Shown in pieces: positions 1-64,000 of a DNA stretch of 64,000 nucleotides. A program made the translations under genes and the position numbers. The notes under the pieces were generated by a model, which worked only from the letters and a program-made list of their open reading frames with translations, was not told the origin of the DNA and made no database searches. The stretch comes from Luteolibacter sp. Y139 (GTDB lineage: Bacteria > Verrucomicrobiota > Verrucomicrobiia > Verrucomicrobiales > Akkermansiaceae). The first letter of the stretch is position 1; each line of letters starts with the position of its first letter. The stretch is taken from assembly GCF_038066715.1 (NCBI RefSeq), contig NZ_JBBUKT010000019.1:1-64000 (forward strand), written 5' to 3'.

Positions 1-408
1 CTTGTCCTTGCCGCCGGAGAGCACCAGCTCTTCCTTCTTCTTCTCCTTGTCCTTGTCGGGGCAGTCATCCTTGTCCTTGTCCTTGCCGCCGGAGATCACG
101 AGCTCCTCCTTCTTCTTCTCCTTGTCCTTGTCGGGGCAGTCGTCCTTGTCCTTGCCACCGGAGATCACGAGACCCTCCTTCTCCTTCTTCTTGTCCTTAT
201 CCTTGTCGGGGCAATCGTCCTTGTCCTTGTCCTTCTCACCGGAGATGACAATGCCACCGGTCACGGCGAGTTCTTCCTTCTTCTCCTTGTCCTTGCCTGG
301 GCAATCATCCTTTTCCTTGTCCTTGCCGGCAATCGTGGCGGCGGAGGCGAGACCGGCGGAAAAAACTCCGGCGAGGGCAGCGGCCACAAGGGCGTTCGAG
401 GCTTTCAT
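1..408 (-). CDS. Secreted Lys/Asp-rich repeat protein (C-terminus beyond window)
   Basis: I do not recognise a named family. The frame opens with ATG at 408 and stays open to base 1, so the C-terminus is missing. Residues 1-24 look like a signal peptide (MKASNALVAAALAGVF, then small residues ending near SASA). After it come four tandem copies of a roughly 25-residue unit. Each unit has one Cys in a DDCPDKDK-type segment, a KEKKKEE stretch, a short hydrophobic LVIS patch and GGKDKDK. The alternating Asp positions resemble calcium loops of the DxDxDxxxD type, as in thrombospondin type 3 repeats, but with Lys between the acids; metal binding is inference. The leader just before the ATG is A/C-rich and has no purine-rich ribosome site. 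The opposite strand is also open, which is an artefact of the repeat. Confidence 0.75.
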   Translation of the reverse strand, partial: MKASNALVAAALAGVFSAGLASAATIAGKDKEKDDCPGKDKEKKEELAVTGGIVISGEKDKDKDDCPDKDKDKKKEKEGLVISGGKDKDDCPDKDKEKKKEELVISGGKDKDKDDCPDKDKEKKKEELVLSGGKDK

Positions 409-447
409 CTGGGTTGGTTGGTTTGGTGTGGTTTTGCAGCGGATTTC

Positions 448-463
448 GGGACGCGCGCGTCCC
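448..463. repeat. Perfect 16-bp palindrome in divergent intergenic region
   Basis: GGGACGCGCGCGTCCC is its own reverse complement. It lies 40 bases upstream of the repeat-protein start at 408 and about 130 bases before the GNAT start at 593, so it could be an operator for either gene. Its function is not shown by the sequence. Confidence 0.4.
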
Positions 464-592
464 AGCGCCAGACGGTAAGATTCCCTGCCCTCCGGATTAT
501 TCCAGAGATTTTCGTGTCCCGATGCTGACGAATTCGTTCCGCAGAGAAAAGGCTTCGCCTCCCGCCATCCACTGCGCCAGCTTCGCACCATC

Positions 593-1498
593 ATGGTCGT
601 GCGCCCTTTAAACCCCGGCGAGGTGGATGCTGTTGCAGAGCTGATCCACCGCTCCACCAATGAATGGTACAAAAAATCCCTCGGACGCGAAATTTTCAGC
701 GGCCGGCCCCGCGATTGCCGGATTTTCCCCGAGACCTACGAGTCCCTCGACCCCGGCTGCGGCCTGGTCGTCGAGCTGGAGGGAAAACTCGCCGGCGTCT
801 GCTTCTACCACCCGCGCGAAACCCACGTCGGCCTCGGAATCATGGCCGTCGCCCCGGAATTCTCCCGGCAAGGGATCGCCCACATGCTCTTGGCAAAGGT
901 CATCATCGAGGCCGGCAAGCTGCCGATCCGCCTGATCTCCAGCGCCATGAACCTCGACTCCTACTCCCTCTACACACGGGCGGGATTCGGTCCGGTCATG
1001 GTCTATCAGGACATGCACCTCCCCACCGACGCCCCGCTGCCGCCGCTGACCGCTACCAGCGGCACCGTCCGGGTCGCGACCACCGCCGATCTCTTCCCGA
1101 TGGTGGACCTGGAGGAAAACCTCTCCGGCATCCGCCGCGCCAAGGACCTCGCCCATTTCATCCAGAATCAGGGCGGCCACTGGCACACCATGGTCCATCG
1201 CGACACCTCGGGGAAAATCGATGGCTGGCTCGCCTCCGTCGATCACGCCGGCTGCCGCATGATCGGCCCCGGCGTCATGGCAGATGACATGGTCGCCCTC
1301 GCCCTGCTCCACGCCCAGCTCGCCGTCCCGCGCGGCGGCTACCCCATCTTCCTAGTGCCGACCCACGAGTCCGACATGATCGCCGAACTCTACCGCTGGG
1401 GCGCCCGGAACCTGGAACTCCACTTCACCCAAGTCCGCGGACCCTACTCGCAACCCGCAGGCCTGGTCATGCCCAGCTTCCTGCCGGAGAGCAGCTAA
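593..1498 (+). CDS. GNAT family N-acetyltransferase
   Basis: 301 residues. The N-terminal half (about 1-145) is a GNAT fold that transfers an acyl group from acyl-CoA to an amine. The acetyl-CoA loop is visible as VAPEFSRQGIAHMLL near residues 87-101, matching the R/Q-x-x-G-x-A pattern, followed by a SLYTRAGF segment typical of the family's last strands. The C-terminal half (about 155-295) looks like a second, more degenerate GNAT-like domain, so this may be a tandem-domain protein. The substrate cannot be told. The start is the ATG at 593. The stop overlaps the stop of the convergent gene at 1495 by 4 bases, so there is no room for a terminator between the two genes. Confidence 0.8.
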   Translation: MVVRPLNPGEVDAVAELIHRSTNEWYKKSLGREIFSGRPRDCRIFPETYESLDPGCGLVVELEGKLAGVCFYHPRETHVGLGIMAVAPEFSRQGIAHMLLAKVIIEAGKLPIRLISSAMNLDSYSLYTRAGFGPVMVYQDMHLPTDAPLPPLTATSGTVRVATTADLFPMVDLEENLSGIRRAKDLAHFIQNQGGHWHTMVHRDTSGKIDGWLASVDHAGCRMIGPGVMADDMVALALLHAQLAVPRGGYPIFLVPTHESDMIAELYRWGARNLELHFTQVRGPYSQPAGLVMPSFLPESS

Positions 1499-1902
1499 CG
1501 ACTGGCTGCGAGACCTTCGCGCCAAGCGATGAAGCGCTTGAAATCGGAGCACTTCGTCGTCCAGCGATAGAAGAGACTTCCCGAAGCGATTGACTCGAGA
1601 GGCCTAGGCTGACGTCGGCCTCTCTTGGGAAAAAACGGCGGGACCAATTCAATCCGGTTCTCGAAAACCTCGAAGAACGCCTTTCTCCAAGTAACGACTG
1701 CCCCCACGAGGAAGAAAGCTCCGGAAGGAAACAAAACCCAGGGAGGCAAAAATACGACCGCCCTGACCGCCTCCACCATCATCACGGACCCTGTGCAGAT
1801 TAGGCCCAAGGAGTAGCGGAGACTGTAGCGCACCTGCATCACCGCCGCGCCGGCCACATTCGCGACCGGTTCACTGCACTGGGGCGGTTGGTAAGGGTTC
1901 AA
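1495..1902 (-). CDS. Small two-helix membrane protein, paralog 1 (NPYQPP family)
   Basis: About 135 residues from a TTG start at 1902, chosen because the N-terminus then reads MNPYQPPQCSEP, identical in its first twelve residues to the neighbouring paralog at 1965-2390, and because the bases just before the TTG are shared by both genes. The protein has two hydrophobic stretches (about residues 30-50 and 55-75), then a basic cytoplasmic-looking tail ending RFIAWREGL, also shared with the paralog. No function is recognised. An N-terminal NPYQPP motif followed by two helices is common in small uncharacterised proteins of Planctomycetes and Verrucomicrobiota. It converges on the GNAT gene. Confidence 0.65.
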   Translation of the reverse strand: MNPYQPPQCSEPVANVAGAAVMQVRYSLRYSLGLICTGSVMMVEAVRAVVFLPPWVLFPSGAFFLVGAVVTWRKAFFEVFENRIELVPPFFPKRGRRQPRPLESIASGSLFYRWTTKCSDFKRFIAWREGLAASR

Positions 1903-1964
1903 TGCACCGACTTCATCGCATTGCCGCGCCGGTGGCAATCTCCTTGAGGTTCAAGAACCAGACC

Positions 1965-2390
1965 TCACCGAATCAATCCCTCGCGCCAAGCCACGAACCG
2001 GTTGATATCTTCACGCCTCGCCACCAGCCGGTGGAGAAGAATCGCAAGCTTACCCATGGACGTGAGCGGCTTGGCACGCCGCCATCTGGGGAAGACGGGC
2101 GAGAGGAACTCGAGCCTGTCCTCGAACACTTCGAGATACACCTTCTTCCGGCAGATCACCGCCAACGCGAAGTGAGCGACGCCAGCAACGACAAGCAAGA
2201 GGGTGACAGGCTTCATGAACACGGTGGTCGATTTCGCAAGCCCATCCATCACGACCGCCAAAGCCACCGAGACAAGGCCTGAGAAAACGAACAGCAGCGA
2301 GTACTGCAGCCCATACCTCACCTGCATCACGGGCACCTCACCGGCGACCGCAGCCGGTTCACTACACTGCGGCGGCTGGTAGGGATTCAA
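1965..2390 (-). CDS. Small two-helix membrane protein, paralog 2 (NPYQPP family)
   Basis: 141 residues from a TTG start at 2390; a GGAG-like purine run lies about 8 bases upstream of it. The N-terminus reads MNPYQPPQCSEP. Two predicted transmembrane helices follow at about residues 28-50 and 58-78, then KKVYLEVFEDRLEFLSP and a basic tail ending RFVAWREGLIR. The match to the downstream paralog covers the whole length, so this is a tandem duplication with considerable divergence in the helices. I infer a membrane-embedded accessory protein; no enzyme motif is visible. Confidence 0.68.
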   Translation of the reverse strand: MNPYQPPQCSEPAAVAGEVPVMQVRYGLQYSLLFVFSGLVSVALAVVMDGLAKSTTVFMKPVTLLLVVAGVAHFALAVICRKKVYLEVFEDRLEFLSPVFPRWRRAKPLTSMGKLAILLHRLVARREDINRFVAWREGLIR

Positions 2391-2463
2391 TGCACCGACT
2401 CCATCTCATCGACGGATGGATGGCAATCTTCCGCTGGTGCTCGGCCTCCCTAACAGAAGGCCA

Positions 2464-3726
2464 TCACTTGAACAGATCCGCCCCCATCTTCTCGTCCCTG
2501 TCGGCCGGGAAGACCGGCACGTTGTTCCACTCGAATTCCCAGTTCGGGAACTCTTTCACCACGCGCGTCTTCGTCTTCTCGCTGATCGGCTCGGTCGTGA
2601 AGAGCGGCAGGATCTTCGCGCCATTGGACATCGTGCGGTAAGTGCCGCCCTTCTCCTCCACCATCAGCACGAAGCCCACCTTGCCACCCGGCCGCTCGCC
2701 GATGGCGATGTCCAGCTCGACCTTCTCGCCCTTCTTGAACTTGACCCAATCACCGGTGACCAGCGGGCAACCTGTTAGAGGAGTGCCGCCGGAGGATTCC
2801 ACCGGTTCATCCGGCTTCCAGCGTCCCATCACCGCTTCGCGAATGTCCGGCCAGCCATTGATCATGCGCGGCCTCCCTTTGACGAAGACGCTGATGTAGT
2901 CATCCCCCACCCCGAGGAAGCGGATGGTGATGTCGCGGTCCGATACCACATTGCCGTGGTAGTGGATCAGCCAGCCCGACGGCTTCACCTTGTCCGCCAC
3001 GTTGAAGTACTTCGGCGCGGCATCGGCATCGGTGAGCGAGCTCGCGATCTGGCTGAGATAGAGCGGATCCGGAGCCTCGAAGTACTTCTTGAAAGCCGTC
3101 GGACGGAAATCCGAATTCTGGATATCATTCACCCGCTCCGTGTAGTGATCCCGGTTTGCGGTGTCGTAGTCCTTCACCGGCTTGCCCTGGCGGGTCTGCT
3201 TGAAATCGTAAAAGCGTCCGGGCAAGGCGCCGGCCACCTGCTGCTTGCTGCCGAAGGGCGAGGTATCCACGAAGCCCTTCCCCACGCCCGGCCCGGAGCC
3301 CGGACCCGTTCCGGTGCCCATGCCAGTCCCGATCCCACCGCCCTTGCCTCCACCCGAGCCGCCGCCTTCACCCGAGCTGACATTGGCCGAGGGCATGCCC
3401 ACGTCCATCACCTCGGTCGACGAATCGGGCAGCACGAAATTGCTGGTCGCACCGGCCACGGTGATCCGCCGCGACGTCGCAGGAGCCATTGCACGCGCCT
3501 TCGTCTGGACCTTTGATGGAGCCGCTCCCTTGTTACCCCCGCCGCCGCCCCCAGGCAGGAAGTCGGGCACCTCTTCCTTCGGAGCATCGATCCATTTGTA
3601 GAAATAGAAGATCGCAAGCAGGATGAAGATCCCGTGGACCAGCAGCGAGATGGAAAAGGCACCCCAGCCAAAACGCCTCTGCTTTTTGGCCGGCTCTGAC
3701 GGGGAGGAGGAATTGTCGTCGTACAT
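2464..3726 (-). CDS. Membrane-anchored protein with Gly-rich linker and PA14-like C-terminal domain, paralog A
   Basis: 420 residues. A basic cytoplasmic N-terminus (about 1-22) precedes one transmembrane helix (about 24-42, containing LLVHGIFILLAIFYFY), a topology like TonB or ExbD. A low-complexity linker follows: six glycines near residue 60, then a Gly/Ser/Thr-rich tract at about 118-150. The C-terminal domain (about 165-420) contains WLIHYHGNVVSDRDITIRF and GDDYISVFVKGR, reminiscent of PA14/fibro-slime domains, where an aspartate pair helps shape a sugar or calcium site; this is a weak resemblance. It is most likely extracytoplasmic and possibly involved in envelope or ligand binding. 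A paralog of identical length lies immediately upstream at 3905-5167. Confidence 0.72.
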   Translation of the reverse strand: MYDDNSSSPSEPAKKQRRFGWGAFSISLLVHGIFILLAIFYFYKWIDAPKEEVPDFLPGGGGGGNKGAAPSKVQTKARAMAPATSRRITVAGATSNFVLPDSSTEVMDVGMPSANVSSGEGGGSGGGKGGGIGTGMGTGTGPGSGPGVGKGFVDTSPFGSKQQVAGALPGRFYDFKQTRQGKPVKDYDTANRDHYTERVNDIQNSDFRPTAFKKYFEAPDPLYLSQIASSLTDADAAPKYFNVADKVKPSGWLIHYHGNVVSDRDITIRFLGVGDDYISVFVKGRPRMINGWPDIREAVMGRWKPDEPVESSGGTPLTGCPLVTGDWVKFKKGEKVELDIAIGERPGGKVGFVLMVEEKGGTYRTMSNGAKILPLFTTEPISEKTKTRVVKEFPNWEFEWNNVPVFPADRDEKMGADLFK

Positions 3727-3763
3727 GATGGCATGGCGGACTGCCTCCGCCGTTCGCCATCAT
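3725..3763 (-). promoter_or_regulatory. Hairpin spanning the start codon of paralog A
   Basis: GGCGGA (3735-3740) pairs with TCCGCC (3746-3751), and outer arms ATGATGGC/GCCATCAT extend the stem over the ATG at 3726. A GGAGG run lies inside the stem, 17 bases before this ATG but only 9 bases before an out-of-frame ATG. The same core is present at the other paralog, which suggests either a shared translational control or simply that the duplication included the leader. Confidence 0.4.
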
Positions 3764-3904
3764 GAACGCACCACTCGATCCCTTCTTGGAACAAATGGCA
3801 CCGAATCGCAAACTTCGATCAGATAAAATGGATTTGATACTTCAAACCACACTCTAACGATTCTTATCACAGCTCACCGGACAGTTGCCCCGGAGAGTCG
3901 CGGG

Positions 3905-5167
3905 TTACTTGAAAAGATCCGCACCCAACTTCCCGTCCTTCGCCACCGGGAAAACCGGCACCTTCTCCCACTCGAATTCCCAATTCGGGAAACCCTTCTT
4001 CACGCGCTCACGGGTCTGATCGCTGATCGGCTCCGTGGTGAAAAGCGGCAGCACCTTCTGGCCATTGGGCATGGTGCGGTATTGCACATCCTTCTCTTCC
4101 ACCATCAGCACGAAGCCGACCTTGCCGCCCGGGCACTCGCCGATGCCGATGTCGAATTCGGCCTTCTCACCCTTCTTCAGCTTCACCCATTCGCCCCTCG
4201 TCAGCGGTCCTCCCGGCAATGGCGTTGGAGCGGATTCGTCGATCGTCTCCGCGGGCTCCCACTTGCCGACGAGATGCGGACGCACGCCCGGCCACGCCGC
4301 GATGAGCTTGCAGCGGCCCTTCACGAAGGCCCCCAGATAGTCGTCACCCGTGCCGACGAAACGGAAGGTCACATCGCGGTCGCAGATGACTTCGCCGTGG
4401 TAGTGGACCAGCCAGCCCGACGGCTTCACCTTGTCCGCCACATTGAAGAACTTCGGCCCCGCGTCCGCATCGGAAAGCGGGATCGCGATCTGCGTGAGAT
4501 AGAGCGTGTCCGGAGCCTCGAAGAACTTCCGGAAAGCAGTCGGCCGGTAGTTGTGATCCTGGATGTCCATGACGCGGCTGCCGAAGTCCTCGTAGCGCGT
4601 CACCACGTAGTCTTCCACCGGCTTGCCTTGGCGGGTCTGCTTGAAATCGTAGAACCGCCCCGGCATCGCACCCGCCACCTCCTGCTTGCTGCCGAAGGGT
4701 GACGTATCGACAAAGCCCCGTCCCGTCCCCGGACCGGAACCCGGACCCGTGCCCGTTCCCATGCCAGTCCCGATCCCGCCGCCCTTGCCACCACCGGATC
4801 CGCCGCCTTCACCCGAGCTGACATTGGCCGAGGGCATCCCCATGTCCATCACCTCGGTCGAGGAGTCAGGCAGCACGAAATTGCTGGTCGCACCGGCCAC
4901 GGTGATCCGCCGCGACGTCGCGGGAGCCATGGCACGGGCCTTCGTCTGCACCTTCGAGGGAGCCGATCCCTTGTTTCCGCCGCCGCCACCACCCGGCAGG
5001 AAGTCCGGCACCTCTTCCTTCGGAGCATCGATCCACTTGTAGAAGTAGAAGATCGCCAGCAGGATGAAGATGCCGTGGACCAGCATCGAGATGGAAAAAG
5101 CACCCCAGCCGAACCGGCTCTGTTTCTTGGGAGGTTCGGACTGGGTCGTGAAATTGTCGTCGTACAT
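3905..5167 (-). CDS. Membrane-anchored protein with Gly-rich linker and PA14-like C-terminal domain, paralog B
   Basis: 420 residues, the same length and layout as the gene at 2464-3726: a basic N-terminus, one helix at about 24-42 (SMLVHGIFILLAIFYFYKW), a six-glycine run, a nearly identical Gly/Ser/Thr-rich linker and a C-terminal domain with WLVHYHGEVICDRDVTFRF and GDDYLGAFVKGR. The N-terminal 160 residues are almost identical between copies while the C-terminal domain has diverged, consistent with duplication followed by specialisation of the ligand-facing part or by gene conversion at the 5' end. The 177-bp gap between copies is non-coding. Function is unknown. Confidence 0.72.
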   Translation of the reverse strand: MYDDNFTTQSEPPKKQSRFGWGAFSISMLVHGIFILLAIFYFYKWIDAPKEEVPDFLPGGGGGGNKGSAPSKVQTKARAMAPATSRRITVAGATSNFVLPDSSTEVMDMGMPSANVSSGEGGGSGGGKGGGIGTGMGTGTGPGSGPGTGRGFVDTSPFGSKQEVAGAMPGRFYDFKQTRQGKPVEDYVVTRYEDFGSRVMDIQDHNYRPTAFRKFFEAPDTLYLTQIAIPLSDADAGPKFFNVADKVKPSGWLVHYHGEVICDRDVTFRFVGTGDDYLGAFVKGRCKLIAAWPGVRPHLVGKWEPAETIDESAPTPLPGGPLTRGEWVKLKKGEKAEFDIGIGECPGGKVGFVLMVEEKDVQYRTMPNGQKVLPLFTTEPISDQTRERVKKGFPNWEFEWEKVPVFPVAKDGKLGADLFK

Positions 5168-5203
5168 GATGGCATGGCGGACTGCCTCCGCCGTTCACCA
5201 TCA
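5166..5203 (-). promoter_or_regulatory. Hairpin spanning the start codon of paralog B
   Basis: The inner stem GGCGGA (5176-5181)/TCCGCC (5187-5192) is identical to that of paralog A. The outer arms are slightly weaker (TGATGG/CCATCA) and again cover the start at 5167. Confidence 0.38.
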
Positions 5204-5244
5204 GGAACGCACCAGCCTGTGTTTTCTTTGAAACACGTTTGGTT

Positions 5245-6213
5245 TTACGCACACAGCGGCGCGCACAGCCTCATGATCGCCGGATCGATCTGATACTTCG
5301 AGTCGACCACCGTGTGGATCGGCAGGTTGCCGAAGGTGCCGTCACGATAGACCATGATCGAATTCGTCTGGCCCGCGTGCAGCGAATCCACCGCCGCCAC
5401 CGCGAACTTGTACGCCATGATGCGGTCATGCACCGTCGGCGAGCCGCCGCGCTGCACGTGGCCCAGCACCGTCAGCCGCGCCTCCATACCGATCGCGTCG
5501 TTGATGTAGCGCGTCGTGTACTCGGCCATCTTGGTGCCTTCCGCCACGATCGCGATGATGTGGTCGCGCCCCTCGTGCTTGATCTCGTGCTTCAGCTTCG
5601 CGCCGATCTTTTCGAGGTCATAGGGAATCTCGGTCGTCAGGCAGAGTTCCGCCCCGCAGGCCAGCGCGCTGACCATGGCGAGATAGCCGCAGTGGCGGCC
5701 CATCACCTCGATCACGAAGGCACGGGAGAAAGACGTCGCGGTATCGCGAATCGAGTCCACCGATTGGCGGATCATGTTCAGCGCCGTATCCACCCCGAGG
5801 CAGTAGTCGGTGCCCGCGATGTCATTGTCGATCGTCGCCGGGATCCCGGCGAAGGGCACGCCGAAGTCGCTGTAGAATTGATTCAGCGCGCGGAACGAGC
5901 CGTCGCCGCCGATCACGACCAGCTTCTTAATGCCACGCTTCTGCAGGTTCTCGTAGGCCTTGCGGCGGAACTCGATGTCAAAGAAGCGCGTCGACCGCGA
6001 CGAGCGCAGGAAGGTGCCCCCGCGGTGAAGGATGCCCGAGAGCAATTGGGGAGTCGATTCGACGATCTTGTCGTCGATCAGTCCGCGCAGGCCGTCATAG
6101 ACCAGCCACGGCTTGTAGCCGCACATCGCCGCGTAGTCGGCGGCACATTTCACGGCGGGGTTCATACCGGCGGAATCGCCGCCGGAGGTAAAAATCGCTA
6201 GGCCTTCACTCAT
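5245..6213 (-). CDS. pfkA: 6-phosphofructokinase
   Basis: 322 residues, the normal length for a bacterial PfkA. It phosphorylates fructose 6-phosphate to the 1,6-bisphosphate in cytoplasmic glycolysis. The nucleotide loop is TSGGDSAGMN (about 9-18). The phosphate-donor motif is GGDGS; glycine in the fourth position favours ATP over pyrophosphate, where aspartate is usual. The catalytic loop is PATIDND, with alanine where E. coli PfkA has glycine and PPi-dependent enzymes have lysine. The substrate motif MGRHCGYLA and the GHVQRGGSPT block are intact. The gene stands alone on the minus strand, with the membrane-protein pair downstream. ATP dependence is inferred from the two positions above. 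Confidence 0.92.
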   Translation of the reverse strand: MSEGLAIFTSGGDSAGMNPAVKCAADYAAMCGYKPWLVYDGLRGLIDDKIVESTPQLLSGILHRGGTFLRSSRSTRFFDIEFRRKAYENLQKRGIKKLVVIGGDGSFRALNQFYSDFGVPFAGIPATIDNDIAGTDYCLGVDTALNMIRQSVDSIRDTATSFSRAFVIEVMGRHCGYLAMVSALACGAELCLTTEIPYDLEKIGAKLKHEIKHEGRDHIIAIVAEGTKMAEYTTRYINDAIGMEARLTVLGHVQRGGSPTVHDRIMAYKFAVAAVDSLHAGQTNSIMVYRDGTFGNLPIHTVVDSKYQIDPAIMRLCAPLCA

Positions 6214-6447
6214 CGGGGTGCGGGCGGAGAGAAAGGGACCGCCCGGGGCGTGGCAAGCACGGGTTATGCCCGGCCCACCATGCAGCTTGCACCTCCCGCG
6301 CGCCGGACCGGCGCAGGATGCACCATCGGCAGGCCGGAATATCCACCGCCCGCCCGGCCACTTTCACTGAAAATCAATTCCTTGCAGCAGAACCGGGGGC
6401 TTGGCCGGCATCCTGCGATACACATTCTCAACCAAACGTAGGACGCC

Positions 6448-6618
6448 ATGCTTCACTGGACCATCACCTTTCTGATTCTGGCCTTGGTCGCCGGACTTCT
6501 TGGATTCACGGGCTTGGCAGGCGCCTCCTACCAGATCGCACAGATTCTCTTCGTCGTCTTCCTCGTTCTGCTCGTGGTCTCGTTCCTCAAGGGCGGACTC
6601 AAGGGAAGCCCTCGATAA
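6448..6618 (+). CDS. DUF1328-like small membrane protein (YtjA type)
   Basis: 56 residues, read directly: [20 protein letters not shown] opens the protein, then [11 protein letters not shown], a second helix [12 protein letters not shown] and a short basic tail KGGLKGSPR. Two helices joined by a Gly/Ala-rich turn, with the LHW start and the FTGLAGAS loop, fit the DUF1328/YtjA family of inner-membrane peptides, often seen in stress-linked settings. TAGGA just upstream of the ATG is a plausible ribosome site. It is divergent from pfkA. The biochemical role of the family is not known. Confidence 0.8.
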
Positions 6619-6837
6619 CCAAAAATTTTCACCCCCGCCGGATGACGAACAAACGTATGATCATAAATGCCTTGGGGGACATCCAGACCCTCCGGCAGAT
6701 GGCTCATACAAAGAAATCTCCGGCAAAAATGACGACCTACGACGTTGGATTGGTAGGGGCAGTCGCCGATCAAACCGGCAGCACCACCCCCTAGCGAAGG
6801 TCGACTACGAAAGATTTGCTGCAGTTAACGCTGTAGC

Positions 6838-6879
6838 GGGGCGGGCGCTCGGGGAGGGGTGCCCGCCCCAACTTTTTTT
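6838..6879 (+). terminator. Intrinsic terminator or attenuator upstream of the LpxR-like gene
   Basis: GGGGCGGGC (6838-6846) pairs with GCCCGCCCC (6861-6869), nine GC-rich pairs, followed by AAC and seven T. It may end the transcript of the DUF1328 gene, but the T-run stops only four bases before the ATG at 6884, which makes attenuation possible. Confidence 0.7.
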
Positions 6880-6883
6880 CTGG

Positions 6884-7975
6884 ATGAAGCAAAGAAGCCG
6901 GACCCTTCCGATGAGCAGCGCCATCACGCTGCTGGCCCTCTCCTTCTCCACCGTCGCCCACGCCGACCGCAAGAGTCCCCTGCCCGACTGGGGCGAAGGC
7001 TACCTGACCTTCTATTTGGACAATGACCTCTTCGCCCACACCGACCGCGACTACACGAATGGCGCCCGCCTCTCGTGGATCTCGGACGACCGGGAAATCA
7101 AGGACCTCGGCTCCGTCCAGCGCCTGCTGAGATCGTTCTCGGGCGATGAAGACAGCTTCCAGCTCTTCCAGAAGCTCACCGGCTTCAAGGACTTCGAGAA
7201 GGTCCGCTACAACTACGGCTTCTCCCTCACCCAGCTCATGTACACCCCGGAACAGGCCGCACCCTACGTGCAGCCGCCAGGGGAACGCCGCTACGCCGGC
7301 TGGGCCGCCCTCGGCTTCTCCCTTCATGCCAAGGACGAGAACGTCCTGAACTCGGTGGAACTGCTGCTCGGCACCACCGGCTCGAATTCGCTGGCGGAGA
7401 ATGCCCAGGACTTCATCCACAGCATCCGCGGCTTCGATAAGTTCAATGGCTGGGACTACCAGATCCCCAACGAGATCACCGCCGACCTCAGCTTCGTCCA
7501 AAAGCGCCGCTCGAACCTGCTCAGGGACGACCAGGGAGTATTCCAAATGGACGGCCTCACCGAGTGGGGCGGACGCCTCGGCACCTTCCGCACCGCCGCC
7601 CACGTCGGCACCTTCTTCCGCGCCGGCTATCATCTGCCGCCGGACTTTTCCGATCCCCGGCTCTCGGAAACCGCCTACTCGAACCTCTATTTCCGCGGTG
7701 CCGACGACTACCCCGGCCACTGGTCCATCTATGCGCTCTTCGGCGGCACCGCCCGGGCGATCGCCTACGATGCCACGCTCGATGGGCCCATGTTTCATGA
7801 CTTCGACACCGGCAGCACCCGCGAGCCCTTCGTGGCGGAGGTCTTCTGCGGCGCTGGCATCCGCTACCGGCAGGCGGAGCTGAGCTACGTTCACACGTGG
7901 CGCACGCAGGAATACGAGCAGCAGCGCGAACAGTTCGCGAGCTTCGGCTCCGTGGCGGTGCGCGTGCGATTCTGA
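6884..7975 (+). CDS. LpxR-like outer-membrane lipid A deacylase (DUF2219 family)
   Basis: 363 residues from the ATG at 6884. The reading frame is open much further upstream, but the signal peptide (ITLLALSFSTVAHA, cleavage near residue 27) fixes the N-terminus here or at the ATG at 6911. Salmonella LpxR, a 12-strand outer-membrane barrel that removes the 3'-acyloxyacyl group from lipid A, uses Asn, Asp, Thr and His. The equivalents here are N47 and D48 in YLDNDLF, T58 in DYTNG, and H179 in AQDFIHSIRG, followed by the family GWDYQI motif, so it looks active. The C-terminus ends in an aromatic F, as usual for a barrel. Substrate identity in this phylum is inferred. A terminator hairpin directly precedes it. 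Confidence 0.82.
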   Translation: MKQRSRTLPMSSAITLLALSFSTVAHADRKSPLPDWGEGYLTFYLDNDLFAHTDRDYTNGARLSWISDDREIKDLGSVQRLLRSFSGDEDSFQLFQKLTGFKDFEKVRYNYGFSLTQLMYTPEQAAPYVQPPGERRYAGWAALGFSLHAKDENVLNSVELLLGTTGSNSLAENAQDFIHSIRGFDKFNGWDYQIPNEITADLSFVQKRRSNLLRDDQGVFQMDGLTEWGGRLGTFRTAAHVGTFFRAGYHLPPDFSDPRLSETAYSNLYFRGADDYPGHWSIYALFGGTARAIAYDATLDGPMFHDFDTGSTREPFVAEVFCGAGIRYRQAELSYVHTWRTQEYEQQREQFASFGSVAVRVRF

Positions 7976-8011
7976 ATTGTCCCGCCAGAGTCATGCGTCC
8001 ATCTTCCCCGC

Positions 8012-9289
8012 ATGACTCGTCCCCTCCGGCTCGCCCTTGCCCTCATCAGCCTTTCGCTCCCCCTCTCCGCGGACGATGCGGCCGAGCTCGCCAAGCTGCG
8101 CTCCCTGGTGCGCGAGCATGCCGCGGGAATGAACTTCTCCAGCGTGAAGTCCCAGGGCGGCAAGGTCTTCAACGACGTGATCGTGACCAAGGTGACCGAG
8201 ACCTCCGTGACCTTCCATCACGAGAAAGGGGAAGCGACCTTGGAGGCGGACGACTGCCCCACGGTATGGGCCGAGCTTTTCGGCTTCGGCACCAGCACCG
8301 AAACCACCGCCCCTGCTGAAACGCCGAAGCCCTCGCTCGCCAAGCCCGCCGACACCGCCGTGGCGGAGGCCATCGCCGTCATCGAAGGCGACAAGGGCAC
8401 CGGCACCGGCTTCTTCGGCCGCGATGGCGAGCAGACCTATCTCTACTCCGCCGCCCACGTGCTCTCGGGAAATTCCCGGCTCAAGGTGAAGCTGCGCAAT
8501 GGCACGCTCGTCACGAAATTCGGCCAGCTTGAAGCCGCTGAAGGAGGCGACCTGATCCGCCTGCCGGTCAATGAGCCGGTGCCAAAGGTGCTCGAAATCG
8601 GTGCAGCCTCGGGCGTCTCCAAGGTCGGCACACCCATCCTCGCCTCCGGAAATGCCGCAGGTGCCGGCACCGTCGGCTTCGAGCAGGGCAAGATCCTCGG
8701 CGTCGGACCCGAGTCGATCGAGATCGATGCCCAGGTCATCCAGGGCAACAGCGGCGGCCCCATCATCCACGGCGAAACCCATCAGGTCCTCGGCGTGGTG
8801 ACCCACCTCACCGCCGAGCGCAAGGACCTGTGGGCGAAGGGCACCCGCTTCGCCGATGTCCGCCGCTTCGGCTGCCGCGTCGACCGCACCTGGCAATGGA
8901 AGCAGGTGCCCGTCGATGTCTTCTTGAAAGAGGGCAAGGCCGTCCAAGCCATCCACGATCAGTCGGAGCTCATGATCGCGGCCATGCAGCCCGACAAATG
9001 GAAGGACGAGATCTTCCAGACACAGAAGGACAATCCCCTGTCCCGCGACATCGTCGCGCTCCAGGGCTGGATCACCCAGCAGCAGAGCGGCCAGCGCTTC
9101 AGCGAGATGGACCGCAAGAAGCGCCTGCGCGGCATCTTCGACGGTGCCCGCCACCGCTCGAAGGCCCAAATGGCGGAGTTCAAGTGCGATGGCTTCACCT
9201 GGTTCCACCGCGAGAGCGGCCAGCAGGAAATCAAGACCCGCCAGGAAATCGACAAGGCCTACGAAAGCGCCGTCAACGACATCCGCTAG
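8012..9289 (+). CDS. Secreted trypsin-like serine protease (S1 family)
   Basis: 425 residues. A signal peptide is predicted at 1-20 (LRLALALISLSLPLSA). Residues about 22-85 form a small domain seen before proteases in this phylum. The peptidase domain (about 115-300) shows the full triad: H149 in SAAHVL, D180 in GGDLIRL and S247 in GNSGGP. The C-terminal approximately 120 residues are charged and helical, with no recognised domain. It likely acts in the periplasm, cleaving proteins; no PDZ domain is seen, which argues against a DegP assignment. The gene starts 36 bases after the LpxR-like gene and may be co-transcribed with it. Confidence 0.82.
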   Translation: MTRPLRLALALISLSLPLSADDAAELAKLRSLVREHAAGMNFSSVKSQGGKVFNDVIVTKVTETSVTFHHEKGEATLEADDCPTVWAELFGFGTSTETTAPAETPKPSLAKPADTAVAEAIAVIEGDKGTGTGFFGRDGEQTYLYSAAHVLSGNSRLKVKLRNGTLVTKFGQLEAAEGGDLIRLPVNEPVPKVLEIGAASGVSKVGTPILASGNAAGAGTVGFEQGKILGVGPESIEIDAQVIQGNSGGPIIHGETHQVLGVVTHLTAERKDLWAKGTRFADVRRFGCRVDRTWQWKQVPVDVFLKEGKAVQAIHDQSELMIAAMQPDKWKDEIFQTQKDNPLSRDIVALQGWITQQQSGQRFSEMDRKKRLRGIFDGARHRSKAQMAEFKCDGFTWFHRESGQQEIKTRQEIDKAYESAVNDIR

Positions 9290-9298
9290 AGCGAACCC

Positions 9299-9311
9299 AC
9301 GCGATCGCGTA
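9299..9311. repeat. Palindromic boundary motif, copy 1
   Basis: ACGCGATCGCGTA begins ten bases after the protease stop. Flanks AACCC before it and GGT after it also resemble the copy at 18241. Confidence 0.5.
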
Positions 9312-9449
9312 GGTAGCCCTAACGATTCCGGAATTGACCCTTAAGGGTATTCCCGTAGTCTCCCGGCGCCGCCCGGCCTCCCCCGGCGACCAAGGCAATC
9401 CCCCCCTGCCGGAATGCAACCAGAATCACCACGCCGTCTTTCCCCGGTC

Positions 9450-9477
9450 GGCCTCCTTGTCGAAAGTACTGGAGGCC
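9450..9477. repeat. Inverted repeat in the 9.3-9.6 kb intergenic region
   Basis: GGCCTCC (9450-9456) and GGAGGCC (9471-9477) can form a 7-bp stem. The 306-bp gap 9290-9595 holds this, the palindrome at 9299 and presumably the promoter of the downstream operon; no open reading frame in it looks real. Confidence 0.35.
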
Positions 9478-9595
9478 CATGGTTGCATCCCTGTCCGTCG
9501 CGCTGTCGCGTGCACGCTTTCCTCCCTCCCCGATCCTAGTCTGCTGCTAACGGATCGTGGTCCTTGCCCTTCACCCTCACCCCTGCAAGACCCCG

Positions 9596-10054
9596 ATGAA
9601 TCAACGAAAACGTGTGATGGCCATCGCTTCCGGCGGTGGCCACTGGGTTCAGTTGCGCCGCATCATGCCCGCTCTCGATGGCATGGATGTCTTCTACGTG
9701 AGCCTCGATCCCTCGCTGGCCGCGGACGTGCCCGGCCACGACTACTACACCATCCGCGATGTCTCGCGGCGTGACCGCTTCGGCATCCTCGTCGTCGTCG
9801 CCCAGCTCATGAAGATCCTTTTCAAGGAGCGCCCGAAGGTGGTCATCACCACCGGCTCGCTCCCCGCCCTGATCGCCATGGTGCTCGCCAAGTACCTCTT
9901 CGGTGCCAAGACCATCTGGATCGATAGCATCGCCAACGCCGAGAAGCTCTCGGCCTCGGGAAAGAAGGCCGGCAAGGTCGCCGATCTCTGGCTCACGCAG
10001 TGGCCACATCTGAGCGGACCGGATGGTCCACAACATTGGGGGGCCGTACTGTGA
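9596..10054 (+). CDS. Alg14/PssD-like glycosyltransferase membrane subunit
   Basis: 152 residues from the ATG at 9596. It resembles the Alg14/PssD half of a split glycosyltransferase that adds a sugar to a lipid-linked acceptor at the inner membrane. Visible features are the nucleotide-side glycine loop ASGGGHWVQL (about 10-19), a central PKVVITTGSLPALIAMVL segment and KTIWIDSIANAEKLS, typical of the family. The N-terminus is less hydrophobic than in eukaryotic Alg14. The next gene starts inside its stop (GTGA overlap at 10051), so the two halves are translationally coupled, as expected for subunits of one enzyme. A longer start at 9557 exists but lacks any supporting sequence. Confidence 0.82.
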   Translation: MNQRKRVMAIASGGGHWVQLRRIMPALDGMDVFYVSLDPSLAADVPGHDYYTIRDVSRRDRFGILVVVAQLMKILFKERPKVVITTGSLPALIAMVLAKYLFGAKTIWIDSIANAEKLSASGKKAGKVADLWLTQWPHLSGPDGPQHWGAVL

Positions 10055-10539
10055 TCTTCGTTACCGTAGGATCCATGTTTCCCTTCGACCGCCTGATCCG
10101 CGTCATGGACGAGTGGACGGCAGCCCAAGGCCGCACCGACGTCTTCGCCCAGATCGGCAACGGCACCTATGAGCCGAAGCACATGAAATGGACGCGCAAG
10201 CTCGACCAGCTCGACTTCGCCAAGACCGTCCAGGACTCCGAGCTCATCGTCGCCCACGCTGGCATGGGTTCCGTCATCATGGCGGACCAGTATGCCAAGC
10301 CCATCGTGCTGCTCCCCCGCATTCAGGAACAGGGCGAGCACACCACCGATCACCAGATCGCCACCGCTGCATGGCTTCGCGGCAAACCCGGCATCCATGT
10401 TGCTGACACCGATGCCGACCTCCCGCCGTCCATCGAACTCGCCTTCGCCACCGCCCGCGATACCTCGGGCAAGTGGGCCTCCGCCGCCAATCCCGAGTTC
10501 CTGACCAAGATCCGTCAATACGTTCTCGATTCTCTCTAA
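10051..10539 (+). CDS. Alg13/PssE-like glycosyltransferase catalytic subunit
   Basis: 162 residues from a GTG at 10051, chosen because the protein then begins IFVTVGSMFPFDRLI, the conserved family N-terminus. The sugar-nucleotide-binding core reads VAHAGMGSVIMADQYAKPIVLLPR, followed by EHTTDHQIATA; both are hallmarks of the GT28 C-terminal domain found in Alg13, PssE and EpsF. It should bind the UDP-sugar while its partner at 9596 anchors the acceptor. Together they correspond to one split GT28 enzyme. The donor sugar is not predictable. It is the second gene of a four-gene operon. Confidence 0.85.
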   Translation: MIFVTVGSMFPFDRLIRVMDEWTAAQGRTDVFAQIGNGTYEPKHMKWTRKLDQLDFAKTVQDSELIVAHAGMGSVIMADQYAKPIVLLPRIQEQGEHTTDHQIATAAWLRGKPGIHVADTDADLPPSIELAFATARDTSGKWASAANPEFLTKIRQYVLDSL

Positions 10540-10550
10540 CACCCCCCCTC

Positions 10551-11630
10551 ATGATCAAATTAGGAGTAGTCGGTTTGGGAAAAATGGGCCTGTCCCATTT
10601 CTCCATCGTCAATGCCCACCCGGATACCAAAGTCACCGTCTGCGATGCCACCGGCTTTGTCGTGGATGGCCTGGTGAAGTACACCAAGGTGAACGCATAC
10701 AAGGACTTCGACGATCTGCTCGAAAAAGAGCCGCTCGATGCCGTGATGATCGTCACGCCCTCGAAGATGCACGCCGGCATGGTCCGCAAGGCCTTGGAAA
10801 AGGGCCTGCACGTCTTCTGCGAGAAGCCTTTCTGCCTCGATTGGAAGGACTCGGAAGAACTCACCAAGCTCGCCGAGGAAAAGGGCCTCGTGAGCCAGGT
10901 CGGCTACCACTACCGCTACGTCGGTGCCTTCCAGGAAATGAAGCGCGTTGTCGATAGCGGCGCGCTCGGCGAGATCACCCACGTCCTCGCCGAAGCCTAT
11001 GGCCCCGTCGTTCTCCGCCCGAAGGGCTCCACCTGGCGCACCCAGCGTGCCGAAGGCGGCGGCTGCCTCTATGACTACGCCGCTCACGCGATCAATCTCG
11101 TGAACTGGTACTTCGGCGAGCCGTCCGGCGTTTCCGGCACCGTGCTGAATAGCATCTTCTCCGCCGACACCGACGACGAGGTTTATAGTACTCTGCTCTA
11201 CCCCTCCGGCATGAGCGCCCACCTCTCCGTGAACTGGAGCGATGAATCCCAGCGCAAGATGTCCACCCGCATCACCATGACCGGCACCAATGGCCGCATG
11301 TATGCGGACCGCCAGGAGTGCCAGCTCTACCTCCGCGAGCCGGTGGCCGCACTGCCCGAATACCAGAAGGGCTGGAACGTCCGCTACACCACCGACCTCA
11401 CCAAGGAAGTGAACTTCTACCTTCGCGGCGAGGAATACTCCGCGCAGATCGATGACTTCGTGAAGGCCATCATCCAGAAGCGTGTGAACACCAACAACAC
11501 CTTCCGCGAAGCCGCCGCGACCGACAAGACGATCGCCATGATCATCGCCGACAAGGATCGCTCGCCTTCGAATTCGCGCGCCACTCCCGTCGTCGCCGCC
11601 ACCAAAAAAGGTTGGTTCAGCCGCAAGTAA
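10551..11630 (+). CDS. Gfo/Idh/MocA family oxidoreductase
   Basis: 359 residues from the ATG at 10551, which follows a run of seven C. It is an NAD(P)-dependent sugar or inositol dehydrogenase-like enzyme of the cytoplasm. The Rossmann loop is GVVGLGKMG (about 5-13). The catalytic EKP motif is in HVFCEKPF, followed by a VGYHYRYVGAF segment and GGGCLYDYAAHAINLVNWYFG, the substrate-side region. The last approximately 25 residues are a basic, low-complexity tail. Sitting between a split glycosyltransferase and an unknown protein, it probably modifies the sugar or polyol used by the operon. The exact substrate is unknown. Confidence 0.85.
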   Translation: MIKLGVVGLGKMGLSHFSIVNAHPDTKVTVCDATGFVVDGLVKYTKVNAYKDFDDLLEKEPLDAVMIVTPSKMHAGMVRKALEKGLHVFCEKPFCLDWKDSEELTKLAEEKGLVSQVGYHYRYVGAFQEMKRVVDSGALGEITHVLAEAYGPVVLRPKGSTWRTQRAEGGGCLYDYAAHAINLVNWYFGEPSGVSGTVLNSIFSADTDDEVYSTLLYPSGMSAHLSVNWSDESQRKMSTRITMTGTNGRMYADRQECQLYLREPVAALPEYQKGWNVRYTTDLTKEVNFYLRGEEYSAQIDDFVKAIIQKRVNTNNTFREAAATDKTIAMIIADKDRSPSNSRATPVVAATKKGWFSRK

Positions 11631-11654
11631 ACTTCCCTCCCTCACCCCCACCCC

Positions 11655-12530
11655 ATGGACAATCTACTTTTCGGCGACAACCAGTTCTTCGGCGTGAATC
11701 ACATGTCGGAGGAGAAGGCCCGGGCGCAGCAAATGCAGTTCCAGAACACCTCCGCCATCATCGACGTGCTCGATGCCGCGTACGAGGAAGGTGTGAAGAC
11801 CTTCATGTGCACCACGCACGACCGCATCTCGGAGATCTGCGACCACGTCCGCGCCAACCCGGCCAAGTACGAGGGCTTCCAGTTCTACCCCTGCATGCCC
11901 TACGCCCACAAATACAACAACGCCGTCACCGAGCACGGCATGCTGGGCGCACTCAATCAATTCCTCCCCGACGACGGCCTGTTCAAGACCGCGCTCAAGG
12001 GCGGCATGGCAGTGGCGAAGAAGGACGTCGAAGGCCTCGCTACCATCCTCATCGACATGGAGATGAAGATGTTCAAGGGCCTCTCCACCCCCGTCATCTT
12101 CCTCCAGAACGTCGTCGTCGACCTCCTGTTAGGCATGGGCTTCTACGACGCCTTCAAGATCTTCCACGATCACGTCCGCGCCAAATACAACGCGGAAGCC
12201 GCCTACATCACGATGAACATGCCGATGCTGTTGGACGCCCTCGAAAGCGTCGGCATCGAGAACCCGATCATCTGCTCGAACATCAACAAGATCGGCTTCC
12301 GCATGTGCGGTGGCTTCGACAAATACGTCGAAACCCTCCGCGACCGGAAAGTCCGCGCCATCGCCATGTCCGTCTTCGCCTCCGGCGCCCTCAAGCCCGA
12401 CGAAGCCATCAAGTGGGTCTCCGAGCTCCCGAACCTCAAGTCCATCTGCTTCGGCGCCTCCAGCCGCCGCAACATCCGCAGCACCCGCGAGCTCGTGGAC
12501 AAATACTTCCCCGTCCCCGCCGCCGTCTAA
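11655..12530 (+). CDS. Conserved protein of unknown function, possible TIM-barrel fold
   Basis: 291 residues; no named family recognised. It begins MDNLLFGDNQFFGVNH and has alternating helices and strands (EEGVKTFMCTTHDRI, EGFQFYPCMPYAHKY, AEAAYITMNMPMLLDAL, VRAIAMSVFASGALKPDEAI, LKSICFGASS) consistent with a beta/alpha barrel such as an aldo-keto-reductase-like or sugar-binding fold, but no catalytic motif is secure. It follows the Gfo/Idh/MocA gene by 24 bases and is the last gene before a strong terminator, so it almost certainly works in the same pathway. The C-terminus is short and contains no membrane segment. Confidence 0.6.
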   Translation: MDNLLFGDNQFFGVNHMSEEKARAQQMQFQNTSAIIDVLDAAYEEGVKTFMCTTHDRISEICDHVRANPAKYEGFQFYPCMPYAHKYNNAVTEHGMLGALNQFLPDDGLFKTALKGGMAVAKKDVEGLATILIDMEMKMFKGLSTPVIFLQNVVVDLLLGMGFYDAFKIFHDHVRAKYNAEAAYITMNMPMLLDALESVGIENPIICSNINKIGFRMCGGFDKYVETLRDRKVRAIAMSVFASGALKPDEAIKWVSELPNLKSICFGASSRRNIRSTRELVDKYFPVPAAV

Positions 12531-12558
12531 GTCAGCCGCATCAGCCTCTTCCAAATCA

Positions 12559-12594
12559 AAACACGACCCCGGGCAACCAGGGTCGTGTTTTTTT
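12559..12594 (+). terminator. Intrinsic terminator of the 9.6-12.5 kb operon
   Basis: ACACGACCC (12561-12569) pairs with GGGTCGTGT (12580-12588), extended by A/T pairs, followed by seven T at 12588-12594. Confidence 0.9.
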
Positions 12595-12674
12595 CTTTCT
12601 GCGCACTCCATCATTGCCGCCTCCCGCGCACACCACGTCTTGCACCCATTCCCACGCCACCTAGCCTCGCCGGA

Positions 12675-13178
12675 ATGCCTCCCCGCCCGGTCTACCACTG
12701 GAAATCCTTCTGGATCGGCAGCCTGATGGTGGCATTCCTCGCCTGGGCGTGGCGGGATTCGATGTACTTCAGCTCCCATCTGAAGTGGGGTGAATTCGAC
12801 GCAGGCAACGGTGCCGGTGGCCTTTATGTCTGGCGACATGGCTCCGCCCCGCGATCGGGCTCTCGCCCTCCACCGGAGTGGACACGATCGGAATGGCCCG
12901 ACGATTTCAGGAAGTCCATCGCACCATCCGCGTTCGTCGCTCCGCTCATCTGCCGGGGCAGAGACCTCAGCTTGGAAGACCTCGATCCCAACGTAGCCGA
13001 ACCTCCTGCCCTGCGCGATAAATTGGAATTTATGATCCGCTACGGCCACCGGGACTACTGGGCCATCTTCCTACCTCACTGGCTGGTCCTGCTCGTCATC
13101 GCGGCCCCATGGTCAGGCTTTCTGGTCTGGCGAGTTCTCAAGCAACGAAGGCATACCGAATCCAATCAGTCGCATTGA
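12675..13178 (+). CDS. Hypothetical membrane protein with two terminal helices
   Basis: 167 residues from the ATG at 12675. No family is recognised. A helix near the N-terminus (about 10-26, WIGSLMVAFLAWAW) and another near the C-terminus (about 133-152, WLVLLVIAAPWSGFLVW) flank an approximately 100-residue hydrophilic region that would face the periplasm. The last residues are basic. It lies after the operon terminator and so needs its own promoter, which I could not identify. The reading frame is open upstream to 12585, but that stretch overlaps the terminator and is unlikely to be translated. Confidence 0.55.
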   Translation: MPPRPVYHWKSFWIGSLMVAFLAWAWRDSMYFSSHLKWGEFDAGNGAGGLYVWRHGSAPRSGSRPPPEWTRSEWPDDFRKSIAPSAFVAPLICRGRDLSLEDLDPNVAEPPALRDKLEFMIRYGHRDYWAIFLPHWLVLLVIAAPWSGFLVWRVLKQRRHTESNQSH

Positions 13179-13186
13179 AACAAAAC

Positions 13187-13217
13187 GGCCCGTCCCCACG
13201 AATGGAGGACGGGCCGA
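13187..13217 (-). terminator. Terminator of the 1646-aa propeller gene
   Basis: CGGCCCGTCC (13187-13196) and GGACGGGCCG (13208-13217) form a 10-bp stem. Read on the minus strand it is followed by TTTTGTTT, so it ends the leftward transcript 16 bases after the stop. Confidence 0.85.
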
Positions 13218-13232
13218 TGAGATCAGGCGCAC

Positions 13233-16200
13233 TTACTCCGGCAACGGCTCGAAGATCAGCACCACGAACTTCTTCGCTCCGGTGATCGGCACCTGGACCA
13301 CATAGTGATCCCGCTGCTCCGCCGGCATCACCGCGATTTGCTCCGGCGTCAGCGTGAGGATCCGGTTACCAACGGCCGCAATGTCGACCAGGTTGTTGCT
13401 CGCCTGCAGGTAGTAGGTCCCGCCCGCCTTCAGCTCCGGACAGACGATCTGGATCGACGTCGCTCCCAAGGTGCTCATCAGGCGGAAGGTCAGATCATCG
13501 CGCGGATCGCTCGGATCCATGCCCAGGCGGAACTCCGCGAAGTTGTCCAAGCCACCGTGATCGGAATCCGCGGACGTCTGCCCGGCCAGGCCATGGGCCG
13601 TCAGCCAATCGGTAAACCCAAGCGTCGTCTTCGTGACCGTCGCCGGCGTGGAAAGGCGGCCTGCAGCGTCCTTGGCCCGCACCTCGAAGGTATAGGCAGT
13701 CCCGCTGGCAAGTCCCGTAACGCTGTAGCCCAGCGTCGTCACCGTGGCGACCGGCGCCTCTTGCCCGCTACGATGAATCTCGTAGCCCGTCACGCCCACG
13801 TTGTCCGTGGCCGCGGTCCACGACAGATTGACCGCCGCGTAGTCCGCTTCCGCCGTGAGATTGCCAGGAGGCGTCGGATTCTCGCTATCGGACAGCGTCG
13901 CGATCGTGAGCGACGCGGGAGGCGATACATTGTTCGCCTCGTCAATCGCCACCACCTGATAGTGATACTCGATGCCGACTTGCAGGCCGGTGTCGTTGAA
14001 GCTCAGCCCGGTCGCCGTGCCGACGACATTGCCATTCCGGCTGATCCGGTAGCGATCGACGCCAGAGCCCACCGGGTCCGTCGACGCCAGCCACGTGAGC
14101 TGGATCGAGTTCATGTCCGGCGTGCCGGCCAAGTCGCCAGGCGTGGTCGGTGCGACCGTATCCGGATCGGTGGTGGCAGAGACCGTGGCAGCGGCTGAGA
14201 TATTGTCGCGCGCATCCAGGGCCCGGACCTGATAGGAATAGGCCGTATTCGGATCCAGATCGTCATCATCGTAGCTCGTTCCCGAGATGGTGGCGATCGC
14301 GTGTCCGTCGCGGCTCACTTGATAGCTCGTCACTCCGACATTGTCGAAGGGCGCGGTCCACGTGAGATGGATCGCGGTGACGAACTTCTGAGCTGCAAGA
14401 TTCACCGGAGCGCCCGGCGCCGCCGTATCGAGGTCCGTCGTCACCGGAAGCGTCGCCGCAGCGGATTCATTGCCCGACGTGTCGATGGCGATCACCTTGT
14501 AGGTGTAGGCAGTCCCGTCAGCGAGGCCGGTATCCTGGTAGGACAGCCCTTCCACCGTCGCGAGCACGATCGCGCCCCGCATGATCCTGTATTCATCCAC
14601 CGCCACGTTGTCCGTGGACGCAGCCCACGTCAGGGCCACCGTCGTCTCCGTCGGATCGGCTGCCAGCGAACCGGGGACCGACGGTGACGTCACGTCCGGA
14701 TCGGTGGTGGTATTGATCTGTGCTTCCGGGGAAAGATTCCCCGCATCGTCCACCGCGGCCACCCGGTACAAGTAAGCCGTGGCAGGATCGAGACCGGTGT
14801 CCGTGTAGCTGTTTCCCTGCACCGTCGCCACCACCTGCGTGCCGCGCCGGATGCGATAGCCGGTGACGCCCACATTGTCAGTGGAGGTGCCCCACGTCAG
14901 GGCCACCGACTGGATGTTGGGATCCGCCGCCAGATTCGGCGGCTGGGTCGGAACGATGGTATCCGGCACCACCGCCAGTGAAAGCGGCGTGCTCGCACGG
15001 CTTCCCTTGCCAAGCCGGCCCTTGCCCGTCTTGAAAATCGGATCCGCGGAATTAGCCGGAATCGAAACCTGCACGTTGGTGGCCCCGCTCGAAGGTGAAA
15101 TACGAGCCACATAGTAGTAACCCGAGCCACGCAGCTTCTGCACCGTGCCACCCGTGACCACGATATCCGACGCCGCGAAATTCTCGACTTCCATGTCGAA
15201 GACGATCGTCACGTCGAAAGGCCCCATGACCTGCGCGGTAGGCCCGGCGACTTGCACGCGGGCGGGCCGCTTGTTGTAGCCAGGATTGAATTCCTGCGCG
15301 GTCGCGACGTTCGGCCAGGTGCCGGCATCCCACGTGGTCCACGTCGTGCCATCCACGCTGTAGTCCACCTGATACTGGAAGATGCGGCCATCTTCCGAGG
15401 TGAGACGCGGGAAGTACTTGTAGCCCCCGACCTCGCGCGCGGCACCCAGATCGAAGACCAGGTAGTGCGGATGGTTCGGCGCGCTGTTGCCACCGACACT
15501 CGGGGACTGCCAGAAATTCGTGGAGGAGCCGTCATTGCCATCCGTGGCTTCCGAGACTTCCGATCCTCCGACCACCTGCCCCGGCTCAAATCCACCGGAG
15601 CCGTTCTCACGAAGATAGCTCGCCGTGACCTGGTTCGCCGGGATTCGCTCGCCGTTCGCATCCAGGATCGAGAACTCCGCGACGGCGGCATAGCGGCGGC
15701 GCCCGGTGATCGACTTGAGCCTCACGTAGCGCGCCTGCGGACCAGGGCCCATCGACGGCTGGAATTCCGAATCGGTCAGCCCCTGGATGTAGGTTTGCAA
15801 CGCGGACACACCCTGGGCGTGTACCATGTTCTTCGCCAATGGCGGCATCTGGTCGCCATTCCCGACAGCGGCATCACGGACATACACCGCCGACAGCGAC
15901 GGATTGCCCGGCTTGATGTAGCGCCCGTTCGCTCCGAGTTCCTCGTAGCGGGTCGGAATGACATTGATCAGATTCTCCTCCACCAGCGAGGTCGCCAGAC
16001 GCGCATCGAATCCCTCTCCCGGCCCGCCCGGTTGGTGACAGTGAGCGCAGTTCGTATCGATATACGAGTGGATGCGGTGCTCCAGCGGTGCGGTCGTATC
16101 GTCGAGCGAGCGCGCCTCCACGGAGTCCTCGATCTGCTGAGTCGTCAGCGTCACATCGAACATGCCCAGCGAGTTGAAGGTATCCAGCTGGTTCGCGATG

Positions 16201-18173
16201 CGTCCGGTCGACGGATAGTAGATGTTCGAATTCAGCGTCGCCGTCCGCACGCCCAGCGCCTGGCCGGCGACATCGTTGTGGCAGACCAGGCAATTGCCGC
16301 GCGAGGGATAGCTCCACGTACGCTGCTCCGTCCCGCTCCCGGTGTTGTAGCTGTAGGTCTCGTCGAGACCGGTCGTCATCAGCGTCGCATCGGTCCCGGC
16401 GGCATTCCACTTGTAGGTGATGCCATATTTCCCGCCGCCCGCCGTGCAGATCAGGAAGCGCGTTTCCAAGCGCTTCACCAGGTTCGGATTGTTGGCATCG
16501 ATCGGCACTTCGAAGTGCTTCACGAACACCGTCCCCGCCGGGAAGGTCCAGCTGCCCTTGGGACTGAAGACGATGTCCTCGGCCGTGGAATTGAAAGCCC
16601 CGTCGTTCGGCGCGATGATCCAGCGCCGCTTGTGTGCGCCATCCGACCACAGGGCGTTCGGCACGTCATAGGGAATCACGCCGCCCGCCGGAGTGAGCGT
16701 GGCGAGATTCGTGAAGACACCCGTCTGGGAAAGCAGCGTCGGCGGCTCCGCGGACACCACCGGCTCCGCCAGCTTCATGATGCGCCCGCCCGGGTTGTTC
16801 ACGCCGGCCAGGTCCATCATGTAGATCTCCCCGGCACTGTCGGTGCAGAAATTCGCAAGCCCCTGCTTGGCGGATCCGAAGGCCGTGAGCATTTCCGTCA
16901 CCACCGGCGAACCGCCGCCACTCGGCACGGTCATGTTCCAGACCCGGCCGCTCATGTTGTCGCCGAAAAGCACCTTGCCGGTCAGGGCAGGCCAGCGCGT
17001 GCTGCGATAGCGCATGCCGCCGATGATGCAGGCGTTGCCGGTATTGTCGTGAGGGTAGGTGTAGGTCGGCGGAGTTTCCACATCGACCAGCGTATTCGGG
17101 TCGGTGCGGAAGGTACTTTGCTCAGGGCCTTCCTTGTAGGACCACTGGCAGTTGCTGCCTTTCACCACGCGGTCGAGTTCTTCCCAGCTCGTCTGGCCGA
17201 CATCGCCCACCCAGATTTCACCGGTAGGCGGGTCATAGTGAGCCGCATGCGGGCTGCGCAGGCCGATGGCATAGAACTCCTCGAGCGCGGCACCGCTGGG
17301 ACTCTGCCAGGGATTGTCATTGGGAATGCCGTAGCCCTGTGAATAGCTGGCTGGCCATCCCGCCGGACGCGCCATCGAGACATTGAGGTAGCTCCACGTC
17401 GGATCATCCTGCGGCTGCCGGATGATCGCATGGGAACCCGGCTTGCCCGGATAGTAGTCCACATCGAGCCGCAGGATGCCGGAGAAAAAGCCCATGTTGA
17501 GCTTCTGGGCATTGTTGAAGGTATCCGCGCTCGCACCACCGTCTCCGACCGAAATGTGGAGATAGCCCTCGTTGCTGAAGAACATCGCTCCACCCTGGTG
17601 GAAGCGGTGCGGATCGAACTGGGACATCATGACCAGCTCGGAATTCGGATCGAGCAGCCCCGTCGCCGGCACCCACGTGAAACGCGAGACCACCCAGTAG
17701 CTCGCATCCGGGGTGCTGGTCCCCATCACGCCCTTGCGGCTATAGCAGACGTAGACGTAGTTCTCGCCCACTTGGCCCGCTTGTCCGAACTTCGGATGGA
17801 AGACGAGATTGTAGAAGCCCTGGTCCTCCGAAGTCTGCGTCGCAGCTGTTAGATCCAGCACCTTCGTGCGCTGGGCCATGGTGGTCGTGGAGCTCTTTGG
17901 CATGCGCCAGATCTCGCCGTTCTTGGCGACCACCAGGAACTGGTTCTGCCCCGGAATCTCCCTGATCACCATCGGATCGACGAAGGTCAGGTTCGGGAAG
18001 GCATTGACGACCGACCAGCCCGATGGATCACCGGGAGGAGAGGACGGAAAGACCCCACCGAAGTAGGGGGCTACCGGGACCGGCGCGTCGACGCCGGGAA
18101 GAGCACCTTGGGATATCGCCACGCTTCCGAGAAGGAACGACGCGAGCAGACGCAAGCTCCGCAGGTGTGACAT
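13233..18173 (-). CDS. Giant secreted protein: GSDH propeller, diheme cytochrome region, discoidin-like and FN3 domains
   Basis: 1646 residues from the ATG at 18173. A GTG 15 bases further up is in frame, but the ATG follows a C6 run like other starts here. Layout: signal peptide about 1-24; glucose/sorbosone-dehydrogenase-like six-bladed propeller about 45-475, which in relatives binds PQQ; two cytochrome c sites, CLVCH (628-632) and CAHCH (709-713); a discoidin-like carbohydrate-binding region about 805-950; an Ig-like segment about 965-1050; five FN3 domains about 1078-1515; and a C-terminal domain about 1520-1646 shared with the 2617-aa protein. I infer a surface or periplasmic sugar oxidase that passes electrons to its own hemes, held in polysaccharide. 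Whether the propeller keeps the PQQ-site residues was not checked. Confidence 0.8.
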   Translation of the reverse strand: MSHLRSLRLLASFLLGSVAISQGALPGVDAPVPVAPYFGGVFPSSPPGDPSGWSVVNAFPNLTFVDPMVIREIPGQNQFLVVAKNGEIWRMPKSSTTTMAQRTKVLDLTAATQTSEDQGFYNLVFHPKFGQAGQVGENYVYVCYSRKGVMGTSTPDASYWVVSRFTWVPATGLLDPNSELVMMSQFDPHRFHQGGAMFFSNEGYLHISVGDGGASADTFNNAQKLNMGFFSGILRLDVDYYPGKPGSHAIIRQPQDDPTWSYLNVSMARPAGWPASYSQGYGIPNDNPWQSPSGAALEEFYAIGLRSPHAAHYDPPTGEIWVGDVGQTSWEELDRVVKGSNCQWSYKEGPEQSTFRTDPNTLVDVETPPTYTYPHDNTGNACIIGGMRYRSTRWPALTGKVLFGDNMSGRVWNMTVPSGGGSPVVTEMLTAFGSAKQGLANFCTDSAGEIYMMDLAGVNNPGGRIMKLAEPVVSAEPPTLLSQTGVFTNLATLTPAGGVIPYDVPNALWSDGAHKRRWIIAPNDGAFNSTAEDIVFSPKGSWTFPAGTVFVKHFEVPIDANNPNLVKRLETRFLICTAGGGKYGITYKWNAAGTDATLMTTGLDETYSYNTGSGTEQRTWSYPSRGNCLVCHNDVAGQALGVRTATLNSNIYYPSTGRIANQLDTFNSLGMFDVTLTTQQIEDSVEARSLDDTTAPLEHRIHSYIDTNCAHCHQPGGPGEGFDARLATSLVEENLINVIPTRYEELGANGRYIKPGNPSLSAVYVRDAAVGNGDQMPPLAKNMVHAQGVSALQTYIQGLTDSEFQPSMGPGPQARYVRLKSITGRRRYAAVAEFSILDANGERIPANQVTASYLRENGSGGFEPGQVVGGSEVSEATDGNDGSSTNFWQSPSVGGNSAPNHPHYLVFDLGAAREVGGYKYFPRLTSEDGRIFQYQVDYSVDGTTWTTWDAGTWPNVATAQEFNPGYNKRPARVQVAGPTAQVMGPFDVTIVFDMEVENFAASDIVVTGGTVQKLRGSGYYYVARISPSSGATNVQVSIPANSADPIFKTGKGRLGKGSRASTPLSLAVVPDTIVPTQPPNLAADPNIQSVALTWGTSTDNVGVTGYRIRRGTQVVATVQGNSYTDTGLDPATAYLYRVAAVDDAGNLSPEAQINTTTDPDVTSPSVPGSLAADPTETTVALTWAASTDNVAVDEYRIMRGAIVLATVEGLSYQDTGLADGTAYTYKVIAIDTSGNESAAATLPVTTDLDTAAPGAPVNLAAQKFVTAIHLTWTAPFDNVGVTSYQVSRDGHAIATISGTSYDDDDLDPNTAYSYQVRALDARDNISAAATVSATTDPDTVAPTTPGDLAGTPDMNSIQLTWLASTDPVGSGVDRYRISRNGNVVGTATGLSFNDTGLQVGIEYHYQVVAIDEANNVSPPASLTIATLSDSENPTPPGNLTAEADYAAVNLSWTAATDNVGVTGYEIHRSGQEAPVATVTTLGYSVTGLASGTAYTFEVRAKDAAGRLSTPATVTKTTLGFTDWLTAHGLAGQTSADSDHGGLDNFAEFRLGMDPSDPRDDLTFRLMSTLGATSIQIVCPELKAGGTYYLQASNNLVDIAAVGNRILTLTPEQIAVMPAEQRDHYVVQVPITGAKKFVVLIFEPLPE

Positions 18174-18240
18174 TTGGGGGGAATGCACGGGTGCAGTATT
18201 TTTTAGGACCAGTGAGTAAGCAAGGGGAATTCTCGAACCT

Positions 18241-18254
18241 TACGCGATCGCGTA
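18241..18254. repeat. Palindromic boundary motif, copy 2
   Basis: TACGCGATCGCGTA is a perfect 14-bp palindrome, with flanking AACCT and GGTT that nearly extend it. It lies 68 bases upstream of the leftward start at 18173, in the divergent region 18174-18633, so it could be an operator. Confidence 0.5.
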
Positions 18255-18457
18255 GGTTGTCGACCCGGTGAACAGCAGGAAAACGAGGCGCCACATGGAC
18301 TCGCGCCACCCTCTCAATCGCAGGATGGCTTGAGCCGTGGTAAAAAAAGGCTGGTTTCGGCCGCTTCTTTTTTTTAAAGGGCGGCGTCCGCGCATGCTTT
18401 GCCTAGCATGGACAGTGCCACGCGAATCCCCCCGCAACGCCCCTTCCCCCTCATATC

Positions 18458-18478
18458 CCGACTCATGAAACGAGTCGG
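18458..18478 (+). repeat. Inverted repeat in the leader of the FG-GAP operon
   Basis: CCGACTC (18458-18464) and GAGTCGG (18472-18478) form a 7-bp stem with a 7-base loop. The rest of 18174-18633 contains A/T-rich patches around 18340-18378 but no convincing gene. Confidence 0.4.
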
Positions 18479-18574
18479 ATCACCCCCTGCCCCCCACGGA
18501 AATGACCACACCCTCCGGCGATCTTCCGCGAGCCTCACCCTACTGGAACTGCCTTGGTGCCCGGCCTCCGCTTC

Positions 18575-18590
18575 TGGCGTGATTGATGCT
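18575..18590 (+). promoter_or_regulatory. Possible sigma-54 promoter upstream of the FG-GAP operon
   Basis: TGGCGTGATTGATGCT has GG and GC ten bases apart, matching TGGCACG-N4-TTGCW with three mismatches. It lies 44 bases before the ATG at 18634, a sensible distance. It is weaker than the match at 26400. Confidence 0.35.
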
Positions 18591-18633
18591 TTCCCGCCAC
18601 ATGGCCTGAAGCGATTCCGTCCGAGCTCCCCCC

Positions 18634-21600
18634 ATGTTCTCGCGCCTCCCGTTCATTCCCTCTCTTGGAATGGCCTGCATCCTCTTGTGGATGTCCGGGT
18701 TCGCAGGTTTCGCGTCCGGCCAAGTGCCCAATACGCTGCGTCACTCGCTCTTCGCGCCGAAGACACTTCCCCAGGAATTCTGCGCACAAGGCACAAGCGT
18801 CGCGCTCGATGGCGGACTTGCCGTGGTAGGCGCACCGATGTTCGACCGCGATGAAATCACCGCTCCTGACTCGGGTGCCGTGCGGATTCACGAGGTAGCG
18901 ACCGGCTTGCTCCGCTACGAGTTCAAGAGTCCGGACGAAACTCCCTTCGGCTACTTCGGCCAGGCGGTGGCCATCTCCGGTAACCGCGTCGTCGTAGGCT
19001 CCGACCTTCCCGTCGGCGGCGCACCACGCGCTGGCATGGTGCACATCTTCGACCTCACGACGTCGACGCCGTCGATCCCCTGGCTCACCCTGACTCATCC
19101 GGATCCGGCCGCGGACGACTTTTTCGGCCATTCGGTGGCGATCCAGGGGAATATCGTGGTGGTCGGCGTGTGGCTGGATGACACCGGCGCGGAGAATGCC
19201 GGCAGCGCCTTCGTCTACGATCTCAGTTCCCCCACCCCGTGGCTCCCCGTTCTCCAATTGGCCAATCCAACTCCGGAGAAAGACGACAGCTTCGGCGTGG
19301 CAGTCGGCGTCTCCGGCACCAAGGTGGTGGTAGCCGCCTATGGCGATGACTCCATCGCTCACAATGCTGGCGCCGCCTACGTCTACGACCTTCAGTCCGG
19401 CACGCCCAATGTGCCGGTGGCGACGATCACCCTGCCCAATGCGGCGCAAAACGACGGCTTTGGAGATGCCCTCGCCATCTCCGGCACCAAGCTCGCCATC
19501 GCTGCCGAAGGCGCCGACGCCGGAGCCACCAATGCCGGCAAGGTCGCCGTCTATGATCTGGCCAATCTCGCCACCGCGCCGCTCGTCCTGACGAGTCCCG
19601 CCCCGCAGGAGCACGGCTACTTCGGCACCTCGGTCTCGCTCAGCGGAAGCCGCCTGGTCATCGGCGAGTATCGCAAGGACGCCACCGTGGAAGACGCCGG
19701 CGTCTGCCATGTCTATGATCTATCCGGCGGCACGCCCGGCACACCCACCCACACCTTGAAAAAGGTCGCGCCCGAGACGGCCGACTTCTTCGGCAATGCC
19801 GTGGCGGTCTCCGGCAATATCGTGCTGGCCGGTGCATTCCACGATGATTCCGGCGACAGCGAATCAGGCGCCAGTTATCTCTTCGACCTGGGATCGGCGA
19901 CGCCGCTGGTTCCCACCATGCCCCTGAATAGCCCGGTCACCAATTCCGCCGATCACTTCGGCACCTCGGTGGCCATCTCGGGTGACCGCGTCGTCGTCGG
20001 CGCACCGGAAAGCGAATCCGGCGCTTCCAAGGCCGGCCGCATCCGCTTGTTCGACCTCGGCTCCTCCGATCCGAAATCACCGGTCGCCACCATCGAGAAT
20101 CCTTCGCCATCCGCAGACGATGGCTTCGGTAGCGCCGTCGCGATCTCCGGTGCCTTGGTCGCCGTGGGCACCCCCGGGGACGATTCCGGTGCCTCCAACG
20201 CGGGCTGCGTCTACATCTTCAATGCCGCGGCACCCGACCCCACCGAGCCACAGCAGTCCATTCCGAATCCCGAGGCGGCAGCCGGTGACGAATTCGGCAA
20301 GTCAGTGGCCATCTCGGGCAACCTGCTCGTCGTCGGCGTCGGCTCCGACGATGGCGACGGGATCGATTCCGGCCGCGCCTATGTCTACGATCTCGGCAGT
20401 GCCACCCCGGAGGTTCCCCTCCGCGTTCTAACAAATCCGAGCCCGGCGGCCGGCGATCGTTTCGGCAGTGCCGTCTCCATCTGGGGCAGTCGCGTGGTGA
20501 TCGGCGCTCCCGGCGACGACGCGACCGGTGCCGATAGCGGCAAGGCCTACGTCTTCGATCTTGCCAGCCCCACGCCCACCGTCCCCTCGCTATCGCTCGA
20601 TAACCCGACCCCCGCGGCAGACGACAAGTTCGGAAGCGCCGTCGCCATCTCCAGCGATCGCGTCGTGGTCAGCTCGCCGGATGATGATCTCGGCGCCGCC
20701 AATGCCGGCGTGGTCCACGTCTATCTCCTCGCTTCACCCGCGACTCCGGAAATCTCACTCACCGCTCCGACCCCGGCGGCCAATGACCGCTTTGGCAACG
20801 CCGTCGCCATCTCGGGAGTTCAGGTCGCAGCCGGAGCTGCCCTGAAGGACAGCCCCACCGACTCCGGTCGCGCCTATGCCTTCAATCTCACTTCTCCCAC
20901 ACCCGGCATTCCCACTGCCACCAATGGCAAGAGCAGCCCTTCCTCAGGCGACTTGTTCGGCTCTTCGGTCGCGATCGATGGCGTGATCATGGTGATCGGC
21001 ACTCCCTCCGATAACAAGACCTCGAACGACAAGGGCGCGGCTTACATCTTCGGTCCCGCAGCACCGGAAATCGCGATCGAACATGAAGGCAGCGGCGAGC
21101 TTGCCACCGGCGGCACGGCGGACTTCGGCGCGGTCGCCATGGGAGACGGCGGCGGTGGCAGCACCACTTTCACGATCCTCAATACCGGTATCACCACCCT
21201 CTCGATCACGGACATCTCCACCTTCGGCGGCAATGCCGTCGACTTCGCGATCGTCGCGTCTAACAGGCCCTTCAACATCTCCGCCGAGAACGATACCACC
21301 TTCACCGTGGTCTTCACTCCTTCGGCCGCGGGGCTTCGCGCCACCACCCTGCGGATCGCCAGCAACGACGCCGACGAAAACCCCTTTTTGATTCAGCTCA
21401 CCGGCTTCGCCCTCTCCGCCAGCAACGACACCGACGGGGATGGATTGAATGACGTCGCCGAGCTGCGCATGGCATCGCTCGGCTTCCGCTGGCAACAGGC
21501 CGATCCCGCCCTCGTGGCCACCTTCCAATCCAGCCTCCAGGCCGCCGGCTTCCATGCACTGAATGACATCGGCTCGATCCGCGTCTCTCGCCCGAAGCTC

Positions 21601-21780
21601 TCGCAGTCGGGGCCCGGACTGCGGCTCTCGCTTTCGCTGGAGAAAGGCTCCGGTGCGGGCAGCTATCAGCCGCTCCCGTTCACCTCCCAGGGCACCACCG
21701 TCAATCCAGCCGGCGAAGTCCAGTTTGAGTTCAGCGACCCCGGCGGCCCCTCGTTTTATAAATTGGTACCCAAGCCGTGA
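18634..21780 (+). CDS. Secreted FG-GAP protein, 14 repeats, first of tandem pair
   Basis: 1048 residues. A signal peptide is predicted at about 1-30. Residues about 45-815 are fourteen repeats of roughly 55 residues, each with an FG-x-(S/A)-V-A-(I/V)-S-G core, a V-V-V-G strand and an AG-x-x-Y-V-Y/F-DL strand; the first repeat lacks the FG pair. Seven FG-GAP repeats make one integrin-type propeller, so fourteen suggest two. Next come an ASH/choice-of-anchor-like beta domain (about 825-925), a DTDGDGLND calcium-type motif near 930 and a C-terminal tail ending SFYKLVPKP. Integrin-type loops usually bind calcium. The role is likely adhesion or binding at the cell surface. The stop overlaps the next start (TGATG). 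The start follows six C directly. Confidence 0.8.
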   Translation: MFSRLPFIPSLGMACILLWMSGFAGFASGQVPNTLRHSLFAPKTLPQEFCAQGTSVALDGGLAVVGAPMFDRDEITAPDSGAVRIHEVATGLLRYEFKSPDETPFGYFGQAVAISGNRVVVGSDLPVGGAPRAGMVHIFDLTTSTPSIPWLTLTHPDPAADDFFGHSVAIQGNIVVVGVWLDDTGAENAGSAFVYDLSSPTPWLPVLQLANPTPEKDDSFGVAVGVSGTKVVVAAYGDDSIAHNAGAAYVYDLQSGTPNVPVATITLPNAAQNDGFGDALAISGTKLAIAAEGADAGATNAGKVAVYDLANLATAPLVLTSPAPQEHGYFGTSVSLSGSRLVIGEYRKDATVEDAGVCHVYDLSGGTPGTPTHTLKKVAPETADFFGNAVAVSGNIVLAGAFHDDSGDSESGASYLFDLGSATPLVPTMPLNSPVTNSADHFGTSVAISGDRVVVGAPESESGASKAGRIRLFDLGSSDPKSPVATIENPSPSADDGFGSAVAISGALVAVGTPGDDSGASNAGCVYIFNAAAPDPTEPQQSIPNPEAAAGDEFGKSVAISGNLLVVGVGSDDGDGIDSGRAYVYDLGSATPEVPLRVLTNPSPAAGDRFGSAVSIWGSRVVIGAPGDDATGADSGKAYVFDLASPTPTVPSLSLDNPTPAADDKFGSAVAISSDRVVVSSPDDDLGAANAGVVHVYLLASPATPEISLTAPTPAANDRFGNAVAISGVQVAAGAALKDSPTDSGRAYAFNLTSPTPGIPTATNGKSSPSSGDLFGSSVAIDGVIMVIGTPSDNKTSNDKGAAYIFGPAAPEIAIEHEGSGELATGGTADFGAVAMGDGGGGSTTFTILNTGITTLSITDISTFGGNAVDFAIVASNRPFNISAENDTTFTVVFTPSAAGLRATTLRIASNDADENPFLIQLTGFALSASNDTDGDGLNDVAELRMASLGFRWQQADPALVATFQSSLQAAGFHALNDIGSIRVSRPKLSQSGPGLRLSLSLEKGSGAGSYQPLPFTSQGTTVNPAGEVQFEFSDPGGPSFYKLVPKP

Positions 21781-24700
21781 TGACCCCGCTTTCCATGCCA
21801 TCGTTGGCTCCGCTGCTCCGCCTGTGCAGGCGGAGGAAGCGCGGGCTGCTGGCGTTGTCGCTGGCACTCGCAGCGGGCTACCCGTTGGCAGAGGGTGCGG
21901 CGATTCCCTATTCGCAGGCGCGGATCTTCCAATCCACGAGCACCGCCCGCCAGGTGGACACCCTCGCGGGCCGGAGTGTGGCGCTCGGCCAGACGCTCGC
22001 GGTGATCGGTTCCCCCTACGACAATGTCGGCGGCGAGGAGAGCGGCGTGGTCTGGGTGCATGACGCCACCAGCGGTGCCCTGCTACAGCGCTTCGATAAT
22101 CCGTCACCCTTCAAGCAAAGCCACTTCGGCTGGTCGGTCGCGGTCTCCGGCTCGCTCGTCGCAGTCGGGGTTCCGGATGACAACACGAATGAGAACGACG
22201 CTGGCATCGTCTACGTCTACAACCTCGCTTCGTCCACGCCATCCTTCCCGGTCTTCGTCCTTCCTGATCCATCGCCAGCGGAGAACGACAGCTTCGGCTC
22301 GTCGGTCGCCATGTCAGGCAGCCGCCTGGTCGTCGGAGCCCCGAAGGCCGGAGCCAATGCCGGACGGGTCTACGCCTACAATCTCTCGTCGGGATCCCCG
22401 ACGACACCGGTGGTCCAGATCAACAACCCGGCTGCCACGGTCAACTTCGGCCACGCGGTCGCCATCGACGGCACCAGGATCGTCGCCAGTGCGCTTCAGG
22501 AAACCGGCACCGGCGACACCTGCCGCGTCCACGTTTTCGACCTCAACTCGCCCACCCCGAACCAGCCGCTGTTGTCGCTCGCCGACCCCACGCCAGCCAG
22601 CAACGACCAGTTCGGTTTTTCCGTCGCAATCCTGGGCAACCGCGTCGCAGCGACCGCTCCGCTGCACGACAATGGCTTCAACAACTCCGGCATCGCCTAC
22701 ATCTACGACACCGGTTCCGGCACGCCCGCCGTGCCCCAGTACACCCTGCTCAATCCGGCACCCGCTCTGGACGATAACTTCGGCACCTCCATCACCCTCG
22801 CAGGCTCACGCGCCGTTGTTGGAGTGGCTTTGGATGATCAGGGCGGCACCGATTCCGGCGTGGCTTGCGTCTACGATTTCAATTCCGGTTCACCCACCGT
22901 GCCGGTCTTGACCATCCAAAACCCCGGCGCTCCCGGCGGTGATGAATTCGGCCGCGCCGTTTCCCTTTTCGGAAATCGCCTGCTCGTTTCCGCACCCGAC
23001 GACGACGTCGGCATTTCCCTGGATGTCGGCTCGGCCTACCTCTTCGATCTCTCCACCGGCACCCCTGCCACCGCGCTGTTCATGTTCAACGATGCGAGCC
23101 CGTCGTCCCACGAGGAATTCGGCTTTTCCGTCGCCATCAGCGGCAACCTCGCAGTGGTCGGCAGCCAGAAGGACGACAAGATCGCCAGCAACGCCGGCAC
23201 CGTGTCCGTCTACAATCTCGCCGCGGCTTTTCCCGAGCAGCCGATTCTCGTCATCGACAATCCCAGCCCCACCACCAACGACTACTTCGGCACCGCGGTC
23301 GGCGTGTCCGGCACCAAGGTGGTGGTCTCCGCCTATCAGGAAGACACCAGCGGCAATAACAATGCCGGCGCGGTTTACATCTACGATACCACTTCGCCCA
23401 CACCGGGCACCCCCGTCCGGACCCTGATCAATCCCACGCCCCAGAGCCAGGATCAGTTCGGCAACTCGGTGGCCATCTCCGGCAACTACGTCGTCGTCGG
23501 ATGCGCCAAGAACGATGTGGCACCCGGCGTGGATGCCGGCAGCGCCTACGTCTACGATCTCACGTCCGCCACGCCCACGGTGCCCATCCTGACCTTGGAC
23601 AATCCCGCCCCGGCGAACGACGACTGGTTCGGCCACGCCGTTTCGATCTCCGGCACCAAGCTGGTCGTGGGCGCCCACCAGAATGACACCGGCGCCGTCG
23701 ATGCGGGCAGCGTCTACGTCTACGACATCGCTTCCGGCACCCCCACCGTCCCCATCCGCGTCATCGACAATCCTGCGCCCGCCACGGACGATGAATTCGG
23801 CTACTCGGTGGGCATCTCCGGAAACCGCATCGTGATCGGCTGCCGCCAGGATGATGCCGGCGCCACCGATGCCGGCTCGGCCTATCTCTACGATCTCTCC
23901 TCGCCGAATCCCGGCACACCGGTCGCCACCCTCGTCCATCCCGATCCGGAGAATGAAGAGTATTTCGGCACCGCCGTCGCCATCTCGGGCACCCGCATCA
24001 TCGTGAGCGCCCCGGAAGACGATCTGGCCGCCACCGACGGCGGCTGCGGCTACGTGTACGAAGTCACCTCGGCCACCTTTCCCCAGCCCGCCGACCGCGT
24101 CGTTTCCGAAGATCAACCTGACAACGAGCAGCTCGGATTCTCGGTCGCCATCGATGGCGTCCATGTCCTGATGGGCGCCCCCCAGCATGACGGAAACACT
24201 GTGGGCCGCGGCGCGGCCTACATCTTCGATCCCCAGCCGCCCACACCGCAAATGCAGGTCGAGCAGCCGCCGGGCACCGGCCTGATCGCCGGACAGGCCA
24301 GCATCCAGTTTGGCAACGTTGCCATCGGCAGCCCGGCCGTCACCCAAACGGTCACCATCCGGAACGTGGGAACCTCCGATCTCCAGGTCACTGGCATCTC
24401 CCTCATGGGCGGAAATTCCGAGAACTTCGCGGCCCAGCCCGTCAGCCTGCCAGCCACCTTGCCGGTGGATCAGATCCTCCAGTTCAACGTTTCCTTCACC
24501 TCGACCACCACCGGCACCCGCATCACCACCCTGAAGATCGATAGCAACGCCTCCATCCATACCTTCGAGGTCACGCTCACCGGTCAGGCGCTCTCATCCG
24601 CCGACGATACCGACGGCGACGGCATCAATGACGTGGCCGAGCTGTCGATGCAGGCCCTCGGCTTCGACTGGCAGGTCAATGACGAGGAGCTCGTCGCCAT

Positions 24701-24959
24701 CCTCCAGGCCGGTGCCAATTCCCTCGGCCTCTACGGGCAGAGCCAGATGGAAGCCATCCACGGCACACAGGTCATCACCGTCGACGGCGGCACCGGCCGC
24801 TACACCCTCAAGCTGCCAGTGGAAAAATCCGTGGATCTGATGAACTTCAGCCTCTATCCGATCCAAACGCCCGCCGTTTCCATCGGCGGCCAAGGCAGCC
24901 TCGACCTGCAAATCACCCCCGCCGGCTCCAGGGGATTCTTCCGCTTCGACCCCCATTAA
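21780..24959 (+). CDS. Secreted FG-GAP protein, 14 repeats, second of tandem pair
   Basis: 1059 residues from the ATG at 21780, sharing one base with the stop of the preceding gene; the GTG at 21777 is an alternative. A basic stretch (RLCRRRKRG) precedes the signal-peptide core at about 22-40. Fourteen FG-GAP-type repeats follow (about 60-815; the first lacks FG and the last reads EQLGFSV), then an ASH-like domain (about 830-935) with IRNVGTSDLQVTGIS, a DTDGDGIND motif and a tail ending GFFRFDPH. The repeat count and domain order match the upstream gene exactly, so the pair arose by duplication and is translated as a coupled unit. It may form heteromers with its partner; that is inference. 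Confidence 0.8.
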   Translation: MTPLSMPSLAPLLRLCRRRKRGLLALSLALAAGYPLAEGAAIPYSQARIFQSTSTARQVDTLAGRSVALGQTLAVIGSPYDNVGGEESGVVWVHDATSGALLQRFDNPSPFKQSHFGWSVAVSGSLVAVGVPDDNTNENDAGIVYVYNLASSTPSFPVFVLPDPSPAENDSFGSSVAMSGSRLVVGAPKAGANAGRVYAYNLSSGSPTTPVVQINNPAATVNFGHAVAIDGTRIVASALQETGTGDTCRVHVFDLNSPTPNQPLLSLADPTPASNDQFGFSVAILGNRVAATAPLHDNGFNNSGIAYIYDTGSGTPAVPQYTLLNPAPALDDNFGTSITLAGSRAVVGVALDDQGGTDSGVACVYDFNSGSPTVPVLTIQNPGAPGGDEFGRAVSLFGNRLLVSAPDDDVGISLDVGSAYLFDLSTGTPATALFMFNDASPSSHEEFGFSVAISGNLAVVGSQKDDKIASNAGTVSVYNLAAAFPEQPILVIDNPSPTTNDYFGTAVGVSGTKVVVSAYQEDTSGNNNAGAVYIYDTTSPTPGTPVRTLINPTPQSQDQFGNSVAISGNYVVVGCAKNDVAPGVDAGSAYVYDLTSATPTVPILTLDNPAPANDDWFGHAVSISGTKLVVGAHQNDTGAVDAGSVYVYDIASGTPTVPIRVIDNPAPATDDEFGYSVGISGNRIVIGCRQDDAGATDAGSAYLYDLSSPNPGTPVATLVHPDPENEEYFGTAVAISGTRIIVSAPEDDLAATDGGCGYVYEVTSATFPQPADRVVSEDQPDNEQLGFSVAIDGVHVLMGAPQHDGNTVGRGAAYIFDPQPPTPQMQVEQPPGTGLIAGQASIQFGNVAIGSPAVTQTVTIRNVGTSDLQVTGISLMGGNSENFAAQPVSLPATLPVDQILQFNVSFTSTTTGTRITTLKIDSNASIHTFEVTLTGQALSSADDTDGDGINDVAELSMQALGFDWQVNDEELVAILQAGANSLGLYGQSQMEAIHGTQVITVDGGTGRYTLKLPVEKSVDLMNFSLYPIQTPAVSIGGQGSLDLQITPAGSRGFFRFDPH

Positions 24960-25049
24960 GGAGTGTCGACGTTCCCTCGACGCGATTCCCCCCTTCAAGG
25001 AGAGCCGCATTCGAACCCTCGCCCTCCCGTCTAACGCCCCTCCCCCACA

Positions 25050-25072
25050 GCCCTCTCCAACAGTTAGAGGGC
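25050..25072 (+). terminator. Weak hairpin after the FG-GAP operon
   Basis: GCCCTCT (25050-25056) and AGAGGGC (25066-25072) form a 7-bp stem, followed by GGCCTTTC rather than a clean T-run. It may end the FG-GAP transcript. A TTGACA hexamer at 25084-25089 could be the -35 of the next gene, but no good -10 follows. Confidence 0.4.
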
Positions 25073-25140
25073 GGCCTTTCGGATTGACATTTGATCGATG
25101 TGTGGGGCAGGCTTTTCGCGTTCACCCCGGAAAAGTTCGT

Positions 25141-26361
25141 ATGTCCCCCCTCCGACTTTCTTCCGCGACACCCATTCGCGGATTCGTAGCCGCCGCTCTT
25201 GCCGGCGCGCCCTTCCTCGCTTCTGCCGAGGACCTGTCCCTTCGCGTCGCCGAGGGCAACCGTGCCCTGACCGAAGCGTTTTTCCCTTCGCCACTCGATG
25301 CCAACCTCAAGGGCGGCTTCGACTATGGCGTCAGTGCCAATCTCACCTACGACTCGAACTTCTTCCTCTCCCAGGACTACACGAAGAGCGAGCTCTACAC
25401 CGACGTCAGCCCGTGGATCACCTACCGCACCGACCCCGAGGGCGGCGCGGAGTTCTCCATGGAGGCCCATTACTCCCCGTCGTTCGTCGCTTACTTCAAC
25501 AACGAGGATCTCGACGCCATCAACCAGAGCGGCGGCGCTTCCTTCACCTACGCCGCGACCCGCACCACCTTCACCGCCTACTTCGACTACGCGGAGGTCT
25601 CGATGGCCGACCGTCTGGTGGGCGGCTTCATCGAGGGCTCGATCCTCAGCTACGGCATCTCCGGAAGCTATCAGCTCGCTCCCCGCACCGCGATCCTGGC
25701 CGGCTGGTCCGCCTCGCAATCCGACTACTCCTCCGGCGCACGCTCAGGAGCCGATGTCTACACCACCGAGGTCGCCGGCCTGTGGGATGCCACCGAGCGC
25801 CTCCGCATCGGTCCCTCGGTCACTTACACCTCCACCGAGTCAGACACCACCGGCGAGCGCGATGCCGTCGCCGTGCTCGTGAAGACCCGCTACAAGTGGG
25901 GTGAGCGCATCCTCCTCGATGCCGCCGGCGGCTTGGAATACGCCAAGAACTCCCGTAGCAATGATGGCTGGGAGCTGGGATTTACCGGCCGGTTCTCCGC
26001 CGACTATGAGCTCAGCGATCTCTGGTCCTTCCGCGCCGGCGTCCGTTATTCGACCGTTCCCTCGCCGAATAACCTGAATTACGTGGTCAATGACCTGTCA
26101 TTCAACGCTGCCATCATCCGGAATTTCCAGCGCTCGTCGCTGGAGCTCGGCATGGGATTGAGCTTCTCCGATTATCAGGCGGTCGGGGTCGTGGTCGGCA
26201 CTCGTGAAGACGACGAGTTCATGAATGCCTATCTGGCATACAAGCGGCAGCTCTACTCTGACCGCGTGAAGTTCGAGGCCGCCCTCCGCTGCGCCAGCAA
26301 TCAGGGTCAGAAAGATTGGGACCAGTGGCAACTCACCACCGGAATCAATATCGACTTCTGA
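25141..26361 (+). CDS. Outer-membrane beta-barrel protein
   Basis: 406 residues from the ATG at 25141, which gives a signal peptide (about 1-29, FVAAALAGAPFLASA). The rest alternates polar and aromatic residues in strands, for example VSANLTYDSNFFLSQDY, EFSMEAHYSPSFVAYF and TTFTAYFDYAEVSM, and ends TTGINIDF with a terminal phenylalanine, as expected for a barrel. It resembles the large outer-membrane barrels found beside exopolysaccharide loci, where they may help export polymer, but no exact family is secured. It lies between the FG-GAP pair and the exopolysaccharide locus on the same strand and could belong to either. An upstream in-frame ATG at 25084 is possible but would put 19 residues before the signal peptide. 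Confidence 0.75.
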   Translation: MSPLRLSSATPIRGFVAAALAGAPFLASAEDLSLRVAEGNRALTEAFFPSPLDANLKGGFDYGVSANLTYDSNFFLSQDYTKSELYTDVSPWITYRTDPEGGAEFSMEAHYSPSFVAYFNNEDLDAINQSGGASFTYAATRTTFTAYFDYAEVSMADRLVGGFIEGSILSYGISGSYQLAPRTAILAGWSASQSDYSSGARSGADVYTTEVAGLWDATERLRIGPSVTYTSTESDTTGERDAVAVLVKTRYKWGERILLDAAGGLEYAKNSRSNDGWELGFTGRFSADYELSDLWSFRAGVRYSTVPSPNNLNYVVNDLSFNAAIIRNFQRSSLELGMGLSFSDYQAVGVVVGTREDDEFMNAYLAYKRQLYSDRVKFEAALRCASNQGQKDWDQWQLTTGINIDF

Positions 26362-26365
26362 ATTT

Positions 26366-26392
26366 TCCGGCGGCTCAAAGCCCCTCGCCGGA
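26366..26392 (+). terminator. Hairpin after the barrel gene
   Basis: TCCGGCG (26366-26372) pairs with CGCCGGA (26386-26392), starting four bases after the stop codon. No T-run follows, so termination would be weak or factor-dependent. Confidence 0.4.
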
Positions 26393-26399
26393 CATTCCG

Positions 26400-26415
26400 T
26401 GGCATGACACTTGCT
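26400..26415 (+). promoter_or_regulatory. Sigma-54 promoter at the head of the exopolysaccharide locus
   Basis: TGGCATGACACTTGCT matches TGGCACG-N4-TTGCW with a single mismatch and exact GG/GC spacing. Transcription would begin near 26427, giving an untranslated leader of about 540 bases before the ATG at 26968. Sigma-54 control of exopolysaccharide genes is known in several bacteria; use here is inferred from the match alone. Confidence 0.6.
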
Positions 26416-26967
26416 GTCATTTGCCCCGGAATTTCTGAATGTTCGCTTCTGTCGAATACGTTCCCAGGGAAACGGCCAAGCGGCCGGCGACCCCGCTCCG
26501 CTTTTTTCCGAAAAGGCCTAAGGATTCCCGATGTTGCACGCCATGCACGGGGTCACCACCGATGGTCACGAGCATCTCGCAAAGTCGTCACAACTCCGCT
26601 AACGGACGTTCAAATAAAAACTTCACATACGTAGTTTTTCTGTTAAATCCGAAGGCGCTGTTCGCTCCCACCCCCAGAACATCTCCCCCGCTTGAATTTC
26701 TGCTGGTCTCGCCCCTGTCCCACCCAGCCCTCGTGAAAGGGTCTGATCGTCGCGAAATCCCATGCAGGCCTGAAAGGCACGGGGAGGTCACCTCCTGCTC
26801 ACCCCCACCCAGGTCTTGGTCCAGAAATGGACCCAAATGACCAAGGGCGGCAGCATATTGAAATTCCCAAAGGTCTTCATCCGTTTCGAAAAAACCCAAC
26901 CCGAACCTGATCTCCAGCAAGAATTTCCCCTGATACCCGTTACTCCTCCACCCCCCCACCCCCCCGA
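26416..26967 (+). promoter_or_regulatory. Long untranslated leader with several inverted repeats
   Basis: No convincing gene lies in these 552 bases. Three structures stand out. AAAAACT (26616-26622) with AGTTTTT (26633-26639) is an A/T-rich stem like an attenuator. GGAGGT-C-ACCTCC (26783-26795) is a perfect short palindrome. GGTCCA-GAAA-TGGACC (26818-26833) is a stem with a GNRA-type tetraloop, whose left arm could instead pair with ACCAAG at 26840-26845. I did not match them to a known riboswitch class. Confidence 0.4.
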
Positions 26968-27837
26968 ATGATCACGCCCCCCATTGATCGGCCCCGCCGA
27001 TCGGCAGATCCTATTTCTTCCCGATATTTGGGAGCCGTCACTCTTGAGCGGCATCCCGAATACCGCACGGCAACTTCGCGCAAGCCTGCCAACGCAAGCT
27101 TCGTCCGGAGACCACCGCGTGCGGCCAAGCGGACCGCCATCCCCGCTCCCGCATGGAAGCGCGCGCTCGATGTGTCGCTGGTCGTGATGACCTTGCCCGT
27201 CTCGATCGTGTTGATCCTGGCCGTGACGCTGTGGATCCGCCTCGTTTCGCGCGGCCCGGCATTGTTCCTCCAGCAGCGCGTCGGCCACGGCGAGAAACTC
27301 TTCACCATCTTCAAATTCCGCACCATGCATCAGGGTGCGCCCACCCGGGACCACGAACTCCACGTGGCTCGTCTGGTCGACTCCGATCGCCCGATGGTGA
27401 AGCTCGACCAGCTTGGCGACAAGCGGATGATCCCCGGTGCCTGCTTCCTCCGCAGCACCGGCCTCGATGAACTCCCGCAGCTCTTCAATGTGCTGCGCGG
27501 CGAAATGAGCCTCGTCGGTCCGCGCCCCTGCATCCCGGGAGAACACGGCTTCTTCAACTCCGCCCAGCGCGAGCGCTTCCAGGTGCTGCCCGGCCTCACC
27601 GGCCTCTGGCAGGTCAGCGGTAAGAACCGCACCACCTTCCGCGAGATGGCCGCCTTCGATGTCGACTACGCCCAACGCTCCTCCCTCGCCCTCGACCTTT
27701 CCGTGCTCATGCGCACCCCGATGGCCCTGCGCCGGGAAATGAAGCAATGCTGCCAGCACCAGCGCCACTCCAAGGTCGCACGCCTGGATGAGCCGCTGCT
27801 GAACTACAGCGGGCAGCGCTGGGGAGACCGGTCATGA
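26968..27837 (+). CDS. Single-domain sugar phosphotransferase (initiating, PglC-like)
   Basis: 289 residues. It transfers a sugar phosphate from a nucleotide sugar to undecaprenyl phosphate, the first step of repeat-unit assembly. A basic, unstructured N-terminus (1-60) precedes one re-entrant membrane helix (about 68-92), then the catalytic domain: [23 protein letters not shown] with the DE dyad, [10 protein letters not shown], and [13 protein letters not shown] near 212-224. The unusual CIPGEHGFF after the GPRP motif replaces the common PELP sequence. It is the first gene after the long leader, follows two runs of seven C, and its stop overlaps the next start by four bases. A second, larger enzyme of the same superfamily is encoded at 32860. 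Confidence 0.88.
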
Positions 27838-28907
27838 AGGACACGCTCGGCGTCGGCATCGTCGGATGTGGCTACTGGGGGCCGAACTTGGCCCGCAACT
27901 TCAGCCACCACCCCGATGCCGAAGTCCGGGCCCTCTGCGACCTTGATCCCGAACGCCTCGAGCACGTCCGCCGACTGCATCCGGACGCGTGCATTTTCAC
28001 CGACTTCAAGCGCTTCCTCGCCACCACCTCGCTGGACGTGGTGGTGATCGCCACCCCGGTCAAAACCCACCACGCTCTCGCGAAGGCTGCCCTTCTCGCC
28101 GGCAAGCATGTGCTGGTCGAGAAGCCGATGGCCACGTCCGCCGCCGAGTGCGAGGACCTCGTCGCGATCGCCCGCAGCGAAGGCCTGACCCTCATGGTCG
28201 GCCACACCTACCTCTACTCCGAGCCCGTCCGCAAGATCGCCGACATCATCCGCTCCGGCGGCATCGGCGAGTTGAAATACATCAACTGCCAGCGCCTCAA
28301 TCTCGGCCTCTTCCAGCAAGACATCAATGTCGCCTGGGATCTCGCACCCCACGACCTCTCAATCATCCTCCACCTCATGGGGGAAGCACCCGAGCGGGTG
28401 AACTGCCAGGGCAACGCCCACATCACCCCCGGCGTCGAGGATGTCACGAACCTTTCCCTTGGCTTCAAGCGCCAGCGCTTCGCCACCATCCAGAGCAGTT
28501 GGCTGGAACCGCGGAAGGTCCGCCAGATGACCTTCGTCGGCACCCACAAGATGATCGTTTACGATGATCTCCAGCCGCTCGAAAAGATCCGCATCTACGA
28601 CGTGCGGGTCGAGTGTCCGCCCCACTACGACAGCTTCGCCGAGTTCCAGTACTCCTATCACTACGGCGATTGCTACCTGCCGCGGATCGAGCAGAGCGAG
28701 CCGCTGAAAACGATGTGCGCCCACTTCATCGAATGCGTGCGCGAGCAACGCCGGCCGCTCACCTGCGGACAGCGCGGCCTCGAGATCGTGAGGATCCTTG
28801 AAGCCAGCTCGGAGTCGCTGCGCGCCGGGGGCGGCCCCATCCAATTCACCGCCCGGCCTGCCTCTCCACGCCACATCGAACCGGAACCGGAGCCTCTTTC
28901 GTCATGA
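27834..28907 (+). CDS. Gfo/Idh/MocA dehydrogenase, WlbA-like
   Basis: 357 residues. The Rossmann loop is GIVGCGYWGPNLARN (about 8-22), whose GYWGPNL sequence is typical of the WlbA/WbpB group that oxidises UDP-N-acetylglucosaminuronate at C3. The catalytic EKP motif is in HVLVEKPM, with a following VGHTYLYSEPV helix and WDLAPHDLSIIL, which holds the conserved histidine. The start overlaps the sugar transferase stop (ATGA), and the stop overlaps the acetyltransferase start, so the three genes form one translational unit. I expect it to work with the acetyltransferase to make an acetamido sugar, but no aminotransferase lies in the locus. Confidence 0.85.
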   Translation: MKDTLGVGIVGCGYWGPNLARNFSHHPDAEVRALCDLDPERLEHVRRLHPDACIFTDFKRFLATTSLDVVVIATPVKTHHALAKAALLAGKHVLVEKPMATSAAECEDLVAIARSEGLTLMVGHTYLYSEPVRKIADIIRSGGIGELKYINCQRLNLGLFQQDINVAWDLAPHDLSIILHLMGEAPERVNCQGNAHITPGVEDVTNLSLGFKRQRFATIQSSWLEPRKVRQMTFVGTHKMIVYDDLQPLEKIRIYDVRVECPPHYDSFAEFQYSYHYGDCYLPRIEQSEPLKTMCAHFIECVREQRRPLTCGQRGLEIVRILEASSESLRAGGGPIQFTARPASPRHIEPEPEPLSS

Positions 28908-29434
28908 CCGGTTCCCCTTCACACAACCTGCGGATCGCCGCGGACGTGGTGCTTGGCGAGCGGGTCAAGCTCGTCGACTTCGTGAACCTCTACGGCTGCG
29001 AGATCGGCGACGATACCAAGATCGGCACCTTCGTCGAAATCCAACGCGGCGCGAAAATCGGCGCCCGCTGCAAGATCTCCAGCCACACCTTCATCTGCGA
29101 AGGCGTCCGCATCGAGGACGAGGTCTTCGTCGGCCACGGTGTGATGTTCGTCAACGACCGCTATCCCCGCGCCGCGAATCCCGATGGCTCGCTCAAGACC
29201 GACGAGGATTGGAACTGCGAAGCCACCCTCGTGGCAGCAGGCGCCTCGATCGGCTCGGGCTGCACCATCCTCGCCGGCCTCACGATCGGCCGCGGCGCCA
29301 TGATCGGTGCCGGCAGCGTGGTCACCCGCGACGTCCCGCCCCGCACCGTGGTCGCCGGGAACCCCGCCCGCTTCATCCGCGAGATCCCCGCAAACGATTT
29401 CGAATTCCTCCACCGACCCCACGCGATCGCGTAA
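28904..29434 (+). CDS. Left-handed beta-helix N-acetyltransferase, WlbB-like
   Basis: 176 residues. Hexapeptide repeats run through most of the protein (VVLGERVKLVDFVNL, IGDDTKIGTFVEIQ, IGARCKISSHTFIC and a late block IGSGCTILAGLTIGRGAMIGAG), forming a trimeric left-handed beta-helix that uses acetyl-CoA. The HGVMFVNDRYPRA loop and the final AGNPARFIREI match the WlbB/WbpD group, which acetylates the 3-amino group of a UDP-sugar. It starts in the stop of the WlbA-like gene. The palindromic boundary motif overlaps its stop codon, so a transcriptional break may occur here. Confidence 0.85.
   Translation: MTGSPSHNLRIAADVVLGERVKLVDFVNLYGCEIGDDTKIGTFVEIQRGAKIGARCKISSHTFICEGVRIEDEVFVGHGVMFVNDRYPRAANPDGSLKTDEDWNCEATLVAAGASIGSGCTILAGLTIGRGAMIGAGSVVTRDVPPRTVVAGNPARFIREIPANDFEFLHRPHAIA
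29421..29433. repeat. Palindromic boundary motif, copy 3
   Basis: ACGCGATCGCGTA overlaps the last codons and the TAA of the WlbB-like gene, so the motif supplies the final residues and most of the stop. Confidence 0.5.
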
Positions 29435-29545
29435 TGTCGGATGGCGAAGGAACTGCTTTTCATATCCTGCTGTTGATTTCCTCCCCCATAGACGCCTAGC
29501 GTCTTTCCTCCCCATCGACGCCCAGCGTCTTTCCCCCCCCTCGGA

Positions 29546-31744
29546 ATGCAAAAGACCGCCCCCACCCCCGCCAAAGGAGGCCTTGGCCTTCAGGACATCC
29601 TGTTCGTCCTCTTCAAGCACAAGTGGAAGATCCTTTTCCTGGGTCTGCTCGGTATTGGTGCTGCTGCCGGCCTCTACGTCACGCAGAAGCCGCTCTACGA
29701 ATCGCACGCCAAGATCCTCGTCACCCAGGTCATCCAGCGCGGCGGCCTCGAGGGCACCGATAGCCAGCTCGATGCCGGCGGCCGCGCGGGCGAGCAGGTG
29801 CTGAATACCGAGATGGCGATCATTCGCAGCGGCGCTCTCGCGGCCAAGGTCGCCGAGAGGCTGAAGGTTTCACCCCGCATGGTTCAGGGTGGCCTCGAAG
29901 TCGCCCCCGAGGCCCGCGGCAGCAATGTCCTCCTCATCACCTATCGCAATGCCGATGCCGAGCTCGCCCAGAACGTGCTCGCCGAGGTGGTGAAGCTTTA
30001 TCCGGACGAGCACCTTGAAGTGCGCCGCTCGCTCGGCTCCCTCGATTCGGTCTTCAAGCAGACCGACCTGATCAAGGAAAAGCTCGAGCAGACCGAAAAG
30101 GAACTCAACAAGCTGAAGGCCGATACCGGAATCGTCTCGGTCCGCGAGCAATCGCTCTCGCTCACCACCCAGCGCGACAAGACCCAGGGTGACATCGTCA
30201 CCGCCGAGGCGGAACTCGCCGCCCAGGAGTCCAGGGTCGAATCCCTGCAGGGCAAGCTTTCCGGTGAAGCCGCTGCGCCCGATGCGAAGGCCGGCTCCAA
30301 GCCCGCCACCGTCGCGCCGACCGCCGAACAAGTGGACGAATACCGCGAACTCTCCCGCCGCCTGGAGTATCTCCAGCAGCAGGATCTCGCCCTGCGCAGC
30401 AAGTTCGCTTCCGGAAATCCACAGGTCCTCCGCAATCAGCAGGACATCAACAACACCAAAGCGTCTCGCAATGCCCTGCTTGCCAAAGCTCCGGGCCTGG
30501 CGATGGAAGCCGTCGTCTCGCACGGTGAACCCGTCGCGAATCCCGCCGCCGAACTCGATCACGAGAAGGCCCTGGTAGGCTCGATCAAGGCTCGCATCGG
30601 TCGCTACAAGTCCCACATCACCGAGCTGGACACCAAGTTCAAGCAGCTCACCGAAGTCGAGCCCAAGGTCGCCGCCCTCGAACGCGAGCGCGAGATGTTG
30701 GACAATGAATACCGCCTGCTCGAAACCAACAGCAAGAAGGCCACCATCGACAGAACGGTCGATCGCGCGAATATCCCCGGCCTCACCGTCATGGATCAGC
30801 CGAGCCAGGCCGAGCTGAGCGTCAGCCAGACCACCAAGAAGGTCATGCTGGGACTCTGCGGCGGCGGCTTCGCCCTCGGACTTCTCGTCGCCTTCCTCCT
30901 CGAACTCGTCGTCGACCGCCGCATCGCCCGGCCCACCGAGATCGAAACCCGGCTCCAGGTGCCGCTCATGCTTTCCATCCCCTACGTGCGGCCGAAGAAC
31001 CGTGGCGCTGCGCTGATCGCAAACGACAGCAGCGAAGAAGACAACGGCGGCAAGCCGATGCTCCCCGCCGTGCGCAAGACCAATGGCTTCCCCGCCTTCC
31101 CGGGACGCACCGATCACTTCATCCACCCGTATTCGGAAGCGATCCGCGACCGCATCGTCTTCAACTTCCAGATCAACAACATGACCCACAAGCCCAAGCT
31201 GATGGCCGTGACTGGCCTCACCGCGGGCGCGGGCACTTCCACCATCGCCGCCGGCTTGGCCAAGGCCTTCTCCGAGGTCAATGGCGCGAAGGTGCTGCTG
31301 GTCGATCTGAATTCCTCCTATCCGGACGACAACCCGATGTTCGGCAACAAGCCGCTTCACTCGGTGGTCGGCGCCCTGCAGGCCGCACGCAATACCCGCT
31401 TCAAGGAAGGCGGCCAGAATCTCTACCTCGCCAGCGCAGCCGCGGCGAAGTCGGACTCCGCCACTCCGTTCGGCCCGATGCACCTTTACGAACTCCTCCC
31501 GCATTTCCGGGCCAGCGAGTTCGACTACGTCATCTTCGACATGCCGCCGATGGGCCAGACCAGCCCCACGCTCGCCATGGCAGGCCTGATGGACAAGGTC
31601 CTCCTCGTCGTCGACGGCGAAGACACCAGCCGCGACGCCCTCAAGTGGGGCTACTCGGAACTGATCAAGGGCCGCGCCGACGTCTCCTGCGTCTTCAACA
31701 AGGCCCGCTCCCATGCCCCGCGTTGGGTCGCCGGGGAAATCTGA
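29546..31744 (+). CDS. Wzc-like chain-length protein with degenerate P-loop
   Basis: 732 residues. It controls chain length and export of exopolysaccharide at the inner membrane. Layout: helix about 26-46, Wzz-type periplasmic region about 47-430 with long coiled coils (190-230 and 370-400), second helix about 432-455 and a cytoplasmic ATPase-like domain about 520-732. The P-loop region reads GLTAGAGTST (557-566): residue 564 is Thr where tyrosine kinases of this family have the Lys of GKST. The Walker A' (VLLVDLNSSYP) lacks the usual DADLR pattern; Walker B is YVIFDMPP. There is no C-terminal tyrosine cluster. It is likely a structural co-polymerase without kinase activity. The start follows a C8 run. 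Confidence 0.85.
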   Translation: MQKTAPTPAKGGLGLQDILFVLFKHKWKILFLGLLGIGAAAGLYVTQKPLYESHAKILVTQVIQRGGLEGTDSQLDAGGRAGEQVLNTEMAIIRSGALAAKVAERLKVSPRMVQGGLEVAPEARGSNVLLITYRNADAELAQNVLAEVVKLYPDEHLEVRRSLGSLDSVFKQTDLIKEKLEQTEKELNKLKADTGIVSVREQSLSLTTQRDKTQGDIVTAEAELAAQESRVESLQGKLSGEAAAPDAKAGSKPATVAPTAEQVDEYRELSRRLEYLQQQDLALRSKFASGNPQVLRNQQDINNTKASRNALLAKAPGLAMEAVVSHGEPVANPAAELDHEKALVGSIKARIGRYKSHITELDTKFKQLTEVEPKVAALEREREMLDNEYRLLETNSKKATIDRTVDRANIPGLTVMDQPSQAELSVSQTTKKVMLGLCGGGFALGLLVAFLLELVVDRRIARPTEIETRLQVPLMLSIPYVRPKNRGAALIANDSSEEDNGGKPMLPAVRKTNGFPAFPGRTDHFIHPYSEAIRDRIVFNFQINNMTHKPKLMAVTGLTAGAGTSTIAAGLAKAFSEVNGAKVLLVDLNSSYPDDNPMFGNKPLHSVVGALQAARNTRFKEGGQNLYLASAAAAKSDSATPFGPMHLYELLPHFRASEFDYVIFDMPPMGQTSPTLAMAGLMDKVLLVVDGEDTSRDALKWGYSELIKGRADVSCVFNKARSHAPRWVAGEI

Positions 31745-31810
31745 TCACCCACTCTCGCCGCTTCACCCTTTGAGCACCCGGATTGAACCTTCCCCCCCAC
31801 TCATCCGACG

Positions 31811-32806
31811 ATGCCGAAGCAACTGGCTTCCTCTTATGAGGCGATGGCGACCGGCTCGCCCGGCTTGCTGACCCGGGCTTACTACCGGATCAAGCCGTTC
31901 ATCCCTCGCCGGCTGCGCTGGGCTCTCCGCCGCAGCCGCGCGCGGTCGATCGTGCGTGGTTGCCACGGCACCTGGCCGATCGACGTGACCTCCGCCACGC
32001 CGCCCGCCCACTGGCCCGGCTGGCCTCAGGGGAACGAGTTCGCCTTCGTCATCACCCATGATGTCGAATCGCGCTCCGGGGTGTCGAAAGCCCGGGACCT
32101 CGCCCAGCTTGAGGTCGCCCTTGGCCTGCGCTCCTCGTTCAACTTCATCCCGGAAGGCCCCTACGATGATCCAGCCGAGCTGCGCGCCTGGCTCGAAGCA
32201 CGCGGCTTCGAAATCGGCGTCCACGACCTCAATCACGACGGCCGGCTCTACGGCTCCCGCCACGGCTTCCGCCAAAAGGCCGGCCGCATCAATCGCTACC
32301 TCAAGGACTGGGGCGCGGTCGGCTTCCGCTCCGGATTCATGCTCCGCCAGCTCGATTGGATCCACGATCTCAAGGTCGCCTACGACGCCTCCACCTTCGA
32401 TACCGACCCCTTCGAGCCCCAGCCGGAAGGCTCCGGCACCATCTTCCCCTTCCTCGTCGAGGCGGATGGCGATGAACCCGGCTACGTCGAACTCCCCTAC
32501 ACCCTGCCCCAGGACTCCACCCTGTTCCTCCTGCTCGGCGAGGAAACGGTCGCGATCTGGAAGCAAAAGCTCGACTGGATCGCCCGCCAGGGCGGCCTCG
32601 CCCTCGTCAATATTCATCCCGACTACATGGATTTCTCCGGCAAGCGGACCTCCTCCTGCTACCCGCATCTGCTGGTGAAGGAACTCTTCGAGCACCTCTG
32701 CAGCCGCTACCGGGGCAAATTCTGGAATCCGCTGGCGAAAGATCTCGCGTGCTGGTTCCGCCAACATGCGGTACCTTTGCCCGCTGCCGATGATCCGGCT
32801 TGTTGA
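31811..32806 (+). CDS. NodB-type polysaccharide deacetylase
   Basis: 331 residues. It is expected to remove acetyl groups from a hexosamine in the polymer or its lipid-linked precursor. NodB motifs: D84 in ITHDVE, and H138 and H142 in GVHDLNH; these three would bind the metal. The third motif is visible as GFRSGFMLRQLDW. The N-terminal 60 residues are basic, without a clear signal peptide, so it may act in the cytoplasm or be membrane-associated through the amphipathic start. The family includes the deacetylases found beside Wzx/Wzy loci. It follows the Wzc-like gene by 66 bases. Confidence 0.82.
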   Translation: MPKQLASSYEAMATGSPGLLTRAYYRIKPFIPRRLRWALRRSRARSIVRGCHGTWPIDVTSATPPAHWPGWPQGNEFAFVITHDVESRSGVSKARDLAQLEVALGLRSSFNFIPEGPYDDPAELRAWLEARGFEIGVHDLNHDGRLYGSRHGFRQKAGRINRYLKDWGAVGFRSGFMLRQLDWIHDLKVAYDASTFDTDPFEPQPEGSGTIFPFLVEADGDEPGYVELPYTLPQDSTLFLLLGEETVAIWKQKLDWIARQGGLALVNIHPDYMDFSGKRTSSCYPHLLVKELFEHLCSRYRGKFWNPLAKDLACWFRQHAVPLPAADDPAC

Positions 32807-32859
32807 CGCCCCTCCCCCCTGCTAAAACGCCCTCACCCCCCCATCCCCCCGCCCCCCCA

Positions 32860-34305
32860 ATGATTCGCCTTCGCCACAAGGTGCTGATCCATAGTTTCCG
32901 CTTGATTGACCAGCTCATGCTGGTGGCAGCGGCAGCCCTGATCATCTACTTCCGTTCGGACATCGCCCGCTTGGGCGGTCACACGGCCACGCCCGCCACC
33001 TATCGGATGGCGGATACCATCGGCATGCTCTTCCTGGCCTTTGGCTGGGTCGGTATCTTCGCCTATACCATCCGCTACAAGGCCGACCGCTTTGTCGCGC
33101 TGACCACCCAGATCAAGGATCTCATCAAGGCCACCACCCTGGCGGCCTTCTGGCTGATGATCGTCAGCGGGATCTTCTCGGTCGGCAGCTTCAATACCCT
33201 CAATATCCTCGTCTTCTGGACCGGGGTCACTGCGACCGGAGTCGTCAGCCGCCTGTTCCTCCGGCTGGTCCTCATGAGCGCACGGCGCTCCGGCTACAAC
33301 TACCGCTACCTGCTCATCATCGGCGCGAACTCGCGTGCCAGCGAGGTGGCTGCCAAGGTCGATGCCAAGCCCGAGCTCGGCTACAAGATCGTCGGCTTCG
33401 TCGCGGAAAACGACAGCGCTCGCCAGGCCTGGGATGGACAGCCCCATCACCGCGCCGAAGTGCTCGGAATGCTCGATGACCTGCAAGGCGTCCTCAAGCG
33501 CGAGCGGGTCGATGAAATGATGGTCTGCCTCCCGGTCGAGTCCCGTTTCAGTGACATCGTCACCATCATCCAGCACGCCCGCGACCTCGGCGTCGTCGTG
33601 CGCCTGATGCCGGACGTGAAGGACGACACGCTCTTCAAGAACGTCCACCTCGAGGAATTCGATGGCCAGCATGTCGTCACCATGTTCCGCGAGCAGATGC
33701 TGCTGCAGCTCCTCGCCAAGCGCATGGTGGATGCCTCCCTCTCCCTCGCCGCACTGATTGTGCTCGCCCCGCTGATGATCGTGGTGGCGGTGCTGATCAA
33801 GATCACCAGCCCCGGCCCCGTCTTCTTCGCCCAGGACCGCGTCGGCATGAACCAGCGCAGCTTCCGCATCTACAAGTTCCGCTCCATGGTGGTGGACGCC
33901 GAAGCCAGGAAGAAGGATCTCGCCCATCTCAACGAAATTGCCGATGGCCCGGCCTTCAAGATGAAGAACGACCCGCGGATCACCCGGATCGGCAGCTTCA
34001 TCCGCAAGACCAGCATCGACGAATTGCCACAGCTTTTCAACGTGCTGCACGGCGAGATGAGCCTCGTCGGCCCGCGCCCGCCGCTTCCCGATGAGGTGAA
34101 GAAGTACGAATGGCTCTTCCGCAAGCGCCTCTCCGTGAAGCCCGGCATCACCTGCGTCTGGCAGATCAGCGGCCGTAGCAACACGACCTTCGAGCGCTGG
34201 ATGGAGATGGACAGCGAGTACATCGACAACTGGTCGATCTGGCTCGATTTCAAGATCCTCGTCAAAACCGTGCCCGCCGTCTTGTTCGGCCGCGGAGCGT
34301 CATGA
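32860..34305 (+). CDS. Polyprenyl glycosylphosphotransferase (WbaP/EpsL type)
   Basis: 481 residues from the ATG at 32860, just after a run of seven C. This is the large form of the initiating enzyme: four N-terminal helices (about 15-35, 50-72, 88-110, 118-140), a Rossmann-like CoA_binding_3 domain (about 148-255, [15 protein letters not shown]), a membrane segment at about 293-318 ([20 protein letters not shown]) and the catalytic domain with [36 protein letters not shown] and [13 protein letters not shown]. It would start repeat-unit synthesis on undecaprenyl phosphate, most often with glucose or galactose phosphate. Two initiating enzymes in one locus is unusual. Confidence 0.9.
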
Positions 34306-34344
34306 TGCATCCCCGCCGATGATGACAGTCGTCTGGTGACCACC

Positions 34345-34902
34345 ATGCCCTCCCTTTCCAAAGTCCTGAATTTCGCCGGGTCCCTCATCGATCCCCGGTC
34401 GTATCTTCACATCCTGAAAATGATCCACTACAGCGGCTACAGTCATGTCCGCGAACGTGGCAAGATCACGAAGGGCAAGGGCACGGGCATCGCCCCGAAT
34501 GCCTCGCTGCGAAACGGCGAGCGCATCCAGATGGGCCACGACTGTCACATCGGCGAGCGTTGTTACCTGTGGGCCGGCGATTCCACCGGCCGCATCATCA
34601 TCGGGAACTTCGTCTCGCTCGCGCCCGAAGTTTTCATCACTGCTTCAGACTATCGCTTCGAAGCCGGCAAACCCTTCCGGCAACAACCGAAGAACGAACG
34701 CGACATCCGCATCGGAAATGACGTGTGGCTCGGTGCCCGCGTCGTCATCACCGCCGGCGTCACCATCGGTGACGGCTGCATCGTCGGTGCCGGAGCTGTC
34801 GTCACCAAAGATCTTCCCGCCGGCTCGATCGCCGCGGGAGTCCCTGCCCGGGTCATCGGAACACGAGAACCCGTAACTGCTGGTCAATCATCCCCCCCAT
34901 GA
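34345..34902 (+). CDS. Left-handed beta-helix acetyltransferase (WcaF/maltose acetyltransferase-like)
   Basis: 185 residues from the ATG at 34345; a GTG at 34336 would add three. The hexapeptide-repeat core runs from about 75 to 170, with [36 protein letters not shown], and the signature [36 protein letters not shown] followed by AGVPARVIG. It likely O-acetylates a sugar of the repeat unit using acetyl-CoA. The last residues (SSPP) are encoded by the C7 run that also precedes the next start, so the stop overlaps the ATG of the following glycosyltransferase. Confidence 0.82.
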
Positions 34903-35849
34903 AAGCCGACGTAGCCATCGTCATCGTGTCCTACAATTCGCGGGACCACATCGGAGCCTGCCTCGAAAGCGTCTTCGCCCAGAGGAAGTCCGTCACCCAA
35001 CAGGTCATCGTGGTCGATAACGACTCCCGCGATGATACCGTCAATTTCATCCGCGAGAACTTCCCGGAAGTCGAACTGGTGCTGCCCGGCGCCAACCTCG
35101 GCTTTGCCAAGGGCGTGAACCTCGGCGTGAAGCACTCGAATGCGGAGTATGTGCTGCTCCTCAATCCGGATACCGAGATCCTCGACCACGCCGTCGATGT
35201 GATCGTCGACTTCGCCCGCAAGAATCCGAATCACGGCCTCTACGGTGGCCGCACCCTTCGTCCGGATGGCAGCCTCGAGCCGTCTTCCTGCTGGGGTCGC
35301 CCCACGCTGTGGAGCATGACCTTGTTCGCCTTCGGTCTCACCACCATCGCGCCGAAAAACCGCTTCCTCGATCCCGAGTCGCTCGGCTCCTGGCAACGCG
35401 ACACCGTCCGTGAAGTCGGCGTCATCACCGGCTGCTTTCTGCTCTCCCCCACGGAGGTGTGGAACCAGCTCGGCGGTCTCGACGAGCGCTACTTCATGTA
35501 TGGCGAGGATGCCGACCTGGCCATGCGCGCCCACGCCGCCGGCTACCGCCCGGTCATCTGCCCGGACGCGACCCTCATCCACGAAGTCGGCGCCTGCTCC
35601 GACACGCCGGTCCACAAGACGATGCTGCTCTACCGCGGCAAGGCGAGCTTGGTCCGCACGCACTGGACCGGCCTCGCCCAATGGCTCGGCCTGTTCTTCC
35701 TCGCCACCGGCACCGGCCTCCGCGCCGCCATCAGCAAGGTGAAGGGCTCCAACCCGGACTCTTCCAATAGCGCCGCCGCCCGCTGGCAGACGCTGTGGTC
35801 GGAGCGCAACAAGTGGATCTGCGGCTACAGCAGCAGCCCCACCGCCTGA
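34899..35849 (+). CDS. Family 2 glycosyltransferase (rhamnosyltransferase-like)
   Basis: 316 residues. The GT-A fold starts with VAIVIVSYNSRDHIGACLESVFAQ, then VVDNDSRDDTV, a GANLGFAKGVNLG segment, and LLLNPDTEIL, where the NPD sequence takes the place of the DXD metal site. The acceptor-side motif GCFLLSPTEVWNQLGGLDERYFMYGEDADLAMRA is typical of rhamnosyltransferases related to WbbL. This agrees with the rhamnose synthesis genes at 54-58 kb, though the donor remains inferred. The start codon follows a C7 run with no other ribosome site. Confidence 0.85.
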   Translation: MKADVAIVIVSYNSRDHIGACLESVFAQRKSVTQQVIVVDNDSRDDTVNFIRENFPEVELVLPGANLGFAKGVNLGVKHSNAEYVLLLNPDTEILDHAVDVIVDFARKNPNHGLYGGRTLRPDGSLEPSSCWGRPTLWSMTLFAFGLTTIAPKNRFLDPESLGSWQRDTVREVGVITGCFLLSPTEVWNQLGGLDERYFMYGEDADLAMRAHAAGYRPVICPDATLIHEVGACSDTPVHKTMLLYRGKASLVRTHWTGLAQWLGLFFLATGTGLRAAISKVKGSNPDSSNSAAARWQTLWSERNKWICGYSSSPTA

Positions 35850-35871
35850 TCCAGCGAACCAACGCCCCCCC

Positions 35872-36759
35872 ATGATCAGCGTTGTCATTCCCAGCTATAA
35901 CCGCCGCGATTGCGTCCTCGCGCTGTTGGCCGATGTCCATGCCCAAGAGGGCGCGGACTTCGAGGTCATCGTCGTCGACGACCGCTCGCCGGACAACAGC
36001 GTCGAAGCCATCCGCGCCGCCTTCCCCCAGGTCACCCTCCTGGTGAACGAGAAGAACGGCGGCCCCGCCGTCACCCGCAACCGCGGCATCCGCGCGGCCA
36101 AGGGCGACATCATCGTCGGGCTCGACAGCGACGTCACGGTCCCCGACCGCCACGTCCTCGCCAACGTCCAGAAGCGCTTCAACCAGCACCCGAACGTCAC
36201 CGGCCTCGCCTTCCGTCTCTACAAGCCGGATGGCAAGTCGGAGGACACCCCGCGCTGGTGGCACCCGGTGCCGATCGACCAATACGCCGACAAGAGCTTC
36301 CTCACCTCCTACTTCAGCGGCACCGCCTACGCGTTCCGCCGCGAGGAGCTGATCGAGGCCGGGATGTATCCTGAAATCCTCTACATGCACTACGAGGAGG
36401 TCGAGCTGGCCTTCCGCATCCTGGACAAGGGCGGATCCATCCTCCACTGCCCGGAGCTCTCGGTCCTCCACCACGCCAATGAGGTCTCCCGCCGCAGCGA
36501 GGTCAGCGTCTTTTACAAGCCACGGAACCAGCTTCTGGTGGCCGTCGCCTGCCTGCCGGGCCTGAAGGCAGTGCAATATGCGGTCCCCCGGATGGCCTTC
36601 CAGTTCCTCACCGCCTGCCGCCGCGGCCACCTGAAGGATTTCATCCGCGCCATGCGCTCGGCTTCCCAGCTGATTCCCCGCCGTTTGGAGAAGCGCGAAC
36701 CCCTTCGCCCCGAGACCATGAAGCGAATTGGGGCCCTCAAACAGGGTCTTGCCCCCTGA
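35872..36759 (+). CDS. Family 2 glycosyltransferase
   Basis: 295 residues. GT-A signatures: ISVVIPSYNRRDCVLALL, VVDDRSPDNSV, NGGPAVTRNRGI, and the metal site GLDSDVTVP. A later FSGTAYAFRREELIEAGMYPEILYMHYEEVELAFRI block carries the acidic catalytic residues. The C-terminus is basic and may touch the membrane. Donor and acceptor are unknown. The ATG comes directly after seven C. It is the last gene before a 326-bp A/T-richer gap and may end a sub-operon. Confidence 0.85.
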   Translation: MISVVIPSYNRRDCVLALLADVHAQEGADFEVIVVDDRSPDNSVEAIRAAFPQVTLLVNEKNGGPAVTRNRGIRAAKGDIIVGLDSDVTVPDRHVLANVQKRFNQHPNVTGLAFRLYKPDGKSEDTPRWWHPVPIDQYADKSFLTSYFSGTAYAFRREELIEAGMYPEILYMHYEEVELAFRILDKGGSILHCPELSVLHHANEVSRRSEVSVFYKPRNQLLVAVACLPGLKAVQYAVPRMAFQFLTACRRGHLKDFIRAMRSASQLIPRRLEKREPLRPETMKRIGALKQGLAP

Positions 36760-37085
36760 AACGGAACGCCACCTGCTTTATTTCCTGTGTCTACATTGTC
36801 CCTCCGTAATTCCCGCATCCAACACAAGCCACTGAATACCAATGGTCAAATTTAGCTGTTAGGACACAAAAACGACTTAGACCTTGCTAACAGCACGATT
36901 ACCCGGACTCTAGGATTCTCAGATTTGAAAATCTCAGGTAAATTTAAAATTCGTTAAGCATCGCTTGCGATTGAAAACTAACGGACCAAGGAAAACGCGG
37001 AGCCCTCAACCCGCCTTTCAACCTTTCTCCCGGCCGGCCTGATCCCCCTCAAAACCAGCAAATCGGAAACCACCGAACCTGTTTC
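36760..37085 (+). promoter_or_regulatory. A/T-rich intergenic region upstream of the beta-helix protein
   Basis: The segment 36780-36990 is clearly richer in A/T than its surroundings and has the inverted repeat AGATTT/AAATCT around 36923-36936. It presumably holds the promoter of the 722-aa gene, but I found no clear -10/-35 or sigma-54 match and no real reading frame. Confidence 0.4.
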
Positions 37086-39254
37086 ATGAGAATCAAAGCC
37101 TACTTTTCCCTAGCTCTAGCATTGCTCGCCACGCCGTTCACGGCGTCGGCCAAGCCAACCCGCGTCCCATCCTTCGGCCCCAATGGCACCCATTGGCCGG
37201 AATTGATCCCGACGCCGTTCATGTACGACAACACGGTGTCGAACATCGTCAACGTCCCCTGCAACTGGACGGCCATCAAGAACGCCATCCAGGCCGTCAC
37301 CGCGGCCCAAGCCAATAGCGGCACGCTCATTTTGGTCGCTCCCGGCACTCTTTCCGGCTCCGGCACTTCGAGTGGTGCCACCCCGGTTCTCGAAAGCATC
37401 GGCTCCACCAGCTGGGGCCAGCGCGTCACCGTCGCTCCTCGCGACGGCTACGGCAGCGTGAAGTTCCAAAACGGCGTCCGCTTCGTGAAAGTCTACGGCG
37501 TCTGCTTCGCCGGCTTCGAATCGATCGATATCAGCGGCGTCAAAATGCACGGTTGCCAACGCTCCGCGCTTGCATGGATCAAATGCACCGGCCACCTCGG
37601 CATCTACGGCACCGATGGCTTCTTGACCCAGGGCATCGAGGTTGTGGAAGTCGTCCAGCCCAACAGCTACGTGGTCAATGACGACTCGGCGGACCTCTAT
37701 GCCGGTGGCGGCGGCTACGATAGCTGGCGCTTCGACGGCTGCTATCACGCACCCCGCTTCTTTGAAGTTCCCTACACCGGTGGCAAGCCGCACACCGACA
37801 CCTTCCAGATGGCAGCGGCCGGCGGCGGCAGCTACAGCAATATCACCTTGCGCGATAGCGCCTACTTCTCGTCCAACAACTGCTCGATCCAGACCGGCAA
37901 CGTGGACGGGCTTTTCCTCGAGAAGTGCTACGTGGTCTCGGGCGACGTCTCGCTTTCCCGCTACCCCCACCTTCCCGGTGGTGCCACCGAGGCAACCTCA
38001 AACGCTTTCAACGGTTCCGGCAAGAATTTCACCGCCAAGGACTCTGTCTTCATCGGCGGCATGGGCCTGAATGACACCGACTCGAGCCGCCCGTGGGCCT
38101 CCGTCCAGAATACCAAGACCAACAAGAGCTATGGCAGCCTCAGTGCTCCCCAGTCCGGATCCTGGACCGTGGACACCACTCTCAATGAGAACAACTCGGG
38201 CATGCCGCCCATCCCTACTGACACCTACCTGAACGACATCTGGAAGAACCCGGGCGCGACCACCAGCGTCCAGCGCCCCGTCTTCATCCCGGCCCCCGGC
38301 ACCTACAATGCCACCCAGCAGGTGACCATGACCTGCTCCACCTCGGGCTCGACCATCTATTACACCACCGACGGCAGCACCCCGACCACGTCGTCCACCC
38401 GCTACACGGGACCGGTCACCGTTTCGGCGACCACCTCCATCCGCGCCTTCGCGACTGCCAACGGCCTCGATCCTTCGGGAGTCCAGCCCGGCGACTACGT
38501 GATCGCCAACCAGGTGAACGCCCCGGTCATCTCTCCGAACGGCGGCTTCTTCAGCACGGCGCAGTCGGTGACCATCACCACCTCCACCTCGGGTGCCGCG
38601 ATCCGCTACACCTTGGACGGCAGCACGCCTTCCGCGTCCTCCACGCTCTACAGCGGCCCGGTCGTGATTTCCGCGTCCTCCACGCTGAAGGCGATCGGCG
38701 TCAAGGCGGGTGCCTTGGACAGCACCGTAACCGCAGCGAACTTCGGCATCGGCAATACCTACGTCTCGAGCGAGGCATGGACCAATATCGTGGTTCCAAC
38801 CCAGAACTCGCGCTTCACCGTCCGGTGGAATGCGACTCCTGATGGTCCCTTCATCGACGCCGTGACCGGCCTGGCACCGGCCGCCGTGAACGACTACAAG
38901 GATCTCGCCTGCATCGCCCGGTTCAATATCAACGGCACGATCGACGCCCGCAACGGCGGTGCCTATGCCGCGCTCGCCACGCTGAACTATTCCGCGGGAA
39001 CGATCTACCGCTTCCAGATGGACGTGGATTTCTCGACCAAGAAATACTCGGTGACCGTGACCCCTGACGGCGCGGCACCGGTCGTGATCGCGCAGAACTA
39101 CAGCTTCCGGACCGAGCAGGCCGCAGCTACCAGCTTCAATCACATGGCCCTCGTCGCCCTCCAAGGCGGCACGCACACCGTGTCCGACGTGGTCTTCGGC
39201 ACCTCGACGCCGCCGTCCGCTCCGCAAAACCTGCGGGTGACGTCGAATCCCTGA
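37086..39254 (+). CDS. Secreted beta-helix protein with two chitobiase-type C-terminal repeats
   Basis: 722 residues. Signal peptide about 1-22 (LALALLATPFTASA). Residues about 60-400 have the short repetitive strands of a right-handed parallel beta-helix (FVKVYGVCFAGFESIDISGVKMHGC, SNITLRDSAYFSSNNCSIQTGNVDGLFLEKC), a fold of polysaccharide lyases and epimerases; no catalytic set is certain. Two CHB_HEX_C-type beta domains follow (about 405-475 and 485-555), each with a YTxDGSTP motif, then a jelly-roll-like region to about 705. Placement inside the exopolysaccharide locus suggests a matrix-binding or polymer-modifying surface protein. It has its own A/T-rich upstream region and a strong terminator after it. 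Confidence 0.75.
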   Translation: MRIKAYFSLALALLATPFTASAKPTRVPSFGPNGTHWPELIPTPFMYDNTVSNIVNVPCNWTAIKNAIQAVTAAQANSGTLILVAPGTLSGSGTSSGATPVLESIGSTSWGQRVTVAPRDGYGSVKFQNGVRFVKVYGVCFAGFESIDISGVKMHGCQRSALAWIKCTGHLGIYGTDGFLTQGIEVVEVVQPNSYVVNDDSADLYAGGGGYDSWRFDGCYHAPRFFEVPYTGGKPHTDTFQMAAAGGGSYSNITLRDSAYFSSNNCSIQTGNVDGLFLEKCYVVSGDVSLSRYPHLPGGATEATSNAFNGSGKNFTAKDSVFIGGMGLNDTDSSRPWASVQNTKTNKSYGSLSAPQSGSWTVDTTLNENNSGMPPIPTDTYLNDIWKNPGATTSVQRPVFIPAPGTYNATQQVTMTCSTSGSTIYYTTDGSTPTTSSTRYTGPVTVSATTSIRAFATANGLDPSGVQPGDYVIANQVNAPVISPNGGFFSTAQSVTITTSTSGAAIRYTLDGSTPSASSTLYSGPVVISASSTLKAIGVKAGALDSTVTAANFGIGNTYVSSEAWTNIVVPTQNSRFTVRWNATPDGPFIDAVTGLAPAAVNDYKDLACIARFNINGTIDARNGGAYAALATLNYSAGTIYRFQMDVDFSTKKYSVTVTPDGAAPVVIAQNYSFRTEQAAATSFNHMALVALQGGTHTVSDVVFGTSTPPSAPQNLRVTSNP

Positions 39255-39273
39255 GGCTTCGCTTCCACTCTAT

Positions 39274-39307
39274 CGGCGGCACCGCGACGGGCGTGGTGCC
39301 GCCGTTT
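39274..39307 (+). terminator. Terminator after the beta-helix gene
   Basis: CGGCGGCACC (39274-39283) pairs with GGTGCCGCCG (39295-39304), ten pairs, followed by TTTC. It starts 20 bases after the stop codon. Confidence 0.7.
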
Positions 39308-39332
39308 CATCGCCCTCCCTCCCCTTTTTCCC

Positions 39333-40514
39333 GTGAATCCCCCCCCCGTCCGAGTTCTCTACAGTTTCCCGCACAAGCTAGGTGCGGGACGCATCTGCAC
39401 CACGGCCTGGCATCAGGTCGAGGGAGCCTCCCGCGCTGGCGCGCAGGTCACCGTGTTCGCGGGATCGCAGGTCCGCCCGGTGAATGACCGGATCAAGGTC
39501 AAGACGACGCTTTCCGTCGGCAAGCTGCGCGTGCCTTACAAGCTCATCGGTCGCGATCTCGCCTGCCACTGGCACGACATCGCCACCTCGATGTGGCTGA
39601 ATGCCCACCATCGCGAGGTCGATGTGGTGCATGGCTGGCCGCTCGGCTCGATCCGCACCATCCGCACCGCGAAGCGCCATGGCATCCCCGTGGTGCTGGA
39701 GCGGCCGAACGCACACACCGCCTATGCCTACGAGGAAGTCGAGCGGGAGAACCGCGACGTCGGCATCGTGCTGCCGGACAATCATGACCACGAGGTCGAC
39801 CCCAAGCGCCTCGCGCTGGAGGAGACCGAATACGCCGAGGCCGACTATCTACTATGCCCCTCGGACTTCGTGGCAAAGACCTTCATCGATCGCGGCTTCA
39901 CCGAATCGAAGCTGGTGCGCCACCAGTACGGCTACGACTTTTCCCGCTTCAGCCCGCAACCACCGAATGCCGCCGCCCATGACGGCCTCGTCATGATCTA
40001 CGCCGGCGTGGTCGAGCCGCGCAAGGGACTGCACCACGCGCTGAAGGCGTGGCTCGCCTCGGGTGCCCATGAAAAGGGCACCTTCATGGTCTGCGGCGAA
40101 TTCGTCCCCGGCTATCGCGAGCGCCTGGAGCCAATGCTTTCCCACCCCAGCGTGAAGATCATGGGCCATCGTACCGACCTGCCGGACCTCATGCGCCAGG
40201 CCGATGTCTTCGTGCTCTCCTCGGTCGAGGAAGGCAGCGCCCTTGTCACCTACGAAGCCCGCGGCTCGGGCTGCGTGCTGCTCGTTTCCGATGCCTCCGG
40301 CGCGGTCTGCGAACACATGCAAAACGGCCTCATCCATCCGCTCCGCGACGTGGCGGAATTGACGGCCCATCTCCGTCTGTTAGATAGCGACCGCGTGCTG
40401 CTGGAAAAACTCCGCGCGGCATCCGTCGCCGACTTGGACCAGCTGACGTGGGACCAAGCCGGCCGCCGTTTGGAAGAAGTCTATCGCAGTGTCCGGCGCA
40501 CCCACGCCGCTTGA
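39333..40514 (+). CDS. Family 4 glycosyltransferase
   Basis: 393 residues from a GTG at 39333, with a run of nine C as codons 3-5. The GT-B fold is visible: an N-terminal half with RVLYSFPHKLGAGRI, VDVVHGWPLGS and PVVLERPNAHT; and a C-terminal nucleotide-sugar half with MIYAGVVEPRKGLHHALKAW, VKIMGHRTDLPDLMRQADVFVLSSVEEGSALVTYEARGSG, the E-x7-E motif of GT4. It probably adds one sugar to the lipid-linked repeat unit on the cytoplasmic face. Donor unknown. It begins a run of closely spaced genes to 45.8 kb. Confidence 0.87.
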   Translation: MNPPPVRVLYSFPHKLGAGRICTTAWHQVEGASRAGAQVTVFAGSQVRPVNDRIKVKTTLSVGKLRVPYKLIGRDLACHWHDIATSMWLNAHHREVDVVHGWPLGSIRTIRTAKRHGIPVVLERPNAHTAYAYEEVERENRDVGIVLPDNHDHEVDPKRLALEETEYAEADYLLCPSDFVAKTFIDRGFTESKLVRHQYGYDFSRFSPQPPNAAAHDGLVMIYAGVVEPRKGLHHALKAWLASGAHEKGTFMVCGEFVPGYRERLEPMLSHPSVKIMGHRTDLPDLMRQADVFVLSSVEEGSALVTYEARGSGCVLLVSDASGAVCEHMQNGLIHPLRDVAELTAHLRLLDSDRVLLEKLRAASVADLDQLTWDQAGRRLEEVYRSVRRTHAA

Positions 40515-40550
40515 GCCCGTCACCCTTCCCTTTCTCCTGTTCCCCTTCTC

Positions 40551-41879
40551 GTGAGCGCACTCGGAATCATCTTCTTCCTCGTCACGGCCTTCGCGCTGCT
40601 CACCGTCGATCGAAAATGGGCGCTGGTCCCCTTCCTGATCGGCATCATCTACATGACCCACGGCCAGCGCTTCGAGCTGGCCGGAGTCGGCTTGCCCATC
40701 TTCCGCCTGCTGCTGGCGGTCGGGTTCTTCCGCATCCTCATCAAGGGCGAGGGCATCGAAGGCGGCGCGAATACCATCGATAAACTGTTGATCGCGTTCT
40801 TCGGGTGGATGTTCTTCGCCAGCTTCTTCCATGAAAGCGGCGCCGACGAGGCCGGGCCCCAGTTCATCATCGGCCAAGCCGCCGAAATCGGCATCTGCTA
40901 CCTGCTGGTGCGCTGCTACTGCCGGAATCTCGAGGAACTCTACTCGATCGTTGGCGTCCTCGGCCTCCTGTTGGTCCCGATCGCCTTGGAAATGCTCCAG
41001 GAAAAATACACCGGCAAGAACCTCTTCTCCTCCCTCTTCGGCGGGGTGAAAGTCGATGTCGTGATGCGGGACGGCGACCTCCGCGCCCGCGGTCCTTTCC
41101 GCCACGCGATTCTCGCGGGCACTGTCGGTGCCGGCCTGATCCCCCTGCTGATCGGCCTGTGGCGCACCAATCCACGCGCCGCGGCGACCGGCATCATCGC
41201 TTGCCTCACCATGGTCTTCGCCTGCTCGTCCAGCACTCCGCTCCTCGGACTGGCCTGCGGCCTCGGTTCCATGTGCCTGTGGTGGTTCCGCCCGTGGATG
41301 CCCCTCGTCCGCTGGTCCATCCCGGTCGGCTATCTGGCGCTGACGCTGCTGATGAAGCAGCCCGCCTACTTCATCATCGCGAAGCTCAGCCGCGGCGGCA
41401 GCACCGGCTGGCATCGCTCGCGCTTGATCGATGCGTTTGTGAAGCACTTCGACGAATGGTGGCTCATCGGCACCGACCACACGCGGTCATGGATGCCTTC
41501 CGGCTTGCCGGGCAAGGCCGACCACACCGACATCACCAACTACTACCTCGGCTTCGGCGTGAAGGGCGGCATCATCGCTGTCCTCCTCCTCTCCGCCATG
41601 ATCTGGGTCGCCTTCAAATGGGTCGGCAACATTCTGGACGCCCGGCCCGACCTCGAAAATCGCGACCGCTTCATGATCTGGTGCATGGGGGCCAGCCTCG
41701 CCGCTCACGCCGCCAGCAGCATCTCCGTCGCCTACTACGACCAGTCCTATGTCTTCTTCTGGTTCAGCATCGCCTCCATTGCATCCATGGCGGCCATGAT
41801 TTACGAACCCGCGGAGGAGCCCGAGGGGGTTCCCGATGGAAACAACCCCGGCCCCTACAGTTACGGGGTGCCGCGTTGA
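40551..41879 (+). CDS. Wzy-like O-antigen/exopolysaccharide polymerase
   Basis: 442 residues from a GTG at 40551. About ten to eleven hydrophobic helices spread over the whole length, with a large hydrophilic periplasmic loop at about 285-330 (GGSTGWHRSRLIDAFVKHF and IGTDHTRSWM), the arrangement of Wzy and WaaL enzymes of the O-antigen ligase superfamily. The sequence GWHRSRLIDAF with the downstream conserved region around GTDHT is the usual hallmark. It would polymerise repeat units flipped by the Wzx protein at 43369. The C-terminal 25 residues are hydrophilic. Confidence 0.8.
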   Translation: MSALGIIFFLVTAFALLTVDRKWALVPFLIGIIYMTHGQRFELAGVGLPIFRLLLAVGFFRILIKGEGIEGGANTIDKLLIAFFGWMFFASFFHESGADEAGPQFIIGQAAEIGICYLLVRCYCRNLEELYSIVGVLGLLLVPIALEMLQEKYTGKNLFSSLFGGVKVDVVMRDGDLRARGPFRHAILAGTVGAGLIPLLIGLWRTNPRAAATGIIACLTMVFACSSSTPLLGLACGLGSMCLWWFRPWMPLVRWSIPVGYLALTLLMKQPAYFIIAKLSRGGSTGWHRSRLIDAFVKHFDEWWLIGTDHTRSWMPSGLPGKADHTDITNYYLGFGVKGGIIAVLLLSAMIWVAFKWVGNILDARPDLENRDRFMIWCMGASLAAHAASSISVAYYDQSYVFFWFSIASIASMAAMIYEPAEEPEGVPDGNNPGPYSYGVPR

Positions 41880-41921
41880 GAAACCACCCCTGACCTCCGG
41901 AAGATCCCAATCCCCCCCCGA

Positions 41922-43379
41922 ATGAAATCTCCCGACACCGAACAAGACCTCATGCCACCCGCGACGCGATCCCGCGCCGCGGAACGCGCCGTGGCCCCTG
42001 CGGGGACCGGCGTGGCCATGAAGAAGATCTTGTTCATCGCCTACCACTTCCCGCCTGCGGGTGGCGGTGGCGTTCAGCGTTCGCTGAAGTTTGTCAAATA
42101 CCTGCCGGAAGCCGGCTACCTGCCCATCGTGCTGACCATCGAGGCCCCGGACGGCCGCCGCTGGACGCCGAAGGACCAGGCGCTGATGGACGAGGTGCCC
42201 GCCGGGGTGGAGATCCATCGCGTCTCGATCCCCGATGAGGTCCACACGCCCGGCAAGCTGGAGCGCGCGGCCCGCGAGTTGTTAGGCCTGCGCAGCCGCT
42301 TCGGCCGGACGTGGATGGAGCGCGCCATCGAGGCGGGAACGCGCATCGCCGAGCAAGAAAAGCCGGACCTGATCTTCGTCACGATGTCGCCCTTCGACGG
42401 GGCCGATGCCGCGGCCGAGATCTCCCGTCGCACCGGCATCCCCTGGGTCGCCGATCTCCGCGACCCGTGGGCGCTGGATGAATTCCAGCTGCACCGCACC
42501 GGCCTCCATCGCGAGCTGGAAAAGGCCCAGATGGAGCGTTCGCTGGAGAGCGCCGCGCTGGTCATCATGAACACGCCGGAGTCCGCTCGCCGCGTGAGGG
42601 AGACCATGCCCCGGATCGATCCGGCCAAGGTCGTCAGCCTGACCAATGGCTACGATGCCGAGGACTTCTCCGGCGAGGTCCCGCCGATCGGCGGAGGGAA
42701 GTTCAATATCGTCCACTCCGGCTATTTCCACGCCGAGCAGGGGCTGATGGAGCGGTCCCGCCAGCGCCAGTATCAGCTGTTAGGCCGCACCATTCCCGGC
42801 GTCGAGCGTCTCCCGCGCTCGCACTATTACCTGCTCCAGGCACTGGAGCAGTGGCTGAAGGAAGCTCCGGAAATCGCGAACGAGGTCCGCATGCACTGCG
42901 TCGGCGTTCTTTCGAAGGCCGACCAGGCCCTCATCGACGCCTCCCCGGCCAAGGAACTCTTCGTCTGCTCCGGCTACCTTAGCCACGCCGAGTGCCTCCG
43001 CTTCGTCCGCGGAGCCGATTTGCTGTTCCTGCCGATGCACAAGATGCCGGCAGGCATGAAGGCCGGCCTCGTGCCCGGGAAAACCTACGAATACATGGCC
43101 GCCGGGCGCCCGGTAGTGGCCACCCTCCCGGAAAGCGACGCCCGCGATTTCCTCACCCAGGCCGGCACCGGAGTCTTCTCCGCTCCGGGCGATGTGCACG
43201 GCCTGCTTGCAGCCTTGAAAGCCCAGCACGCGAAGTGGAAGACTGGCGGCAGGTCCTGCGATTGGAACGGCGAATTCGTCCGCCAGTTCGAGCGCAAGAA
43301 CCTCACCGCAAGACTCGCCGAATTCCTCACTCAAGTCCGCCGAGACACTTCCCTCCCCCCGATTTTGAATGCAGGCTGA
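41922..43379 (+). CDS. Family 4 glycosyltransferase
   Basis: 485 residues from the ATG at 41922, which follows eight C; an internal ATG at 42018 starts right at the conserved N-terminus MKKILFIAYHFPPAGGGGVQR and may be the true start. GT-B features: the GGGGVQRSLKFVKYLPE loop, LIFVTMSPFDGADAA, the WVADLRDPWALDEF motif, and a C-terminal half with LLFLPMHKMPAGMKAGLVPGKTYEYMAAGRPVVATLPESD. These resemble GT4 enzymes of capsule and slime loci. The end overlaps the flippase start by 11 bases. Confidence 0.82.
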   Translation: MKSPDTEQDLMPPATRSRAAERAVAPAGTGVAMKKILFIAYHFPPAGGGGVQRSLKFVKYLPEAGYLPIVLTIEAPDGRRWTPKDQALMDEVPAGVEIHRVSIPDEVHTPGKLERAARELLGLRSRFGRTWMERAIEAGTRIAEQEKPDLIFVTMSPFDGADAAAEISRRTGIPWVADLRDPWALDEFQLHRTGLHRELEKAQMERSLESAALVIMNTPESARRVRETMPRIDPAKVVSLTNGYDAEDFSGEVPPIGGGKFNIVHSGYFHAEQGLMERSRQRQYQLLGRTIPGVERLPRSHYYLLQALEQWLKEAPEIANEVRMHCVGVLSKADQALIDASPAKELFVCSGYLSHAECLRFVRGADLLFLPMHKMPAGMKAGLVPGKTYEYMAAGRPVVATLPESDARDFLTQAGTGVFSAPGDVHGLLAALKAQHAKWKTGGRSCDWNGEFVRQFERKNLTARLAEFLTQVRRDTSLPPILNAG

Positions 43380-44928
43380 AAGCGTCATCGCCGAACCGAC
43401 TCCATCCCGACCGAAACGCCGCGACCCCTTCGAGGCGCCGGACGTCTCGGGCAACCTGCGCCGCAGCTCCGTCCGCGGGGCGTCTTTCATGTCGTTCTCG
43501 CGCATCGCGGGCATTGGCCTGCGGTTCCTTTCCACCGGCATCCTCGCCCGCCTCGTCACCCAGGACAGCTTCGGCCTGATCACCATGACGGCGGTCATCT
43601 CCGGCTTCCTCACCATCTTCACGGACGTCGGACTCACCCAGGCCACCATCCAGCGGGAGCAAATCAACCACCGCCAGATCTCGACCCTGTTCTGGATCAA
43701 TGTCGCGCTGGGCCTGCTCCTCGCGGCCATCTTCGCGGCGTCCGCGCCCTTGGTCGCGCAATTCTATCACCGGAGCGAGCTGCTCACCATCATCCCGATT
43801 CTCGCGTTGAGCTTCGTCTTCGGCAGCCTGGGGCTCCAGCACACCGCGCTACTCACGCGCAACCAACGCTACCCGCTGCTGGCTGGGGTCGAGGTCTTCT
43901 CGTCGCTCGCCGGCGTCGTGGTCGCGGTGTGGATGGCCAAGCAAGGGGGAAAGGAAATGGGCTACTGGCCATTGGTCGCCCTCGCGGTGGTCCCGGCATT
44001 CGCCAAATCCGCCGCCGCATGGATCGCCCTGCGCTGGGTTCCCAGCCTTCCCTCGCGCGGGAATGGCGTGAAGAGCATGGTGAAATTCGGCGGCGATGTC
44101 CTCGGGTTCAACATCATGAACTACTTCTCGCGGCAGGCCGATACCATGCTGATCTCGAAGTACTGCGGCGCGATCCCCGGCACCTTCTACGACAAGGCCT
44201 ACAATCTCCTCCTGATGCCGGTCGGCCAAATCAACGGCCCTCTCGGTTCCGTCAGCATCCCGGCCCTGTCCCGCCTCCAAAAGGAGCCGGACCGTTTCCG
44301 CCGCTACTTCCTCAATTCCATCCAGCTCGTCTGCTCGCTCAGCCTGCCGGTCATTTCCGCCATCACGCTCTTTGCCGATGAAGTCGTGCGGGTCTGGCTG
44401 GGTGAAAGCTGGGCCGCCTCGGCCACACTCTTCCGTCTCCTCGCCGCCGCCGCACTCATCGGCGGCATTTCGAATCCGGCCGGCTGGGTCCTCATTTCGC
44501 TGGGCATGACCAAGCGCTACCGCTGGCTCGGCTTCGCAAACTCGGTGGTCATTGTCACCGCCTTCGTCATCGGCCTCCTGCTGGGCCCGAAGGAACCCGG
44601 CCAGATCGGTTCATCCCAGGGCGTGGCGACCGCCTACTCGGTGGTCATGATCCTCACCTTCATCCCCTACTGGGCATGGGCGCTGAAGGACACGCCGGTG
44701 AAGCTCCGCTCGGTGCTGGTCACCATGCTGCCGCCCGCCATTTCCTGCCTCCCCGCCGCCGCCGTCGCATGGTGGATGAAGGGCCTCGCCGCCGCTCATG
44801 CGAATCCCTGGCTGTGGACCATCGCCGCCATGGCTTCCTTCGGCATCGTGTATGCCGCCACGCTGCTCTTCGGTTTCAAGAAGCTGGATTTCTTCCGCCG
44901 CATTGCCAGCGAGTTCAGATCACGCTAA
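43369..44928 (+). CDS. Wzx-like lipid-linked repeat-unit flippase
   Basis: 519 residues; a polysaccharide transporter of the MOP superfamily. After a 30-residue hydrophilic start, about twelve to fourteen helices follow, with family features FMSFSRIAGIGLRFLSTGILARLVTQDSFGLITMT near the N-terminus and SRQADTMLISKYCGAIPGTFYDKAYNLLLMP in the middle, the signature of the Wzx/WzxC group. It would move undecaprenyl-linked repeat units across the inner membrane for the Wzy-like polymerase. It overlaps the preceding glycosyltransferase by 11 bases and precedes a GT2 gene by 22 bases. Confidence 0.88.
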   Translation: MQAESVIAEPTPSRPKRRDPFEAPDVSGNLRRSSVRGASFMSFSRIAGIGLRFLSTGILARLVTQDSFGLITMTAVISGFLTIFTDVGLTQATIQREQINHRQISTLFWINVALGLLLAAIFAASAPLVAQFYHRSELLTIIPILALSFVFGSLGLQHTALLTRNQRYPLLAGVEVFSSLAGVVVAVWMAKQGGKEMGYWPLVALAVVPAFAKSAAAWIALRWVPSLPSRGNGVKSMVKFGGDVLGFNIMNYFSRQADTMLISKYCGAIPGTFYDKAYNLLLMPVGQINGPLGSVSIPALSRLQKEPDRFRRYFLNSIQLVCSLSLPVISAITLFADEVVRVWLGESWAASATLFRLLAAAALIGGISNPAGWVLISLGMTKRYRWLGFANSVVIVTAFVIGLLLGPKEPGQIGSSQGVATAYSVVMILTFIPYWAWALKDTPVKLRSVLVTMLPPAISCLPAAAVAWWMKGLAAAHANPWLWTIAAMASFGIVYAATLLFGFKKLDFFRRIASEFRSR

Positions 44929-44950
44929 CCTCACGATCATTCCCCCCCCG

Positions 44951-45847
44951 ATGGTCATTATCATTCCCACCTGCCAACGCGGCGAACTCCTCGTGAGGAC
45001 GCTCCAGTGTCTGGTCGATGCCGATCTTCCCGACTCCGTGACCCGCGTCATGGTCGTGGAAAACGGCAAGAAGGATCAGGCCGAGTCCAAGGCCGCCAGC
45101 TTCGCCGACAAGCTCCCGGTCGAGTATCTCTACACACCGGTCGGCAGCAAATGCGCTGCCTTGAATCTCGCGCTCGAGTCCTGTGACGGCGAGTTCGTCG
45201 TCTTCTTCGACGATGACGTGCGCATCGATCCGGGCTGCGTCCGCGCCTATGCCGAAGCCGCCAAGGGCAAGACCGGCGGCGAGTTCTACGCTGGCAAGTG
45301 CAATGTCGACTACGACGTGCCGCCGCCCGAGTGGCTCAAGCACTACCTTCCCTACTCCGCGAAGGGCTGGAGCTACGGTGAGACGATCCGCGACCTGAAT
45401 GAGCCGCTCGCTCTCGGCTTCAACTGGGCCGCCTTTGCCGACGACATCAAGAAGGCCGGCAACTTCAATCCCGACATCGGCCCCGGCCGCCTCATCTCCG
45501 TCGGCGATGAAACCGACCTCCAGAAGGTCATGCTCGATCAAGGCGTGAAGGGCGTCTACCTGCCCGCCGGCCTGGTTTGGCACCACGTCCCCGAGGACCG
45601 CTGCTCCACCGCATGGACCTTGGAGCGCAATCGCCGCATGGGCCTGCTCGTTGGCCACAAGCTGGCCGCCGCGCCCGCGCCGAAGCGCTTCAGCAAGGCC
45701 GCCATGGCTTGGGGCAAGATCGTCGGCCTCGGCGTCGTGACCAAGATCGGCAAGGCCCTGCTCAGCGACGCCAGACACTTCCACTACCAGCAGCGGCGCC
45801 ACTGGAACCTCGGCGTCTGGCAAGGCCACCAAGGCTGCGGTTCCTAA
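44951..45847 (+). CDS. Family 2 glycosyltransferase
   Basis: 298 residues from the ATG at 44951, directly after eight C and one G. GT-A features: MVIIIPTCQRGELLVRTLQCL, VMVVENGKKDQAES, GSKCAALNLALESC, and the metal site VFFDDDVRID near residue 90. GDETDLQKVMLD and VWHHVPEDRCST in the C-terminal half are the usual acidic and histidine motifs of the fold. It lacks membrane segments. It ends the run of genes from 39.3 kb; a 449-bp gap follows. Confidence 0.85.
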   Translation: MVIIIPTCQRGELLVRTLQCLVDADLPDSVTRVMVVENGKKDQAESKAASFADKLPVEYLYTPVGSKCAALNLALESCDGEFVVFFDDDVRIDPGCVRAYAEAAKGKTGGEFYAGKCNVDYDVPPPEWLKHYLPYSAKGWSYGETIRDLNEPLALGFNWAAFADDIKKAGNFNPDIGPGRLISVGDETDLQKVMLDQGVKGVYLPAGLVWHHVPEDRCSTAWTLERNRRMGLLVGHKLAAAPAPKRFSKAAMAWGKIVGLGVVTKIGKALLSDARHFHYQQRRHWNLGVWQGHQGCGS

Positions 45848-45882
45848 CACCTTCCTCCGCGTCCATTGCCTATAATTACGCA

Positions 45883-45896
45883 TACGTGATCGCGTA
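45883..45896. repeat. Palindromic boundary motif, variant copy 4
   Basis: TACGTGATCGCGTA differs from copy 2 by one base and sits 35 bases after the glycosyltransferase stop. It overlaps a longer inverted repeat, ATTACGC (45875-45881) with GCGTAAT (45892-45898). A TATAAT hexamer lies at 45871-45876. The rest of 45848-46296 has no convincing gene and is C/T-rich toward the next start. Confidence 0.45.
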
Positions 45897-46296
45897 ATGG
45901 ACCCATGGCGTAGCAATTGCTCGATTCCACTCACCCATCGCAGCCAAGCCGCAAGGACGCCGCTCAGTTAACCTAAGCTAATTATCAGGATTTCGGAGAT
46001 GCCTAAAAATATCTGGCCCGGCTTTTGAGCGCTTGATAGTTTGTTTTGCTTTCAATCATTCCCCCTCCCCATCCTGACCGGATCACGCCCCCCGCGTCCC
46101 GGCCGGACAATCCCCCCAGGTCATGCCAAGTTCCCCCGCTTCGTTGGCTCCGGACTCCCCCTTGTGGTCGAGTCCCTGCGTGATCCTTGCACGGATCATT
46201 GGGCCGGTCCCGGTGATCCCTGAGATCCGGCCCTGTTAGTCTCTTTCTCGTTCCCCCCTGTTTCCTGTTCCCGTTCCCCCCTGTCCTACCCCCCAG

Positions 46297-49200
46297 ATGA
46301 AATTGAAGTTCCTTTCCCGAGGTTCGAACGAACGCGCTGATGCGTCGTCGAGCGGATGGCGAACCGCGCTCAAGCTATCCGTGCTGCTGGTAACGGCGGC
46401 ACTTCCAGTTGCCAAGGCGCAGACGGTCGGCTTCTCGCCGAGTTTGTTGAACTGGCCCGCCGGCAATAACAACAACAAGGCGAAGGACGTCACCTCGCTC
46501 CAGTTCGGCCCGGACAACCGCCTCTACTTCACGCAGCTGAATGGCACCGTGATTGCCTGCGATGTCACGCGCGTCGCGGCAAACAATTATCAGGCGACCA
46601 ATGCCGAGACCATCCTGCTGGTCAAAAACCTCCCGAACTACGATGACGACGGGACCTACAATCCCGCGCCGCTGCTCGCGAACGGCGCCGTCGGCTATCG
46701 CCAGTGCACCGGCCTCGTGGTCACTGGCACCGCGGCGAATCCGGTCATCTATGTTTCCTCCTGCGATCCTCGTGAAGGGGCGGGCAGCGGTGGCACCGAC
46801 TTCAATCTCGACACGAACTCCGGCATCATCTCCCGCCTGACCAAGAATGGCAGCGGCGTCTGGGAAAAGGTGGACATCGTTCGCGGCCTGCCGCGTTCGG
46901 AAGAAAACCACGCCAACAACGGCCTCAACATCAGCGCCGATGGCAATACCCTCTACCTCGCGCAAGGTGGCAATACCAACGCCGGCAGCCCTTCGGCCAA
47001 CTTCGCCTACGCGGCCGAGTATGCGCTCTCCGCTGCCATCCTCTCGATCGACCTGGTCGCCATCAATGCGCTGCCGGTCAAGACCGACGCGCACGGCCAG
47101 AACTACCTCTACGATCTCCCGACCCTGAATGACCCGAACCCGTCCCGCGCCCACAACCCGGACGGCTCGGACGTGAACGATCCCTTCGGCGGAAATGACG
47201 GCCTCAACCAGGCCAAGCTGGTCCTCGGCGGCCCGGTGCAAATCTTCCACGCCGGTTTCCGCAATCCCTACGACATTCTCATCGCGAAGACGCCGGGCCG
47301 CGCGGGAAAAATGTATACCTTCGACAACGCCGCCAACAACGGTTGGGGCGGCTACCCGAAGAACGAAGCCACGCCCGCCACCGTCACCAATGAATACGTC
47401 ACCGGTGAGCCTGGCACGGTGAACAACAAGGACGGCCTCTACCTGCTCACCCAGGGCGGCTACCGCGGCCACCCGAATCCGATCCGCGCAAATCCCGCCG
47501 GTGCCGGTTGGTTCCACAATATTGAAGGCCCCGGCGGCGGCTTCGTTTACGCCGCCTCTCCCACCACCGACTGGCCGCCCGTCCCCGTCTCGATGGCCGA
47601 TCCGCGCCAGGGTGACTTCAAGCTCCCCGGTGCCGCCGATGGCGCGCTCATCACCAATAGCGCCTCCACCACTGGTGTGGCCGAGTACACCGCCCCGAAC
47701 TTCGGCGGCGCCATGGTCGGCAACATCATCGCCACCCAATACAGCGCGAACTCCGTTCAGCGCGTGATCATGAACGCCGATGGCACCGCCGCCACCGGCA
47801 GCAGCATCCTTCTCAGCGGCAGCTCCTACGGCACTCCGCTCGATGTGACCTGCCCTGGACCCGGTGCCGCTCCCGCGCTGTGGGGCACCATCTTCGTCGG
47901 CCACCACTCCAGCAAGATCACCATCCTCGAGCCCACCGACTTCGGCTCCGGCGGCGGCGGCGTTTGCTCCGGCGTCTTCAGCTTTGCACTGGACGAGGAT
48001 AACGACGGCTACAGCAACGCCGACGAGCTCACCAACAACTCCGAGCCCTGCTCGCCCGCGGTCACCCCGCCGGACAATGACGGCGACTTCCTTTCCGACC
48101 TGCTTGATTCCGACGACGACAATGACGGAATCGTCGACACCCAGGACATGTTCGCGATCGACGCGCTCAATGGCCGCGATGTCGCCCCGCCCGTGCGCCG
48201 CGAACTCTTCAATGAACTTGGCATCGGCTTCTTCAGCATCGGCTTCAAGGGCGTGATGATGAACCCCGGCGAAAACTACGCTCAGAAGATGAACGTGGAC
48301 GAGCTGATCGCCGGTGGCACCGCCGGTCTCTTCACCGATCCCACCGTCGGCCCGGGCACTCCGCATGGTGCATCGAACACCCAGATCAATGGTTTCGACT
48401 TCGGCGTGAACATCAATGAGTTCACCGGCCCCGTCCTTGCCACCTCCCGCCTCGGCGGCCTGCTCTTCAATGGCACGCCGACCGCTGCCCAATCGCAGGG
48501 CATCTTTATCGGCAATGGCGACCAGGACAACTACGTCCAGATCGCGGTCAACGCCAACAACGGTGCCGGCGGCATCGAAGTGGTGTATGAGAAAAACGGG
48601 ATCATCCTGACCCAGACGATCTATGCCGCGCCGGGCATCTTCAGCTCCGATGTCATCCTCGGCTTCCTCATCGATCCCATCGCCGGAACCGTTCGTCCCG
48701 GCTACTCGCTCGGCGGTGGCGCCTTCACCTACCCCGGCCCTGCGCTAACCGTCACCGGCAAGGTCCTCGACTCCATCCGCGGCACGAACGCGATGGCCTT
48801 CGGCTTGCTCGCAACCACCGGCAATGTCGCGACGCCGACCTTCAATGCCACCTGGGACTACTTCGATGTCTCACCGGTGCCGAACACGGCTTCTGCCAAG
48901 CTGACCATCAGCGGCGCGGGAACCCTCACCAGCTCCTCCACCAATACCGGCGGCTCCTACAAGCTGGAGAACACCTCCACCGGCGGCCAGAAGATCACCT
49001 CGGTCTCCGTCGACCTGCGCACCGGCATGATGCCGGATGTCGTCTTCGACCCCAATCACACCGCGGGCGATGCTGATGGCAAGGCCTTCGAGGTGGACCC
49101 GAATGACGTCGCGGATCTCCCGGCGCCCACCGGCTCGGCGACTTACGCCTTTGGCGCTCCGCATAATGGCGTCGATAGCGCCGACGGCTACAGCATGATC

Positions 49201-52200
49201 ACCGTCAATACCTCCGGCATGGATTTCCCGGCGGGACGCTTGCTGAAGTTCTCTTCCGACATCGATCCACTCAGCGTCAAGATGACGCCGACGCCGGTGA
49301 CGGGACCAGGTCCATTCGAAGCGAGCAGCGTTTCCGGCCTCGAAATCATCGGTGCTACGATCACCGTGACCTTTGACGACGGCACCGTCCGCAAGAGCCG
49401 CCTCGCTGGCTTGCCCGGAACCTCGAACGCCAACAAGGGCTCGATGGCCCAGCTTGCCACCTCCCAGCTTCCGACACCGGTCATCTCGGTCGCAGGCCAG
49501 TCCTCACCATTCACCACCACCACGCAACCAACCGTCCGAATCGTCGGCCCTGCGGGTTCTGCGGTGGAATTGGGTGTATTCCGCTCCGCACTCCGTCTTG
49601 TCGATGGCGCCTTCACGGTGCCGGGCTACCAGATCGATCCTTTCGAGACCAATCGGGTCGAGTCGTTCGGCTACAGCGACGCCACCATCGGCGCCAATGG
49701 CTACGTGGATGTCCCGCTCACGTTGAACTACGACACGACACTCGGCGGCATCCACATGGTCACGGCCTTCCTGACCGATGGCAGCGGCAATCGCAGCGCC
49801 ACCTCGAACGTGCTGACGATCGAGTACAATCCGACCGCCGCGGCACCGACTGCACTCTTCCGCATCAACGCCGGCTCCACCACCAGCTACACCGACACCG
49901 CGGGTCAAGTCTGGGCACCGGACCTCAGCACCAGCACCTACAACACGACTTCGGGAGACAACGCCGGCTTCGCCAACGCGATCTCGGGCACGGACGATGA
50001 TGTGCTCTATCAGACCTTCCGCTACGACGGCAGCGCTTCCTCGCCACTCGACTTCAACTTCACGGTCCCGAACGGCAACTACGAGGTGCGCCTGCACTTC
50101 GCCGAAACCTGGTCCAGCATCACCGCCGCAGGACAGCGCGTGTTTGACGTCCAGTTGGAAGGTCAGACCGCGATCAACAACCTCGACGTCTTCGCCGAAG
50201 CCGGCGCGAATGCCAAGCTGGTGAAAACCCTGCAGACCACCGTAACCGATGGCCTGCTCACGCTCGGCCTGCGCCACGAGGTGCAGAATCCCTTCATCTG
50301 TGGCATTGAAGTTTACCAGCTCAGCGTGGCCGGAGTTGACACGGAACCTCCCGTGGCCCCGGCGATCCTGACCCAGTCGAACCTGCTGTCTTCGAGCGTC
50401 CAGCTCGCTTGGTCCCAGGCTTCCGATAACTCCGGAAGCATCGCAGGCTACCGCCTCTATCGCACCGGCCAGGTTGCCGCGCTCGTCCAGACGACTTCGC
50501 TGTCCTACGTCGCGACCGGCCTGATGCCGGCCACCCAATATACCTTCGGCGTGGAAGCCTTCGACGCCGCCGGCAATGTTTCGCCCCGCACGACGCTGAC
50601 TCTCACCACCGCGGCCGACACCCAGAACCCGACCACTCCGGGACAATTCAAGGGCGTCGCAGGCAACGAAGCGGCCGTCCTCTCGTGGCAAGCCGCCACC
50701 GACGACACCCAGGTTCAGGAATACCGCATTTCCCGTGACGGCAACCAGATCGCCGTGGTCACCGGCCTCACCTACACGAACACCGGCCTCACCAACGGCA
50801 CCACCTACCAGTTCTCCGTGGTGGCGGTCGACGTGGTCGGCAAGCTTTCACCGGCTGCCACGGTCTCGGTGAAACCCCGTGCAGTCGGACCGGCGCTTTA
50901 TCGCGTCGACTGCGGCCTGCTGAGCGGAAGCTACACCGACTTGGACGGCCTCGTCTGGGCCACCGACTCCGGCTACAATGCCAGCAGCAATACCACCGGA
51001 CCGACCCCGGCCATTACCACGACGATCGCTGGCACCAATGCCCAGGAAATGTACCGGACCTACCGCTACAAGAACCGGCAATCGAACACTCCGCTCAAGT
51101 ACGAGTTCAACGTCCCGAATGGCGAGTATGAGCTGCGCCTGCACTTCGCCGAAGTGTGGACCGGAGCCAACGCCGCCGGAGTCCGGGTCTTCAACGTCGC
51201 CGTGGAAGGCGCTGCCGCCTTGACCAACTTCGACATCTTCGCCGAAGCCGGCCTCAATACCGCGCTCGTGAAAGCGATCCCCGTCACCGTCGCCGACGGC
51301 AAGATGACGATCGACTTCACCGTCGTGACCCAGAACCCGCAGGTCTCCGGCATTGAGATCTTCCCGCTTCAGGACGGTCCGCCGGACACCACTCCGCCGG
51401 CAGCACCGGCGAACCTGATCGTCTCCGCCAAGACCGACGCCAGCGTTTCCCTCTCGTGGAACACGCCTGCCGACGATGCCGTCGCGTGGGTCGTGAAGCG
51501 GGGCGCCACTACCCTCGGCATCGTCTCCACCACTGGCTTCAGCGAAACCGGCCTGACCCCGAACACCGCCTACAGCTACTCCGTGGAGGCACGGGACGCG
51601 GCGGGCAATCTGTCGACCGCTTCCACCCTCAACGTCACGACCGATCCCGATACCACCCCGCCGCCTCCGCCGCAGAATTTCGTGGCACTCCCTGGCAACG
51701 GCCTGGTGGCCCTGTCCTGGCAGGCACCATCGACGGGCGGCCCGGTTGACCACTACCAGATCCTCCGCAACTCGGTGGAACTGACGACGGTGACCACGCT
51801 GAACTACACGGATAACGCCGTCACCAATGGAACCACCTACGCTTATCAAGTGAAGGCCGTGGACGCCGCGGGCAACCATTCCACCCCGGCTTCCGCCACC
51901 GTCCAGCCGCAGTCGCTCGGAGCCGCGCTCTACCGCATCAACTGCGGCCCCGCGGTCGGCAACTACACCGACCCTACCGGCACCGTCTGGGCGCAGGACG
52001 CTTATTTCAACAGCAACAACGCCACCACCGGCACCGTCACCACGACCGTGACCGGGACCACCATCCCGGAAATCTACAAGACCAGCCGCTCCAAGAACCG
52101 GAATTCCACGACACCGTTGCAGTATCAGTTCCCGGTCACCAATGGTGTCTATGAACTTCGCCTGCACTTCTCCGAAACGAGCCAAACCGCCGTCCACAAG

Positions 52201-54150
52201 CGGGTGTTCGACGTTGCCGTCGAAGGATCGGTGGCACTGGACGACCTTGATATCTACTCCGAAGTGGGCGCGAACAAGGCGCTGGTGAAGGCCTTGCCAG
52301 TCGTCGTGAGCGATGGGTCCCTGACCATCGACTTCCTGGTCGTCAAGGACATGGTCGATGGGGTATTGACCGCTCTCCAGAATCCCCAGGTCAACGCGAT
52401 CGAGATCTATCCCGTGATCTCCAACGACACGACCGCTCCGAGCGTCCCCAGCAATCTGGCTTCGTCGAATGTGACCCAGACCGGCGCAAGCCTGTCGTGG
52501 ACCGCATCCACCGACAATTCGGGTGGCAGCGGCCTCGCCGGCTACCGTGTCTACCGCCGTATTCCGGCAACGGAAACCGTGGAACAGGCGCAGCTGGTTG
52601 GCACCGTGACCAGCCCCTCGTTCTCCGAAAGCAGCCTCACTCCGGGAACCGCCTATGAGTATCGTGTGGTTGCCTACGACGTGATCGGCAATGTTTCGGC
52701 GGCCGCAGTTCTGCCGGTCACCACGGTGGCGCTCGATACCACCCCGCCGACCGTGCCGGGAAGTCTGGTGGCCACGCCAAGCCTGGGCCAAGTCGCCCTC
52801 ACCTGGCAGGCTTCCACCGACATCGGCGGCAGCGGGGTCCAGAGCTACCTGGTTCTGCGTGATGGCAACCAGATCGGCACCGTCACCAGCCCCGGCTACA
52901 CGGATACCGGCCTGATCGGGAACGTCGCCTTTGTCTATGAAGTCAAGGCCAAGGACGTCGCCGGCAACACGTCGGCCTCCGCCACGGCGAATGCCACCAC
53001 TCCGCCCGATGCGGTCGCCCCGCCAGCCCCGCGTTATCTGACCGCCGTTCCCGGCAATGGCAGCGTCACGCTCTCCTGGCTGGCCTCCGCCGCGAACGAT
53101 GTGAGCGGCTATCAAGTCCGCCGCAACGGCGTGCTCATCACCACCGTCAGCTCGCCGGGGTATGTCGATAGCGGCCTGAACAACGGCCAGACCTACACCT
53201 ACCTGGTGCGTGCAGTGGACACCTCCACCAATACCTCCGCCAACGTGACCGCCTCGGCCACTCCACGGGTCCTCGGTGCCGTGGTCGCCCGCGTGAACGC
53301 TGGTGGCGGCCAATTCACGGACGTGCTCGGCAACGTGTGGGCGGAAGATGTCGGCTTCTTCAATACCGGCAGCACCGCCCCCAACAACACGATCCCGATC
53401 TCCGGAACGGACGATGACTCGCTCTACCAGTCCGAGCGCTTCGATACTTCCCCTGCCGGTGCGGACCTGGAGTTCTCGACCGTGGTTCCCAATGGCAAGT
53501 ATGAGGTGAAGCTCTACTTCGCCGAGACCTACAATCAGATCACTGCCGCCGGACAGCGCGTCTTCGACGTGTATGCCGAAGAGCAGCTCGCCATCGACGA
53601 CCTCGACATCTTCGATCGCGTGGGTTCGAACGCCGCCCTCACGATGGTGCTTTCCCCGGTGACAGTCACCGACGGCAACCTCAATATCCGCTTCGACCAC
53701 CTCGGCATCCAGAATCCGAAGGTGTGCGCAGTGGAAGTCACGGCCATCGCTTCGACCGGTCTGCCGACCTTCGCGGAATGGTTGACATCCTACAACCTCA
53801 CGGGCCAGACGACCGCCGATTCCGACCACGGCGGCTTGTCCAACCTCGATGAATACCAGCTTCAGATGAACCCCAATGATCCGAATGACGATCTGGTGTT
53901 CCACCTGACCTGCACCAAGCAAGGCGCCGGCAAGCTCATCGCCCTCCCCGCCCTGAAGCCGATCGGCAACTACTACGTCCACCGTAGCGCGAACCTCAGC
54001 GATATCGCCAACGTCGCCAATCGCATCAACACCATCACCAAGGCCCAGATTGAAGGCATGACGCCTACCCAACGGGCCACCTACACGGTCCAGGACAACA
54101 CCGGAGGCACCCGCGCCTTCTACCAATTGTTCTTCGAGCCAGCCCCATAA
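46297..54150 (+). CDS. Giant secreted protein: GSDH-like propeller, TSP3-like region, four malectin and seven FN3 domains
   Basis: 2617 residues. Signal peptide about 1-41. A glucose/sorbosone-dehydrogenase-like propeller spans about 55-545, followed by a calcium-type acidic region (about 568-625) with DEDNDGYSNADE and DSDDDNDGIVD motifs. Beta-rich regions run to about 1180. Four malectin-type sugar-binding modules begin near 1187, 1533, 1877 and 2328; each has a (R/C)-(I/V)-(N/D)-x-G start, an AxGxRVFDV-like strand and an LDxFxExG segment. FN3 domains sit between them in groups of two, two and three. A C-terminal domain (about 2488-2617) is shared with the 1646-aa protein. I infer a matrix scaffold that binds the polymer made by this locus. 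No heme motif is present. Confidence 0.82.
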   Translation: MKLKFLSRGSNERADASSSGWRTALKLSVLLVTAALPVAKAQTVGFSPSLLNWPAGNNNNKAKDVTSLQFGPDNRLYFTQLNGTVIACDVTRVAANNYQATNAETILLVKNLPNYDDDGTYNPAPLLANGAVGYRQCTGLVVTGTAANPVIYVSSCDPREGAGSGGTDFNLDTNSGIISRLTKNGSGVWEKVDIVRGLPRSEENHANNGLNISADGNTLYLAQGGNTNAGSPSANFAYAAEYALSAAILSIDLVAINALPVKTDAHGQNYLYDLPTLNDPNPSRAHNPDGSDVNDPFGGNDGLNQAKLVLGGPVQIFHAGFRNPYDILIAKTPGRAGKMYTFDNAANNGWGGYPKNEATPATVTNEYVTGEPGTVNNKDGLYLLTQGGYRGHPNPIRANPAGAGWFHNIEGPGGGFVYAASPTTDWPPVPVSMADPRQGDFKLPGAADGALITNSASTTGVAEYTAPNFGGAMVGNIIATQYSANSVQRVIMNADGTAATGSSILLSGSSYGTPLDVTCPGPGAAPALWGTIFVGHHSSKITILEPTDFGSGGGGVCSGVFSFALDEDNDGYSNADELTNNSEPCSPAVTPPDNDGDFLSDLLDSDDDNDGIVDTQDMFAIDALNGRDVAPPVRRELFNELGIGFFSIGFKGVMMNPGENYAQKMNVDELIAGGTAGLFTDPTVGPGTPHGASNTQINGFDFGVNINEFTGPVLATSRLGGLLFNGTPTAAQSQGIFIGNGDQDNYVQIAVNANNGAGGIEVVYEKNGIILTQTIYAAPGIFSSDVILGFLIDPIAGTVRPGYSLGGGAFTYPGPALTVTGKVLDSIRGTNAMAFGLLATTGNVATPTFNATWDYFDVSPVPNTASAKLTISGAGTLTSSSTNTGGSYKLENTSTGGQKITSVSVDLRTGMMPDVVFDPNHTAGDADGKAFEVDPNDVADLPAPTGSATYAFGAPHNGVDSADGYSMITVNTSGMDFPAGRLLKFSSDIDPLSVKMTPTPVTGPGPFEASSVSGLEIIGATITVTFDDGTVRKSRLAGLPGTSNANKGSMAQLATSQLPTPVISVAGQSSPFTTTTQPTVRIVGPAGSAVELGVFRSALRLVDGAFTVPGYQIDPFETNRVESFGYSDATIGANGYVDVPLTLNYDTTLGGIHMVTAFLTDGSGNRSATSNVLTIEYNPTAAAPTALFRINAGSTTSYTDTAGQVWAPDLSTSTYNTTSGDNAGFANAISGTDDDVLYQTFRYDGSASSPLDFNFTVPNGNYEVRLHFAETWSSITAAGQRVFDVQLEGQTAINNLDVFAEAGANAKLVKTLQTTVTDGLLTLGLRHEVQNPFICGIEVYQLSVAGVDTEPPVAPAILTQSNLLSSSVQLAWSQASDNSGSIAGYRLYRTGQVAALVQTTSLSYVATGLMPATQYTFGVEAFDAAGNVSPRTTLTLTTAADTQNPTTPGQFKGVAGNEAAVLSWQAATDDTQVQEYRISRDGNQIAVVTGLTYTNTGLTNGTTYQFSVVAVDVVGKLSPAATVSVKPRAVGPALYRVDCGLLSGSYTDLDGLVWATDSGYNASSNTTGPTPAITTTIAGTNAQEMYRTYRYKNRQSNTPLKYEFNVPNGEYELRLHFAEVWTGANAAGVRVFNVAVEGAAALTNFDIFAEAGLNTALVKAIPVTVADGKMTIDFTVVTQNPQVSGIEIFPLQDGPPDTTPPAAPANLIVSAKTDASVSLSWNTPADDAVAWVVKRGATTLGIVSTTGFSETGLTPNTAYSYSVEARDAAGNLSTASTLNVTTDPDTTPPPPPQNFVALPGNGLVALSWQAPSTGGPVDHYQILRNSVELTTVTTLNYTDNAVTNGTTYAYQVKAVDAAGNHSTPASATVQPQSLGAALYRINCGPAVGNYTDPTGTVWAQDAYFNSNNATTGTVTTTVTGTTIPEIYKTSRSKNRNSTTPLQYQFPVTNGVYELRLHFSETSQTAVHKRVFDVAVEGSVALDDLDIYSEVGANKALVKALPVVVSDGSLTIDFLVVKDMVDGVLTALQNPQVNAIEIYPVISNDTTAPSVPSNLASSNVTQTGASLSWTASTDNSGGSGLAGYRVYRRIPATETVEQAQLVGTVTSPSFSESSLTPGTAYEYRVVAYDVIGNVSAAAVLPVTTVALDTTPPTVPGSLVATPSLGQVALTWQASTDIGGSGVQSYLVLRDGNQIGTVTSPGYTDTGLIGNVAFVYEVKAKDVAGNTSASATANATTPPDAVAPPAPRYLTAVPGNGSVTLSWLASAANDVSGYQVRRNGVLITTVSSPGYVDSGLNNGQTYTYLVRAVDTSTNTSANVTASATPRVLGAVVARVNAGGGQFTDVLGNVWAEDVGFFNTGSTAPNNTIPISGTDDDSLYQSERFDTSPAGADLEFSTVVPNGKYEVKLYFAETYNQITAAGQRVFDVYAEEQLAIDDLDIFDRVGSNAALTMVLSPVTVTDGNLNIRFDHLGIQNPKVCAVEVTAIASTGLPTFAEWLTSYNLTGQTTADSDHGGLSNLDEYQLQMNPNDPNDDLVFHLTCTKQGAGKLIALPALKPIGNYYVHRSANLSDIANVANRINTITKAQIEGMTPTQRATYTVQDNTGGTRAFYQLFFEPAP

Positions 54151-54160
54151 CCTCCGAAAA

Positions 54161-54188
54161 GCCCCGGGCGGCCCACGCCACCCGGGGC
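54161..54188 (+). terminator. Hairpin after the 2617-aa gene
   Basis: GCCCCGGG (54161-54168) pairs with CCCGGGGC (54181-54188), eight GC pairs. No T-run follows, so termination is uncertain. Confidence 0.45.
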
Positions 54189-54247
54189 CTCCGCCGCGGA
54201 TGACCGGGCACCCACCCTCATCCACGGAGTTCACCCTCTCTCCACGC

Positions 54248-55153
54248 ATGAATCTCCCCCCCCGGATTGTCATCGTCGGTGCCGCCGGTCGCCTCGGCCA
54301 GGCACTGGTCCGTCGGCTTGCGCCTCACGCAACGGTCATCGGCCTCGCCCGGCCCGAGATCGATCTGCAAGACCCGCAGTCGATTCGCGATGCTCTCGAG
54401 CCGCTTGATTTCGATCACCTCATCCTGCCCGCCGCGATGACCGCGGTAGACCCATGCGAAACGGAACAGGAGAAGGCCTATGCGATCAACGCCACTGCCC
54501 CGGGCCTGATCGCCTACATCTGCGCCGCGAAGCAGGCGCACATGACCTACGTCAGCACCGACTTCGTCTTCGATGGCCTGACCCACGGCTTCTACACCGA
54601 GGGCGATGAAGCCCGGCCAGTCAGCGTCTACGGTTCCTCGAAGCTGAAGGGCGAGGAACTCGTGCTCGCCGCCGATCCCGGCCATTTGGTCGTCCGCGTC
54701 GCGTGGCTCTATGGGCCCGGCAAGCCGGCTTTCCCCGAGTGGATCGTGGACAAGGCCTGCGCCGAATCGCACCTCTCCCTTCCCATGGACAAGACCGGCT
54801 GCCCGACCTCGGCCACCGACGTCTCGGACATGCTGGTGCACCTGTTGGAGGAATCCGCGTCTGGCGTCTTCCACCTCTGCAATGCCGGCTCCTGCTCTTG
54901 GCAGGAATGGGGGCAAGCCTGTCTCGACCTCGCCCGTGAGGCCGGGGCTCCACTCCAGTGCGAAACCATCGCCGGCAATTGGCTGGCGGACATTCCAGCC
55001 TTCCTCGCCAAGCGCCCGCCGAACAGCGCGATGAGCAACGACAAGTTCACTGCCTTCACCGGGATTTCCCCGCGGCCGTGGAAAGAGGCCCTCCGCGAGC
55101 ACTTCGCGACCTCCGGTTTCCTCGCCAAATACCAGGCCGCTGCGTGCGGTTGA
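54248..55153 (+). CDS. rmlD: dTDP-4-dehydrorhamnose reductase
   Basis: 301 residues from the ATG at 54248; a run of eight C lies at codons 3-6. It performs the last step of dTDP-L-rhamnose synthesis, NAD(P)H-dependent reduction at C4. The short-chain-dehydrogenase loop is [12 protein letters not shown], with the [10 protein letters not shown] strand and the catalytic YGSSK (Tyr-x-x-x-Lys). [15 protein letters not shown] matches the family GxPT segment. The gene heads a cluster of rml genes on the same strand, here in the order D, B, A and a C-like gene. Confidence 0.9.
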
Positions 55154-55208
55154 CGCCTGCCTTATCCTTCCCCAGAGCCAAACTCACCCTTTTCCCACCC
55201 CACCCAGC

Positions 55209-56318
55209 ATGAACATTCTCGTCACCGGCGGCGCCGGCTTCATCGGATCGAACCTCGTTCACTACCTGCTGCGCGATGCAGCGGAAGAACTCCGCGTGCC
55301 GATCGACAAGGTCGTCACGCTCGACAAGCTCACCTACGCGGGCAACCGCTCCAGCTTGGAAGACCTCGAAGCGGACCCGCGCCACATCTTCGCCCAGGGC
55401 GATATCTGCGACGGTGATTTCGTCGGAGGCCTGCTCCGCGAGCACAATATCGACGCGGTGATGCATCTCGCTGCCGAGTCGCACGTGGACCGCTCGATCG
55501 ATGGACCGGAAGCCTTTATCATGACCAATGTGGTCGGCACCTTCCGCCTGATCGATGCCTTCCGCAAATATCTCACCGATACCGGCCGCACCAAGCTTCC
55601 GAACTACGGCAAGTCGATCGCCGACGGCGGTGAGTCCGCCTTCCTCCACGTCTCGACCGATGAAGTCTTCGGCTCGCTCGGCGCGGAAGACCCGATGTTC
55701 TGCGAAACCACGCCGTATTCGCCGAACAGCCCCTACAGCGCCTCGAAGGCCGGCAGCGATCACCTCGCCCGCGCCTATCACCACACCTACGGGATGCCGG
55801 TGATCACCACGAACTGCTCTAACAACTACGGCCCCTTCCAGTTCCCGGAGAAGCTCCTTCCGCTCATGATCCAGAAGACCCTCCGCGGCGAAGCGCTGCC
55901 GGTCTATGGCGACGGCACCAATATCCGCGACTGGCTCTACGTGGAAGACCACTGCCGCGGCCTCGCCATGGCACTCGTCCGCGGCGCGATCGGTGAAACC
56001 TACGTGATCGGCGGCAAGAACGAGATCCGGAACATCGACGTGGTCCGCCAGCTCATCGCCACCGTCCACGAACTCGCTCCGGAAAGCGCGACCAAGTCGG
56101 CCGACGAACTCATCACCTACGTGAAGGATCGCCCGGGCCACGACCAGCGCTACGCCATCGACCCCGCGAAGATTGAAAACGATCTCGGCTGGGCACCACG
56201 CGAGAACTTCGAGTCCGGCCTCCGCAAGACCGTCCAGTGGTATCTGGACAATCAGGAATGGATCCAAGGCATCGAAGACGGTAGCTACCGCGGCGAGCGC
56301 CTCGGCACCATGGCTTGA
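55209..56318 (+). CDS. rmlB: dTDP-glucose 4,6-dehydratase
   Basis: 369 residues, slightly longer than typical RmlB because of an insertion near 120-140. It converts dTDP-glucose to dTDP-4-keto-6-deoxyglucose. NAD loop: [11 protein letters not shown]. Catalytic motifs: [12 protein letters not shown] with the Thr-Asp-Glu triad residues, [10 protein letters not shown] (Tyr and Lys), and the [20 protein letters not shown] substrate region. The C-terminus includes [15 protein letters not shown], typical of the family. It follows rmlD by 55 bases. Confidence 0.95.
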
Positions 56319-56361
56319 AATCAATACTGCTTGCACCCAACCCTTTCCCGTTTCCCTCCCC

Positions 56362-57276
56362 ATGCTTTCACCTGACGAAAAGAAAAGCCTCATCCAGTCT
56401 CCTGAAGATCTCGCGCTGCGGAAAGGCATCATCCTCGCCGGCGGCACCGGCAGCCGCCTCTGGCCCATGACCCACTCGGTGAGCAAGCAGCTCATCCCGG
56501 TCTATGACAAGCCGATGATCTACTACCCGCTCACCGTGCTGATGCTGGCGGGCGTGAAGGAAATCCTGCTCATTTCCACGCCGCACGATTTGCCCGCCTT
56601 CAGGCATCTGTTAGGCGACGGCTCGCAGTGGGGCCTGGAGATCTCCTATGCCGAGCAACCGAAGCCGGAAGGCCTCGCACAGGCTTTCCTCATCGGCGAA
56701 GAATTCCTCGCCGGTGAACCTGCCTGCCTCGTGCTCGGGGACAATCTCTTCTACGGCCACGACCTCGCGAAATCGCTGATGGCGGCATCGCGCCGCAAGG
56801 ATGGCGCTACCGTCTTCGGCTATCACACCCAGCAGCCGGAGCAATACGGCGTGGTCGAGTTCGACAAGGACGGCAACGTCGTCTCGCTCGAGGAAAAGCC
56901 AAAACAGCCCAAGTCCAACTACGCGGTCCCCGGCATCTACTTCTACGACTCGAAGGTCGTCGAGATCGCCAAGGCTCTCAAGCCATCGCCCCGCGGCGAA
57001 CTGGAAATCACCGACCTCAATCGCGTCTACCTCGAGCTGGGTGAATTGCGCGTCGAGCTCCTCGGCCGCGGCACTACTTGGCTCGATACCGGCACACCGG
57101 ACTCGCTTGCAGATGCGACCCAATTCGTCCAAGTGATCCAGCAGCGCCAGGGTCTCAAGATCGCCTGCCCGGAAGAAGTCGCCTTCCTGCAAGGCCGCAT
57201 CGACCGCGCCAAGCTCACCGAATCGGTGCAGAAATACTCCAAGACCCCCTATGGCGAATACCTCGCCCAGCTCTAA
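56362..57276 (+). CDS. rmlA: Glucose-1-phosphate thymidylyltransferase
   Basis: 304 residues from the ATG at 56362, 43 bases after rmlB. It makes dTDP-glucose from dTTP and glucose 1-phosphate. The nucleotide motif is [17 protein letters not shown] with [16 protein letters not shown]; later [12 protein letters not shown] and [11 protein letters not shown] carry the metal and sugar contacts. The 20-residue N-terminal extension ([17 protein letters not shown]) is longer than in E. coli RmlA. An earlier in-frame start at 56173 lies inside rmlB and is rejected. Confidence 0.94.
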
Positions 57277-57295
57277 CAAAAGCGCCTTGTCCACG

Positions 57296-58036
57296 ATGCA
57301 CACCGACCCTTGGCTGGGATTGAATCCCGACGCTCGTGCCCGGCTGGAAACGCGGGACTACTCGCTCGCCGATCTCGGCCAGCGCCTCGCCACCACCGGC
57401 GTCAATGCCTCGGAAGCCATCGCCGGCCGCGCAACTCTCGGCGACACGTGGATCCCCGGCGTGGAGTTGTTCCAGCGGAAGGTCTATCAGCAAAAGGGCC
57501 GCGGCTACTTCGGCGAGCTCACCCGCCTGAATGAAGGCACCCTGGACCGCATCGGCCTCGCCCCCCGCCAGTGGGCCTCCGCCATGATGCACCGCGACAG
57601 CGCCAAGGGCTTCCACATCCACCCCCCGCACATCCCGGAAGGCACCGTGCCGTCCGAGTGGTTCAGGAAGCTCTACCTCGACGAACCCGAAAACTACGCG
57701 CTCCGCCCCTACGACCGCGAGCAGTGGGACGTCATGTTCTTCCTCACCGGCATCTGCGAGATGCTGCTGGTAGACGAGCGCCAGGGCATGCCCCGCCGCG
57801 TGATGCGCTTCACCATTCCCGGCGACAGCCGCTCCGGCCCGGACAATGCCGCCGTGATCATCCCCTCCGGCGTCGCCCACGCCCTGCGGAACATCGGCAA
57901 CGAGGACCTGATCATGGTCTACGGCACCAGCACCGTCTTCAATCCCGCCTGGGAAGGCCGCATCGCCAGCGACGTCGAAAAGGCCCCCCTCCCCCCGGAT
58001 TGGGACCGCTACCTCGCCAGCGGCACATCTGCCTGA
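57296..58036 (+). CDS. RmlC-like cupin (probable dTDP-4-dehydrorhamnose 3,5-epimerase relative)
   Basis: 246 residues from the ATG at 57296, 20 bases after rmlA. Typical RmlC has about 180 residues; this one has an N-terminal extension of about 50. The cupin core carries KGFHIHPPH, which corresponds to the RGLH(F/Y)Q motif holding the catalytic histidine, and IIPSGVAHALRNIGNEDLIMVYGTSTVFNP, matching the family's GFAHG end. Several other RmlC positions differ, so it could act on a related keto-sugar. Its place directly after rmlD, rmlB and rmlA supports the epimerase role, since no other rmlC is present in the window. Confidence 0.7.
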   Translation: MHTDPWLGLNPDARARLETRDYSLADLGQRLATTGVNASEAIAGRATLGDTWIPGVELFQRKVYQQKGRGYFGELTRLNEGTLDRIGLAPRQWASAMMHRDSAKGFHIHPPHIPEGTVPSEWFRKLYLDEPENYALRPYDREQWDVMFFLTGICEMLLVDERQGMPRRVMRFTIPGDSRSGPDNAAVIIPSGVAHALRNIGNEDLIMVYGTSTVFNPAWEGRIASDVEKAPLPPDWDRYLASGTSA

Positions 58037-58088
58037 TTTCTGACTCGTCTCTAACAAGCTCACCCCCTACATTGATTAGCGAACTCCC

Positions 58089-58748
58089 ATGAAAAGCACC
58101 CCGCAAACCCAACGGCCTGCCGCCGGATGGCAGCGCCTGTTCCACGGCATGACGAAGGCTCTGGCCGCCACGATGGCGCTGGTGCTCGCCCTGTCCTTCA
58201 CCGGCTGCGAAAGCTCGGAATCGTACACGCCCATCCCTGCCGAGGCCTACTCGCCGCGCCCCAGCGGCACGCTGGCTGCCGGAGACGTGCTCAATATCAG
58301 CTTCCCGGGTGCTCCCGAGCTGAATACCACCCAGAAGATCCAGGCCGACGGCAAGGTCAGCCTGCCGACCATCGGCTCCGTGACCGCCAAGGGTAAGAGC
58401 ATCTCTTCCCTCCAGTCGCAGCTCACCGGCATGTATACGGAGCACCTGCAGAACCCGGCCGTTCTCGTGGCCGTCGAAACCGCAGCCTCCGGCGTCTACG
58501 TCACCGGCGAGGTGGTGAAGCCCGGCAAGGTGGCGCTCGACCGCCCGATGACCGTGCTCGAAGCGATCGGCGAATGCGGCGGCTTCACCAAGTTCGCCAA
58601 CCCGAAGCAAGTCGTGGTCGTGCGCAACCAGGGTGGCCAGACCCATCGCTACGCCTTGAATGTGGCGGATACCATCAGCGGCGCGAACAACGCCTCCTTC
58701 TACCTGCGGCCCTTCGACACCGTGCTGGTGAAGCAAAGCCGCTGGTAA
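58089..58748 (+). CDS. Wza-like polysaccharide export lipoprotein
   Basis: 219 residues. A 20-residue basic N-terminus is followed by a lipoprotein signal with the lipobox SFTGC; the modified Cys would be residue 40. The Poly_export domain begins at about 62 with LAAGDVLNISFPGAPELNTTQKIQADGKVSLPTIG, and one SLBB-type domain follows at about 132-215 (VYVTGEVVKPGKVALDRPMTVLEAIGECGGF). It is shorter than E. coli Wza, which has two to three SLBB domains and a C-terminal helix, so another protein may complete the outer-membrane channel. It is the last gene of the locus. Confidence 0.88.
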   Translation: MKSTPQTQRPAAGWQRLFHGMTKALAATMALVLALSFTGCESSESYTPIPAEAYSPRPSGTLAAGDVLNISFPGAPELNTTQKIQADGKVSLPTIGSVTAKGKSISSLQSQLTGMYTEHLQNPAVLVAVETAASGVYVTGEVVKPGKVALDRPMTVLEAIGECGGFTKFANPKQVVVVRNQGGQTHRYALNVADTISGANNASFYLRPFDTVLVKQSRW

Positions 58749-58779
58749 GGAACCCGATTCTTACAATCTCCAATCATCC

Positions 58780-58813
58780 AAAGGGACGGCGATCACTTCG
58801 CCGTCCCTTTTTT
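58780..58813 (+). terminator. Terminator of the exopolysaccharide locus
   Basis: AAAGGGACGGCG (58780-58791) pairs with CGCCGTCCCTTT (58799-58810), twelve pairs, with a T-run to 58813. It lies between convergent genes; on the minus strand the A-run helps less. Confidence 0.92.
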
Positions 58814-58817
58814 CGTT

Positions 58818-60137
58818 TCACGGGAAATCGCCGGTCAAGCGGTAGAAGCGCTTGGTGGCTCCGGCGGCGGCGGCCGGGTCGGCGATGCTAATGACACCGC
58901 TGTCATTCGTGCGCGTGCCGATCGGTTCCCAGTGAACCATGTCACTGGAGGCCTCCACATCGATGTCAGAGCCGATCCCGCCCGTCATCGTGAAGGCGAC
59001 GGAACGGTCCGCATTCATCGAGACACGGGTCACGGCGAACTTCGGCAGCGCGGCCGACTCGCTCACCGACAGGACCACCGCGGAGCTTGTCGCCGTCGCG
59101 GTGCCCGCGGTCAGTCTCACACTGTAGCTGCCACTGCTGGCAGTCGTCACGCCCGTGAGCGCGAGCTGCGGGCTATTCGAGTTCGCGATAGCCGTGCTTC
59201 CCTTGAACCATTGGTAAGTCACCGGCCCGGTCGCCGCCGCGGTCACCGCGAGCGTCGCGGTCGAACCCGGCGCGACGGTCAGGTTGCTGGAAATGCCGGT
59301 CACCGCCACCGCGTCGCCGCTGCGGGGAAGAGCATCCGAAGGAACGAAGGCCGGATCGGAGGAAATGACGATGCGATCCAGCAAGGCGCCCGGCTCACGA
59401 ACCCGGAACTTGATCGTGTGGCTCGCTTGGTCGAAGGCGTAGGTCCTCGGCCCGGCATCAGTCACGTGAATGCGCTTCCACACCCAGTTGCTCGTGCGGG
59501 TTTCCGTGGGTGTCGGGGTGCCGTAAATGTGGAAGACATCTTCCGTCCCGCCATCGGTGGAAACGAAGAAGGAATCCTTGGCCTCCGTGGGGCCCTTCAC
59601 CCGGCACCAGACCTGGTAGTTGCCGGCGACTGGCGCGGCGAAGCTCATCTGGCTCCAGCCGAGCACCGAGTAGTAAGAGCTATCCACCCACGATTCGGAC
59701 GTCCCGGTGAAGATCGCCATCGGTGCTCCGAGTTGGCCGTTCTCCGCCTCCAGCATCACCAGCCGGCCGCTGGGGTCGGAGCCTCCAGTCGGGGTGCCAT
59801 ACATCACGGAGATCTCGGTGGAGTAGGCGCTTTCCTGCCCCTCGGCGTTGTAGGCGGTCACCGCACAGTAGTACGGCAGCCCGGAGGTCAGGTTGGGCAG
59901 CGCCGCCTGTGGATTCGTGCCGGCGTCCAGCACCTGGTCATAGATCCGGCTGGTCCGGCCCCAATAGACCTTGTAGCCCGTCACGTTGGTCTCGGTATTC
60001 CGGTCCCAAGCGACCGAAACGCTGCCGGTTCCGGTGGCCGCATGGGCCAGCGGTGGAAAGGAACCCAGAAGAACCAAGGCCAAACCCATGGTTTTCAAGG
60101 AGTTAAAAAATGATTCGAGGTTTTTGAATAACAACAT
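58818..60137 (-). CDS. Secreted FN3/CBM6-like/Ig-like protein
   Basis: 439 residues. The start at 60137 has AGGAA four bases upstream. Signal peptide about 17-34 (MGLALVLLGSFPPLAHA). Domains: FN3 about 35-115; a CBM6/malectin-like sugar-binding module about 125-265, with VMLEAENGQLGAP at its start and WVWKRIHVTDAG; an Ig-like domain about 278-365 with VTYQWFKGSTAI; and a C-terminal tail about 370-439 containing SSDMVHWEPIG and ending RFYRLTGDFP. No enzyme domain is present, so a polysaccharide-binding role at the surface is likely. It is convergent with the export lipoprotein and shares its terminator. Confidence 0.72.
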   Translation of the reverse strand: MLLFKNLESFFNSLKTMGLALVLLGSFPPLAHAATGTGSVSVAWDRNTETNVTGYKVYWGRTSRIYDQVLDAGTNPQAALPNLTSGLPYYCAVTAYNAEGQESAYSTEISVMYGTPTGGSDPSGRLVMLEAENGQLGAPMAIFTGTSESWVDSSYYSVLGWSQMSFAAPVAGNYQVWCRVKGPTEAKDSFFVSTDGGTEDVFHIYGTPTPTETRTSNWVWKRIHVTDAGPRTYAFDQASHTIKFRVREPGALLDRIVISSDPAFVPSDALPRSGDAVAVTGISSNLTVAPGSTATLAVTAAATGPVTYQWFKGSTAIANSNSPQLALTGVTTASSGSYSVRLTAGTATATSSAVVLSVSESAALPKFAVTRVSMNADRSVAFTMTGGIGSDIDVEASSDMVHWEPIGTRTNDSGVISIADPAAAAGATKRFYRLTGDFP

Positions 60138-60489
60138 TTCCTAAGGGTAATTTTTTAAACGATCGCTCAAAAGGCAAAAATTCCTTGTTAGATGAGGAAA
60201 TGCCCGGAATCGGCCAAAATCCCCGCCTCTAATGAAAGAAATTCCATTTCCCGGCGGGGGTATTTCCCGGAATGCGGCGGCAGCCTATCGGATAGATCCG
60301 GAATGGCAATCCGGGGTTCTACGCACCTGCTGATTTCAAATGGCTTGTGAATAACTCCCGCCCGAGACCTTCCCCACGGTCATGATTTCGGGATTCGTGA
60401 GAAGCAATCCGACTTCGGGATGGATTCCGGGATTGCGTCGGATGAAGCGTGTTGGGATTTTTAAAGAACCCTTTCTAGGGTCACCTCTC
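60138..60489. other. Intergenic region with short inverted repeats
   Basis: No convincing gene. GGAAT/CCGGA-type words recur, and ATCCGAC/GTCGGAT near 60407-60442 is an inverted repeat. ACCCT-TTCT-AGGGT (about 60467-60481) forms a small hairpin just before the ATG at 60490. No clear promoter match. Confidence 0.35.
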
Positions 60490-62103
60490 ATGGACTCGAA
60501 CCCAGACCTTTCGTCCCGCCCCTGCCGGCTCGGGATCCGCCTCCTGTTAGTCACTTCGGGAGTTCTGTTAGCCTCGTTGCCACTAACAACCCTCGCGGCA
60601 CCGGAGTTTCAGAAAAAACTATCCGACGAAGGCATCGCCACCATGTGCAAGCAATGGCACGCCGCGGAAATGATCACCGCTTTCGCATCTCCCAAAAACG
60701 CCTTCGCCTCGGCAGGCGGACTGGTCAGCGAAGTTCACAAGGGCTCCTACGCCGAGCGCCATGGGATCGTGCCCGGATCGATGCTGATCTCGCGGGGTGA
60801 TCTCGATTTTGGCGGCAATCGGTCCGCTTTTGAGGCGGCAGTTACTGGCAAGCTCGGTTCCACGGCGGGCAAGCTCGTCTGGGCGACTCCGGACAATGTT
60901 CTCAACTCGGCTCCCATCGCCGATGAACTCATCGGCGTCGATTTCAGCGAGCAGAGGAACATGACCGCGTGGTTCCTTCGCAACGGCCAACGGGATAAGC
61001 GATGGGACGAACTCGTCGTCACCGCCCTCGTCACGCAGGATCAGGACCCGGCGATCTCCGAATCCTGCTGGGCCGCCGCCGCGGCCAAGGGCTATAAGCC
61101 TGACCCGCTGCTCCATTGGTGCGGCATGTTCCTCTCGCTCGCCCGCGCCGACTACGCCGCAGCAGACGCTCATGCCACGGCCTATGGAGAGATCAAGCCT
61201 CCCGGCACGGAGAAGGACTTTCCCTTGAGACCCACCGACATCAGCGCGGTGGCCTTTCTAACAGGTGAGATGAAGCGCCTCCTCCCCATGGTGAAGGCCT
61301 TCGACGACGTGAGCGAAAAAGAGCCGGGCGCCCGCTATCTGGAACAGCTCGCCTCGAAGTCCCCTCGCCCGGCGGACTCGCCCTCGAAACTCGCGGATCG
61401 CATGAAGCACCGGTCCTTTCTCCAGGACGGCACCACCAAGGGCCCGCCCTGGACCGAGGCCACGCCGGACAAGCCGGATAGCTTCAAGGTTTCCGGCTTC
61501 CTCGCAAAGGCTGCTGCGGCCTTGGACACGACGACCCATGAATTCATCCCCGAGCGTCTCGAAGCTCCCGTCGATCACTACCGCAGCGGCTGGCTCGTTC
61601 CCAGTGATCCCGCCCGCGACGTGGACGTCGAAATCACCTTCCAGATCCGGGCTGGTAAAATAAACGGCAACCAAGCCGCCGGGTTCACCCGCGCCTTCAA
61701 CTTCGGGTTGTGCAACAACACCAGAAGGCCGGACCTCAACGACTTCGATACCCGCTGCCTGATGATCATGATGGACTACACGAACTCCGGCGCCGCCAAC
61801 GAACCGGCTTTCGACGTCCATCCCGTTGCTCCTCCAGGCCAACAAACCGACTATCTGGGATGGAACGGTTTCAAACCCGCACAGCGGCAGCTCACAACCA
61901 CTCCCCTTCCACCCTTTCGTCAGGGTGACAGCTATCACACCCTCCGTGTCGTGAGGGTCGGCGATTGGGCGGAGGCCCTGTTCGATGGCAAACGCATTGC
62001 CCTCGCCCCCGTGCCACCGGAACTCACCAACCCCGGCATGTTCCTCCGCATCGTGGGATGCGAGATCACCGCGAAGGCGCTTCGTGCGGATGTTCTCGAG
62101 TGA
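60490..62103 (+). CDS. Secreted protein with PDZ-like N-terminus and jelly-roll C-terminus
   Basis: 537 residues from the ATG at 60490, which places the signal peptide (about 14-36, LGIRLLLVTSGVLLASLPLTTLAA) at the right distance; the frame opens earlier at 60382. The segment GGLVSEVHKGSYAERHGIVPGSMLISRGD (about 70-98) resembles a PDZ substrate-binding loop. The final approximately 190 residues form a beta-rich domain with DVEITFQIRAG and HTLRVVRVGDWAEALFDGKRIAL, similar to laminin-G or 3-keto-disaccharide hydrolase folds. The middle is undefined. No catalytic residues are evident. It converges tail to tail with the GH127 gene, with two bases between them. Confidence 0.6.
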   Translation: MDSNPDLSSRPCRLGIRLLLVTSGVLLASLPLTTLAAPEFQKKLSDEGIATMCKQWHAAEMITAFASPKNAFASAGGLVSEVHKGSYAERHGIVPGSMLISRGDLDFGGNRSAFEAAVTGKLGSTAGKLVWATPDNVLNSAPIADELIGVDFSEQRNMTAWFLRNGQRDKRWDELVVTALVTQDQDPAISESCWAAAAAKGYKPDPLLHWCGMFLSLARADYAAADAHATAYGEIKPPGTEKDFPLRPTDISAVAFLTGEMKRLLPMVKAFDDVSEKEPGARYLEQLASKSPRPADSPSKLADRMKHRSFLQDGTTKGPPWTEATPDKPDSFKVSGFLAKAAAALDTTTHEFIPERLEAPVDHYRSGWLVPSDPARDVDVEITFQIRAGKINGNQAAGFTRAFNFGLCNNTRRPDLNDFDTRCLMIMMDYTNSGAANEPAFDVHPVAPPGQQTDYLGWNGFKPAQRQLTTTPLPPFRQGDSYHTLRVVRVGDWAEALFDGKRIALAPVPPELTNPGMFLRIVGCEITAKALRADVLE

Positions 62104-62105
62104 GG

Positions 62106-64000
62106 CTATTGAGCGAGATCGAACCGCAGCCGCACGAACTTCGAAGGCGCTCCCGGCGGAACCACCACGGTGCGCCTTCCGTTGGCATCGGGCGGGCTGA
62201 GTATCAGCCCGGTGGGCGACCAGTTCTTCAGGTCGCCGCTGACCTCGCCACCGTAGATCACATCCTCACGCGCACCCCAGAAGTTCAGGCTCAGACCGCT
62301 GCCCGCCTGATAGCTGGGATGCGGCATCGACCCGGCGACATTGCCCGAGGGGTCAAGACCGAGCGCATAGGCCTCTAACAACGAGACGCCCTGCCCTTCA
62401 ATCATGAGGTCCATGTTGGTGTCGGCTTCGTAGTGGTTGTCCGCCAGCCAGAACGCCGATGGAGTATCGAGCGATGGCTCGTAGGCACGCATCTCCAGAA
62501 TGCCGCCCGACCAGCCCGCTTGCAGATTCGCCTGCACGCGCAGTGCGGTCGTTTCAACCTCGGCGAAGTTCACGGTATTAAATGCATCCCGCGCAACGCC
62601 GTAGCTTCCGGTGATTTGAACCGGCTGCCAGCTGCCCTGCCCATTGAGATAAGACAACGACCACGAGGCCGGCACGCGGCAACCACCATTGCTCACCCGG
62701 TCGTCCCACCAATAGATCTCAAACGCATTCAATCGCTTCGCACTCGGGAAAGTGATCTGCGCCCACTCGGCGGTGCCGGTGTGATTCCAATACGTGTGGC
62801 GTGAAATACTGCCGTCTCCGGAGGACGCGGGAAGCACGCCATCGTTGATCGCGGTCACCGTGTCGCTCGCAAACGTGTAGGAAGCCGTTGGCACCGGCCA
62901 CGAAGAACCCGCCAGCATCTCCAGGATCCCGCCGGACCAGCCCGCTTGAAGCTGCGCCACGATGCGGATGCCGCGCGTGTTCACGCTGTCAAAGGTGGCG
63001 TAGTTGAAGCGGTCCATCGCGACACCGCGCGGCGAAGCGTTCTGGACCGGCTGCCAGCTTCCTTGGGCATCGAGGTACTGCACCGACCAGGATTGCGGCA
63101 CACGGCAGTCCCCGGTGACACGGCTTTCATCCCACCAGTAAACGCCCACGCCGGCCACCGGACGCGGCGAGTCATAGGTGATCTGCGCCCATTCGCTGGT
63201 GCCCTTGTGATTCCACCACGTCATCCGCGGGACCGAGCCATCGTCCGAATCGACCGGGATGATCCCGTCATTGAGCGCAGCGACGCTGTCACCGGGATTG
63301 CAATACGACGCAGCCGCCACGCCTGCATAGACCGGCTGGACGCTGCTGTGGTCATCCGCGATCCATACGTCCATCGACGATGGCTCACGGTTGGCATTCG
63401 TGAAAAAGGGAATTGCTTTGATCCGCCCCGGTTCCTTCCGCAGCACCCCACCGCGCTGGCGCACCACCGTGCTCCGTCCGGAAATCGTCATCACTCCGCC
63501 GAGCAGGCCCGGCTCGAAGCTGGCTTCAAGCGGATCGCCTCCACCGAGCAAGATCGACTTCGCACCCTCGTTGTTGTCGATGCCCTCGAAGCAATAGACC
63601 ACCGGCCCGCGCGTGATCGCCACGCGACCGATATCCGCCTTCACCCGCGAATCCGCCTTCACGCGCTTGATCGGCATCGGCAGCGAAAGGTGAATCTTGT
63701 CACCGGGACTCCACGTGCGCGTAATCGATGCATACTGGTTCACCGGAGTGACGCTCTGGACCGGGCCGTTGTTGATCGCGACCGTCGGATTCGTCACCCA
63801 GCCCGGAATGTGAAGATTCACCGTGAACGCGGACGCCGTAACCGGATTGATCGTAATCTCCACGTCACCGTTCCACGGATACGACGAGGTCTGGGAGACA
63901 TTCAGATTGAGCGCCGAGGTCTGGATCGTCGCCTGACTGCCGACGTAGAGGTTCACGTAGAGGCCGCTGTCTTTCGTCGCATAAATATAGCCCGGAAGCG
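62106..64000 (-). CDS. GH127 beta-L-arabinofuranosidase C-terminal part with two discoidin-like modules (N-terminus beyond window)
   Basis: About 630 residues are visible; the frame stays open to base 64000, so the start is outside. The first visible residues LPGYIYATKDSGLYVNLY fit the beta-sandwich after the GH127 barrel, and RVAITRGPVVYCFEGIDNN is the family's characteristic C-terminal segment. The catalytic cysteine and glutamate lie in the missing part. Two roughly 140-residue modules follow, each with a WAQITF/Y-like strand, an IYWWD or VYWWDE strand, a CRVP-SW turn and a shared LQAGWSGGILEM end; they resemble F5/8-type sugar-binding domains. A C-terminal tail (SGDLKNWSPTG and FVRLRFDLAQ) ends the protein. 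It likely acts on arabinose-containing glycans outside the cytoplasm. Confidence 0.8.
   Translation of the reverse strand, partial: LPGYIYATKDSGLYVNLYVGSQATIQTSALNLNVSQTSSYPWNGDVEITINPVTASAFTVNLHIPGWVTNPTVAINNGPVQSVTPVNQYASITRTWSPGDKIHLSLPMPIKRVKADSRVKADIGRVAITRGPVVYCFEGIDNNEGAKSILLGGGDPLEASFEPGLLGGVMTISGRSTVVRQRGGVLRKEPGRIKAIPFFTNANREPSSMDVWIADDHSSVQPVYAGVAAASYCNPGDSVAALNDGIIPVDSDDGSVPRMTWWNHKGTSEWAQITYDSPRPVAGVGVYWWDESRVTGDCRVPQSWSVQYLDAQGSWQPVQNASPRGVAMDRFNYATFDSVNTRGIRIVAQLQAGWSGGILEMLAGSSWPVPTASYTFASDTVTAINDGVLPASSGDGSISRHTYWNHTGTAEWAQITFPSAKRLNAFEIYWWDDRVSNGGCRVPASWSLSYLNGQGSWQPVQITGSYGVARDAFNTVNFAEVETTALRVQANLQAGWSGGILEMRAYEPSLDTPSAFWLADNHYEADTNMDLMIEGQGVSLLEAYALGLDPSGNVAGSMPHPSYQAGSGLSLNFWGAREDVIYGGEVSGDLKNWSPTGLILSPPDANGRRTVVVPPGAPSKFVRLRFDLAQ

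Follow-up and report, generated by a model that had tools for sequence, protein, structure and literature searches.

C tracts at start codons in the window

The window, the whole stretch of 64,000 nucleotides analyzed here (Luteolibacter sp. Y139, contig NZ_JBBUKT010000019.1, positions 1 to 64,000), contains an exopolysaccharide (EPS) gene cluster in which sugar-transferase, glycosyltransferase (GT2 and GT4-type), chain-length determinant and flippase-type genes carry runs of C at or near their start codons. The first-pass annotation had drawn attention to C runs near starts, and every tract that it listed was present in the sequence, as given below (gap denotes the bases between the run end and the start codon).

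26951..26965, plus strand: two C7 runs before the sugar-transferase gene 26968-27837; nearer run 26959-26965, gap 2
26977-26982, plus strand: a further C6 inside the sugar-transferase gene 26968-27837
29533..29540, plus strand: C8, gap 5 to the chain-length determinant gene 29546-31744
31792..31798, plus strand: C7, gap 12 to gene 31811-32806
32814..32858, plus strand: four C runs (6, 7, 6, 7) before the sugar-transferase gene 32860-34305; last run 32852-32858, gap 1
34892..34898, plus strand: C7, gap 0 to the GT2 gene 34899-35849; within the end of the preceding gene
35865..35871, plus strand: C7, gap 0 to the GT2 gene 35872-36759
39339..39347, plus strand: C9 just inside the GT4-type gene 39333-40514
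41912..41919, plus strand: C8, gap 2 to the GT4-type gene 41922-43379
43355..43360, plus strand: C6, gap 8 to the flippase-type gene 43369-44928 (Polysacc_synt); within the end of the preceding gene
44942..44949, plus strand: C8, gap 1 to the GT2 gene 44951-45847
46253..46294, plus strand: three C6 runs before the malectin/fn3 protein gene 46297-54150 (2617 residues); last run 46289-46294, gap 2
54256..54263, plus strand: C8 just inside the RmlD gene 54248-55153
10542..10548, plus strand: C7, gap 2 to the Gfo/Idh/MocA gene 10551-11630
18176..18181, minus strand: C6, gap 2 to the large gene 13233-18173
18628..18633, plus strand: C6, gap 0 to the FG-GAP repeat gene 18634-21780 (the gene caller preferred another start)

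In the family search, gene 29546-31744 carried a Wzz domain with weak, below-cut-off XrtA/EpsF-type matches, gene 31811-32806 had no family match, and no Rfam family reached its gathering score within the window. Genes were called with our own coding-potential script, which is blind to leader sequence. It placed three starts further in, at 27172, 18691 and 46381 instead of 26968, 18634 and 46297; these three, being unpicked by the caller, therefore fall outside the 10/37 count given below. Orthologues back the start at 46297, and the start at 26968 is backed in the two nearest species.

Enrichment of C runs and their concentration in the EPS cluster

On the plus strand of the window, C exceeds G throughout, and the words CCCCCC and C7 occurred 53 and 20 times, respectively, against expectations of 14.6 and 3.2 derived from second-order composition in the remaining genome sample (1.6 of 7.1 Mb). 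In that sample, C runs fell below the second-order expectation (215 vs 365), while G runs were as expected (126 vs 129). Between 24 and 58.8 kb on the plus strand, the density of runs of at least six C (C6+) was 25.5 per kb in leaders (14 runs/550 bases), 6.7 per kb in codons 2-10 (4/594), 2.6 per kb in other intergenic DNA (5/1911) and 0.16 per kb in other coding DNA (5/31,746); the same interval held no G6+ run on that strand. The first-pass annotation had proposed, as a test of its reading, a comparison with intergenic DNA away from starts. The density instead peaks at the starts, with C6+ in leaders roughly ten-fold above other intergenic DNA, and the reading therefore withstood this comparison.

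A C6+ run lay in positions -20 to -1 of 10/37 window genes, compared with 8/1098 genes elsewhere in the genome sample (Fisher p about 1e-11); these counts, like the 54/186 and 3/238 reported below for relatives, were unselected. The tract is not a general mark of glycosyltransferase genes, as only 1 of the 35 glycosyltransferase-domain hits that were scored beyond the contig had a C6+ run in -25 to +20 (42 hits in all, some sharing one gene, of which 7 were dropped for a frame at the locus edge or a low coding score). Nor was it seen as a mark of highly expressed genes in a single 3.3-kb segment around ribosomal L14, where none of the eight called genes had a C6+ run, the other seven being without a family-search identity. 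The idea that starts elsewhere shun C runs, as a sign of specificity, was also discarded: they avoid them no more than other DNA does, and DNA beyond the locus thus gives no hint of pressure for specificity.

Nor is the feature confined strictly to one operon: another locus (L110) carries two convincing C7 starts. Of 100 listed C7-to-start matches, 31 loci that overlap in part and come mostly from contigs 1 to 4 were assessed for a gene start; L243 and L245 proved convincing, and L231 doubtful. A looser C6-to-ATG pattern gave 275 matches genome-wide against 80 for the pattern read backwards, an imperfect control. Members of the genus that have no close GT2 relative also gave many C7-to-ATG matches, in numbers inflated by overlaps: for instance, 56 forward and 9 reverse (control 6 and 9) in G006 and 52 forward and 47 reverse (control 10 and 28) in G016. 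One NusG paralogue, assigned by a family match that scores under the paralogue models' curated cut-offs, lies at another locus with two further C7 starts. A second NusG-family match is also present in seven of eight genus members lacking a close GT2 relative; across 17 relatives it does not track the presence of the GT2 gene, and the link to a NusG paralogue was dropped.

Conservation within the genus

In the corresponding clusters of nine same-genus relatives, C6+ runs marked 54/186 genes compared with 3/238 control genes (from eight of those genomes). For 20 tested starts in ten genomes, a C6+ run lay in -25 to -1 at 80/176 and in either -25 to -1 or +4 to +30 at 94/176. The relatives alone accounted for 70/156 in -25 to -1, against a shuffled mean of 27 and maximum of 38 (300 shuffles per leader), although the species share ancestry and the counts across genomes are therefore not independent. 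The rows of G015 for 26968 and 32860 were scored as misses in the per-start and all-genome counts.

Individual starts differed in how consistently the tract was kept. It was found at 34899 in 10/10 genomes with a length of 6-7, being retained while the end of the preceding gene shifts; at 26968 in 9/10 (in -25 to -1), where the single miss is a 40% hit at the contig start of G015 that is taken for a probable paralogue; and at 32860 in 9/10, with longest runs of 7-16 and the miss again in G015, cut by the contig start. Tracts were also present at 29546 (8/9), 46297 (7/8), 43369 (6/9), 31811 (3/6), 44951 (3/9), 35872 (only 3/10) and 41922 (upstream, only 2/10); the last three, together with 55209 and 56362, had a tract in a minority of genomes. 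At 39333, a C6+ run stood before or just after the start in 9/9 genomes (before it in 5), and at 54248 in 8/8, such that at both genes the run is upstream of the start in some species and just downstream in others. Four starts of the same cluster (27834, 28904, 37086 and 57296) had no tract in any genome. Translational coupling as a rule for this absence showed a weak trend only and was set aside: tracts marked 7/33 overlapping genes, 13/49 at a distance of 1-30 bases, 27/68 at 31-120 bases and 15/54 beyond 120 bases. Outside the genus, no tract was seen in the leaders of EpsE-type genes at L120-L123, L131, L132, L134 and L142, nor at any of 21 genes in the cluster of G088. In a loose C6-to-ATG screen of 80 loci, L137 (Myxococcota, GC 0.76) had 4 matches and L161 and L179 had 3 each, against 0 in the control.

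Most runs are six or seven bases long. With all 20 starts taken together, the longest run upstream in relatives was five in 10 cases, six in 25 and seven in 27, whereas among the 1098 starts elsewhere in the genome itself it was five in 41, six in 7 and seven in 2. Proline in codons 2-10 was encoded by CCC in 75/116 cases over 16 of the 20 positions (the set used for one run-length tabulation as well, and leaving out the two G015 rows) and in 80/130 over all 20. Further into these genes, in codons 31-230, the share of CCC was 31% (1328 prolines), and other genes had 41% in codons 2-10 (749 prolines). Length varies at some sites, measuring 8, 9 and 9 at 29546 and 8, 7 and 4 at 44951 in G000, G011 and G008, respectively, and reaching 16 C at the 32860 orthologue of G007.

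Shine-Dalgarno scarcity and leader composition

The earlier observation that leaders with C runs lack a Shine-Dalgarno (SD) sequence was correct, and the absence extends to the whole genome, which belongs to a relative of Haloferula sp. BvORR071. Across 1135 called starts there was no purine peak and only a C preference at -1/-2; GGAG, GAGG or AGGA occurred in -18 to -5 at 93/1135 starts compared with 113/1135 in -48 to -35, and control genes of the relatives behaved alike (13/238 vs 24/238). The anti-SD is nevertheless intact, with ggatcacctcctttct at the 16S 3' end (locus L115) retaining CCUCC. The frequency of C before all starts was 0.58 at -1, 0.48 at -2 and 0.33-0.38 from -9 to -3, and it was 0.63 at -1 in the control stretches of relatives. 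The suggestion that C runs replace the SD did not hold: the SD is missing genome-wide, yet only 8 of the 1098 other sampled starts have C6+ in -20 to -1, which rules out the tract as a genome-wide substitute. These are two separate matters, SD loss belonging to the genome and C tracts marking one EPS cluster.

In positions -20 to -1 of 117 orthologous starts without an SD, C made up 52-59% and G 10-12%, in a set restricted to 15 positions picked after their C-rich leaders had been seen, omitting five of the 20 (among them the four that are tract-free everywhere) and the two G015 rows. The C-rich, G-poor stretch spans about 20-25 bases in relatives, and a longer upstream C excess is seen at the window's own 15 selected starts. 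Mean minimum free energy was -4.8 at 12 hand-chosen C-run starts compared with -9.7 at 400 random other starts, in line with the unstructured leader that the first-pass annotation had envisaged.

Interpretation of the C tracts

By counts, the tracts are specific to the locus within the sample, centered on starts, and kept within one genus while their position and length turn over; the distribution of run lengths dips below six C, and codon choice near the start is biased toward CCC. This conservation points to shared control of the translation of these genes. We favor, at close to an even chance, the explanation that the EPS mRNA carries the tracts as copies of one cis element under selection, a post-transcriptional operator read by a C-specific partner. 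Such an element would be a single-stranded stretch of six or more C, in most cases six or seven, lying no further than about 25 bases from the start codons of many cistrons, which, judging from gene layout, probably share one mRNA. It may affect how translation is initiated or how accessible the initiation region is, and could thereby coordinate the cistrons of the cluster after transcription; candidate partners, which would compete with or help the 30S subunit, are a poly(C)-binding protein and a small RNA rich in G. The more specific idea of a homopolymer code, in which one such protein or RNA reads repeats of C6+ and sets many EPS cistrons together, is possible but somewhat unlikely.

The main rival is a C-rich, non-SD ribosome-binding site, in which the tract itself aids the 30S subunit, with no regulator: it could pair with G-rich segments of the 16S, bind S1 or hold the start open. 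We regard this as rather unlikely, although the genome-wide lack of an SD beside an intact anti-SD, the weak C preference before all starts (also in the control stretches of relatives), the low structure at C-run starts and the excess of loose C6-to-ATG matches all accord with it. In vitro selection has also yielded C-rich non-SD sites with 16S complementarity, but the same report describes pure poly-C as poor and C-rich sites as inefficient in E. coli cells (PMC3310771). The tract is, moreover, missing from the eight genes called around L14 and from 1090/1098 other starts; a general enhancer need not be intragenic, yet the run is so at 39333 and 54248, and mere C-richness does not predict a dip at five C.

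Slippage, which the first-pass annotation had offered as its second reading, would make the tracts contingency elements that vary EPS expression through spacing or frame. Homopolymers at surface-polysaccharide genes, some within coding sequence, and the length differences among close species at 29546 and 44951, along with the 16 C of G007, fit such phase variation, but the sequences largely speak against it and we consider it improbable. An in-frame start stood at the expected place in all genomes at 39333 (9/9) and 54248 (8/8), all nine C7+ tracts inside genes of relatives lay in open frames with none in a short frame, and no frame-off allele appeared across the ten genomes, although picking starts in the aligned protein's frame leaves this test partly blind. 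Runs are mostly six or seven long, with a length of 6-7 kept at 34899 in ten genomes, and most tracts precede the start, so that a one-base change shifts no frame. Rho loading, with a C-rich, G-poor segment at each start allowing Rho to terminate the operon when initiation fails, appears very improbable. Rho prefers C-rich, G-poor RNA, which the composition of the selected orthologous leaders matches; a rut site, however, is a long stretch of this kind, 60-80 bases or more, for which the 20-25 bases in relatives are short while the window's own 15 selected starts show a longer upstream C excess, and Rho is not known to require a floor of six consecutive C. Least probable is a functionless by-product of local mutation or recombination, through homopolymer growth or seams at the borders of exchanged cassettes. 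The C excess along the whole plus strand and the variable length of long tracts would suit it, but it was already weakened by the density contrast between the last 25 bases before starts and other intergenic DNA, by a CCC bias limited to the first codons, and by C runs that are rarer than expected in the rest of the sample when G runs are not.

Significance and comparison with known systems

The operator reading bears on the way in which bacteria that make no use of the SD select their starts and regulate them. One genome offers the contrast of a single locus with a conserved, repeated start tract and about a thousand sampled genes almost without it, making the alternatives of a C-rich ribosome-binding site and a homopolymer operator directly testable. 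An operator of this kind would offer a first way into the post-transcriptional regulation of EPS, and hence of aggregation and biofilm, in this branch of the Verrucomicrobiota.

Poly-C/G tracts at surface-structure genes are known from the contingency loci of Neisseria and Campylobacter, and the EPS tracts resemble them in being homopolymeric C at such genes; they differ in having no frame-broken alleles in ten genomes, short and mostly constant lengths, and many neighboring genes marked. NusG paralogues of the RfaH, UpxY and LoaP type act on polysaccharide operons, and one paralogue of this sort is present in the genome, judging by a family match, at a different locus. Operators of the RepG kind, as described, place a homopolymer in an mRNA leader to be read in trans, the target there being an LPS glycosyltransferase gene; that homopolymer is G rather than C, it occupies a single leader instead of many cistrons, and its repeat length sets the output.

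SD-scarce bacteria with a conserved anti-SD are described among the Bacteroidia and some Verrucomicrobia such as Akkermansia (PMC10783764, PMC9976891), and in Bacteroidia the 16S tail is reported to be sequestered on the 30S subunit (PMC9976891). The present genome is similar in that its 16S keeps CCUCC and its leaders have no SD peak, but those accounts concern whole genomes rather than a locus-specific C tract. Ribosome display in an E. coli system in vitro, as reported by Barendt et al. (2012, PMC3310771), recovered C-rich, 18-base, non-SD leaders; the tracts share with those sites a C-rich leader directly before AUG and the lack of an SD and, unlike those in vitro selected sites, form a repeated C6-C7 element in a natural gene cluster that is probably an operon.

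C tracts concentrate at the exopolysaccharide locus

The genome comprises 7.1 Mb in 31 contigs and is assigned to Verrucomicrobiota by homologues of its sugar transferase (32833-34305). Among the close matches of this protein (L116, L117, and L119; 77-81% identity), Haloferula sp. BvORR071 is the only named isolate, the others being MAGs. Every C run named in the first-pass annotation is present at its given position in the window (G000:C19:1-64000), which includes an exopolysaccharide (EPS) cluster. The main features are as follows.

26.9-58.7 kb: EPS cluster with sugar transferases, chain-length determinant, hexapeptide transferases, glycosyltransferases, flippase, RmlD and other nucleotide-sugar enzymes, export protein, and large surface-type proteins
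18173 (-) and 18634 (+): divergent large-protein genes outside the main cluster, C6 at both starts
2464-3726 and 3905-5167 (-): adjoining genes, both 420 aa, with similar leaders, resembling a tandem duplicate
L110:2613-7148 (G000:C3:342.6-347.1 kb): second, small set of C7 starts, upstream of glycosyltransferase matches on the same contig; a 141-residue protein without known function, the one additional NusG-family protein of the genome (RfaH/UpxY-like, with its C7 just within the coding sequence), and a nucleotide-sugar epimerase

Runs of at least six C (C6+) in the 20 bases before the start codon occurred at 10/37 window genes versus 8/1098 others, and runs of at least seven (C7+) at 8/37 versus 2/1098 (Fisher p about 1e-11 for each). 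The earlier proposal that C runs serve this organism as a Shine-Dalgarno (SD) substitute therefore does not hold; being concentrated here and rare elsewhere, the tracts mark the locus instead. Genome-wide, a C7-to-RTG pattern matched 100 times and its backwards control 50 times, with overlapping matches tallied as listed; 14 of the 100 fell on the window's contig, which makes up 1.1% of the genome. The looser C6-to-ATG pattern (275 versus 80) revealed some genome-wide excess, as the overall preference for C at -1 and -2 would produce. No C-run starts were found among eight genes called around ribosomal L14, and a tract accompanied only 1/35 scored glycosyltransferase-domain hits outside the window's contig.

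CCCCCC was observed 53 times on the window's plus strand, where the second-order composition of the remaining sample predicts 14.6. In that remainder CCCCCC itself fell below expectation (215 versus 365), and G6 matched it (126 versus 129). Between 24 and 58.8 kb, C6+ runs were densest in the 25 bases immediately preceding starts (25.5 per kb); codons 2-10 had 6.7 per kb and the remaining coding DNA 0.16, and no G6+ run occurred in this stretch. The concern that C runs might be equally common in intergenic DNA away from starts was not borne out, the density in other intergenic DNA being 2.6 per kb.

The genome as a whole is without an SD signal. Across 1135 called starts, G was not elevated at -12 to -6, C reached 0.58 at -1 and 0.48 at -2, A was elevated 3' of the start, and SD-like words were found at SD distance in 93/1135 versus 113/1135 further upstream (13/238 versus 24/238 in relatives). 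CCTCC is retained in the 16S tail. In this the genome resembles the SD-scarce genomes with a conserved anti-SD that PMC10783764 describes for some Verrucomicrobia, including Akkermansia. Judging by an AGGAGG in the stretch around ribosomal L14 (L351:2458-2868), 8 bases 5' of an ATG that lies 9 bases upstream of the called start, individual genes may still employ SD pairing.

Conservation and signs of selection

The GT2 protein starting at 34899 had strong matches in 10/96 other genomes searched: 9/17 same-genus genomes, at 72-96% identity, and a single genome from a different family, at 40%. C6+ preceded 54/186 cluster genes of the nine same-genus relatives, versus 3/238 genes in control stretches from eight of them (all but G015), and 0/21 in the cluster of the outgroup G088. 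EpsE-type orthologues outside the genus with an alignable start (L120-L123, L131, L132, L134, and L142) had no tract.

Genomes with a tract at each start (up to ten genomes; C6+ upstream of the start unless stated otherwise)
34899: 10/10, six or seven C
32860: 9/10, miss cut by contig start
26968: 9/10, miss resembles paralogue
29546: 8/9
46297: 7/8
43369: 6/9
39333: 5/9; 9/9 with runs before or ≤30 bases after start
40551: 5/10
35872: 3/10
31811: 3/6
44951: 3/9
25141: 3/8; 7/8 with runs before or ≤30 bases after start
54248: 3/8; 8/8 with runs before or ≤30 bases after start
41922: 2/10
55209, 56362: 2/8 each
27834, 28904, 37086, 57296: none
All 20 starts: 80/176 upstream; 94/176 upstream or just after start

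The gene at 37086-39254, which lacks a C6+ tract in all ten genomes, has a different shared leader pattern (aaccgaacctgttcATGAGA-like) in most relatives. Many C7-to-ATG matches were also obtained in same-genus genomes that lack a close GT2 relative, chiefly G006 (65, 56 forward and 9 reverse, versus 15 backwards) and G016 (99, 52 forward and 47 reverse, versus 38). This speaks against a strict tie to the EPS cluster; in those genomes the tract may mark other loci, possibly gene starts of a different polysaccharide cluster.

Several signs point to selection on the nucleotide run itself. The tract is retained although the surrounding leader changes; at 34899 it also persists across shifts in the stop position of the upstream gene. 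Runs of four, five, six, and seven C were the longest upstream run in 26, 10, 25, and 27 leaders of the nine relatives (20 positions, n=156), versus 117, 41, 7, and 2 elsewhere in the own genome (n=1098). C6+ was present in 70/156 of the relatives' leaders versus a mean of 27 and a maximum of 38 in 300 composition-preserving shuffles of each leader, whereas elsewhere the 8/1098 lay below the shuffled 34/1098. CCC made up 75/116 proline codons at codons 2-10 (16 positions; 80/130 at all 20). The CCC share was lower both further into these genes (31% of 1328, codons 31-230) and at the first codons of other genes (41% of 749, codons 2-10).

Proposed role of the tracts

Slippage switching, in which changes in tract length would vary expression, had also been proposed, and comparison across the genomes makes it less likely. 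Lengths are mostly constant and short, although tract length does differ between close species at some genes, with 16 C in one orthologue. The coding tracts, where slippage would shift the frame, left an in-frame start at the expected place in 9/9 (39333) and 8/8 (54248) genomes, and none of nine C7+ tracts inside relatives' genes gave a short frame, a test partly blind because starts were picked in the frame of the aligned protein.

The tracts, whether they precede or follow the start codon, fall within the footprint of an initiating ribosome; they occur at genes well inside the cluster, and some lie inside the preceding gene. Given this placement, gene-by-gene promoter elements are unlikely, and the natural reading would be an RNA element that acts on translation initiation. 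The main rival is a C-rich, non-SD ribosome-binding site. An in-vitro study did obtain such sites with 16S complementarity, but in its reported results pure poly-C was poor and C-rich leaders were weak in E. coli (PMC3310771). Folding is weaker at C-run starts than at other starts (mean -4.8 versus -9.7 kcal/mol), which fits either explanation. A specific reader is suggested, more than a general enhancer, by concentration at a single locus, absence from the eight genes called around ribosomal L14, rarity at other glycosyltransferases, and the scarcity of runs just short of six C, and we therefore favour a repeated post-transcriptional operator, on which such a reader would act. Several C6+ runs cluster at 32814-32858 and 26951-26982, where a G-quadruplex on the template strand or an i-motif on the coding strand could form.

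Among the top-ranked results of open-access literature searches, none described C tracts at the starts of EPS genes in Verrucomicrobiota. The favoured operator has a likeness in Helicobacter RepG, a small RNA that recognizes a G-repeat within an mRNA leader and thereby governs an LPS glycosyltransferase (PMC8295292), indicating that a homopolymer leader can serve as a graded operator.
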